This document shows positions 1 through 32,483 of a stretch of 32,483 bases of DNA, one piece after another. Source of the DNA: a virus. A model generated the notes under the pieces. It was given only the letters and a program-made list of their open reading frames with translations, made no database searches and was not told where the DNA came from. Position numbers and translations under genes: made by a program. Location of the stretch: positions 1 through 32,483 of IMG/VR virus record IMGVR_UViG_3300049001_000021; one strand, 5' to 3'. Each line of letters opens with the position of its first letter. The first letter of the stretch is position 1.

Positions 1-127
1 GGCGATCACGCGCCCGCCTCGAGCCATGCGCCGAGCCGGTCGCGCAGCTCGGCGGCTCGCTCGCGCGTGAGGGTCACTGCGGCGACATCGCCCCCGCGGT
101 CTGCTATTGCGAGCACGCACACGGCGG
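1..127. repeat. Terminal direct repeat, copy 1 (circular-contig overlap)
   Basis: The first 127 bases are identical to the last 127 (32357-32483). A length of 127 equals a k-mer size commonly used by short-read assemblers, so this is most simply the overlap left when a circular assembly graph is written out linearly. Genes run through it in frame, and the non-redundant genome is 32,356 bp. A true terminal redundancy is possible but less likely. Confidence 0.95.
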
Positions 128-245
128 GGTTTGAGGGGTCGGTGGTGACGGCGAGCGCGCCGCCGTTGCGACCCGGGATGATCGCCTCGACGGCGAGCCC
201 CGTGGCTTCGAGATCGCGCCGCATCGCGTCGACCGCGGCGCTCAT
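6..245 (-). CDS. Hypothetical protein, 79 aa
   Basis: I do not recognise this protein. The ATG at 245 overlaps the stop of the membrane-protein gene upstream (ATGA, 242-245). Its own stop overlaps a GTG that starts the next gene on the other side of the circular junction, so it is coupled on both sides. The N-terminal half (VEAIIPGRNGGALAV, VCVLAIADRGG) looks like beta strands. The C-terminus is a charged amphipathic helix (RERAAELRDRLGAWLE). A long open frame continues upstream to 437, but that part is arginine-rich shadow of the neighbouring gene. The start of this gene is present again at the right end of the contig. Confidence 0.75.
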   Translation of the reverse strand: MSAAVDAMRRDLEATGLAVEAIIPGRNGGALAVTTDPSNPAVCVLAIADRGGDVAAVTLTRERAAELRDRLGAWLEAGA

Positions 246-523
246 CGGGCGGGCTCGGTGATCAGACCGGCGTCGGTGCCGGTGAGCTGTGCGGCGCGGT
301 CGGCGATGTCGGCGAGCCGGTCGGGGTCGCCCACCTCGACGACGACGGGCGTCTCGGTGCGGTAGGCGAGCGAGTGGCCGGCGATGACGGCGAGCGTCGC
401 CCCGATGGCGAGGGTGACGAGCAGTAGGGCCAGCCACCGCCGCGGGGGGGCGGCGAGGGTGACGAGCGGCGCCGAGCTGGTCGCGACGATGCGCGGCAGC
501 TCGAGGGTGTCGGTGCGGTTCAT
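242..523 (-). CDS. Small single-pass membrane protein, 93 aa
   Basis: The ATG at 523 is preceded by a strong ribosome site (GGAAGG about 10 nt upstream), which fixes the start inside a longer open frame. A hydrophobic helix spans about residues 30-48 (WLALLLVTLAIGATLAVIAG), flanked by two arginines on the N-terminal side. About 45 mostly polar residues follow (VEVGDPDRLADIADRAAQL), so an N-in, C-out topology is likely. It overlaps the next gene by ATGA. The lysis genes lie within about 1-3 kb upstream, so a spanin-like or holin-accessory role is conceivable, but nothing in the sequence proves it. Confidence 0.75.
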   Translation of the reverse strand: MNRTDTLELPRIVATSSAPLVTLAAPPRRWLALLLVTLAIGATLAVIAGHSLAYRTETPVVVEVGDPDRLADIADRAAQLTGTDAGLITEPAR

Positions 524-563
524 GGTGCGGGGTTCCTTCCCAGGGGGTGACGGTGCGAGGTGA

Positions 564-743
564 TCAGGCGGTCGTGGCGGCGCCCTCGCGGGCGAGCCGG
601 TCGATCGCGTCGGCGTCGTACTTGCGGGGCCCGCCCGGCACGCGCTGCACGGGGTGCGTGATCTGACGGGCGTCGTAGCGGTCGAGCTGCCGGATAGACA
701 CGCCGAGGCGCTCGGCAGCTTCCTTTGCGGTGAGGGTTGGCAC
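564..743 (-). CDS. MerR/excisionase-like helix-turn-helix protein, 59 aa
   Basis: This short gene starts with GTG at 743, behind GAAAGGAA in the upstream leader. The protein begins VPTLTAKEAAERLGVSIRQL, a typical helix-turn-helix in which LTAKEAAERLGVS forms the first two helices. The basic segment VPGGPRKYDADAIDRLA resembles the wing and last helix of MerR and Xis-type winged-helix proteins. At 59 aa it is a DNA-binding domain alone. Such proteins act as excisionases or small transcription regulators in actinophages. No integrase is visible here, so a regulatory role is more likely than an excision role. Confidence 0.85.
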   Translation of the reverse strand: MPTLTAKEAAERLGVSIRQLDRYDARQITHPVQRVPGGPRKYDADAIDRLAREGAATTA

Positions 744-804
744 CGGTGGGTTCCTTTCGGTTGCCGCTCGCGAGCCCCGGGGTCATGGGGGCCCGTCGGC
801 GGGG

Positions 805-1323
805 TCAGAGGGTCTCGAGCACGTCCACGTAGCCGGAGCGACCGCGCGTCGAGTCGGCGGCGCCGGCGAGCCATACGTACAGGCGCCCGCCGCTCGTGTT
901 GTCCGCCTTCGCCTCGCCCACGACGACGAAGGTGAGCCCGTCACAGGACGGCATCGCGCCGCGACGGAACCGAACGCGCGTCCCGGCGGGCATCTGGTTG
1001 GCGGACTCCCGCCGGACCTCGGCGACGGCGAGCTCACCGGCGCGGCGCGCCTGCTCGGCGTACACGCGACGCCGAGCGGCGCGGGTGAACGCCTCGGCCT
1101 CGGCGACGAGTGCCGTGTGCAGCTCGGCGGTGAGCTCGAACGACATGTCCTCGGCGGTCGCGACGACCTCGTCGACGATCTCGTCGGGGTGCTCGCCGAC
1201 CTCGACGATGAACGCCTCGAGGTCGTCCCAGCGGATATCGACGGCGCCGCGCACGTAGTGCTCGACGACGCGCTCGGCGGTGCGTGTGGTGGCGGTGGAC
1301 TCGATGCGTACCGGGCGGCTCAT
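805..1323 (-). CDS. Hypothetical protein, 172 aa
   Basis: I do not recognise this protein. It is the first gene of its unit, lying just after the hairpin at 1382-1419 and directly under the CGACAY operator repeats. The N-terminal third is acidic and helical (WDDLEAFIVEVGEHPDEIVDEVV). The middle is a long alanine/arginine helix (FTRAARRRVYAEQARRAGE). The last about 60 residues look like a small beta barrel (GTRVRFRRG, LTFVVVGEA, RLYVWLAG). The ATG at 1323 has no Shine-Dalgarno sequence, and an in-frame ATG at 1359 (12 codons longer) has none either. A leaderless message is possible, with a CATGAT -10-like box six bases before the ATG. Confidence 0.75.
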   Translation of the reverse strand: MSRPVRIESTATTRTAERVVEHYVRGAVDIRWDDLEAFIVEVGEHPDEIVDEVVATAEDMSFELTAELHTALVAEAEAFTRAARRRVYAEQARRAGELAVAEVRRESANQMPAGTRVRFRRGAMPSCDGLTFVVVGEAKADNTSGGRLYVWLAGAADSTRGRSGYVDVLETL

Positions 1324-1333
1324 GCGGTAATCA

Positions 1334-1369
1334 TGACACGGCGCGACATCGAACGCCATGCAACGACAC
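1334..1369 (+). promoter_or_regulatory. Operator-like site A: CGACAY repeats, 10-bp period
   Basis: On the plus strand the hexamers TGACAC (1334), CGACAT (1344), CGCCAT (1354) and CGACAC (1364) follow each other at exactly 10-bp steps, in the intergenic stretch before the gene that starts at 1323. The 15-base core GACACGGCGCGACAT is also found at site B (13800-13814). Hexamers on the same helix face suggest cooperative binding of a repressor or activator. The binding protein is unknown. Confidence 0.55.
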
Positions 1370-1381
1370 GCCGACGCGCCG

Positions 1382-1419
1382 CGACGCCCCCCGGTCGAGT
1401 GAGACAGCGGAGGGCGTCG
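1382..1419 (-). terminator. Hairpin terminator after the structural/lysis operon
   Basis: Arms 1382-1393 and 1408-1419 pair over 12 bp with a single mismatch (CGACGCCCCCCG with CGGAGGGCGTCG) around a 14-nt loop. It lies just downstream of the TAG of the papain-like peptidase gene. No U-tract follows, as is common in GC-rich actinobacteria and their phages. Confidence 0.65.
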
Positions 1420-1436
1420 GGTCGTGCGGGGGAGGG

Positions 1437-2156
1437 CTACTCGTCGAGCGAGCGCCCAACCTTGCGGCCGATCGGCACCGCGCACTCGCCGACCTTCGCG
1501 ATCAGCGTGCGCATGGTGTCCTCGGGGACGAACGCGGCGCCGTTGTTGCCGTAGTCGGTGCCCCACGAGTTCACCCACCAGAACCCCGGGCCCTCGCCGT
1601 CGTAGTCCGTCGACCAGCCGACGACGAGCAGGCAGTGCCCGCCGACCTGCTGCCCGCCGACCCGCACGACCCCGCGGTCGTCGGTGGAGTACATGCCGGC
1701 GTGCCACGGGATGCCGAGCACGAGTGGCCCGAGCTGGATCGCGGCGCGCATCTCCTCGACCCCGAACGCCCACCGCCACGAGTCCCACCACCCGAACTCG
1801 CGCCCGACCTTCATGCCGGCGTTGACGCTCGTGCCGCTGTAGCCCTCACCGGGCCACTCGTCGTGACGCTGCGCCCGGTGATACCACTGCGCCGCCATGC
1901 TCGAGGGGGCGTCGACCTCGCCGGCCACCGGGGCGGCGAGCACCTCGGCGACGCAGGCGTGCCCGACACACGAGCCCTCGCGGCCCTGGTCAAGAATCAC
2001 GCCCGGGCGCCACATGACGTCATGCGTCGGGGGGGCCTCGACGAGCTCGACGGCGGCGTACTTCCTCGAGGCGGGGTCGTGGTTCGGCTGCCAGTCGAGC
2101 ACCCGCTGCGGGTTGGCGGCGCGCTTGAGGGGTGCCGACCGGTCGCGCGGCGGCAT
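1437..2156 (-). CDS. Papain-like (family C1) cysteine peptidase, 239 aa
   Basis: The catalytic set of papain is complete. Oxyanion-hole Gln57 and nucleophile Cys63 lie in DQGREGSCVGHA, His174 in VGGHCLLVVGW, and Asn196 in WWVNSWGTDYG. These correspond to the conserved QGxxGSC, GGH and NSWG boxes of C1A peptidases. Length fits a mature catalytic domain, with no signal peptide, inhibitory propeptide or cell-wall domain visible. The start overlaps the amidase stop by one base (TGATG), so the two are translationally coupled, and a hairpin closes the operon just after. The position suggests peptidoglycan cross-bridge cleavage, a virion-borne peptidase or a host-directed protease. The sequence does not decide between them. 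Confidence 0.9.
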   Translation of the reverse strand: MPPRDRSAPLKRAANPQRVLDWQPNHDPASRKYAAVELVEAPPTHDVMWRPGVILDQGREGSCVGHACVAEVLAAPVAGEVDAPSSMAAQWYHRAQRHDEWPGEGYSGTSVNAGMKVGREFGWWDSWRWAFGVEEMRAAIQLGPLVLGIPWHAGMYSTDDRGVVRVGGQQVGGHCLLVVGWSTDYDGEGPGFWWVNSWGTDYGNNGAAFVPEDTMRTLIAKVGECAVPIGRKVGRSLDE

Positions 2157-3226
2157 CAGTCTGCCGCCGGGGTAGCGAGCTCGGCGAACACGTTGCGCAC
2201 CGCGGCCTCGACGACCGCGCCGAGCTGCTCGCCGCCCTCGATGCTCCCGCCGCCGTCGATCTTCGCCTGCACGCCCTCGACGACCGCATCGGCGATCAGG
2301 GGGGCGACAGCCGCAGCGAGCGCCTGTGGTGCGTCGTTCGCGTCGGCCGCAGCGAGCGCCCGCTGCAACGACATCAGCCGCTTGAGCAGGGCGTCGAGCC
2401 CCCACGGGTTCTCGGCGGTCGCGACGTTCGCCGTGACGCGCCTCGCGATCGCCTCGGCGAGCGAGCCGTGTTCCTTGATCAGTGCCTCGTCGGTCGGGGT
2501 GAGGGGCAAGTCGTCCTCCGGGGTGTCGGCGCCGTTCGCGATCGCGACGGCGAGGGCCATGAGCTCGGCGCGGGGGTAGTTGCCGCCGGGGTCGGTGTGC
2601 GTCGTGCCGCCGAGCACCCGCCTGATGTCGTCGTGGGTGCACCACCCGCGGCGCGGGCCCCCGGCGGCGGCGGCGCGAATCTCGTCGTCGGTCGCCCACC
2701 GCAGCGGCAGCGCCCACCGTCGGAAGCAGTCGACGAGATACTCGGCGACCCGGCGCATCTGCCGGCGCCCCTCGGGGGTCGTCCAGTCGGCGAGGGTGAG
2801 GTGTGCGTATCCGGCCTGCTCGACGCCCACGGTGAACCCGTTGGCGCGCGGCCCACAGTGATACGCGACCACGTCATCGGGGAGTAGCCGGATCGTCTCG
2901 GCGGGGTCGATCATGACGGTCGCCGAGGTGGTCGCCTTGGTCGCGAACCAGTTGGCAGCGATCGAGTAGGCGTAGCCGGCGCGCAGCGGCGTCTCGGCGC
3001 TGTGCAGTACCCCGAGGCGGGGTCCGCCGCTCATCGCGCCGCCGTGCGACCGGGCGGCGATCGTGCGGTCGACGATGGCGAACAGCAGTCGATCACCCTC
3101 GAACATCGCGAGGCGCCCGAGCTCGGCCGCTCGGGCGTCGGCGCCGGCCACGACCGCGGCCCAATCGTCCGCGGGTAGCAGGTGGCCGGCGTCGACCGGC
3201 TCGGGGGCGGTCGCGAGCAGGGTCAC
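2156..3226 (-). CDS. Endolysin, N-acetylmuramoyl-L-alanine amidase (Amidase_2 type), 356 aa
   Basis: This enzyme cleaves the lactyl-amide bond between MurNAc and the stem peptide to release progeny. The amidase fold runs from about residue 45 to 220. Likely zinc ligands are His75 (LGVLHSAETP) and His209 with Asp211 (TTHTDPGGNYP). Glu135 in TVGVEQAGYA and His197 in WCTHDDIRR match the conserved active-site region of the family. The last about 130 residues are alanine-rich helices without a recognised peptidoglycan-binding motif, so this may be a new wall-targeting or oligomerisation domain. The GTG start at 3226 overlaps the previous stop (GTGA). The papain-like peptidase follows with a one-base overlap. 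Confidence 0.9.
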   Translation of the reverse strand: MTLLATAPEPVDAGHLLPADDWAAVVAGADARAAELGRLAMFEGDRLLFAIVDRTIAARSHGGAMSGGPRLGVLHSAETPLRAGYAYSIAANWFATKATTSATVMIDPAETIRLLPDDVVAYHCGPRANGFTVGVEQAGYAHLTLADWTTPEGRRQMRRVAEYLVDCFRRWALPLRWATDDEIRAAAAGGPRRGWCTHDDIRRVLGGTTHTDPGGNYPRAELMALAVAIANGADTPEDDLPLTPTDEALIKEHGSLAEAIARRVTANVATAENPWGLDALLKRLMSLQRALAAADANDAPQALAAAVAPLIADAVVEGVQAKIDGGGSIEGGEQLGAVVEAAVRNVFAELATPAAD

Positions 3227-3405
3227 GACTCGCCCTCGTCGGTGACGGTGAGGCGGTACCCGGCGCCGTCGGGCAGGTTCTCGATCAGCGCCCGCACGAG
3301 CTCGTGGTCGCCGCCCGCCTCGACGTACTCGGCGCGCAGCTCGTCGAGGGCGGTCATTGCGTCGGCGTCGGCGACGTCGGCGGGCAGGTCCCGGGTCAGG
3401 GTCAC
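3223..3405 (-). CDS. Hypothetical protein, 60 aa
   Basis: This small acidic protein lies between a minor tail protein and the endolysin, and I do not recognise it. GTG at 3405 is preferred because GAGAGGA lies about 10 nt upstream. A TTG at 3423 that overlaps the previous stop is the alternative and would add six residues. It has a helical core (MTALDELRAEYVEAGGDHEL) and a final strand-like segment (GYRLTVTDEG). Its stop overlaps the amidase start (GTGA), so it may act in tail-tip assembly or lysis timing. Confidence 0.7.
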   Translation of the reverse strand: MTLTRDLPADVADADAMTALDELRAEYVEAGGDHELVRALIENLPDGAGYRLTVTDEGES

Positions 3406-3419
3406 GGGGTGCGGTCCTC

Positions 3420-4088
3420 TCAACTCAGGGTGATGAGCCCGGGCGAAGCGGGCCCTACGTCGGTGATCACGGTCTCGACGATGCCGCGCGCGTCCGGCGC
3501 CAGGCTGAGCGTCGATGCACTGGTGACCAGGAACGGACTCAACGTGTAGCTACCTGCGACGGTGACGGCGAATAGCCCGGTGGCGTACAAGTCCTGAGAG
3601 CCACTGGCGCCCGCGTTGCCGTACACCTTGGCGTCCCCGGCCAACACCGTGTCCGTAGCCACAGGGGTGCCCCCGCGGCGGGCGCGCACGTTCAGCGCCC
3701 CCCGGGCGGGCACGGCGGCCGAACTCCCCCGGCCCTTGCACTCGACCCGGTACGTGCGCCCCGGGATCAGGTCGACCACCCGGTTAACGACGCCGATGAT
3801 GCGCTGCTCGGTGGTCGTGCCGTCGGTGGCGGCGGTCGCCGTCATCGCGCCGCGGTCGACGAGTCCGAGCGCCTCGCGACACACCCAGGCGCCCGAGGCG
3901 GCGTCGTAGACCTCGGTGCGCTTCACGTCGAGCAGGTACGAGCGCATCCCGTCATCGGGTGCCGGCAGGTCTGCCAGGCGGGCGGACGCCGACGGGTAGA
4001 CCAGCGTCACCTGATCCATCAGGTACCCCTGCACGTCGGCAGACGTGAGCCGTTCGCGGGTAAACGTCTTGTGCCCGAGTCCTGCCAT
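3420..4088 (-). CDS. Minor tail protein, 222 aa
   Basis: The N-terminus (GHKTFTRERLTSADVQGYLM followed by a predicted EGM/LLD/EVY-type beta segment) is the usual opening of minor tail proteins that sit at the tail tip of actinophages. The C-terminal about 120 residues are rich in Thr, Val and Gly and look like a beta-sandwich (TYRVECKGRG, SYTLSPFLVTSASTLSL), probably a receptor- or carbohydrate-facing domain. It starts at ATG 4088 after a 59-bp spacer from the upstream tail gene. It is one of only two tail genes recognised after the tape measure, so the tail tip appears simple. Confidence 0.8.
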   Translation of the reverse strand: MAGLGHKTFTRERLTSADVQGYLMDQVTLVYPSASARLADLPAPDDGMRSYLLDVKRTEVYDAASGAWVCREALGLVDRGAMTATAATDGTTTEQRIIGVVNRVVDLIPGRTYRVECKGRGSSAAVPARGALNVRARRGGTPVATDTVLAGDAKVYGNAGASGSQDLYATGLFAVTVAGSYTLSPFLVTSASTLSLAPDARGIVETVITDVGPASPGLITLS

Positions 4089-4147
4089 GCGTCGAGTGCC
4101 TCGCCCTCAGTAGTCGATCGGTGCCAGGGTGTCACACCCCGGCGGCA

Positions 4148-5527
4148 TCACACAGGCAGCGCGCCCACGGGCCCGCCGAACGGCGCGAGCAGGTCGCCCG
4201 AGTCGAGGTCGGACACGTCGAGGGCGAACCAGCCGGTCGGGTTGGCGCCCGGGGTCGGGGCGGGCACGGTCGCCCACGTGATCGACCACGACCCGGGGGT
4301 GATGTCGTGCTCGATGCCGAGCACCCCGACGGTGCGCATGACGGTGGGCCCGAGCTCGGGGTGATACCGCAGCAGCCAGCGGTCGCCGATGTCGGTCGAG
4401 CACACCGCCTGCCACGCCTCGGGGCCCGCACCCCACGGGGCGGGGTTCAGAGTGTCGACGCGCAGCTCGGGCGTGCTCGAGGTGATCAGTGCGGACTCGG
4501 CCCACGGCGCCAGCTGCGAGTCGAACTCGAGCTCGAGGTCGCGGCGCTCGAGCGCGCGGCGGCGGTAGCGGGCCCGGCTCACCCCATCCTCGCGGACGAC
4601 GATCGCCGAGTCGGGCGGGGTCGACCCGTCGGCGGGCGACGGCACCCGCCGGGCGGCGATGGCGAGGTTCACGAGCTGCTCGGGCCCGCACACGGCGTCG
4701 AGCGCCTCGTAACAGCAGTGCGGCGCGGTCGGCGCCTCGCCGTGCCAGTCCGACAGGGTGCCCCGCACGGGGCCCGACAGTTGCGACTCGCGCCCGCGCA
4801 CGACGAGCTGGTTCGCGCTGTTGACCCACACCCGCCCGAGCTCGGCGTCGGCGGCGGCGGTGATGTCCTGCCAGCCACCCGCGAGGGGGCTCGGGGCGAG
4901 GGTGGCGGCATAGGCGGCATCGCTGTCGCCGCTCACCGTGGCGCTCGACCCGACCTCGGCGAGCACCCGCTGCGCCCGCTCGAGCAGGTTGTCGCCGCCG
5001 CCGACGCCCGGGTCGTCGCGACCCACCGACCGCCACGCGGCGAGCTCGCCGATCACGTCGACCGCCCGCAGCGTCACCCGTGGCGGGCCAGTGCGCGGAT
5101 AGGACACGGGCAGCTCGTCGAGCTCGGCGGTGAACAGCACCGACGACCACTCGGGCGCAGCCGGGTCGACGCCGCCCCAGGCGCGCACCCGTAGCGGCGT
5201 GCCGGTGTGGATCGCGTCGGCGTTCACGAGCGGGTCGAACCGGCGATCGGCGTCGAGCACCTCGATCGTCGCGATTCCGGCGTCGGCGCGGGTGAGTGGA
5301 CCGGCCAGCCGGAGCGCGCCGCGGGCGACGTGCACCCGGGTTACGTCACACACGATATTGAGCCACACGGCGTCGGCGTCGGCGGCCCCCCACCCGAGCA
5401 GGTCGAGCCCGTCGAGCTCGCTCACGTCGAGCAGGAACGAGTCGCCGATGTCGTCGGGCTGCACGTCGACGGCGAGGTTCGGGGCACCCTCGCCGCCGAC
5501 GACGATCTGAGTGATCGGGTCGGTCAT
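4148..5527 (-). CDS. Minor tail protein (tail-tip/baseplate), 459 aa
   Basis: It follows the tape measure with an ATGA overlap, the usual place of the distal tail or baseplate hub protein. The sequence has long mixed alpha/beta stretches typical of these proteins (RADAGIATIEVLDADRRFDP is common in actinophage minor tail proteins). A short motif is present twice, LDVSELDGLDLL near residues 33-44 and LDVSDLDSGDLL near 436-447, as if both ends carry the same small structural element. It probably forms the tip ring and helps eject DNA; this is inferred from position and sequence type. The start ATG 5527 is fixed by the overlap. Confidence 0.8.
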   Translation of the reverse strand: MTDPITQIVVGGEGAPNLAVDVQPDDIGDSFLLDVSELDGLDLLGWGAADADAVWLNIVCDVTRVHVARGALRLAGPLTRADAGIATIEVLDADRRFDPLVNADAIHTGTPLRVRAWGGVDPAAPEWSSVLFTAELDELPVSYPRTGPPRVTLRAVDVIGELAAWRSVGRDDPGVGGGDNLLERAQRVLAEVGSSATVSGDSDAAYAATLAPSPLAGGWQDITAAADAELGRVWVNSANQLVVRGRESQLSGPVRGTLSDWHGEAPTAPHCCYEALDAVCGPEQLVNLAIAARRVPSPADGSTPPDSAIVVREDGVSRARYRRRALERRDLELEFDSQLAPWAESALITSSTPELRVDTLNPAPWGAGPEAWQAVCSTDIGDRWLLRYHPELGPTVMRTVGVLGIEHDITPGSWSITWATVPAPTPGANPTGWFALDVSDLDSGDLLAPFGGPVGALPV

Positions 5528-8349
5528 CGCTTCCGCCAGTCGTCGCCGTTGTGTCGCTCGTACGCCCTGATGTCGGCGACGTGCGCCCGGCCGCGCTCGG
5601 CGCTCGCGACCTGCCGGCGGTCGAGCTCGCCGACCAACTTGAGGTCGAGCTCCACCGTCCGCAGGGCGACGGCGTGCCCGCCCATCGCCGAGGCGAGGGT
5701 GGGGGCGCCGTAGTGCGCCGGGGCGCCCGAGCCGACACTGCCGGCACCGGCCCCCCGCGCCTCGATGACCGCGGTGCGGGTGTTCGCGAGCTGGTCGAGG
5801 TAGGCGTCGACGGCCGGGCCCCCGCGGGTCTCGACCCTGATGATCGCGAGCCGGTCCTTCGCGGCGAGCCCGTCGAGGTAGTTGCCGACCGCCGGACCCC
5901 CGCGGGACTCGACCCTGATGAGGGCGAGGCGTCGGGCATCGGCGAGCCCCTCGAGGTACGCCTTCACCGCGGGGCCCCCGCGCGACTCGACCCTGATGAG
6001 GGCGAAGCGGGCCACGTCGGCGAGCCCGTCGAGGTACGCGTTCACCGCGGGCCCGCCGCGGGACTCGACGGCGATCGTCGTCTCGCGGTCGCCCGTGGTC
6101 TCGTCGAGCTTGCCCTTCGCCTCATCGGCGCCCGTGAGGGTCAGTATCGCCTCGATGTCACCCTGGGCCTTCGCGGTCTCGAGGTCGGTGATCAGGTCAG
6201 TGATCTGCTGCCGGGCGGCGTCGGTGAGTCCGGGCTGATCGAGCGAGCCCCGCAGGGCGTCGATCGTGCCCTGCGCCCGTAGCTGCGCCTCGCGCATTTC
6301 GTTGACGATCTCGCCGTTCGCCCGCGCCGACGCGACGTAGGAATCCGCGACCGTGCCGGCGTAGTTGAGCACCGAACCGATCACCCTGTTCGTCGCCTCG
6401 TCGACCTCATTCCACGGGGTGGCGAGATCGTCGACCGTGCCCTTCGCCTCGTGCACGGCCTGCTGCATCCCGATGAGCGCGTCGTTCTGCCCGAGCTGCG
6501 CGTTGTAGAGGTCGAGGGTCGACTGCACGGCACCGTCGGTCACCGCCCGGTAGGCGTCGATCGCGGCGGTCGCGAGGTCGCTGGTGCGGGTCTCGGCTGC
6601 CTGCGCCTCGGCGGCAGCGGTGATGGCGTCGGCGAACTCGCGGCCCTCGGTGGTGCCCTCGGCGATGAGATCCTTGAGCCCCCGGGTCGCGAGCTGCGCC
6701 GTCTCACCCTGCGCGCCGAACTCGCCGAGGGCCTCGCTCGCCTCGTCGATGCCCTTGGAGAATCCCTCGGCCGCGACCTCACTCTCGCCGAACCCGTTGG
6801 CGAGAGATCCGAACCCGAGGGGGTCGCCGAGGAACGTCGAGTCGTCGACCACGTCGGCCGCGGTGCTGTTGCGGGCGGCGGCGACCTGTTCCCAGTACCC
6901 CGCCTCGTCGACGAGCTGCCGCCCGAGCTCCCTCGAGCTCGCCGCCATGTCGCCGTACTTCTTGCGGGCTGCCTCGCTCTCGCGGGCTGCCTCGGCGGTC
7001 GACTCGGCGAATGCCTCGGCGCCCTCCTGCACGAAGTAGTAGGCGGTGCCGGCGCCGATCAGGGCGACGCCGAGGGGTCCCCCGGCGAGCGCCATCATCC
7101 CGGACGCGGCGCCGCGGGCGCCTGCGAACGACGCCCCGAGCAGCCCGTTCGCGGCGATCGCACGGCCTGCGGCGGCGGTGTACCCGCCCGCGGTCGCGGT
7201 CACCCGGGCGAGCGAGCCGGCCAACAGTCCGCCCTCGAGGGTGGTGCGGCGCTGTGCGACCCCGAGCGCGATCGAGGCGAGCGCGGCGGCGGCGATCGGG
7301 CCCGGCACTGCACCGATCACGTCGGCGAGAGTCTGGCCGGCGTCGACGAGCCCCGTGATCGCCGGGACGACGGCGCGCCCGAGGGTGCGGGCGAGCTCCC
7401 CCGAGGTCATGCTGAACTCGAGCATCGCGGCGTCATACTCCCGCGACAGGGCGACATCGTCCTCGGTGAACGGGGTCCCGATCGCCTCGAGTGCCTCCTT
7501 CACGTCGACGCCGCTGTTCAGCAGGCGCGAGAGCTGCTTGTACCCCTCCTCGCCGAACATCGAGAACCCGAGCCGGTTGCGCTCGGTGGCGTCGGGGATC
7601 TTCTGCAACTCGCTCAGGGTGTCGACGAGCGTGCTCGTCCAGTTCACCGTGCCGTCGGCGTTGTGCTGCAACTCGGTGCCGAGCTGCGTGAGCCCGTCTT
7701 TCGTCTTCCCGGCGAACTCGGCCTGAATCTCGATCAGGTCATCGAGCTCGAGTCCGACCGCCCCGACGAGCCCCAGGAACGCGCCCGCCTGCTCGACGGT
7801 CGCGTTCATCGAGGTCGCCATCGCCTGCGCGCCCCGGGCGCCGCCGATGAATCCCGACACGGCGTCGGTCGCCCAATCGGCGAGGCTGATCCCGCCGACG
7901 AGCCCCCCCGCGGTGGCGGCGAGCCCCTTCAGGTCGATGTTCATCCGACGGCTCGCGGCGCCGGCCTCGGCCTGAGTGCGGATGACGTCGGCGTTCGCCT
8001 GCACCTGCTCGTCGGTGGCCTGCGTGAGCTCACGCGTCGCGAGGTGCTGCCCCCGGCGGGCCTTCTCGACGGCCACCTCGGCGCGGGCGAGCTGTGACCC
8101 CGAGGCGGTGCCCTTCTCGCGGAGCTCGTTCAGTCGCGTCTCAGCGACCCGCACGGCCCCGGCGGCGTCGGCCTCTTTCGCCCGCGCCTGTGCGACCCGG
8201 TCGGCGGCAGCCGAGATACTCGTTCCGGTCTTCCGGGCGGCGGTGTCGGCGTCCTTCGCCGAGCCCGAGAGGCGGCGGAACACGGTGTCGGCACCGTTGT
8301 CCGTCGCCTCGACGATGAGCTGCAATCGCTCGGCGAGACTGCCCGCCAC
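5524..8349 (-). CDS. Tape measure protein, 941 aa
   Basis: This is the largest gene of the genome, placed directly after the frameshifted tail chaperone. It sets tail length and is ejected during infection. It has an N-terminal coiled-coil rich region (about 50-130), hydrophobic segments near 145-175 and 350-450 (PGPIAAAALASIALGVA, LAGGPLGVALIGAGTAYYF), then long helices. The C-terminus carries four 24-26-residue repeats (762-863) with the core RGGPAVxAYLxGLA. By the usual rule of about 0.15 nm per residue, the tail would be near 140 nm. The GTG start at 8349 lies just 4 bases past the chaperone stop. Confidence 0.95.
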   Translation of the reverse strand: MAGSLAERLQLIVEATDNGADTVFRRLSGSAKDADTAARKTGTSISAAADRVAQARAKEADAAGAVRVAETRLNELREKGTASGSQLARAEVAVEKARRGQHLATRELTQATDEQVQANADVIRTQAEAGAASRRMNIDLKGLAATAGGLVGGISLADWATDAVSGFIGGARGAQAMATSMNATVEQAGAFLGLVGAVGLELDDLIEIQAEFAGKTKDGLTQLGTELQHNADGTVNWTSTLVDTLSELQKIPDATERNRLGFSMFGEEGYKQLSRLLNSGVDVKEALEAIGTPFTEDDVALSREYDAAMLEFSMTSGELARTLGRAVVPAITGLVDAGQTLADVIGAVPGPIAAAALASIALGVAQRRTTLEGGLLAGSLARVTATAGGYTAAAGRAIAANGLLGASFAGARGAASGMMALAGGPLGVALIGAGTAYYFVQEGAEAFAESTAEAARESEAARKKYGDMAASSRELGRQLVDEAGYWEQVAAARNSTAADVVDDSTFLGDPLGFGSLANGFGESEVAAEGFSKGIDEASEALGEFGAQGETAQLATRGLKDLIAEGTTEGREFADAITAAAEAQAAETRTSDLATAAIDAYRAVTDGAVQSTLDLYNAQLGQNDALIGMQQAVHEAKGTVDDLATPWNEVDEATNRVIGSVLNYAGTVADSYVASARANGEIVNEMREAQLRAQGTIDALRGSLDQPGLTDAARQQITDLITDLETAKAQGDIEAILTLTGADEAKGKLDETTGDRETTIAVESRGGPAVNAYLDGLADVARFALIRVESRGGPAVKAYLEGLADARRLALIRVESRGGPAVGNYLDGLAAKDRLAIIRVETRGGPAVDAYLDQLANTRTAVIEARGAGAGSVGSGAPAHYGAPTLASAMGGHAVALRTVELDLKLVGELDRRQVASAERGRAHVADIRAYERHNGDDWRKR
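5761..6066 (-). repeat. Four tandem 72-78-bp repeats in the tape measure gene
   Basis: Residues 762-787, 788-813, 814-839 and 840-863 of the tape measure protein share E(S/T)RGGPAV, then xAYLxGLA, then LAIIRV or similar. The DNA repeats follow with a 78-bp period. Such units usually arise by slippage or unequal recombination and change tail length in fixed steps. Confidence 0.85.
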
Positions 8350-8353
8350 GTCC

Positions 8354-8820
8354 TCACCCGTCCTTAGTCATCGAAGCGTGGTACACGTCGAGCAGGTCAC
8401 CGATGCGCTGCCGCCGTGTCACGTCGGGGGGCCACCCGAGGCGGTACGCCGCCCACGTCACCCAGTCGCGGACGTAGGCGCCGATCGTGGGGGGCTGGCG
8501 TCCCCCTCTGCGGCCGGCAGGTCGACCTCGCCGGGGACGAACTCGAACGCCCCGGCCAGCACCTCGAGCGTCGCCGAGCTCGCCGCCTTGAGCGCCGCGG
8601 TCTCGGCCTCGGCCTCGGGCACGCCGTCGCGCATCTTCGCCCGCTTGAGCGCGAGCACGAGCAGCGCTTTCGCGACCTTGACGGACGCGAGCGGGTTCAT
8701 GATCGTGTACGGCACTCCGCTCACCTGTTCGGCGAGGGCTGCTTCATCGAGCGTGAGGTCGGTCGTCGACGCCTCGGGGAACCCCTCGAAGCGGACGATC
8801 CATGAGCGTTCGCGTGCCAC
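8354..8820 (-). CDS. Tail assembly chaperone, -1 frameshift product (155 aa)
   Basis: Long form of the tail chaperone made by a programmed -1 ribosomal frameshift. The upstream frame is read from GTG 8820 through CCA ending at 8488, then base 8488 is reread and translation continues to the stop at 8354. The added 44 residues begin TIGAYVRDWVTWAAYRLGWP, typical of the second half of actinophage tail chaperones, and have no start codon or ribosome site of their own. The chaperone coats the tape measure protein during tail assembly, which explains its place right before the tape measure gene. Both forms are normally required in a fixed ratio. Confidence 0.85.
8458..8820 (-). CDS. Tail assembly chaperone, short form (120 aa)
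   Basis: Unshifted product of the chaperone gene, starting at GTG 8820 six bases after the preceding gene, with GGGAG in the leader. The N-terminus has strand-like segments (WIVRFEGFPEASTTDLTL) and the centre is helical (NPLASVKVAKALLVLALKR), matching the usual layout of this family. The last nine residues after the slip site are low-complexity and end at TGA 8458. It works with the long form to hold the tape measure protein soluble while the tail tube polymerises. Confidence 0.88.
   Translation of the reverse strand: MARERSWIVRFEGFPEASTTDLTLDEAALAEQVSGVPYTIMNPLASVKVAKALLVLALKRAKMRDGVPEAEAETAALKAASSATLEVLAGAFEFVPGEVDLPAAEGDASPPRSAPTSATG
8488..8494 (-). other. Programmed -1 frameshift site (C CCC CCA)
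   Basis: In the sense strand the heptamer CCCCCCA is positioned as C CCC CCA in the first frame, which fits the X XXY YYZ rule for -1 slippage. The downstream frame becomes ACG ATC GGC and stays open for 44 residues to 8354. Runs of G or C are common slip sites in actinophage chaperone genes. Confidence 0.75.
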
Positions 8821-8826
8821 TGTCGA

Positions 8827-9366
8827 TCAACTCCCGGTGATGTGTCGGCGTGCGCTGGTCGCGAACAGGGCGAGCCCTACCTGCGCCGCCTCGCTGCTGT
8901 GTGATTGGAACGCCCGACGGACGGGGCGCTTGCCCTTGGTGCCGGGGTGGTTGACGGAGGCGAAGAACCCGCGGCCGGGGATGAACACGCCCGGGCGCTT
9001 GTAGACACGCCGGTGGTAGTTGTATCCCTGCAACTTCCGGGGGATCCGGTGGCGGGCGGTCGGACCCTCGACGAGCATGATCGGCCCCCGGGGGACGACG
9101 AGCGCCCGGGCCCGGCTGCCGGTGCCCTGCACCCGCAGCTCGAGCTCGATCCGCTTGCCCGCCCCCCCGGTGCCGCCACGGCGGGCGCCCATCGTCATCG
9201 CACCCGACAGGCGGGCGTCGCCGCCGGTCGCGGCGAGCACGTTCGTCCGCGCCGCCTGCTCGAGCACCGCGCCTGCGGCGCGCACCGCCTGCGGGGTCGC
9301 CTCGACGATCGCACCCGGCAGGGTGGCGATACGTGCGGCGAACTCGCCGACGGTGCGCGTCGCCAT
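8827..9366 (-). CDS. Putative HK97-gp10-like head-tail/tail completion protein, 179 aa
   Basis: The helix VGEFAARIATLPGAIVEATP, followed by removal-type basic segments (RARALVVPRGPIMLVEGP, RHRIPR), resembles gp10-like neck or tail-completion proteins. The C-terminal half is very basic and rich in Gly and aromatic residues (YNYHRRVYKRPGVFIPGRG). It starts at ATG 9366, two bases after the tail tube gene, and ends six bases before the chaperone. In most siphophages a gp10-like gene lies before the tail tube gene, so its place between tube and chaperone is slightly unusual. The assignment rests on sequence character and position only. Confidence 0.55.
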   Translation of the reverse strand: MATRTVGEFAARIATLPGAIVEATPQAVRAAGAVLEQAARTNVLAATGGDARLSGAMTMGARRGGTGGAGKRIELELRVQGTGSRARALVVPRGPIMLVEGPTARHRIPRKLQGYNYHRRVYKRPGVFIPGRGFFASVNHPGTKGKRPVRRAFQSHSSEAAQVGLALFATSARRHITGS

Positions 9367-9368
9367 GA

Positions 9369-9938
9369 TCAGGCGGGCGCGTCGGTGACGATGCCCGCGC
9401 CCGTGATGAGGCGGGTCGAGCCGGTCGAGCCGAACAGGATGTCGGGCTTGCCCTTGCAGTCGAACGACACCGTGTCGGTGAGGTTCGCCCGCGGGGCGCC
9501 ACCGAACCCGGCGGCGTGCAGGTTGATGCGCCCGACCGCCCGCGGCGGCTCGACACCGTCGCGCAGGGACAGCAGGAAAAACGCTTCCTTGGCGTCGTTC
9601 TCGTACAGGAACGCGCTGATGCCGTCGCGGACGGTGGCGTCCTGAAGGAACTCGAGGTCGAGGGCGTAGCTCGTGAGCTGCGCCTGCGCCGTGTTCGAGC
9701 CCGGGGCGCAGAACGTCGCCGGGGTCTCGGTGTTCGTCGACTGCTTCGAGGCGGTGAGCTTGCCGCTCGTGATCTGGCACCCGAAGTTCTTGCCCCCCTC
9801 GTAGTCGGCGAGGGCGGCGGTCGCGGCGGTCTTCCCGCCCGGCGCCATCCACGAGTCGGTGTAGCCGACGGCGAGACGGTCGACGACGGCGAGGGCGACC
9901 TGCCCCTCGGTGATCTGGAACACGACGGGGGGGGTCAT
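9369..9938 (-). CDS. Major tail (tube) protein, 189 aa
   Basis: This protein polymerises into the tail tube around the tape measure. Its size, all-beta character and place before the chaperone and tape measure genes fit. Recognisable family segments are LTSYALDLEFLQD, ISAFLYENDAKEAFFLLSL and a C-terminal DTVSFDCKGKPDIL. The start ATG 9938 overlaps the preceding stop (ATGA). No Ig-like C-terminal extension is present. Confidence 0.88.
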   Translation of the reverse strand: MTPPVVFQITEGQVALAVVDRLAVGYTDSWMAPGGKTAATAALADYEGGKNFGCQITSGKLTASKQSTNTETPATFCAPGSNTAQAQLTSYALDLEFLQDATVRDGISAFLYENDAKEAFFLLSLRDGVEPPRAVGRINLHAAGFGGAPRANLTDTVSFDCKGKPDILFGSTGSTRLITGAGIVTDAPA

Positions 9939-10405
9939 GGCGTCTCCTGTGAGGTGTCGTCGCTGCGAGTGAGCGCTTCGGGGCAGAGCGTACGGGCGGC
10001 GAGTGTGATCTGTGCTGAGAACGTGACAGCGCGTGTCGTCGGCCCGCCGATGTCGATGTCGTCGGGACCTGCGGTGAGCAGCTCGACGAGCGAACCGTTC
10101 GGCATGGTGGTCGCGGTGAACAGCTCCCACCCGGCGGCGGTCACGGCGTCGATGCGGGCGACCTGCCCGCGGTCATTGCCGTCGACGGCGATGACGATCG
10201 GGAACGTCGCGATGACGCCGTGCCCCTGCCGGCTCACGGTCGCGGCGTCGACCCACCCGCCGGGGGTGACGACGGTGAGGGATGGGTACTTGCTCGCCCG
10301 CTCTTTCGACCAGCCGACGACGCCGAACACGCGCTCGAGGGCGGCGTGCAGCAGTGTGCGGGCGTCGTCGAGGGCGTTCGGCGGGGGCTCGGTCGGCGAG
10401 GTCAT
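9935..10405 (-). CDS. Putative tail terminator protein, 156 aa
   Basis: It lies directly before the tail tube gene and after the head-tail adaptor, the standard place of the terminator that caps the growing tube and joins it to the head. The N-terminus is helical (ALDDARTLLHAALERVFGVV) and the rest is mainly beta (GVIATFPIVIAVDGN, TRAVTFSAQITLAAR), as in this family. It is coupled on both sides by 4-nt overlaps. Identification is by position and fold type. Confidence 0.6.
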   Translation of the reverse strand: MTSPTEPPPNALDDARTLLHAALERVFGVVGWSKERASKYPSLTVVTPGGWVDAATVSRQGHGVIATFPIVIAVDGNDRGQVARIDAVTAAGWELFTATTMPNGSLVELLTAGPDDIDIGGPTTRAVTFSAQITLAARTLCPEALTRSDDTSQETP

Positions 10406-10836
10406 GCGATCCCCCATCCCTCGCGCCACGGCTCGAGCAGTGACGCGACCCCGGCGAGCTGCTGCCCGCTGATGCGCAGCGCCTCGCCGGTCGGGCTCCA
10501 CGCGTTCAGCACGCCGAACGCGGCATCCTTGCGGCGGTAGAGCTCGACGGTGAGCTGCACCGCGGCCTCGAGCACGTCGGCGGGCGCGTCGCCCGACGCG
10601 TAGCTGACGATCGGCACGCCGCCGACGGTGTAGGTGACCCGGCCGGCCACGGCGCGGAGCTCGAGGTACTGGTCGATCGACGAGCAGGCGGCGGGCGCCT
10701 TGCTCGCGATCCTGCCGGCGTCCATGTCGACGCCGGCGAGGCGGAGCTGCTCGAGCGCCGCCGAGGCGATCGCGGGCGCCTGGTCGTGCCAGGAACCCGC
10801 GACCGCCTCGGGGACGACCACGACGGGTGAGGTCAC
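10402..10836 (-). CDS. Head-tail adaptor/connector protein, 144 aa
   Basis: This is a mostly helical protein of the gp6/gp15-like connector type, which docks under the portal. Helical segments include AIASAALEQLRLAGVDMDAG, SSIDQYLELRAVAG and LEAAVQLTVELYRRKDAAFG, the last of these typical of actinophage adaptors. GTG 10836 overlaps the previous stop (GTGA) and its own stop overlaps the next ATG. Role by family resemblance and order: capsid, unknown, adaptor, terminator, tube. Confidence 0.7.
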   Translation of the reverse strand: MTSPVVVVPEAVAGSWHDQAPAIASAALEQLRLAGVDMDAGRIASKAPAACSSIDQYLELRAVAGRVTYTVGGVPIVSYASGDAPADVLEAAVQLTVELYRRKDAAFGVLNAWSPTGEALRISGQQLAGVASLLEPWREGWGIA

Positions 10837-11279
10837 GGCCGGTTGTCCTCGAGGTCAACGGCGTCGGGCGGGTAGCTCGACGGGTCGACCTCGGGCAGCG
10901 CCTCGCCCGTGCCGTCGCCGACGAGCTCGTCGCCGACAGGCTCGGGATACCCGGGGCTCACGCCGCGGGCCCATTCGGTGCCGGTCCAGTGAGCCCGCTT
11001 GCCGTTCGTGCCGGTGGGCACGTACGACCCCCTGGGCCACGGGGCGGCATCGACGAGCTGCACCGCGGCGAGCTCGGCGAGGTTGCGGGGGCGCTCGGCG
11101 GCGGGCACGTCGGGCTCGTAGGTGCCCGGCGTGCCCGCCGAGACCGTGAGCACGGGGCCCACGGTCTCGGCGGCGCCGAAGCCCTCGCTCGCGCTACGGG
11201 CGGTCGCCCCGACGAGCTGAGGGGTCTCCCACAGCTCGGGGGGGTACGACTGCTCGTAGTAGCCGAACGGGGCGCTCAT
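10833..11279 (-). CDS. Hypothetical structural-module protein, 148 aa
   Basis: It sits three bases after the major capsid gene. The protein is acidic, proline- and glycine-rich and probably largely extended (PYEPDV-like stretches, SSYPPDAVDLEDNRP at the end) with few predicted helices (PRNLAELAAVQLVDA). This position in actinophages often holds capsid decoration or head-completion proteins, but no family is recognised. ATG 11279 is used, and the stop overlaps the adaptor GTG. Confidence 0.7.
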   Translation of the reverse strand: MSAPFGYYEQSYPPELWETPQLVGATARSASEGFGAAETVGPVLTVSAGTPGTYEPDVPAAERPRNLAELAAVQLVDAAPWPRGSYVPTGTNGKRAHWTGTEWARGVSPGYPEPVGDELVGDGTGEALPEVDPSSYPPDAVDLEDNRP

Positions 11280-11282
11280 CGG

Positions 11283-12578
11283 TCAGGGACCGGCGGGCGC
11301 GGGCGGGGCGATGACGACGGCGCCATTCCCGTCGCCCCCGGCGTCGGTGGTGGCCGGCCGGTAGAACGCGAGCTCGGACGCGACCGCGACCTGCTTGCCG
11401 AGCACCGACGGCTCGATCGCCTCGAGCATCGGGTACGAGTACTCGTACGCCTCGAGCCCGGACGCGTTGCCGACGATGAGCTCGGGGCCCGTGATCGCGT
11501 GCGTGACGATCGCGCGCAGACCGGCGGGGCCCTGCACGGTGAACGACGTCGCGTCGGCGGACCCCATCGCGTTGACGGCGTTGCCGACCCCCGGGAACAG
11601 CGGGCGCCCGGCCTTGTCGAGCAACTGGCCGATGCGCTGCCAGCCCTCGGGGCCCATGACGAGCCACTGCGGGAGCTCGCCGGTCTGCTTGTAGACCTCG
11701 GCGGCGGCCTCCCACGTCGCGCGCCACACGTTCTCGCCGTCGGTCTGGTCGGCGGCGGGGACGAGGGCGAGGTCGACGGCGGACGTCGAGCCCATGATCT
11801 CGGCGATCGCGCGGCGCTCGGTCTTGATCGCCCGACGCTTCGCGAACTGGTTCAGGATGATCTGGAGCGACGGGATCGGCAGGGCGAGCAGCTTCTGCGA
11901 AATGTTGAGGTACTCGCCGATGGTCTCGGTGTCGATCGGGTCGAGCTTGATGTCGAACGCCCGAGAGACGAGCTCGGCCTTCTCCTGCGCCTGCGTGGCC
12001 GGCGCCTCACCGAACGACGCCGAGCCGGGGCGGGTCACCGGGTCGACGACCCGCGGGCGGGAGAACCCGAGCGGGGTGTCGAGCGGGATCACGCCGAGGG
12101 CGGTCAGGAACGGGCGACCGCCGGGGGTGGAGTCGATCACGGGCCCGACGACCGGACGCACGACGAGGGCGCCGAGACCACCCGCGACGGGCACGGTGCT
12201 CGCCGCCGAGGTGCCCATGTGCTGCGCGGCGCGGTGCATTTCCTGCTCGAGACGCTGCCGGGATTCCTTGCGGTCCATGTGCAGCAGGTCGAACAGCGCC
12301 TCGCCCGCGGAGCGGTACGAGCTCGGCAGGCTGCCGGCGCTCACACCGTTCGTCGCGAGGGCGTTGCGGGTGCGCTCGCCGATCGCGGTGTCGAACGACA
12401 GGCGATCGGCCTGCTTGTCGAGGAACGCGATCCGGTCCTGCGCCCGGTTGATGGTGTCGTGGTCCTGGTCGGACAGGTCGCGCTCGGCCTGGAACGCGGC
12501 GGTCGTCACGCCCTCGATCAGGGTGACGAGCTGCTCGCGCTCGGCGACGGTGCGCTCGAGCAGTGCATTCGTGCTCAC
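11283..12578 (-). CDS. Major capsid protein, HK97 fold, 431 aa
   Basis: Residues 1 to about 125 form a coiled, charged delta/scaffold-like domain (LERTVAEREQLVTLIEGV, ESRQRLEQEMHRAAQ). The HK97-type shell domain follows (GFSRPRVVDP, EYLNISQKLLALPIPSLQ, WLVMGPEGWQRIGQLLD, GLEAYEYSYPML), so the scaffold is fused and may be removed by the prohead protease encoded upstream. GTG 12578 is preceded by AGGAGG nine bases upstream, the best ribosome site in the late region, as expected for the most abundant protein. It is separated from the protease gene by the regulatory cassette 12783-13761, which is unusual. Confidence 0.93.
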   Translation of the reverse strand: MSTNALLERTVAEREQLVTLIEGVTTAAFQAERDLSDQDHDTINRAQDRIAFLDKQADRLSFDTAIGERTRNALATNGVSAGSLPSSYRSAGEALFDLLHMDRKESRQRLEQEMHRAAQHMGTSAASTVPVAGGLGALVVRPVVGPVIDSTPGGRPFLTALGVIPLDTPLGFSRPRVVDPVTRPGSASFGEAPATQAQEKAELVSRAFDIKLDPIDTETIGEYLNISQKLLALPIPSLQIILNQFAKRRAIKTERRAIAEIMGSTSAVDLALVPAADQTDGENVWRATWEAAAEVYKQTGELPQWLVMGPEGWQRIGQLLDKAGRPLFPGVGNAVNAMGSADATSFTVQGPAGLRAIVTHAITGPELIVGNASGLEAYEYSYPMLEAIEPSVLGKQVAVASELAFYRPATTDAGGDGNGAVVIAPPAPAGP

Positions 12579-12699
12579 GGTGGGATGCCTCCTGCGGCGG
12601 TGACGGGTTGAGGGTCACGCTCGCGGGGTGGTCACCGTGTGAGGTGAGGGTGTCGCACTGCGTCACGGGTGAGGGTAGGGCATCGCGGGCAGGAAACGC
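12579..12699 (-). promoter_or_regulatory. Capsid gene leader; possible promoter region
   Basis: This is the non-coding stretch between the terminator hairpin (12700-12737) and the capsid gene. Because the upstream unit ends in a strong hairpin, the capsid operon likely needs its own promoter here. The sense strand holds TGCCCTACCCT (a TANNNT-like -10) but no convincing -35 box. The ribosome site AGGAGG is at the downstream end. Confidence 0.35.
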
Positions 12700-12737
12700 G
12701 ACAGCGCCACGACCCCCGGGCGGGTCGTGGCGCTGTC
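12700..12737 (-). terminator. Strong hairpin terminator after the HTH cassette
   Basis: Perfect 16-bp stem (12700-12715 with 12722-12737; GACAGCGCCACGACCC) and a 6-nt loop. In the sense direction it is followed by GCGTTTCC, a short T-run. It separates the three-gene cassette from the capsid operon. Confidence 0.85.
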
Positions 12738-12782
12738 TGTGTGGTGCGGGCTCCCCCTGGGAAGGATCGCCGGCCCCTGATG

Positions 12783-13415
12783 CTACGTGGTCGCCGGGGT
12801 AATGGGCACCACGTACGCCGCGTAGCCCCGCCGGTACTGCCTCGTGCGGGTGAGGCGGCGCTGCCTGTCGAGGTCACTCATCGTGCCCGTCGCGCTGCCG
12901 CCGGTCCAGCCCGTGACCTCGGCGAGCTCGAGGGCGGTGAGCCCTCGAGCACCCTGCTCGCCGGCGAGCTGCACCGCCCGATCGCGCTTGCTCGTGGCCG
13001 GCGGGGGCTCGGCGGCGGGCGGCGTGTCGGTCGCGCGACGGGCCCGACGCTCGGCGAGGTCGACCACCCCCGCGACCTCGAGGTCGTGCTGCACGGTGCC
13101 GACACTCACGCCGAGGTGGTCGGCGACGCGACGGCGGCTCATGCCCTGCCCACCCTCGGCGAGCGGGCGGGTGAGCCCGACGACGAGCTGCACGCGGTCG
13201 GGCACCTCGATGCGGATGCCCCGCAGGTCGCCGAACTCGGCGGCGGTGTACGCCGGCCACGACTCGAAGCCGAGCGCCTCGTGTGCCCGACCGTGGAACA
13301 GCTCGACGAGCAGCGCCGAGCCCTGATCGAGGATCTTGCGGCAGCGGTCGGTCTTCGCGCGGGCGCCGTGTCGGGTGAGGATCGTCGGCGCCCGGCCGTC
13401 GGCGAGGGCGCTCAT
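12783..13415 (-). CDS. Double helix-turn-helix DNA-binding protein, 210 aa
   Basis: Likely transcription regulator or ParB-like DNA-binding protein. The first half has ESWPAYTAAEFGDLRG, then the recognition unit MSRRRVADHLGVSVGTVQHD (about 101-120), a clear HTH preceded by a helix as in ParB-type domains. After a proline/arginine-rich linker there is a second winged-helix unit (LTALELAEVTGWTGGSATGT), ending in a beta wing (RQYRRGYAAYVV). No ParA gene is seen, so plasmid-style partition is not supported. It is the last gene of a three-gene unit with its own control region. It is a good candidate to bind the CGACAY repeats or the dyad at 13831-13866. The ATG at 13415 overlaps the previous stop. 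Confidence 0.85.
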   Translation of the reverse strand: MSALADGRAPTILTRHGARAKTDRCRKILDQGSALLVELFHGRAHEALGFESWPAYTAAEFGDLRGIRIEVPDRVQLVVGLTRPLAEGGQGMSRRRVADHLGVSVGTVQHDLEVAGVVDLAERRARRATDTPPAAEPPPATSKRDRAVQLAGEQGARGLTALELAEVTGWTGGSATGTMSDLDRQRRLTRTRQYRRGYAAYVVPITPATT

Positions 13416-13615
13416 CGTCCGTGCCCCCGTCGGCAGACCGCGCACACGCCCGCAGTCACCCGGTCGCCGTCGCCCATCGCGCCGCCGCAGCGGGGGCAGG
13501 GGGCGGGGGGCCCGGCGGCGAGCTCGATCGCGAGCTCGGCGAGGGCTGCCCGCTGGTCGGGGGTCGCGTTCATCGCCCGCTCGAGCTTGCGGAGCTGCAC
13601 GTCGAAGGCGCTCAC
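13412..13615 (-). CDS. Zinc-ribbon microprotein, 67 aa
   Basis: Two Cys pairs (CPRCGG and CAVC, 16 residues apart) form a C4 zinc ribbon at the C-terminus. The N-terminal half is a helix (FDVQLRKLERAMNATPDQ, AALAELAIELA). GTG 13615 overlaps the preceding stop and its TGA overlaps the HTH gene, so it is co-translated with the putative regulator. It may be a partner or modulator of it. Function unknown. Confidence 0.75.
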   Translation of the reverse strand: MSAFDVQLRKLERAMNATPDQRAALAELAIELAAGPPAPCPRCGGAMGDGDRVTAGVCAVCRRGHGR

Positions 13616-13761
13616 AGCGACGCCCCCGCCTCGTCGAGCACGGAGACCTCGCGCAGCGTGCCGTCGCTCTCGCGGATCGCGAGGGCGTCGCGGTAGAACG
13701 CGCCGTCGATCAGGCGCCAGTGCTGAAACCATCGGACGATTCGGTACCCAGGGGTGTTCAT
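13612..13761 (-). CDS. Hypothetical protein, 49 aa
   Basis: First gene of the cassette. The sequence (GYRIVRWFQHWRLIDGAFY, then an acidic end) suggests a small beta-rich fold. ATG 13761 is only about six bases downstream of a -10-like GATGAT box that pairs with TTGAGT at 17 bp, so the message may be leaderless or nearly so. An upstream extension of the open frame to 13869 would run through the operator repeats and the dyad, and is rejected. Confidence 0.65.
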   Translation of the reverse strand: MNTPGYRIVRWFQHWRLIDGAFYRDALAIRESDGTLREVSVLDEAGASL

Positions 13762-13788
13762 GCCCTCATCATCGGCACATTCGGCCCG
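13762..13788 (-). promoter_or_regulatory. Candidate promoter of the HTH cassette
   Basis: On the sense strand TTGAGT (its last bases reach into the adjoining repeats), a 17-bp spacer and GATGAT lie just before ATG 13761. This matches a sigma70-type promoter at four of six bases in each box. The -35 end touches the CGACAY operator-like repeats, as expected for a regulated promoter. Confidence 0.45.
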
Positions 13789-13824
13789 CGACTCAACCCG
13801 ACACGGCGCGACATCTTGCGACAT
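13789..13824 (+). promoter_or_regulatory. Operator-like site B: four CGACNY repeats, 10-bp period
   Basis: Hexamers CGACTC (13789), CGACAC (13799), CGACAT (13809) and CGACAT (13819) follow at exact 10-bp steps. The middle shares the 15-mer GACACGGCGCGACAT with site A. It lies between the cassette's promoter-like boxes and a large dyad. Confidence 0.6.
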
Positions 13825-13830
13825 CTCACC

Positions 13831-13866
13831 CGTTCGGGGGTGTTCAGGACTGAACGCCACCGAACG
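13831..13866. promoter_or_regulatory. 36-bp dyad in the HTH cassette control region
   Basis: Two 17-base arms (13831-13847 and 13850-13866) match at 15 of 17 positions around a 2-bp centre. The inner part GTTCAGGACTGAAC and the outer CGTTCGG/CCGAACG are perfect. The tiny centre favours a protein-binding site over an RNA hairpin. It could be the operator of a dimeric regulator, perhaps the 210-aa HTH protein encoded in the same unit. Confidence 0.6.
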
Positions 13867-13869
13867 CAC

Positions 13870-13907
13870 CTCGCCCCCGCAGCCACGGGGGGAGCTGCGG
13901 GGGCGAG
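13870..13907 (-). terminator. Hairpin terminator after the terminase-portal-protease operon
   Basis: Perfect 14-bp stem (CTCGCCCCCGCAGC, 13870-13883, with 13894-13907) and a 10-nt loop, about 50 bp past the stop of the 47-aa gene. It marks the end of the long coupled operon that starts at 22590. Confidence 0.8.
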
Positions 13908-13957
13908 TGGTCCCGGTAAGCGAGGGCGCCCGGGGACACGGGACGCCGTCGGCGACT

Positions 13958-14101
13958 CTACCCCGCGAGCCGGTCGAACAGCGCGAACACCACGGGGCCC
14001 TCGAGCAGCACCGCGGCGGCGACGACCACCCGCCGACGCGCGGGGGTGAGCGCCCGACCGCCCGTGGTGACGCTCACGTGCGGCCGGCGGGCGGCGGTCA
14101 T
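13958..14101 (-). CDS. Small hydrophobic protein, 47 aa
   Basis: Last gene of the long coupled operon. ATG 14101 overlaps the protease stop (ATGA). After a basic N-terminus it has a hydrophobic stretch (VVVAAAVLLEGPVVFALF) long enough for one membrane segment, though a glutamate sits inside it. No family is recognised. It could be a small membrane or capsid-associated peptide. Confidence 0.6.
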   Translation of the reverse strand: MTAARRPHVSVTTGGRALTPARRRVVVAAAVLLEGPVVFALFDRLAG

Positions 14102-14802
14102 GGCGCGGGGTGTCCGTGCTCTGCGAGGTACGCGGCCTGATCGGGGGACAGGTCGCGCCCCCGGGCCCGCAGGAACAGCAGCCCGTCGACGTACTGCGCC
14201 CGCTTCGCCGCCTGCGCCACCCGCTCGGCCTCGAGCTCAGCGTCACGGGCCCGCAGGGCGAGCACCCGGGCGTCGGTGTACGCGGGGTCATCGGTGGCGG
14301 CGACGCTGATCAGGTGCACCGCCTCGCGGGTCACGAGCGCGCCGTCGCGATCGGGGGTGACGAACCGCGGCGCGATCGAGCGGAACGTGACGCTCATGCC
14401 CGTGTGCGTGGTCTCGAGCAGCTCGATCGAGCGGTCGAGGGTGTCGCGCATGAGCTGCCACACCATCACCGCGCCCTCGGCACTGTCGCGCAGCTCGATG
14501 CCGTACCCCATGCGGTCGGGCATGTGGTGCGAGTGCGTGTAGGTGAGCGCCACCCGGCGGGGGACGGCCTTCGCCCGGTCGAACGATCCGCGGGCGAACT
14601 GCTCGCGGTACTCGACGATGCGCCCGTCGTAGGGCTCGACGATCGTCGTCGGCGTCATGTACGGGGCGATGAGCGCCTCGACGATGCCTTCCTTCCGATT
14701 CACCTCGCGCAGCGCCTCGGGGATCGAGCGCACGAGCTCGTCGCCGAGCACGGGCAGCGCCTCGGGGGCGGTGATGGTCACGGGTGCGGCTCCTGTCGTC
14801 AC
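14098..14802 (-). CDS. Prohead serine protease (S78-like), 234 aa
   Basis: This protease matures the prohead by cutting the scaffold domain of the capsid protein. The family signature includes REQFARGSFDRA, the histidine region LTYTHSHHMPDRMGYG and the nucleophile region TGMSVTFRSI (Ser in GMS). A later HLISVAATDDPAYTDARV is also characteristic. GTG 14802 overlaps the portal stop (GTGA); longer upstream readings overlap portal coding. The C-terminal helix is alanine- and arginine-rich. It stands next to portal as usual, but the capsid gene follows only after the regulatory cassette. Confidence 0.92.
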   Translation of the reverse strand: MTTGAAPVTITAPEALPVLGDELVRSIPEALREVNRKEGIVEALIAPYMTPTTIVEPYDGRIVEYREQFARGSFDRAKAVPRRVALTYTHSHHMPDRMGYGIELRDSAEGAVMVWQLMRDTLDRSIELLETTHTGMSVTFRSIAPRFVTPDRDGALVTREAVHLISVAATDDPAYTDARVLALRARDAELEAERVAQAAKRAQYVDGLLFLRARGRDLSPDQAAYLAEHGHPAP

Positions 14803-16124
14803 TGCGTTACCGCCGTGCCGGCGGCGGGGTTGGCGGTCGCTGCGGCAGCGAGCTCGCCCGGGGTGAGTGGCGGCAGCCCCTCGAGCGCCCGCCACTCGTC
14901 GAGGGTGAGCGCACCGGCCGCGTGCATCTCCTTGTAGGCGTTCGTGCGCTCAGGGAGGGCGGGCTGCACGTAGTCGCCCGAGTTGAGGTGCAGCTTCCGG
15001 CCGCGGGGGAGTGCCCACGTCGACAGTGCCTCGGTGATCTTCCGCCCGAGGGGGCGCAGCATCGCGCGCCAGTGGAACTCAAACAGCGAGTTCGCGTTCG
15101 CGTAGGTGAGCCCGGCCGGCTGCTCGAGCCCGATCAGGAACGGGGGCACGCCGAACGCGGCGGCGATGCGCTGCTCGTCGAACACCCGCAGGTCGAGCAG
15201 GGCCATATCGCGGGGCGAGAGTGTGAGCGTCTCGAGCTTGAGCCCGTTGCCGAGCACCGCGGGGGCCCCCCGGCGCTGTGCTGCCGCCTGAACGAACCGG
15301 CCCTGTGCGAGGGCTGCCTGCCGGTCGGTGATGCGCTGCTCGCTCGTGAGCACGCCCCACGTCACCCCGCCCCGCTCGGCGAGGTCGGCGCCGTACCCCT
15401 CGAGGGCCCCGGCGCTGCGGACGTTGCCGATCGCGCCCTGTAGCGGCGAGAGACCCGTCGGCCACCCCGCGATGGTCATGTACCGGACGTGCTGCATTTC
15501 CCACGGCATCACCGGCTCACCGTTGATCGTGTACTCGCGCAGCCCGTCGGCGCCGAACTGGCACTGCACCTGATCGGGGTCGACCACCATGAACCGGGTC
15601 GGCTGCAACGTGTCGTAATCCCAGGCCGTTGCGTGCACGTACAGGTCGCCGCGGGTGAGGATCGAGGCGACCGCCTGCGTCATGAACTCGCCCCACGTCG
15701 AGTACAGGCGCGGATCGGGGTTCTCGACCCACCCGTACTGGTCGGGGTCGATCGGCCGGCCGGCCTCGGTGATCGAGCACGGCATCGAGGAGAGCGCGCG
15801 GGCGTTCAGGTCGACGCACGAGAATACGGTCGACACCTTTCCGCCGAACCCGGCGGCGCCGCCGAGCCCCCCGCCGTTGCTCCACGCGGGCTGCCACTGC
15901 GACGGGAACCCTGCCCACGTCTGCGGGACCAGTGTCGGCCCCGGGTAGGCGGCGGCGAGGGCGTCGCCGTCGACGATCACGGGTTCGGCGGCGCCGTAGG
16001 TGGTCGGCGGCGAGTCGGGCCCGACGGTGTTCGGCTCACCGTTGCTCGGCTCGGCGAGCCCCGGGTCGCGGGGGAACGCCCGGGTCGCCGTGTGCCGGCG
16101 GTCTCGGATGACGATCTCGCTCAC
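14799..16124 (-). CDS. Portal protein (HK97-like), 441 aa
   Basis: Dodecameric DNA gate of the capsid and docking site of the terminase. Family segments include VSTVFSCVDLNARALSSMP, LTRGDLYVHA, a loop around PSPRDMALLDLRVFDE-type sequence (residues LSPRDMALLDLRVFDEQRIA in this protein), and FGVPPFLIGL followed by YANANSLFEFHWRAMLRP. The length is usual for actinophage portals. GTG 16124 overlaps the preceding stop (GTGA). The first about 80 residues are proline-rich and poorly conserved. A C-terminal helix pair (NAYKEMHAAGALTLDEWRAL) is typical of the family. Confidence 0.93.
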   Translation of the reverse strand: MSEIVIRDRRHTATRAFPRDPGLAEPSNGEPNTVGPDSPPTTYGAAEPVIVDGDALAAAYPGPTLVPQTWAGFPSQWQPAWSNGGGLGGAAGFGGKVSTVFSCVDLNARALSSMPCSITEAGRPIDPDQYGWVENPDPRLYSTWGEFMTQAVASILTRGDLYVHATAWDYDTLQPTRFMVVDPDQVQCQFGADGLREYTINGEPVMPWEMQHVRYMTIAGWPTGLSPLQGAIGNVRSAGALEGYGADLAERGGVTWGVLTSEQRITDRQAALAQGRFVQAAAQRRGAPAVLGNGLKLETLTLSPRDMALLDLRVFDEQRIAAAFGVPPFLIGLEQPAGLTYANANSLFEFHWRAMLRPLGRKITEALSTWALPRGRKLHLNSGDYVQPALPERTNAYKEMHAAGALTLDEWRALEGLPPLTPGELAAAATANPAAGTAVTQ

Positions 16125-16567
16125 TCGAACGTCGCCCCGTCGGCGGTGCGGTGCACCCGGGCACCGGACTCGGGCCCGTGCCCGTCGCGCAGCGAGCACT
16201 CGAGCCACCGCCCGCGGCTGCCGTAGGGGTCGCCGACGTAGTGCACACGGTGCGGGCAGCGCGGCAGCGCCTCGCGGGACTGCACGCCGTCGAGGGCGGC
16301 GCGCACGAGGCAGTCTTTCGCCTCGAGCAGCTTCCGCAGCCCGGCCGACAGCTCGGGCCCGTCGGGCAGCTCGGCGACCATCGCGTGAGCGAGCTCGCCG
16401 ATCGGCCGGCTCACCACTTGCAGGTGCTCGGGAAGGTGGCCGTACTCGAACCACCGCAGCAGCCCCGTCGTCGCGGGGTGCCTCGCTGCACTCGGCCCGG
16501 CCGTCGGCTCGATCCTGCCGCCGTCGTCGGGGTGTCCGCCGCCCGTTGTCACCTGAACCCCTCTCAT
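16121..16567 (-). CDS. Acb2/Tad1-like hairpin protein with Cys/His tail, 148 aa
   Basis: The central region has WFEYGHLPEHLQVVSRPI, then two helices containing GLRKLLEAKDCLVRAAL. This family is common in actinophages. The pattern of two helices with a final KLxEAxxxxxxA box resembles the helical hairpin of the cyclic-nucleotide sponges Acb2 and Tad1, which would give an anti-CBASS or anti-Thoeris role; that is a hypothesis only. The C-terminus adds a possible metal site (CPHRVHYVGD, ECSLRDGHG). ATG 16567 keeps the 4-nt overlap with the terminase stop. GTG 16552, which has AGAGGGG just upstream, is an alternative start. Its place between terminase and portal is usual. Confidence 0.7.
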   Translation of the reverse strand: MRGVQVTTGGGHPDDGGRIEPTAGPSAARHPATTGLLRWFEYGHLPEHLQVVSRPIGELAHAMVAELPDGPELSAGLRKLLEAKDCLVRAALDGVQSREALPRCPHRVHYVGDPYGSRGRWLECSLRDGHGPESGARVHRTADGATFE

Positions 16568-18663
16568 GCCCGGTCGCGGTGCGCCCGCTGCACAACCCAC
16601 GACAGGCAGCGCAGCAGGGCGGTCGACTCGGTGCCCGTGAGCAGGATGCCATTACCACCCGGCGCGGGGCGAACACGAGCGGTAACCACCGCGCGTGTCG
16701 CGTCCGACCCGCCGTCGTGCGCGACCTGCCCCAATCGCACGAGCTCGCGCAGCAGCGGCAGCGCCGTGCGGGTCTCAGCACTCCCCGCGGGGTCGATCGG
16801 CACCTCGACACCCTCGAGCTCGGTGTCATCGACCAGCGAGGCGCCGACGAGCATCACGGCGTCGTCGACCGCCTCGGCGGTGTCCTGCGCCCAATCGACC
16901 GCTTCACGGCGGGTGCCGAACCGATGCCCGCCGATCACGACCCGCCCGTCGGTGGCGAGCGCCGCCGCGACCGCGACCGCCCCCTCGCCCCGGTCGTCCT
17001 CGACGCCCACGAACAGCGCGGCGTCGTCGGCCGGCGACGCGTCGGGGTCGAGACACGCCTGCCACGCCTGGTCGGTGGTGAACGGCTCGTCCTTCACCCG
17101 CCCCTCGAGGTCGAGGCGACGCGGCCAACGGTTGAGCCACTGCGCATCGAAGCTCGCGATCGGGTCGGGCTCGTCGGGGTCGAGCGACTCGCCCCGCAGC
17201 ACCTTCGCGTACGCCTTCGCGACGATGCGCTCGCGCGCCGCCGACCAGTGCGGCGAGGCGGCCCGCCACCCCCGGGGGTCGCCGCGGTCGATGTCGTCGG
17301 GCGTCGACCACTCGAGCAGTAGTCGGGCGACCGGCTCGAACAGCTCAGCGAGCGCATCGGCCCGCCGCTCGAGCATGAGCGCCGTTGCGAGGCGGTGCGC
17401 GGTCGACCAGAGCCCGAGCTGCGGCGACTCCTGCTCGACCATCGTCGGATCAATGCCCTCGTCGACCGCGACCGCGGGAACGTCCCACCCCTCATCAACG
17501 AGCGCGTTCCCGGCAGCGACGCCGTAAACGGCGTGCTTGGCCTTGATGACCCACCTCGACCCCTCCATGTGGGGTGCCGTCGATAGGCCCGGCTCGAGGT
17601 TGTTCCGCGACGGCGTGAGCCCGTTCGCTTCGCCCCATGACTGCGCGGGCTTGAGCACCTCGCGCACGATGCCGAGGTCGCGCCCCGTGTGCAGCACGGT
17701 CTGCGTGCCCCATCGCTCGGGCCCGTGCAGCATCCGCCACAGGGCCAGAACCCGCAGCAGCCACGACTTCCCGCCCTGTCGGCTGATCGTGCCGATGTAT
17801 TCCGACCAGACGAGCACCCCGTCGGCGTCGTGCTCGAGGATCCGGTACGCCGCCAGCCGTTGCCACCACCGGAGCTGTCGGGGCGCGTGCATCCGGGCGA
17901 ACAGTGCGACCACCTCGGGCCCGTACGTGCCGACCGCCCTCGGGTGCGGCAGCGTCATGAACCGCGGCCAGACCGCGTCCGAGGGGACTTCCCGCAGCTC
18001 AGACAGCCACGGGGCTCCATCCCACACCGGATCGTCGGGCCCGGGGGTGTTACGCACCGTGAGGGGTGCGGGGTCCAATGTCACGGAAGCATCACGACCG
18101 CCGGTCAGTTCACTACGGGCGTCCATGCCCCCTCGCCCCTGACCTGCACGTTTACCCCCGGCACCCCCAGAGAGAGAGACCTTGTTCATCGCGGGGGGCA
18201 TATGGCGAGCACCCCCTAAAGAACCGGGGTCGGTGACAGAGCGTGACATCGTGACGAGCGTCCGTGCCACCTCCATCGCCGCGCGCTCGTCGTTGCCTTG
18301 CACGCCGCCGTCGCTGTCGCTGTGCGGCTTGCACTCCGCGCGCAGGTTCGAGCTGCGGTCGCAGCCGCCGAGTCGCCGTCCGAGTACGTGTCCGGCCACG
18401 TTCGCCGGTCGACCGCACACCCCCTGCCCCTCGGGGTCGGGTACCTGGCAGCGGTAGCTGTCCCGCTTGAGCACGCTCACCCGCAGTCGGCGCCAGGCGG
18501 CGGGGTCGTAGTCGATCAAGTGGCGGGTTACCCGGGGGTGGGGGTTACCGCACCCGCAGGGGATGGGCAGCCCATCACTGCCACCTCGCATCATCGCCTC
18601 GATCACCGCGGCGATGACGCCGTGCTCGTCATCGGTCTCGCTCGAGGTCGTCGGGGTGGTCAC
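16564..18663 (-). CDS. HNH endonuclease-large terminase fusion, 699 aa
   Basis: One open frame joins two proteins that are normally separate. Residues about 30-125 are an HNH nuclease: Cys72/Cys83 and Cys111, His92 in NVAGHVLGRRLGG, Asn106 and His114. Residues about 200-699 are the terminase motor: Walker A SRQGGKS (294-300), Walker B AVDEG (399-403), and an RNase H-like nuclease starting FVGVEDDRGEG. GTG 18663 follows GAGAGGAA and overlaps the preceding stop, as in the rest of the operon. ATG 18201 (residue 155), with AGGGGGTG about eight bases upstream, could give a 545-aa terminase by internal initiation. The linker (150-195) is glycine-rich. HNH partners of terminases are known to be needed for packaging cuts. 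No small terminase gene was found. Confidence 0.85.
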   Translation of the reverse strand: MTTPTTSSETDDEHGVIAAVIEAMMRGGSDGLPIPCGCGNPHPRVTRHLIDYDPAAWRRLRVSVLKRDSYRCQVPDPEGQGVCGRPANVAGHVLGRRLGGCDRSSNLRAECKPHSDSDGGVQGNDERAAMEVARTLVTMSRSVTDPGSLGGARHMPPAMNKVSLSGGAGGKRAGQGRGGMDARSELTGGRDASVTLDPAPLTVRNTPGPDDPVWDGAPWLSELREVPSDAVWPRFMTLPHPRAVGTYGPEVVALFARMHAPRQLRWWQRLAAYRILEHDADGVLVWSEYIGTISRQGGKSWLLRVLALWRMLHGPERWGTQTVLHTGRDLGIVREVLKPAQSWGEANGLTPSRNNLEPGLSTAPHMEGSRWVIKAKHAVYGVAAGNALVDEGWDVPAVAVDEGIDPTMVEQESPQLGLWSTAHRLATALMLERRADALAELFEPVARLLLEWSTPDDIDRGDPRGWRAASPHWSAARERIVAKAYAKVLRGESLDPDEPDPIASFDAQWLNRWPRRLDLEGRVKDEPFTTDQAWQACLDPDASPADDAALFVGVEDDRGEGAVAVAAALATDGRVVIGGHRFGTRREAVDWAQDTAEAVDDAVMLVGASLVDDTELEGVEVPIDPAGSAETRTALPLLRELVRLGQVAHDGGSDATRAVVTARVRPAPGGNGILLTGTESTALLRCLSWVVQRAHRDRA
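18136..18155. repeat. 20-bp motif shared with the iteron array
   Basis: CCCCTGACCTGCACGTTTAC here differs at one position from 19113-19132, and its first part recurs at 19023-19033. This copy lies in the linker coding region of the HNH-terminase gene, just before an in-frame ATG at 18126. Confidence 0.7.
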
Positions 18664-18935
18664 GGGTGGTTCCTCTCGGTGCAGTCGTGCAGGGCGTGCA
18701 CGGTGGTCCGTGGTCGGGTGCCGGCGGGCTGGTGCCTGATCTGGAACGGCGAGCGGTGCGTGATCACGTCGGCCCCCTGGTGATGGGTCATGGTGCTGAT
18801 GCCGGCCAGTGCCGCGAGCAGCTCCCCCTCGGCGTCGAGGGGGTCGACCTCGAGGGCCACGTCGATCCCTCGCTCGCTGCGTCCGGCGATGGTCTCGACC
18901 TTGCATCGGGGGCACGGCCGGTGGTCGGTGCTCAC
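18660..18935 (-). CDS. Zinc-finger-like hypothetical protein, 91 aa
   Basis: The N-terminus HRPCPRCKVETIAG has one Cys pair. The middle is acidic and helical (EVDPLDAEGELLAALAG) and the end is rich in His and Arg (RTTVHALHDCTERNHP), with one more Cys. It is coupled by GTGA to the genes on both sides and stands directly before the HNH-terminase. By position it might assist packaging in place of a small terminase, but its sequence shows no TerS-like HTH. Confidence 0.65.
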   Translation of the reverse strand: MSTDHRPCPRCKVETIAGRSERGIDVALEVDPLDAEGELLAALAGISTMTHHQGADVITHRSPFQIRHQPAGTRPRTTVHALHDCTERNHP

Positions 18936-19321
18936 GGGCCCTGCACCGGGTTCCCCCCTATAAGGAGGGGGGGGGACCCGTGAGTGCTCCCGCGCGTGAC
19001 TGCCGTGACTGACCCGTGACTGCCCTGACCTGCGGTTATGTCCTGGTCCGTGACTGGTCCGTGAGTGCGTGAGGGGGTGGGACCGGTCACGTACCCGTGA
19101 CTGGTCGACGAGCCCCTGACCTGCGCGTTTACGAACACCCGTGAGTGCCCGTGACTGGTCGTGCACGGGGCTGTCACGGGTGGCCGTGACCCCCGTGAGC
19201 GGGGCGTGAGTGCCGCCGCGAACAGGTGCTCGCCGTCGTGATGCGCCTCGAGCACACACGGCGTCGACCCGATGATGCACTCGGGCTTGTGGTCGTCGGC
19301 GAACGCGCGACAGCCCCTCAC
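18932..19321 (-). CDS. Hypothetical zinc-knuckle protein with open frame through iterons, 129 aa
   Basis: The N-terminal about 40 residues look like a genuine small metal-binding protein (CRAFADDHKPECIIGSTPC, then VLEAHHDGEHLF). The remaining about 90 residues are Ser/Thr/His/Gly-rich and are encoded by the CCGTGACTG repeat array, giving variants of TSHG, THGPVT and SVTAVT. GTG 19321 overlaps the previous stop, and its TGA at 18932 overlaps the next GTG, so the frame is kept open and coupled across the array. The tail may be unstructured and shaped by the DNA site rather than by protein function. Alternatively the functional protein may simply be the N-terminal part. Confidence 0.55.
   Translation of the reverse strand: MRGCRAFADDHKPECIIGSTPCVLEAHHDGEHLFAAALTPRSRGSRPPVTAPCTTSHGHSRVFVNAQVRGSSTSHGYVTGPTPSRTHGPVTDQDITAGQGSHGSVTAVTRGSTHGSPPLLIGGNPVQGP
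18978..19213. repeat. Iteron-like array of CCGTGACTG repeats
   Basis: About ten copies of CCGTGA(C/G)TG with little variation start at 18978, 18994, 19003, 19014, 19048, 19059, 19095, 19139, 19149 and 19204, with CCTGACCTGC variants at 19024 and 19115. Spacings of 9, 10, 11, 16, 34, 36, 44 and 55 are mostly not multiples of three, so the motif falls in every reading frame. That indicates a DNA-level function, such as replication initiator or terminase binding. The array is about 300 bp upstream of the terminase gene. Confidence 0.8.
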
Positions 19322-19470
19322 GGCCGGTCCCCCGACAGGGCGAGGTGCGCGATCAGCCACAGCCACAGCCACGCGATCACGAGCCATGCCACGTCGGCCT
19401 CGGCGACGTACGCGCCGAGGGTGGGGGACACGGCCAGGGACAGCCCGAGCAACGCCTGCCCGGGGTTCAC
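19318..19470 (-). CDS. Small two-helix membrane protein, 50 aa
   Basis: This is an almost wholly hydrophobic protein with two likely membrane segments (ALLGLSLAVSPTLGAYVA and VAWLVIAWLWLWLIAHLAL) and a short charged end (SGDRP). The second segment is unusually rich in tryptophan. GTG 19470 overlaps the previous stop and the TGA overlaps the next GTG. It is small enough for a pinholin or a membrane peptide, but it is embedded among zinc-binding microproteins rather than lysis genes. Confidence 0.65.
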   Translation of the reverse strand: MNPGQALLGLSLAVSPTLGAYVAEADVAWLVIAWLWLWLIAHLALSGDRP

Positions 19471-19673
19471 GCCCGACCCCGCCGGGGCAGCCGTGTGGTG
19501 GTCTCCCAGGTGTTCGCCGGGCAGCGCGCACACTGTCGCCGGACGTCGTACACGGGGCTACCGTCCCAGCCCACCAGCAGCGCACCGGTGGGCTGCACGT
19601 GCGTGATGGTCCACCGGTGCCAGCCCTGCCGGCACCGCCACCCCGGGCGCACCGGCCAGCCTGTGACGCTCAC
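19467..19673 (-). CDS. Zinc-binding microprotein, 68 aa
   Basis: Cysteines in RCRQGWHRW and in RRQCARCPANTW could bind one metal ion. The middle is a short beta segment (GALLVGWDGSPVYDV). The tail is basic. The C-x2-GWHRW pattern is frequent in small proteins of actinophages, whose function is unknown. It is coupled on both sides by GTGA. Confidence 0.7.
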   Translation of the reverse strand: MSVTGWPVRPGWRCRQGWHRWTITHVQPTGALLVGWDGSPVYDVRRQCARCPANTWETTTRLPRRGRA

Positions 19674-19909
19674 GACGCGACCCGGGGCTCGAGCAGGCTC
19701 GCGTCGAACACGTACGCCTTGCCGGGGGGCACATACGGGCTCGGGTGCACCTCGACCGCCACCCCGCGGCGCAGCGCCTCGGCCCGCAGCGCATCGGCGC
19801 CGTCGGGATGGCAGGCGATGTGAACGGTGCACGCCTCGATGAGCTCGACGATCGCCTCGAGCGACACCGGCTCGGGCGGCGTCGGGGCGGGGAGCACGAA
19901 CCCGCTCAC
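19670..19909 (-). CDS. Hypothetical protein, 79 aa
   Basis: The protein has one clear helix (LEAIVELIEACTVHIACHPD, then a short ADALRAEALRRG) and a final beta segment (VAVEVHPSPYV, KAYVFDASLL). This alpha/beta layout is compact and without metal-site cysteine pairs. No family is recognised. It is coupled by GTGA at both ends. The long open frame upstream to 20134 is a shadow. Confidence 0.7.
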   Translation of the reverse strand: MSGFVLPAPTPPEPVSLEAIVELIEACTVHIACHPDGADALRAEALRRGVAVEVHPSPYVPPGKAYVFDASLLEPRVAS

Positions 19910-20181
19910 CGCTCGCCCCACACGTACTCGGGGCGCCCGTAGTGGTCGTGAGCCATGTGCTGTCCGTCGTGCCCGGCGGGCTCGCGGCACACGTTGCCGG
20001 GGGCGAGCTTCGGGTGCCCCTGCCCGCACCGCGCCACCGTGGCCGGCTCGTACGCCGAGCACCCGCACGTCGACCCGCCGTAGCAGAGTCGACGGCGGGG
20101 GGCGTGCGAGGCGCGGGTGTGCCCGCAGCGACACAGGGGGTACTTGCCGGGCGTGCGCGACAGGGGCGGAATGACGCTCAT
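19906..20181 (-). CDS. Cys/His-rich zinc-binding protein, 91 aa
   Basis: Two likely metal sites are present. The first is CRCGHTRASH with CYGGSTCGC, a pattern seen in many actinobacterial and actinophage small proteins. The second is CGQGHPKLAPGNVC followed by REPAGHDGQHMAHD, which carries the C-x5-H-x-G-x-H motif shared with other proteins of this genome. ATG 20181 overlaps the preceding stop. Probably a DNA- or protein-binding accessory factor. Confidence 0.75.
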   Translation of the reverse strand: MSVIPPLSRTPGKYPLCRCGHTRASHAPRRRLCYGGSTCGCSAYEPATVARCGQGHPKLAPGNVCREPAGHDGQHMAHDHYGRPEYVWGER

Positions 20182-20501
20182 CGTCGACCGCCCGCCATCC
20201 GGGCGAGTGCCGCCGGGCTCAGGTCGCTCGAGCGTGCCCGGCGGTACCCCTTCGGGATGAGCACACGCCCCGCCCGGGTGATGCACCCGCCGGGGTGCCG
20301 CTGCCCCGGGAACCGTGCCAGCCACTCGCGGGCGCGGTCGTCGACGGGCAGCAGCCACCACGCCCCCGACCCGGGGGCGGCGCTCACGATCTTCCACGTC
20401 CCGTGTGCCGGGGCGGGCTCATCCTTGCTCGCCTCGACGTGCACGACACTGCCGGTCTTCGGCTTCCACCCCTCGGGGATGAGCTGCTCGGCCCGGCTCA
20501 T
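20178..20501 (-). CDS. Hypothetical protein, 107 aa
   Basis: I do not recognise this protein. The first part looks like a small beta domain (GSVVHVEASKDEPAPAHGTW, KIVSAAPGSGAWWLLPVD) followed by a short helix (DRAREWLARFPG) and a basic C-terminus (PKGYRRARSSDLSPAALARM). Coupled by ATGA on both sides. Confidence 0.7.
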   Translation of the reverse strand: MSRAEQLIPEGWKPKTGSVVHVEASKDEPAPAHGTWKIVSAAPGSGAWWLLPVDDRAREWLARFPGQRHPGGCITRAGRVLIPKGYRRARSSDLSPAALARMAGGRR

Positions 20502-20689
20502 CGGTCGACCGCCGGGAGGGGGCATCCGGGCCCGCATTCACAGGCACCGACGCGCATGTCGCACAGGGCGCCGCACGCCGCACAGTGGTACGGCTCGGTG
20601 TCGTCGTCGAGCGGCACGAGCTCGAGCTGCCCGTCGATCGGCTCGACGGGGGGCAGCGCGCCACCCCATCCCCATCGGTTGCGGCTCAT
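20498..20689 (-). CDS. Zinc-binding microprotein, 63 aa
   Basis: Six cysteines and one histidine lie in the C-terminal half (HCAACGALCDMRVGACECGP, then GC), enough for one or two zinc sites. The N-terminal half is tryptophan- and proline-containing and acidic (LELVPLDDDTEP). ATG 20689 overlaps the previous stop. Function unknown. Confidence 0.7.
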   Translation of the reverse strand: MSRNRWGWGGALPPVEPIDGQLELVPLDDDTEPYHCAACGALCDMRVGACECGPGCPLPAVDR

Positions 20690-21111
20690 GCCCCGCACCG
20701 CTCACAGTCGGCGTCACAGTCGGCGGCGGCTCGTGTCTCGTCGCGGGCGACCTCGTCGGCGTAGCTGAGGCACGCGTCGTGCTCGCAGCTCCCGCCGCCG
20801 TCGCACCACTCGACCTCGGGCCACGCGGGCGGCTCGACGACCGGCGGCGCCCCGTTCGTCGCGTGCCCGTCGAGGTGAGCCCGCAGCGGGTACTCGCCGG
20901 CGAGCGTCGCATCAACATCGAGCACGACGCTCACGTTCATCAATGAGCGCAGGGGGCGCCCGAGCTCGACGCCCTCGAGGTCGGCGAGCCCCGGCAGGGT
21001 GGTCTCGTACTCGAGGCGGTAGATGATCGGCACGTCGAACGCCGCCTCACACCCGGCGACCCGGCACTCGAGGTGCGCCGTCGTCGGCCCGAGGTAGTCG
21101 GTCGGCTTCAT
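20686..21111 (-). CDS. Cysteine-rich hypothetical protein, 141 aa
   Basis: The first part holds a Cys pair within a beta segment (AHLECRVAGCEAAFDVPIIY). The middle looks beta-rich (RSLMNVSVVLDVDATLAG). The C-terminus is a cluster of cysteines and acidic residues (EWCDGGGSCEHDACLSY and CDADCERCGA). This type of protein recurs in actinophages without known role. It is coupled by ATGA at both ends. Confidence 0.72.
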   Translation of the reverse strand: MKPTDYLGPTTAHLECRVAGCEAAFDVPIIYRLEYETTLPGLADLEGVELGRPLRSLMNVSVVLDVDATLAGEYPLRAHLDGHATNGAPPVVEPPAWPEVEWCDGGGSCEHDACLSYADEVARDETRAAADCDADCERCGA

Positions 21112-21305
21112 GCCGCGCACCGAACGGTCAGCCGCAGGTACGCATCGCCCCACCACTCGCGCCAGGCCGCGGGCACCGGTGGGCGCACGATGAGCTCGGT
21201 CGCCGCGCCGGGCGGGTAGTTGGCGCGCAGGCGCTCGAGCACGGCGAGCACGTCGTCGGCGGTCGCCCGATCGGGGTCGAGCAGTATCGACGCGTACGCG
21301 CTCAT
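21108..21305 (-). CDS. Hypothetical protein, 65 aa
   Basis: One central helix (TADDVLAVLERLRANYPP) sits between two strand-like segments (AYASILLDPDR and AYLRLTVRCAA). This resembles a small alpha/beta fold. Not recognised. ATG 21305 overlaps the upstream stop and the TGA overlaps the next ATG. Confidence 0.68.
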   Translation of the reverse strand: MSAYASILLDPDRATADDVLAVLERLRANYPPGAATELIVRPPVPAAWREWWGDAYLRLTVRCAA

Positions 21306-21517
21306 GGGGTCACCCTCGCCTCGACGGTGACCCGACGCCGCCCGGGCCCGTCGATGGCGACCTCGAACGTGACCCGATCGGGCTCGATCGTCATGCCGGT
21401 CATGGTGTGGATCACGTCGCGGCTGATGCCGAGCCACGCGATCGCCTGGCACAGCCGCTCATGGTCGATGGTCTGGGGCAGCAGCATCACGGCGTCGGCC
21501 GCGGTGAGGTGCCTCAC
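21302..21517 (-). CDS. Hypothetical protein, 71 aa
   Basis: GTG 21517 overlaps the upstream stop. The N-terminal half is helical (TAADAVMLLPQTIDHERLCQ), and the rest is a short beta hairpin (RVTFEVAIDGPGRRRVTVEA). No metal-site residues. Function unknown. Confidence 0.68.
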   Translation of the reverse strand: MRHLTAADAVMLLPQTIDHERLCQAIAWLGISRDVIHTMTGMTIEPDRVTFEVAIDGPGRRRVTVEARVTP

Positions 21518-21690
21518 GCTGCACCCCGCCCGATCACGTCGACCTCGCCGATGTCGGGGCGCACGGCGAAGACGCGCAATTCCATGTCCCGGGTCGACTC
21601 GTTGTTGCAGCCGACCTCGATCGCCAGCTCGCCGGGGACCTTCGGTGGCTGAACGTCGTCGGCGTAGTAGCCGCGAACGAGGTACTTCAC
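21514..21690 (-). CDS. Hypothetical protein, 58 aa
   Basis: GTG 21690 gives VKYLVRGYYADDVQPPKVPG, then a strand-rich sequence (ELAIEVGCNNES, MELRVFAVRPD). A single cysteine and no predicted membrane segment. It follows the nuclease gene with a GTGA overlap. Not recognised. Confidence 0.68.
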   Translation of the reverse strand: MKYLVRGYYADDVQPPKVPGELAIEVGCNNESTRDMELRVFAVRPDIGEVDVIGRGAA

Positions 21691-22220
21691 GCCGCCCCCT
21701 CGGATTCGTTGAGGGGCTCGCCGAACCCTGCCGAGCGCAGCAGCAGGCACAGGTCGGCGAGCTCGAACCGCACGGGCATGAGCGGGATGCGCACCCGATC
21801 CTCGACGTCGCCGCCCTGGTCGACGTGGCGCAGCGGCGCGGGGGTGCTGTTGCCGGTGAACCCGTCGGCGAGCCCGTAGAGGTCGACGGCGGGTAGGAAC
21901 GCCCACCACCGCGCAGGCAGGCAGCCGTCGCGGCGCACGATGAGCACGCCGACGGTCGCCCCGGCGGCGACCCGCTGCTGCTCGGTCTCGACCATCCACC
22001 CGGGCACCGCGGCCTCGGCACGCGTGGCCGGCCGCAGGCTCTTGACCTGCCAGGCGAGGCCGGGCGTGCCGTCGATGTCGCCCTGGTCGGGCAGCTCGCG
22101 GTCGGTCACCCGGTACCCGGTGCGCACGACGCGCTCGGCGTTGGGGAATCCGAGCCCGCGCAGCCCCTTGACGGCGATGCGCTCGGTTTCCTTGCCGCGG
22201 TCGGTGTTGGCCCGGCTCAC
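21687..22220 (-). CDS. PD-(D/E)XK-type nuclease, Holliday junction resolvase-like, 177 aa
   Basis: The first 100 residues match small phage resolvase-like nucleases: a helix with TDRGKETERIAVKGLRGLG, then an acidic site DQGDIDG followed by WQVKSLRP. Asp in GDIDG and Lys in QVK fit the PD-(D/E)XK core. The usual Glu before x-Lys is Gln here, as in Mrr-type QxK enzymes. A helix and the strand VGVLIVRRDG follow. The C-terminal about 60 residues form a separate helical segment. Such enzymes resolve branched DNA before packaging. GTG 22220 overlaps the upstream stop. Confidence 0.72.
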   Translation of the reverse strand: MSRANTDRGKETERIAVKGLRGLGFPNAERVVRTGYRVTDRELPDQGDIDGTPGLAWQVKSLRPATRAEAAVPGWMVETEQQRVAAGATVGVLIVRRDGCLPARWWAFLPAVDLYGLADGFTGNSTPAPLRHVDQGGDVEDRVRIPLMPVRFELADLCLLLRSAGFGEPLNESEGAA

Positions 22221-22417
22221 TGCTCGGCCCGCCACGGGACGCCGGCGGCAACGAACCGTGCGGCGGTGATGCCCGTGCGCACGGCCTCGGGCATCGAGTC
22301 GAAGCGGCCGACGATCACGTCGCCGAGGGTCTCGCCGGGCGGGGTGACGAGCTCGGCCCGCCACCGCCCCGACGACGGCTCGCGGCGGACGTTGACCCGG
22401 CACTCGACGGGGCTCAT
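22217..22417 (-). CDS. Hypothetical protein, 66 aa
   Basis: A beta-rich N-terminus (ECRVNVRREPSSGRWRAELV) leads to GETLGDVIVGRFDSM and a final helix (PEAVRTGITAARFVAAG). It resembles small HicB-like or RNase H-like antitoxin folds in outline, but this is too weak to name. ATG 22417 overlaps the upstream stop (ATGA). Confidence 0.68.
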   Translation of the reverse strand: MSPVECRVNVRREPSSGRWRAELVTPPGETLGDVIVGRFDSMPEAVRTGITAARFVAAGVPWRAEQ

Positions 22418-22590
22418 GCCGCCACCGCAGCGGGCTCGTACTCGTCGGGCCCGAGCTCGCGCAGGGTGCGCCCGTGGTCGTCGTCGCAGGGGCACAGCAG
22501 GGCGAGCCCGAGGCTCGCGAGGTCGTGCAGGTAGGCGGCGCTGTCGCGGACGCGATGCAACAGCCATGGTGGGATCGAGGTGAGTCTCAC
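22414..22590 (-). CDS. Hypothetical protein, 58 aa; first gene of the long coupled operon
   Basis: GTG 22590 is placed behind GGGAGGAA at a good distance, so this start is well supported. Sequence: a helix (WLLHRVRDSAAYLHDLASLG) with a Cys pair (LLCPCDDDHGR) and an acidic end. It opens the run of 20 coupled genes to 13958 and follows the large hairpin/operator region 22634-22681. Function unknown. Confidence 0.72.
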   Translation of the reverse strand: MRLTSIPPWLLHRVRDSAAYLHDLASLGLALLCPCDDDHGRTLRELGPDEYEPAAVAA

Positions 22591-22616
22591 TGTCTGTTCC
22601 TCCCGGGGTGCAGTGT

Positions 22617-22629
22617 GTGACGGTCACAG
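22617..22629. promoter_or_regulatory. Short dyad upstream of the long operon
   Basis: Perfect 6-bp arms around one base, TGTGACGGTCACA, lying between the hairpin 22634-22673 and the ribosome site of the gene starting at 22590. Small palindromes of this kind can be binding sites for dimeric regulators. No other copy was noticed. Confidence 0.35.
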
Positions 22630-22633
22630 AATG

Positions 22634-22673
22634 CACGACACCACCGACGGTGGCGACCGTCGGTGATGTCGTG
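22634..22673 (-). terminator. Large hairpin (18-bp arms) after the replication operon
   Basis: Arms 22634-22651 and 22656-22673 pair with a single mismatch around the loop GGCG. The stem ends carry CGACAC and ATGTCG, so it contains the CGACAY hexamer in inverted form. It can act as a terminator for the operon ending at 22696 and/or as a protein-binding site in the leader of the operon starting at 22590. Confidence 0.65.
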
Positions 22674-22681
22674 GCGTGTCG
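22666..22681 (-). promoter_or_regulatory. Operator-like site C: two CGACAY repeats beside a TATAAC box
   Basis: On the sense strand CGACAC, GCCA and CGACAT follow directly after TATAAC (22680-22685 region), the closest -10-like box in the window (five of six bases of TATAAT). No clear -35 box is present. If used, this promoter would drive the 20-gene operon, with the operator at its transcription start. Confidence 0.5.
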
Positions 22682-22695
22682 TTATAGGGCGGCGG

Positions 22696-23376
22696 TCATC
22701 GGAGACAGCCGCCCGCGTGGCCGTCGGGCAGGACGCACGGGGTGTTGGCGCCGTAGGACGGCGCGGAACACGGCTCCTCGGCGTGCGGGGCAGGCGCGGG
22801 AGAGGCGAGAGCGGCGGCGGTCGGGCAGGGCCATTGCGCCGGGTGGAGGCGGGGCCCGTCCCTGTCGGCGCACGACGAGCAGACCGGCGCGGACAACCCC
22901 CAGCAGCCGCACGAGCGAGCCTCGTCGGGGTCGTCCGCGTGAATGCCGCCGAGGCAGTCCGGGCAGGCGGGCACGCGCCCGGGGGTGTTGACCATCGGCC
23001 GGTGCAGCGCCTCGACCCGCTTGACGACAGCCTCCTCGTCGGTGGTGTGCTGCCCGACCAAGGCGGCGCGGGTGGGGCAGGGGAAAGTCCAGCCGCATCC
23101 GCCGCACATGCCGTGGGCACCGGCCGTGTGCAGCACCTCGACCCGCTTGACGGCTTCCTCCGCCGGGCTCGCGGGCATCGCGGCGGCCTGGACACGGGCC
23201 TCCACCTCGGCGGCGATCAGCGGGAGGAGGGCGTCGAGGTACGCAGTGAGCGTCGAGTCGATGCCCGGGATGCTCTGGACCGTCTCGACGTCCTCCTCCA
23301 CGTCATCGGCCCACAACTTCACCAACGCCTCGGCGAGCTGGTCGCGGAAGCGGGGATCGGTCACGTCGGCGGTCAT
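22696..23376 (-). CDS. Cysteine-rich protein with internal duplication, 226 aa
   Basis: Two copies of a unit with EEAVxKRVExLH and, later, WxxxCPTxxAL occur at about residues 73-108 and 114-190. The second contains an extra insertion with eight cysteines (ACPDCLGG, SCGCWG, VCSSCADRDG). The C-terminus has CSAPSYGANTPCVLPDGHAG, which carries the C-x5-H-x-G-x-C motif found in other genes here. The N-terminal 65 residues are helical. Units of this kind (RVExLHxP... WPCPT) are common in actinophage hypothetical proteins. ATG 23376 overlaps the previous stop. Probably a zinc protein, role unknown. Confidence 0.75.
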   Translation of the reverse strand: MTADVTDPRFRDQLAEALVKLWADDVEEDVETVQSIPGIDSTLTAYLDALLPLIAAEVEARVQAAAMPASPAEEAVKRVEVLHTAGAHGMCGGCGWTFPCPTRAALVGQHTTDEEAVVKRVEALHRPMVNTPGRVPACPDCLGGIHADDPDEARSCGCWGLSAPVCSSCADRDGPRLHPAQWPCPTAAALASPAPAPHAEEPCSAPSYGANTPCVLPDGHAGGCLR

Positions 23377-23816
23377 CGCTCGACCCGCGTGTTCCCGAGA
23401 CGGCCAAGGATCGAGCATCGGCGGCACGGGTCGCAGTCCTCGATCCGCTCGGGAGTGCAGGCGCACGGCTGCTCATCGACGAACCGAGCAGCGGCGGTGA
23501 TCGCGTTCGAGAGGATGAACGCTTCGCCATCGTCGCCGTCGGGCGGGTTGAGCAGGTCGATCACAAGGTCGCGAAGCGTCTCGTAATCGTCCGCGTAGTC
23601 CTCGGTCACGGCCTGCGGTCGCTGCCCGGCCGGGGGCGGGGTGACGGCGTACCCGCGGCGCCTGAGCTCGCCGACGATCGCCTCGAGCAGTACGCCCTCG
23701 GCGAGCGCCGTGCGCACGTGCATCGTCTCGCGCACCGCGCCGTCGACGAGCACCTGCACCTCGCCGAGCTCGCGGTCGTACTTGATCGTCTCGTCGATGC
23801 GGAACGTCGGGATCAT
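23373..23816 (-). CDS. Hypothetical protein with C-terminal Cys cluster, 147 aa
   Basis: The N-terminal part has strands (GEVQVLVDGAVRETMHV) and a helix (LAEGVLLEAIVGELRRRG). The centre is acidic (TEDYADDYETLRDLVIDLL). The last about 30 residues contain CACTPERIEDCDPCRRC, a compact five-cysteine site well known in actinophage proteins but without known function. Coupled by ATGA to the helicase gene upstream and to the next gene. Confidence 0.72.
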   Translation of the reverse strand: MIPTFRIDETIKYDRELGEVQVLVDGAVRETMHVRTALAEGVLLEAIVGELRRRGYAVTPPPAGQRPQAVTEDYADDYETLRDLVIDLLNPPDGDDGEAFILSNAITAAARFVDEQPCACTPERIEDCDPCRRCSILGRLGNTRVER

Positions 23817-25303
23817 CGCTCGCCTTCCTCGGGCTCGTCGAACGCCGACACGGGGCGTGTCAGCGGGTGATACTTGGTCGCGCTCGATCCCTCGCCGCCG
23901 CCGGGCTTGCCCGGGGTGGTGTAGGCGAGCCCCTTGCGCACGAGCCCCTCGAGCAGTCGTCGAGCTTTCTCGGCCTGCGCCCGGCTCGGCGTCTCGGTCT
24001 CGTATAGGGCCCGCGCCGTGCTCGCCGCGGTCTGCACCTGCGTCATCGCGAGCAGCTCGAGCAGGTCGACCCGGTTGTGCACCGTCGTCCGGCCTGCGGG
24101 GTGGTCGTGGGCGAGCCACTGCGGCCCCCACGGCTCGCGGGGCTGCTTGAGGTGGTGTGCCTTGACGATCGGGTCGCCGGGCTCGCCGACGAGCACGATG
24201 ACCGATCCCGCGCCCGCGGTGAGCCACGCCGACCCGTACACGTCGGCCAGGCTCGAGGGCGGCCTGCCGTCGGCGCCACGCTTCACGAGGTGGTGGAGCT
24301 CGAGCACCTCGACGCCGGCAGTGATGGCGAGCTGCCGGGCCCGGTTGTACCCGGCGCCGACCTCGTCATCGGTGAGCCCCATCGCGGCATCCTTGAGCGA
24401 GTCGACGACGAGGGTGTCGGCGCCCGCCGAGGCGCACAGGTCGGCGAGCAGCTCGGGGTTACGGGCCACGTCGGCGGGCGGCGGGCCCCACCCGAGCACG
24501 AGTCGACCGCCCGGGCTCGCGTACTGCTCGAGCTCGTCACGGCTGAACGAGCGCAGCAGTGACCGCCCGATCTGCTGCGGCCGGTCCATGCACAGGTACA
24601 GCACCCGCTTGCCCGGCAGCACGTCGAGGTCGAGCACCTTCGAGTCGAGCCCCATCCGGGCCCGCACGAGCTGCCCGGCGATCGTCGTCTTCCCGAGCCC
24701 GGGCAGCGCAGCGACCATGAGCGCCTCGCCCTGCGCCCATAGCACCTGTTCGCCGTCGCCCCACACGGCCGGGGGATTGGCGGGCAGGTCGAGCAGGAAC
24801 GACCCCGGCCGCAGGTACCCCTCGATGTTCGGCTTCGGTTTCTCGACGACGACGGGCACGGGCTCGACCGGCGGCGCCGGGGGCAGGGCGTCGGTGATGT
24901 CGGTCGGCTCGGGCGCGTCGAGGTTGAGCGGCCGCGGGGTGGCGTCGGCGTCCCGGGGGTGCTGCATCCCGTAGCGGAACCCGCTCTTGATCGTCTTCGT
25001 CGCCTCGGTGCGGGTGAGCCCGATCGACAGGGACGCGTTCATCAGGGCGGCGCGGGCGGCGTCCTCATCCATGTGCCCGCCCGCGATGGCCCGCCCGCAC
25101 TTCACCGCGGCGACGTTGAGCGTGGCGTTCCGCTGCCCCTGGGTGGCGGTGCGGACCCGCTCGACCTCGCCGTCGAGGATCGCCGCCCCGTACGCCTCGC
25201 GGCCGCTCGGGCGCGTGGCCGGCGCCACCATGCCGACCTCGGGGGCGGTCGACCGCTTCGCCCGCCACGCCTCGAGGTAGTTGACCCCGCCCGGTTCGGT
25301 CAC
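23813..25303 (-). CDS. RecA-fold replicative helicase/ATPase (RepA/DnaB-like), 496 aa
   Basis: Residues 35-115 form a helical domain (GREAYGAAILDGEVERVRTA, IAGGHMDEDAARAALMNASL) resembling the PriCT-type region that links primase and helicase in bifunctional replicases. The ATPase core follows: Walker A LPGLGKTT (200-207), Walker B DTLVVDS (296-302), a VLELHHLVKRG region and SVIVLVGEPGD. The last about 80 residues look like a winged helix (SRAQAEKARRLLEGLVRKGL). Together with the separate prim-pol gene two genes upstream, it would form the replisome core, unwinding the fork. GTG 25303 overlaps the MazG-like gene stop. Confidence 0.87.
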   Translation of the reverse strand: MTEPGGVNYLEAWRAKRSTAPEVGMVAPATRPSGREAYGAAILDGEVERVRTATQGQRNATLNVAAVKCGRAIAGGHMDEDAARAALMNASLSIGLTRTEATKTIKSGFRYGMQHPRDADATPRPLNLDAPEPTDITDALPPAPPVEPVPVVVEKPKPNIEGYLRPGSFLLDLPANPPAVWGDGEQVLWAQGEALMVAALPGLGKTTIAGQLVRARMGLDSKVLDLDVLPGKRVLYLCMDRPQQIGRSLLRSFSRDELEQYASPGGRLVLGWGPPPADVARNPELLADLCASAGADTLVVDSLKDAAMGLTDDEVGAGYNRARQLAITAGVEVLELHHLVKRGADGRPPSSLADVYGSAWLTAGAGSVIVLVGEPGDPIVKAHHLKQPREPWGPQWLAHDHPAGRTTVHNRVDLLELLAMTQVQTAASTARALYETETPSRAQAEKARRLLEGLVRKGLAYTTPGKPGGGEGSSATKYHPLTRPVSAFDEPEEGER

Positions 25304-25629
25304 TGCTGCGCCCCGAGTGCCCGACAGCGCACCCGGGCGATCTTCGCCTCGAGCAGCTCGATCGACCTGCCGCGGTGCCCGTCGATGTGCTCGACCGCGG
25401 CAAGCGCCGCGATCGCGGTGTCGAGCAGCTCGGCGACAACATCGCCGAGCCCGTGCGTGCGCCCCTTGCGGGGGTTCTGTCCGGTCGCCCCGATGAGTGC
25501 GGCGATCACCTCGCCGTGTTCCTCGCCGACCTTCGCCACACGCCCCCACAGCACCGCCTCGGGGTCGCGGTCAGTGAGGTGCGCGTCGACCCACTGCGAC
25601 AGCTCGACGAGCTGCTCAGCGGCGCTCAC
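25300..25629 (-). CDS. MazG-like nucleotide pyrophosphohydrolase, 109 aa
   Basis: All-alpha NTP-PPase. The metal site is formed by GEEHGEV (Glu36, Glu37 and Glu40 region) and, after a loop, LGDVVAELLDTAIAAL (Asp63, Glu67, Asp70), the classical ExxE..xxExxD pattern. Such phage enzymes hydrolyse NTPs, dNTPs or alarmones to tune nucleotide pools or host stress signals. Starts at GTG 25629 and is coupled by GTGA to the helicase. Confidence 0.8.
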   Translation of the reverse strand: MSAAEQLVELSQWVDAHLTDRDPEAVLWGRVAKVGEEHGEVIAALIGATGQNPRKGRTHGLGDVVAELLDTAIAALAAVEHIDGHRGRSIELLEAKIARVRCRALGAQQ

Positions 25630-25979
25630 TGCTCGTACCACGGGCGAGCGTCGCGACGAAACTCGGCGTCGCTGCGGGCGGTGACGGCGGCAGCGAACGC
25701 CTCGACGTGCTCGCGGGCGAGGGTCTTCACCTCGGCCCGCTCGGCGGCGCGCCCACGGCGGTGCGCGATCGTGAGGGCGTCGTGCATGAGGTCGAGCCGG
25801 GCGACCGCGCCCGAGGCGAGGATCTTCGCGAGCAGGTTCGCCGCCTCGCTGATGGTCGGCTCGCCGGTCGCCGGGTACGGGTCGGGCTCGTGGCGCTGCA
25901 CTGTGGTTCTCTCCCCCACGATCGTGTGAACGGTGCCGGTGATGATCACGGCGTCGGCCGGAATGACGTGGGCCATCAC
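25626..25979 (-). CDS. Hypothetical protein, 117 aa
   Basis: The N-terminal part is beta-like (ADAVIITGTVHTIVGERTTV). It is followed by helices (ISEAANLLAKILASGAVARL, AEVKTLAREHVEAFAAAV). Not recognised. GTG 25979 keeps the 4-nt overlap typical of the operon, but ATG 25976 one codon later is equally possible. Situated between prim-pol and MazG-like genes, so probably linked to replication or nucleotide use. Confidence 0.68.
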   Translation of the reverse strand: MMAHVIPADAVIITGTVHTIVGERTTVQRHEPDPYPATGEPTISEAANLLAKILASGAVARLDLMHDALTIAHRRGRAAERAEVKTLAREHVEAFAAAVTARSDAEFRRDARPWYEQ

Positions 25980-26593
25980 GCGACCGGCCCGAGCTCGAGC
26001 GGGCGCACCCAGGCATACCGCTTGCCGTCGATGACGCTCGGCGGGGCGACGACGTACCCGCCGATGCCGCGGAAGTCGATGCCGTCGACGATCCCGGCGC
26101 CGTTGCCCTCACCCGTGGCGGCGATGTAACGGTGTACCCCGCCGTCGCGGACGGTGGTGACGACGCCGAGCACGGCCGGCCACTCGCCCCGGGCGTAGTG
26201 ACGGGCACCCGTCGGCCCGTCCTGGTCGATCACGTCGACCCGATGCCCGGTCGCGATGCCGAGGTTCGCCGTCGGGTGCTCGGCCCACCATGTGCGCACG
26301 GCGTCGGGGTGGTCACTGGCGTCGAGGAACCCGCCCTTGCGATGCGACCCGTAGCAGCAGGTGAGGCGCTTCGACAGCGGGATCTTCGAGCCGGGGGACA
26401 GGGGGAACACGTGCAGCCCGTAGCGGGCGACGTAGTGCAGCGCCGACCGCAGCAGGGCGTCGGGGCGGGCGTACCACGCGGCAGCCTGCGCGGTCTCGCG
26501 GTCGAGCTGCTCGGCGTACCACTCGGCGAGCTCGTCGTCGCCGAGCTCGAGGGCGTGCAGGTACAGGTCGGGGGTGACGACGGGGGCGCTCAT
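25976..26593 (-). CDS. Prim-pol type DNA primase/polymerase, N-terminal domain protein, 205 aa
   Basis: Bifunctional primase-polymerase N-terminal family. After an N-terminal helical part, HYVARYGLHVFPLSPGSKIP starts the domain. NLGIATGHRVDVIDQDGP carries the metal-binding acidic residues (Asp120, Asp123/125 region). GGVHRYIAATG and GIDFRGIGGYVVAPPS are the other family blocks. It ends right after the domain at 205 aa, so the helicase half normally fused to it is a separate gene (23813-25303), split by two small genes. It makes primers at the fork. ATG 26593 overlaps the previous stop. Confidence 0.88.
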   Translation of the reverse strand: MSAPVVTPDLYLHALELGDDELAEWYAEQLDRETAQAAAWYARPDALLRSALHYVARYGLHVFPLSPGSKIPLSKRLTCCYGSHRKGGFLDASDHPDAVRTWWAEHPTANLGIATGHRVDVIDQDGPTGARHYARGEWPAVLGVVTTVRDGGVHRYIAATGEGNGAGIVDGIDFRGIGGYVVAPPSVIDGKRYAWVRPLELGPVA

Positions 26594-26898
26594 CGGGCGT
26601 CGTCGCGGCGAGACAGGAATGGGCGGCTGTTCGGGGTGGACTCGATCACGGGCCCGTCGTCATGGCGAGCGAGGGGGCACACCTGTGCGATGCCGTCAGG
26701 GTTGATCCCCTCGAGGGTGCTCGCCCACAAGCGCAGGCGATCGGCGGCGAGGTCGAGCCCCTCGCGGCGCCCCTCGGCACGGGCGGCGGCGAGCAGCTCG
26801 GCGAGGCGTTCACGCTGCCAAGGCTCGAGGGGGGCGACGGTGCGCGAGAACGCGGCGGCGTTGTCGTGGTCGAGGGGTGTTGGTGTCGTGTCGGTCAT
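26590..26898 (-). CDS. Hypothetical protein, 102 aa; first gene of the replication operon
   Basis: ATG 26898 follows GGGAGA nine bases upstream, so the start is good. The middle is helical (PWQRERLAELLAAARAEGRR, DLAADRLRLWAST). The C-terminus has one Cys and basic residues. It overlaps the prim-pol start by ATGA. Function unknown. Its first codons overlap a cluster of GTGTCG hexamers (26883-26907). Confidence 0.7.
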   Translation of the reverse strand: MTDTTPTPLDHDNAAAFSRTVAPLEPWQRERLAELLAAARAEGRREGLDLAADRLRLWASTLEGINPDGIAQVCPLARHDDGPVIESTPNSRPFLSRRDDAR

Positions 26899-26907
26899 GG
26901 CGTGTCG
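26883..26907 (-). promoter_or_regulatory. CGACAC cluster at the replication operon start
   Basis: Three CGACAC hexamers on the sense strand (GTGTCG at 26883, 26888 and 26902 of the plus strand) surround the ATG at 26898. AACGACACGCC is identical to pieces of sites A and C. Spacing is not the regular 10 bp, so this is a weaker candidate than sites A-D. Confidence 0.35.
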
Positions 26908-26932
26908 TTCTCCCAGGGGGTGCGTGCGTTGT

Positions 26933-26960
26933 GCGGCGACCGGGGCCCGGTGGTCGCCGC
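26933..26960 (-). terminator. Hairpin terminator after the membrane-protein pair
   Basis: Perfect 9-bp stem GCGGCGACC/GGTCGCCGC (26933-26941 with 26952-26960) around 10 bases, seven bases past the TAG of the holin-like gene. No U-tract. Confidence 0.6.
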
Positions 26961-26967
26961 CGGGCGA

Positions 26968-27393
26968 CTAGTTCGTCGGGATCAGGTGCACCCCCTCGTG
27001 TCCGAGCTCGAGCAGGCAGCGTGACCCGCCGCGGATATCGCGGCAGCGGGCACCGTTCGCGTCGGGGGTCGCGTGCAGGGCGTCACGGGCGCCGCGGGCG
27101 TACTCGTCGACAGAGTGCGCCTGCCACTCGGTGGCTTCGCGCGTCCACTCGGCGTTGAGCCGGGTGACCGTGGCCGGCGACCATGCGACCTTGCGGGCGG
27201 CCTCGACACCGCTGATGCCGAGCAGCGCCGTCCCGGCGGCGATCCACAGGGCGGCGCGCTCGCCGTCGATCACGCCGTACCCGACGAGCAGGGCGACGAC
27301 GGCGAGCAGGACGGGGTACAGGGCGAGGCGAACGGGCGAGAGCTCGCGCCACCTCGCGATGAGTCCCTCGGTCGGCTCGGCGTGATCAGCCAC
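26968..27393 (-). CDS. Holin-like membrane protein with C-terminal zinc-type motif, 141 aa
   Basis: Two membrane helices (about 22-41, LALYPVLLAVVALLVGYGVI; 47-66, AALWIAAGTALLGISGVEAA) are followed by a polar region, a layout common to putative actinophage holins. Downstream helices (WTREATEWQAHSVDEYARGA) precede CRDIRGGSRC and then LLELGHEGVHL, a C-x5-H-x-G-x-H motif not expected in a holin. GTG 27393 is preceded by AGGAG with good spacing. It overlaps the upstream membrane gene by eight bases. The pair may permeabilise the membrane at lysis although they lie far from the endolysin gene. Confidence 0.65.
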   Translation of the reverse strand: MADHAEPTEGLIARWRELSPVRLALYPVLLAVVALLVGYGVIDGERAALWIAAGTALLGISGVEAARKVAWSPATVTRLNAEWTREATEWQAHSVDEYARGARDALHATPDANGARCRDIRGGSRCLLELGHEGVHLIPTN

Positions 27394-27811
27394 GGCGGTG
27401 TGCTCCTGTCTGCTGCTGCGGTCGGGTGTCGGGGGCGATGGGTGCGGCGGAGCGACGGGCGAACCGCCGGGCCTCGACGTCGAGCCATTCGGCCGGGTCG
27501 GGGGTAAGGCGGGGTGGCGGTCCGAGCGCCTCGATGCGCCGCCTGATGTCGTCGGCGTCCGTGCCGAGCGCGACGGCGAGTAGTACGCCCTGATCCCAGG
27601 CGCGGTGCTCGGCGTCGAGGCGCTCACGGGCGAGCTCGCGGCGCTGCCCCTCGTCGAACGCTTTCTCGAGGCGGCCGATCCATCGCTCGACGGATTCGTC
27701 GAGCGTGGCGACCGCCGGGGGGCGGCGTAGCAGCAGGATGAGCACGAGCACGAATGTCCCGGCGGACGTGCCCGCTCCCATCACCGCCTCGACGGTGGGC
27801 CCGTCGATCAC
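27386..27811 (-). CDS. Membrane-anchored protein with long soluble tail, 141 aa
   Basis: A single membrane helix near the N-terminus (AGTFVLVLILLL, followed by RRPP) is followed by about 100 charged helical residues (SVERWIGRLEKAFDEGQRRE, LARERLDAEHRAWDQG), so the bulk is probably cytoplasmic and coiled. GTG 27811 is used, but it has no clear ribosome site. ATG 27781 with GAGG just upstream would shorten it by 10 residues. It precedes the holin-like gene with an overlap and the two form their own unit between hairpins. Function unknown; holin partner possible. Confidence 0.65.
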   Translation of the reverse strand: MIDGPTVEAVMGAGTSAGTFVLVLILLLRRPPAVATLDESVERWIGRLEKAFDEGQRRELARERLDAEHRAWDQGVLLAVALGTDADDIRRRIEALGPPPRLTPDPAEWLDVEARRFARRSAAPIAPDTRPQQQTGAHRRG

Positions 27812-27830
27812 TGGGGGCCCACGGGGCGGC

Positions 27831-27866
27831 GGGTGGTCACCGACCGATTGTGGCCGGTGACCACCC
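27831..27866 (-). terminator. Hairpin terminator after the SSB-like gene
   Basis: Perfect 12-bp stem GGGTGGTCACCG/CGGTGACCACCC (27831-27842 with 27855-27866), eight bases past the TAG. Confidence 0.75.
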
Positions 27867-27873
27867 GTAACGC

Positions 27874-28302
27874 CTAGCTGCGCTCCCAGGGCGGCGCGTC
27901 GCTGCCGCCACCGACGGCAGCAGTTGCCGGTTCGGGGGCGCTGGTCATGGCACGAACGGCGAGCTCGTTCTGCTCGGGCGTGGCGGCGTCGAGGGTGTAG
28001 GGCACGCTCTTGCCGTTGCGCTTGACGCCCGGCTCGCCCTGAAACACGCCGACGACGGTGCGCCCGGCCTTGCGCTTGAGCTGCCCGAACAGCACCTTGC
28101 CGAACAGCATCGCGTCGACGTACGTGTCGCCGATGGTGCCGTCGCGGTTGATCACGCTCACGTCGGCGCGGATCACGTCGGCGGGCCCGTTCTCGGTCTG
28201 CACGCCGAGCTCGGTGCGGTCGACCTTGATCACGAGCAGGTCGCCGACGTGGTCGGCGTTGGTGAACAGGTCGCCGCTGCCGGCGTCCGGTGAGTCGAAC
28301 AT
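27874..28302 (-). CDS. Single-stranded DNA-binding-like protein, 142 aa
   Basis: It belongs to a group of actinophage proteins annotated as ssDNA-binding: HVGDLLVIKVDRTELGV, then VIRADVSVINRDG, YVDAMLFGKVLFGQLKRKAG and VVGVFQGEPG, which read as successive strands of an OB-like fold. The C-terminal tail is flexible and ends DAPPWERS. ATG 28302 follows GAAAGG. It forms a single-gene unit, with a leader containing two hairpins and an operator-like site, which suggests its level is tuned. It protects ssDNA at the fork and in recombination with the nuclease encoded next to it. Confidence 0.72.
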   Translation of the reverse strand: MFDSPDAGSGDLFTNADHVGDLLVIKVDRTELGVQTENGPADVIRADVSVINRDGTIGDTYVDAMLFGKVLFGQLKRKAGRTVVGVFQGEPGVKRNGKSVPYTLDAATPEQNELAVRAMTSAPEPATAAVGGGSDAPPWERS

Positions 28303-28335
28303 GGGTGGGGCCTTTCTCTCAGGGGGTGTGGATCG

Positions 28336-28367
28336 ACGGCCGGTGTGTTCTGGGTCTCACCGGCCGT
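28336..28367 (-). promoter_or_regulatory. Hairpin in the leader of the SSB-like gene
   Basis: Perfect 10-bp stem ACGGCCGGTG/CACCGGCCGT (28336-28345 with 28358-28367). It lies between a terminator-like hairpin and the ribosome site, so it would be in the 5' leader and could stabilise the message or attenuate it. Confidence 0.5.
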
Positions 28368-28397
28368 GCCCGGGGCGTTGCTGAGAGTATCGCGGGC

Positions 28398-28417
28398 CAC
28401 CCCCATTCTTGGGGGTG
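28398..28417 (-). terminator. Hairpin terminator after the PD-(D/E)XK nuclease gene
   Basis: Perfect 8-bp stem CACCCCCA/TGGGGGTG (28398-28405 with 28410-28417) with loop TTCT, about 45 bp past the nuclease stop. Adjacent operator-like site D begins at its edge. Confidence 0.65.
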
Positions 28418-28443
28418 CTGTCGCGGCGTGTCGCGCGATGTCG
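28418..28443 (-). promoter_or_regulatory. Operator-like site D: three CGACAN repeats, 10-bp period
   Basis: On the sense strand CGACAT, CGACAC and CGACAG follow at exact 10-bp steps (plus-strand starts 28438, 28428 and 28418). The spacers CGCG and GCCG resemble those of the other sites. It precedes the SSB-like gene. Confidence 0.55.
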
Positions 28444-28460
28444 TGACCAAACCGTGAGCA

Positions 28461-29792
28461 TCACGCCGCCGGTGCCTCGAGCTCGGTGAACCGGGCCCCC
28501 GCGGCGGCGGTGTGCTCGTCGGTCCACAGCGGCGTGCCGCCGTGCTCCGTCCACAGGGCCCGCAGTCGGCCGGCGTCGGCGACCCGCAGTGCGGCGACGA
28601 GCGCCGCCCGCGGGCGCTCGAGGTTGCGGCGCGCCTTGAGGTCGCGCATCACCTCGGCGGCGCGGGCCCGGTGTTCGTCGGTCCACAGGTTGCCGGCGGT
28701 CGTCCACAGCAGCTCGAGGTCGCGGTCGGTGATGCACTGCTCGATCGCCTCGAGCAGCGCGAACGCCTCGGTGCGCGCGTACGTGGCGGGCACCTCGACG
28801 GGACCGGTCGGCGTGTCGGCGAGCGTCCGGCTCGGCGGGTCGACCCGCACGCCGTTGAGGCGGTCGGTGATGTCGTCGAGCGCGTCGTCGAGCGCAGGCG
28901 TGGCGGGCACGACCGCCTCCACGAGCGCCGGGCGCAGAATGTCCTCGGGCTTCACCGCCCGCCACTCGCGCACGGGGCGGGCGAGCTCGACACCGCGGCG
29001 CCCGTGCTCGAGGTTGAGCCAGTACAGCCCCGGCGGCTCGGCGGCGTCGCTCTTGAGGTGCGCGATCAGCCCCCACCGCGTGTTGACCTTGAGCTCACGC
29101 CGCTCGCCGGTCTCGGGGTCGTACAGGCACGTGTCGTCAGCGGCATAGAGGTAGAGCTGACAGCTCATCGAGCCGGGGTACTTGATCTTGCCGCTCTTGA
29201 GGTCGATCACCCGGACCTCGTCGACGACCCCGTCGGGGTCGGGCAGCTCGCACAGCCCGAACGCGTCGGGGGTGCCGGCGCACTCGAGCGCATCGTTCAC
29301 GGTGCGCACCTCGCGGTACATGAACCGCAGCGGGGCGGTGATGCGGCGCCACGCCTCGATGAGCTCGCGGTACGGCTCGGGCACGAACCCGAGGGGCTCG
29401 CCGCGGTCGACGCGCTCGGTGAACGTGTGCAGCATCGTGCCGATGAGCGCGGCGCTCGGGCCCGACGCCTCGATGCACGCCTGTGCGAGTTCCTCGCGGG
29501 CGTCGCGGTCGTAGTCCTCGATGGTGAGCGCGGCGGCAGCGGCCTGGTAGTCGGGGCGCTGTCCGATGCCGACGAGCGCGCGGTGCAGGCGCCATCCGTT
29601 CAGTGCGTACGAGTCCTCGATCGTCTTCGCGAGGGTCGTGGTGCGGGTGTAGTAGCGGCCCTGCTGCTTCCGCCCGCCCGGGGTGCGCCACACCTCGCCG
29701 CCGAGCGGGGGGAGGATCTTCGGCGCCTTGGTCCGCTTGTGGCGGGTCCAGTCGACGTCGATGCGCTCGAGGGTGAAGGGCTCGGGGATCAC
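28461..29792 (-). CDS. PD-(D/E)XK exonuclease, RecB/Cas4-like, 443 aa
   Basis: RecB-type nuclease: His122 in TMLHTFTE, Asp176 in GTPDAFG, Asp197-x-Lys199 in VIDLKSGK and the QhxxY box QLYLY (212-216) are in order and correctly spaced. Residues 1-60 contain a Zn- or DNA-facing basic segment (DWTRHKRTKAPKILPP). The last about 120 residues hold two copies of a LWTxEH-type segment (LLWTTAGNLWTDEHR, ALWTEHGGTPLWTDEH), an internal helical repeat. It probably resects DNA for recombination or replication, with the SSB-like protein encoded next. GTG 29792 follows GGGAG. Confidence 0.88.
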   Translation of the reverse strand: MIPEPFTLERIDVDWTRHKRTKAPKILPPLGGEVWRTPGGRKQQGRYYTRTTTLAKTIEDSYALNGWRLHRALVGIGQRPDYQAAAAALTIEDYDRDAREELAQACIEASGPSAALIGTMLHTFTERVDRGEPLGFVPEPYRELIEAWRRITAPLRFMYREVRTVNDALECAGTPDAFGLCELPDPDGVVDEVRVIDLKSGKIKYPGSMSCQLYLYAADDTCLYDPETGERRELKVNTRWGLIAHLKSDAAEPPGLYWLNLEHGRRGVELARPVREWRAVKPEDILRPALVEAVVPATPALDDALDDITDRLNGVRVDPPSRTLADTPTGPVEVPATYARTEAFALLEAIEQCITDRDLELLWTTAGNLWTDEHRARAAEVMRDLKARRNLERPRAALVAALRVADAGRLRALWTEHGGTPLWTDEHTAAAGARFTELEAPAA

Positions 29793-29853
29793 GGCGGACA
29801 GCTCCCAGGGGTGTCAATGGCGGGTCGGTGACACAGTGCCACGGGGTAGTGAC

Positions 29854-29885
29854 AACGCCGCCCGTGCGCGGGCACGGGCGGCGTT
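29854..29885 (-). terminator. Strong hairpin terminator before the nuclease gene
   Basis: Perfect 14-bp stem AACGCCGCCCGTGC/GCACGGGCGGCGTT (29854-29867 with 29872-29885) and loop GCGG, directly past the stop of the zinc-ribbon gene at 29889. It closes the unit that begins near 1323 on the circle. Confidence 0.85.
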
Positions 29886-29888
29886 TCG

Positions 29889-30134
29889 TCACTGTGACGG
29901 TTCGGGCGTCGGGGGGTGGTTGACGTGCGTCACGTAGTCGCATGACGGGCACGCGTACATCAGCGACAGGGTGCCGCCGAGGTGCACCGTCGAGACGACG
30001 ACGAACGCGAGCTCGCCGTGCCCGTCGGGGCAGGGTGGCCCCGGCGCCCGGATCTCTGCGTGCCGGCCGCACGTCGGGTACCCGGGGCGCGGGCGGGTCG
30101 GGCACCCGAACACGATGCACAGGGTCGCGGTCAC
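29889..30134 (-). CDS. Zinc-ribbon protein, 81 aa
   Basis: Cysteine groups CIVFGCPTRPRPGYPTCGRH and CPDGH with CPSC could hold two zinc ions. Between them are strands (ELAFVVVSTVHLGGTLSLMY). GTG 30134 overlaps the SGNH hydrolase stop (GTGA). It resembles other small zinc proteins of actinophages. Function unknown. Confidence 0.72.
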   Translation of the reverse strand: MTATLCIVFGCPTRPRPGYPTCGRHAEIRAPGPPCPDGHGELAFVVVSTVHLGGTLSLMYACPSCDYVTHVNHPPTPEPSQ

Positions 30135-30853
30135 TGGTTGTTCGTCATGGGCCCGGACAGCAGCCCCGTCGCGTGCAGCGTCGTCCCGTACGGCGCCCGC
30201 AGGTGCGTGCCGTCGGGGTGCCTCACGGGCAGCCCGCCGACGGTCGCCGTGTAGGCGCCGCCGGGGCTGAGCAGCGATCGCGCCGCCGCGGTGTACCTCG
30301 CCCCGGTCGCGGTCGCGAGGTCGCTGTACATGGCATTGAGCTGCGCGGTGAGTTGCCCGTGAAACGTGCCCGCCGCCATCATCGGGCTCGCGATCAGCCA
30401 GCTCTCGACGCCCATCGTGTTGTTCCAGTTGATCATGGTCGTGAGGTGCTTGCGGTACACGGCGACCACCTGCGCCACCTCGGCGGACGTGAGGCAGCAG
30501 TCGACGGCCCATCCGAGCTCGGTTTCGACGCACTCTCTCGCGGCGTTGCCGACGAACGCGAACGCGACGGCCTGCGCGTCGAACGTGGACGCCTCGCCGC
30601 CGTAGCCGGCGGTGAAGTCGCACGGGGTGCCGCCCGAGATCGCCCACACCTTGACGGCGTGCTCACGCTGTTCGCCGAGGGCGATCGCGGCGGGCCCGGA
30701 CTGCGCGGTAACGCTGTCGCCGACGAGCATGATCCGACGGTTCGGGGGCTCGCTCGCGTCCCAGGTCTCGCCGTCGAACGGGAACGCGAGCGCCGCGGTC
30801 GGGACGAGCACGGCGAACACGAGGGCGAGCAGGACGGTCAGGGGTCGTCTCAT
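30131..30853 (-). CDS. Secreted SGNH/GDSL-type hydrolase, 240 aa
   Basis: A signal peptide is evident: MRRP, then the hydrophobic stretch LTVLLALVFAVLVPTA, and a cleavage site ALA-F after residue 23. The SGNH blocks are IMLVGDSVTA (Ser47), FVGNAAREC (Asn103) and RHPDGTHL (Asp214, His217), with no lipobox. Four cysteines could form disulfides outside the cell. SGNH enzymes remove acyl groups from sugars, lipids or wall polymers. An exported copy made in the infected cell could alter the envelope for lysis or superinfection exclusion. ATG 30853 follows AGGAGA six bases upstream, the best site in this unit. Confidence 0.85.
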   Translation of the reverse strand: MRRPLTVLLALVFAVLVPTAALAFPFDGETWDASEPPNRRIMLVGDSVTAQSGPAAIALGEQREHAVKVWAISGGTPCDFTAGYGGEASTFDAQAVAFAFVGNAARECVETELGWAVDCCLTSAEVAQVVAVYRKHLTTMINWNNTMGVESWLIASPMMAAGTFHGQLTAQLNAMYSDLATATGARYTAAARSLLSPGGAYTATVGGLPVRHPDGTHLRAPYGTTLHATGLLSGPMTNNQ

Positions 30854-30924
30854 GGGGGGTCTCCTGGTCTCGGAAGTGGTGGGGCCGATAGTGGCGGCTC
30901 GGTGCCGCTGAGTGTGGCGGGCGC

Positions 30925-32076
30925 TCAGGACGCCGCCTCGAGGTCATCGACCACCAGGGCGATTCCGGCCACCTCGGCGACGATCGCGCGGGCGAGCAGC
31001 GGCGGGACAGCGTCGCCGACCTGCCGGTACTGCGCTGTCGTGTTGCCCTGCCACGGGTAGTCGACCGGGAACGATTGCAGCACCGCCGCCTCGGCGACAG
31101 CGAGCCGTCGGGCGTGCCCGTTGCGCTTCGCGGCGGGGATATCAGCGGAGGTCAATCCTGGGGGAACCCAGACGTGCGAGGCGGCGTCCTTGCCGAACGC
31201 GAGCCCGGGGGCGGGCTGATCGTCGCGCCTCATGGTCGACTCGGGGCGCGTGCCTGTCGCGAGCACCCATGCCGCCGTTCCCCGCCCGGTGATCGTCGCC
31301 GAGGGCTGATTGGCCCCGCGGGGGGCGAGCCCCGTCGCCCCGGCGGCGTTCATGGTGATGTGCGACCTGTCGCCCGCAGACCACCCGAGCGCCTGCGCGA
31401 TGCTCACCCACGGGAGGACGACCGGGTCAAGCCTGGCCGGCGTGCGGGTGTGGTAGCGCGAATGGGTCGGCGCCGGGAGGGCGGCGGGCCCGAGCTGTTG
31501 TGTCATGTGCGCCGAGCGGGCGACGAGGATCGCCCTCCGGCGGGTCTGCGGTACGCCATGCTGCTCGGCGTTGACGATGCCGGTCGCGACGGTGTACCCG
31601 AGGCGGCGCAGGACCGTGGCGCACCACTCCCACAGCGGCAGGACGGCGGGCACCTGTTCCCACGCCAGCCACCCCGGCAGCAGCCCGAGGGCGTAGCGCA
31701 GCGGCTCGAGGGCGAGCAGCGAGCGGTCGTCGGTCATGTGCTCGTGCAGCTTGAGCACCTCCCGCTCAAGGTCGCGACGATGCCTCACGGCCTCGAGTGC
31801 CGCGAGGATCAGCAGGGCGTCGTCGCGTCCGCGCCCGCTTCCGGCAGTACTAAACCCCTGGCACGGGGGGCTCGCGATGAGCCCGGCGACGTCGCCGAAC
31901 GCGAGGGGCTCGAAGTACGAGACATCGCCCCGGGCCCGGAAGTGCCCGGCGGCCTCGGCGGTCGCGCAGGCGTCGGCGTCCCATTCGACGCCGACCGGCG
32001 CGAGTCCGAGGTCGCGGACGCCCTCGTCCCACCCCCCGGGGCCCGCGAACAGGTCGAGAATGATCGGGCGGCTCAT
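30925..32076 (-). CDS. DNA (cytosine-5-)-methyltransferase, 383 aa
   Basis: C5 methylase motifs appear in order: I LDLFAGPGGWDEG (SAM binding), IV SPPCQGFS with catalytic Cys72, VI EQV (140-142, where ENV is usual), VIII QTRRR (177-181), the target region about 190-315, then IX/X ending YRQVGDAVPPLLARAI. Nothing key is missing. No partner restriction enzyme is nearby, so it is a solitary phage methylase that likely protects phage DNA from host restriction or marks it for regulation. ATG 32076 overlaps the preceding stop (ATGA). Confidence 0.93.
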   Translation of the reverse strand: MSRPIILDLFAGPGGWDEGVRDLGLAPVGVEWDADACATAEAAGHFRARGDVSYFEPLAFGDVAGLIASPPCQGFSTAGSGRGRDDALLILAALEAVRHRRDLEREVLKLHEHMTDDRSLLALEPLRYALGLLPGWLAWEQVPAVLPLWEWCATVLRRLGYTVATGIVNAEQHGVPQTRRRAILVARSAHMTQQLGPAALPAPTHSRYHTRTPARLDPVVLPWVSIAQALGWSAGDRSHITMNAAGATGLAPRGANQPSATITGRGTAAWVLATGTRPESTMRRDDQPAPGLAFGKDAASHVWVPPGLTSADIPAAKRNGHARRLAVAEAAVLQSFPVDYPWQGNTTAQYRQVGDAVPPLLARAIVAEVAGIALVVDDLEAAS

Positions 32077-32234
32077 GACTGTGCCCCTTCGGCTGGCAGT
32101 GTGCCGACGCCGAGGCAGTCGGCGATCCGGCGGCGGGTGTGGGCGAGCTCGTGCCACCCGACGAGCAGGCGCCCCTCGGCGCGCAGGCGCACGACTCGCC
32201 CGCAGGCGCCGCAGCGCCCGTATCGACGGCTCAT
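32073..32234 (-). CDS. Zinc-finger-like microprotein, 53 aa
   Basis: Basic N-terminus MSRRYGRCGACGRVVRLRAE with one CGAC pair and a later His/Cys set (GWHELAHTRRRIADC) that could complete a metal site. ATG 32234 overlaps the upstream stop and its TGA overlaps the methylase ATG. Confidence 0.65.
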   Translation of the reverse strand: MSRRYGRCGACGRVVRLRAEGRLLVGWHELAHTRRRIADCLGVGTLPAEGAQS

Positions 32235-32365
32235 CGGTCGCCCCCGGCGGGCGCGGAGTGCTCGAGGCGGCTCCCGGCGGGGTGCCGGCGCCGGGCGACG
32301 ATGCGCGGGGCGTGGCGACCGCGGCCGGTGTGCCGGCTCAGGACGCGGGCGACGGCGGCGATCAC
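32231..32365 (-). CDS. Basic microprotein, 44 aa
   Basis: GTG 32365 overlaps the stop of the 79-aa gene (GTGA, 32362-32365). It is short and very basic (VARVLSRHTGRGRHAPRIVA). The codon overlaps at both ends are the main support, as the sequence shows no family. It might be an RNA- or DNA-binding peptide, or not be functional. Confidence 0.5.
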   Translation of the reverse strand: MIAAVARVLSRHTGRGRHAPRIVARRRHPAGSRLEHSAPAGGDR

Positions 32366-32483
32366 GCGCCCGCCTCGAGCCATGCGCCGAGCCGGTCGCG
32401 CAGCTCGGCGGCTCGCTCGCGCGTGAGGGTCACTGCGGCGACATCGCCCCCGCGGTCTGCTATTGCGAGCACGCACACGGCGG
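32357..32483. repeat. Terminal direct repeat, copy 2 (circular-contig overlap)
   Basis: Exact copy of bases 1-127. It should be removed when the genome is closed. Confidence 0.95.
32362..32483 (-). CDS. Partial second copy of the 79-aa hypothetical gene
   Basis: C-terminal end of the gene at 6-245, repeated because of the contig overlap; its start lies beyond the window end. Not a separate gene. Confidence 0.9.
   Translation of the reverse strand, partial: AVCVLAIADRGGDVAAVTLTRERAAELRDRLGAWLEAGA

Follow-up and report, generated by a model that had tools for sequence, protein, structure and literature searches.

Four stretches of the window, the 32,483-nucleotide viral DNA analysed here, carry direct repeats of the hexamer CGACAY at an exact 10-bp period. 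Which protein, if any, reads these repeats as operators, and what might it control?

Layout of the arrays

An earlier note had placed the repeats at four sites, and comparison with the sequence verified the coordinates and spacing of all four (arrays A to D, Table 1). On the other strand the unit reads (A/G/T)TGTCG every 10 bp. The TGTC runs along the transcribed (minus) strand at A and B and along the opposite strand at C and D. The plus-strand units are TGACAC, CGACAT, CGCCAT and CGACAC at array A and CGACTC, CGACAC, CGACAT and CGACAT at array B; array D has three units, one of which is CGACAG. Array A had been described as four units with one degenerate: the four units were found, but two of them are off-consensus. 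The reported 15-base identity between two of the sites was also found, as GACACGGCGCGACAT in A and B. As the note held, the arrays are intergenic: not one array base lies inside a called gene, though our own gene calls assign at least 91% of the genome to coding sequence.

Table 1. Positions of the arrays, neighbouring signals and relevant genes in the window.
Feature	Position	Strand	Description
Gene for 59-aa protein	564–743	−	single-domain MerR/HTH_17-type winged HTH; proposed binder of the arrays
Gene for 172-aa protein	805–1323	−	first gene of A operon; start inferred from A promoter
CATGAT (−10-like), 6 nt, ATG	1321–1335	−	probable leaderless promoter/start of gene 805–1323
Array A	1334–1369	−	GTGTCG-N4-ATGGCG-N4-ATGTCG-N4-GTGTCA; directly upstream of operon with MerR-like gene
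Gene for 220-aa HTH protein	12783–13445	−	B operon; weak HTH matches; rival candidate binder
49-aa leaderless ORF	13612–13761	−	first gene of B operon
Putative B promoter	13759–13796	−	TTGAGT (13791–13796), 17-nt spacer, GATGAT (13768–13773), 6 nt, ATG (13759–13761)
Array B	13789–13824	−	ATGTCG-N4-ATGTCG-N4-GTGTCG-N4-GAGTCG; upstream of capsid/tail operon
GC-rich dyad CACCCGTTCGGGGGTG	13827–13842		adjoins array B; similar dyads beside B in L024, G003, G001
Second dyad GTTCAGGACTGAAC	13842–13855		forms in relatives: TGTCCAGTTCTGGACA, TTTTCAGAACTGAAAA
Dyad CACCGACGGTGGCGACCGTCGGTG	22642–22665		adjoins array C; read from sequence
Array C	22666–22681	+	ATGTCG-N4-GTGTCG; two units; between 22696–23466 and 22414–22590
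GATACT (−10-like)	28386–28391	−	downstream of array D, towards gene at 28302
Dyad/terminator-like hairpin CACCCCCATTCTTGGGGGTG	28398–28417		adjoins array D; read from sequence
Array D	28418–28443	+	CTGTCG-N4-GTGTCG-N4-ATGTCG; between exonuclease gene (ends 28461) and gene 27874–28302

The four CGACAY arrays are genuine, lie outside coding sequence and are not random. With at most one mismatch, CGACAY-N4-CGACAY matched the window 10 times against 1.99 expected, a count that 0 of 100 shuffles reached, and nine of these matches fall in arrays A to D. The top period-10 hexamer of the window is CGACAT. Three TGTC units in succession (at most one mismatch) occur five times, against a simulated 0.05, and only in A, B and D; at periods of 7–9 or 11–15 the window has no such run. 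When the window was scanned with a site matrix trained on other phages only, A to D were the top three-unit sites, with scores of 20.0–29.1 against 9.7 for the next independent site and an average background maximum of 12.5; this ranking is not fully independent, since the training sites were first found by their likeness to the window motif.

Putative promoters beside arrays A and B

A −10-like hexamer six bases before an ATG stands directly downstream of arrays A and B, and the pattern [CG]ATN[ACT]T-N6-ATG is present in the window and in the relative G003 at A and B only. The −35-like element of the putative B promoter overlaps the last unit of array B. A strict sigma-70 consensus scan did not call this promoter; the layout TTGAGT/TTTAGT-17-GATNNT-6-ATG is nevertheless retained at B in the window, G003, G001 and L024, and its −10 part alone in G002. 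The phase of array B relative to the −10 hexamer differs between the window and G003. The −10-like GATACT near array D is identical to the −10 hexamer at array B of L024.

The second dyad beside array B occurs in one copy per genome in the window, G003, G001 and G002, and is possibly a second operator. Scanning with the hairpin upstream of B returned mostly dissimilar contigs, the only Rfam match was weak and below the gathering score, and an NCBIfam search with the 172-aa protein gave no match.

Recurrence in relatives

Array B recurs in L024, G003 and G001, and a fourth relative, G002, has three TGGC units at the same period. Array A recurs at the same locus of G003, the one near-complete relative, as TGTC-N6-TGAC-N6-TGTC at 27788. 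Arrays C and D have no counterpart in the relatives that cover those regions (G003 and G001), so that only half of the array set is conserved. The recurrence was visible with the relaxed TGTC-N6-TGTC; the CGACAY pair itself gave just two matches in the relatives, each with one mismatch. No MerR_1 match was obtained in G001, G002 or L024, all of which are fragments.

Queries with the exonuclease, the helicase and the full portal returned no viral relatives, and megablast of window bases 1–25000 against phage records gave no match. A search of bacterial genomes with the capsid alignment yielded no relatives that would point to a host.

The candidate binder

The 59-aa protein encoded downstream of array A is the best candidate binder of the arrays. 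It scored 31.3 bits against Pfam MerR_1 (cut-off 21.6) and matched HTH_17 under the cut-off. In a profile search of the PDB, the top matches were the BldC-DNA structures 6amk and 6ama, followed by other MerR proteins and, at lower rank, Pukovnik Xis (4j2n). The protein consists of the winged HTH only, with predicted elements H-H-E-H, and has neither a coiled coil nor an effector domain. A single-sequence fold model (pLDDT 74) gave a best Foldseek E value of 0.0067 (SoxR), with BldC and Xis at about 0.02 and nothing below 0.001; its TM score was about 0.7 to BldC, Xis and RdfS and likewise to MerR N-domains. A weak match to phrog_66 (E = 1.3e-5), labelled "excisionase and transcriptional regulator", was also found. 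Common ancestry with excisionases is likely and is compatible with a present role in transcription. Homologues are encoded by G003 and Arthrobacter phages.

The 210-aa HTH protein that the earlier note had also put forward (242–874, minus strand) did not survive scrutiny: the ORF matched neither an HTH nor any family, and it shares its DNA in part with the 59-aa gene, which is read in a different frame. We rejected it as a regulator and regard it as a miscalled frame, the plausible part of which encodes a 93-aa probable membrane protein (242–523). A search for a cI-type repressor with HTH_3 gave sub-threshold matches only.

Arrays also adjoin MerR-like genes in otherwise dissimilar phages. In Kels, CGACAC-N4-CGCCAT-N4-CGACAC lies next to the MerR-like homologue, its middle CGCCAT being that of array A; in Decurro, the homologue is adjoined by TGTC-N6-TGTC-N6-TGCC. 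The MerR-like homologue is the only window protein clearly matched in these two phages (tblastn E values of 1e-10 and 9e-8), the next best being the major tail protein region (E = 0.001) and then terminase (0.011). EricDab has the homologue without such an array. In a reverse test on 120 viral loci collected by array pattern alone, three of five MerR-like ORFs lay within 141 bp of an array (P = 0.0016). Most of these loci resemble chance or tandem-repeat matches, and many are in low-GC contigs. In L146 and L154, the array is on the 3′ side of the MerR-like gene rather than upstream. As the full MerR alignment was too diverse to scan with, a narrower one was used; it found two loci, neither of which showed an array by the pattern applied.

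Decurrovirus (Arthrobacter cluster AN) MerR-like HTH proteins are 39–44% identical in alignment to the 59-aa protein and, as in the window, 10-bp CGACA/TGTCG arrays lie around the gene. Unlike the virus in the window, these 15-kb phages have a divergent XRE-type partner gene, and the majority of the other window proteins gave no significant match in them. None of the papers searched described such operators.

Proposed mechanism and alternatives

We consider it probable that the phage's own 59-aa winged HTH protein, of MerR/BldC/Xis-like type, uses the arrays as its operators. Each TGTCG unit would be occupied by one protomer, and neighbouring protomers would join head to tail along the same face of the double helix; such joining would make two to four units the seat of a cooperative, bending filament. 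At array A the filament would cover the promoter of the regulator's own operon, giving autoregulation, and at array B the −35 region of the capsid/tail operon promoter. Repression by occlusion is favoured at both, as the array units overlap the −35 region. At C and D the filament would form upstream of the RusA/packaging and replication modules, respectively. It would thereby determine when, relative to one another, the four leftward modules are expressed in lytic infection. The claim of a single regulator with an operator set gains from the placement at module borders, the recurrence of A and B and the 59-aa candidate, but not from the conservation of C and D.

An unlikely alternative is that the arrays are targets of the 220-aa HTH protein, with some other role for the MerR-like protein. 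Its gene lies just downstream of array B, G001, G002 and G003 encode homologues, and the protein diverges faster than the capsid, as could be expected if specificity shifts (TGTC to TGGC, G002). Its predicted HTH stretch, LGVSKSLVADDRK, is however identical in G001, G002 and G003 despite the TGGC units of G002. Decurro and Kels have arrays but no homologue of it (best tblastn E value 0.49), and such a binder would leave both array A, upstream of the MerR-like operon, and the reverse association unexplained. Control of the phage by a host direct-repeat regulator, either an OmpR/PhoB-type response regulator or host BldC, is improbable. Some response regulators do bind direct repeats, which a phage could exploit, but BldC prefers AT-rich AATT units to TGTCG (PMC5859096). 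An array also sits at the phage's own MerR-like operon in both the window and G003, and arrays accompany MerR-like genes across dissimilar phages and in the reverse test.

We regard as very improbable the reading of the arrays as excisionase sites of attP, or attP remnants, in a decayed lysogeny module. Similar arrays lay within 300 bp of a tRNA in 4 of 80 viral loci scanned, against 0.67 expected, and in L079 an array and a MerR-like gene accompany a tRNA and ORFs of integrase-like and XRE-like kind. Against this, searches of the window and G003 gave no match to a tyrosine integrase or serine recombinase family, the sites are four and separate rather than one, and A and B are promoter-linked and stand at the same places in relatives. 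Iteron origins can carry direct repeats with helical phasing, and array D is near replication genes; a role for the arrays as replication iterons or partition sites is nonetheless highly improbable, as they are short and dispersed, and two of them are fused to regulator and capsid operon promoters in relatives.

Comparison with known systems

Under the operator reading, the closest parallels appear to be small oligomerising proteins. Apl of phage 186 regulates promoters from hexamer direct repeats 10–11 bp apart. Apl and the Cox proteins of P2-like phages are small HTH proteins that bind cooperatively, head to tail, to several such repeats in a row over phage promoters (PMC7498355), as is proposed here for the 59-aa protein at its putative promoters. 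Unlike these dual excisionase/promoter regulators, the candidate occurs with no integrase or resolvase match in the window or G003, and the sites stand at four module borders, that of the capsid operon included. With no integrase found, the arrays look like Apl/Cox/BldC-type oligomer transcription operators, not excision sites.

Streptomyces BldC, like the 59-aa protein, consists of one MerR-like winged HTH and lacks both a coiled coil and an effector domain, and it forms head-to-tail oligomers on direct repeats, of which smeA-sffA has four, one turn apart (PMC5859096). It differs in being a host developmental regulator whose 9-bp repeats are of AATT type, against TGTCG units at a 10-bp period in the phage. 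Mycobacteriophage Pukovnik Xis, a winged HTH protein matched by profile and, at an E value of about 0.02, by fold, is cited in PMC7498355 as binding tandem repeats one turn apart, but it acts at attP with an integrase.

The earlier note's analogy with the multi-site repressors of actinophages fared poorly. The cluster A mycobacteriophage repressor is likewise a single phage regulator, and its many sites (stoperators) are spread over the genome, some of them between genes (PMC9283540). It is, however, a monomer with two DNA-binding domains on single 13-bp asymmetric sites. The 13-bp stoperator consensus gave 22 window matches with up to three mismatches against 14 expected, which is not a clear enrichment; no match had fewer than two mismatches and none lay at A to D. 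The direct repeats spaced by a helical turn fit Apl/Cox/Xis and BldC-type oligomers rather than immunity repressors.

Implications

A wider reading, which we offer tentatively and hold to be doubtful, is that an excisionase-like protein of 59 residues has been turned into a lytic phage's global regulator of timing, acting through oligomer arrays that border four one-strand modules. The operator would have drifted from TGTC to TGGC while its period and position stayed the same, and the protein-array pair would occur in otherwise dissimilar phages. The proposed mechanism, if right, would illustrate how actinophages that lack an integrase could schedule their modules through a very small protein, and would give an operator recognisable in raw sequence. 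The "MerR-like HTH" class annotated in many sequenced Arthrobacter phages would be tied to concrete target sites, and the change from TGTC to TGGC at a fixed period and place would provide a natural case of operator drift for studying specificity change in oligomeric winged-HTH proteins.

Arrays and genome context

The window carries direct repeats of CGACAY with a 10-bp period (TGTCG on the other strand) at four sites, A to D. The earlier note had located all four correctly; they occur in excess of chance expectation and, as it had described them, are intergenic, the called genes containing no array base. It had allowed array A one degenerate unit, where two of the four were found to be off-consensus. 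Within the window, the three-unit form with period 10 was confined to A, B, and D, and had zero occurrences at other periods. A site matrix was built from 25 units, exclusively from other phages. It ranked A to D at the top as both two-unit and three-unit sites, a test of the location of the window's sites and not of the motif's origin because the training sites came from likeness to the window motif. The best independent three-unit site scored 9.7, against a mean simulated background maximum of 12.5. We conclude that the arrays are real and biologically meaningful.

Coordinates of the arrays and other features of the window
Feature	Position	Strand	Remarks
59-aa MerR-like protein	564-743	-	MerR_1 match above curated cut-off
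Array A	1334-1369
ORF before array A	1437-2156	-	papain-like Peptidase_C1 match at curated cut-off; 66% conserved in G003
Tape measure gene, internal direct repeats	5777-6069		spacing 78 bases
Tail protein	9369-10130
Array B	13789-13824
Dyad upstream of B	13842-13855		core CAG-NN-CTG
Terminase ORF	16564-18915	-	N-terminal part also matches HNH endonuclease
Array C	22666-22681
Array D	28418-28443

The record comprises 32,483 bases with a direct terminal repeat of 127 bases, and thus a genome of about 32.36 kb that is either circular or terminally redundant. Its G+C content is 72.8%, and almost every called gene is on the minus strand. Family searches identified endolysin, tape measure, major tail and head proteins, head protease, portal, terminase, RusA, helicase, primase, holin, exonuclease, and DNA methyltransferase. 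The matches in the terminase ORF suggest an HNH gene fused to or overlapping it.

Recurrence and promoter geometry

The relatives compared were three IMG/VR records, G001, G002, and G003, with capsid proteins 66-68% identical to the window's, and a fragment, L024, with a portal protein approximately 76% identical over the aligned part. Array B is TGTC-N6-TGTC-N6-TGTC in G003 and G001, TGGC-N6-TGGC-N6-TGGC in G002, and four units in L024; the counterpart of A in G003 is TGTC-N6-TGAC-N6-TGTC. The recurrence in relatives that the earlier note had proposed to check therefore holds for A and B; C and D have no counterpart in G003 or G001.

The putative promoters at A and B have a common layout, in which exactly six bases separate a -10-like [CG]ATN[ACT]T from the ATG that follows. 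As this pattern was derived from the two sites themselves, its informative part is its rarity elsewhere: it occurs only at A and B in the window and G003, and G001 and G002 each have a single copy. The window, G003, G001, and L024 also have a -35-like TTGAGT or TTTAGT at B, 17 bases further upstream and within or abutting the array; a strict sigma-70 scan called no promoter at B.

The dyad upstream of B, also found at 13911 in G003, 3651 in G001, 5239 in G002, and in L024, keeps its core while its arms co-vary (TGTCCAGTTCTGGACA, GTTCAGTCCTGAAC, TTTTCAGAACTGAAAA). It is single-copy per genome where counted, and a second regulator may use it as its operator. A hairpin, CAGCTCCCCCCGTGGCTG, also lies upstream of B in the window and G001 to G003; its C-rich loop resembles an anti-Shine-Dalgarno sequence. 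Exact copies of the hairpin recur in several viral contigs that are otherwise dissimilar (L014, L016, L017, L019, and L021), and Rfam gave no match at its position in the window.

Candidate binder

The earlier note had proposed testing two proteins for binding. Its 210-aa HTH protein is without family match and overlaps the 59-aa gene in a different frame. A search with an alignment of seven homologues of the 59-aa protein ranked the BldC-DNA structures first; other MerR proteins came next, and Pukovnik Xis stood lower in the list. Its single-sequence fold (pLDDT 74) resembled BldC, Xis, RdfS, and also MerR N-domains, all at E values of at least 0.001.

The Arthrobacter phages Kels and Decurro each have a homologue (44-46% over the part aligned), and in both the intergenic region before the MerR-like gene carries an array of the window kind; that of Kels repeats the CGCCAT middle unit of A. 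When all listed window proteins were searched against these genomes, the MerR-like protein was the sole clear match (E = 1e-10 and 9e-8). Weaker matches linked the tail protein to Kels 5647-5982, inside the annotated major tail gene (E = 0.001), and the terminase ORF to the Decurro terminase (E = 0.011). These are plausibly remote virion homologies, which makes the genomes dissimilar to the window, not wholly unrelated.

In the reverse test, at least 120 viral loci were gathered by array pattern alone. The 120 listed contain a total of five MerR-like ORFs, of which three lie close to the array, at distances of 141, 28, and 13 bases (P = 0.0016 for at least three that near under random placement); the array was 3' of the gene in two of these three. 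Both comparisons tie the protein to the arrays, making it an unproven candidate binder, well supported by sequence comparison.

Two further loci were observed. L079 holds, within approximately 2 kb (1635-3404), a tRNA-Lys, a MerR-like gene, an integrase-like ORF, and a CGACAT array across the start of an XRE-like gene, which may serve both an att site and the repressor promoter. In L154 (4059-5111), a MerR-like gene and a CGACAY array lie between portal-like and head-protease-like ORFs (functions judged by eye), the pair again adjoining structural genes.

Proposed mechanism

The earlier note's analogy to actinophage multi-site repressors fits poorly, and this is not a stoperator system: the 13-bp stoperator consensus had 22 matches in the window at up to three mismatches, versus 14 expected, and none at A to D. 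By mode of working, the system would be like Apl/Cox, whose defining partner, an integrase, was searched for in the window and not found; tyrosine integrase and serine recombinase gave no family match in the window or the near-complete G003, and an HTH_3 search of both gave sub-threshold matches only.

The arrays and their placement, the geometry of the promoters, the recurrence of A and B, and the arrays' association with MerR-like genes are shown; the mode of binding is inferred. Each unit would take one protomer, and protomers would bind head-to-tail and cooperatively, in the manner of BldC (PMC5859096) and of excisionases such as Apl; excisionase operators are direct repeats spaced by about one turn, and those of Apl are six bases long (PMC7498355). 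The arrays overlap the -35 region at A and B, which speaks for repression and autoregulation; proteins of this type are also capable of activation, an example being RdfS at intS (PMC11963761). Arrays A to D split the genome into four leftward modules (regulator, methyltransferase, and exonuclease; replication; RusA to head protease; capsid to lysis). This division suggests timing control, and the modules would be separate transcripts.
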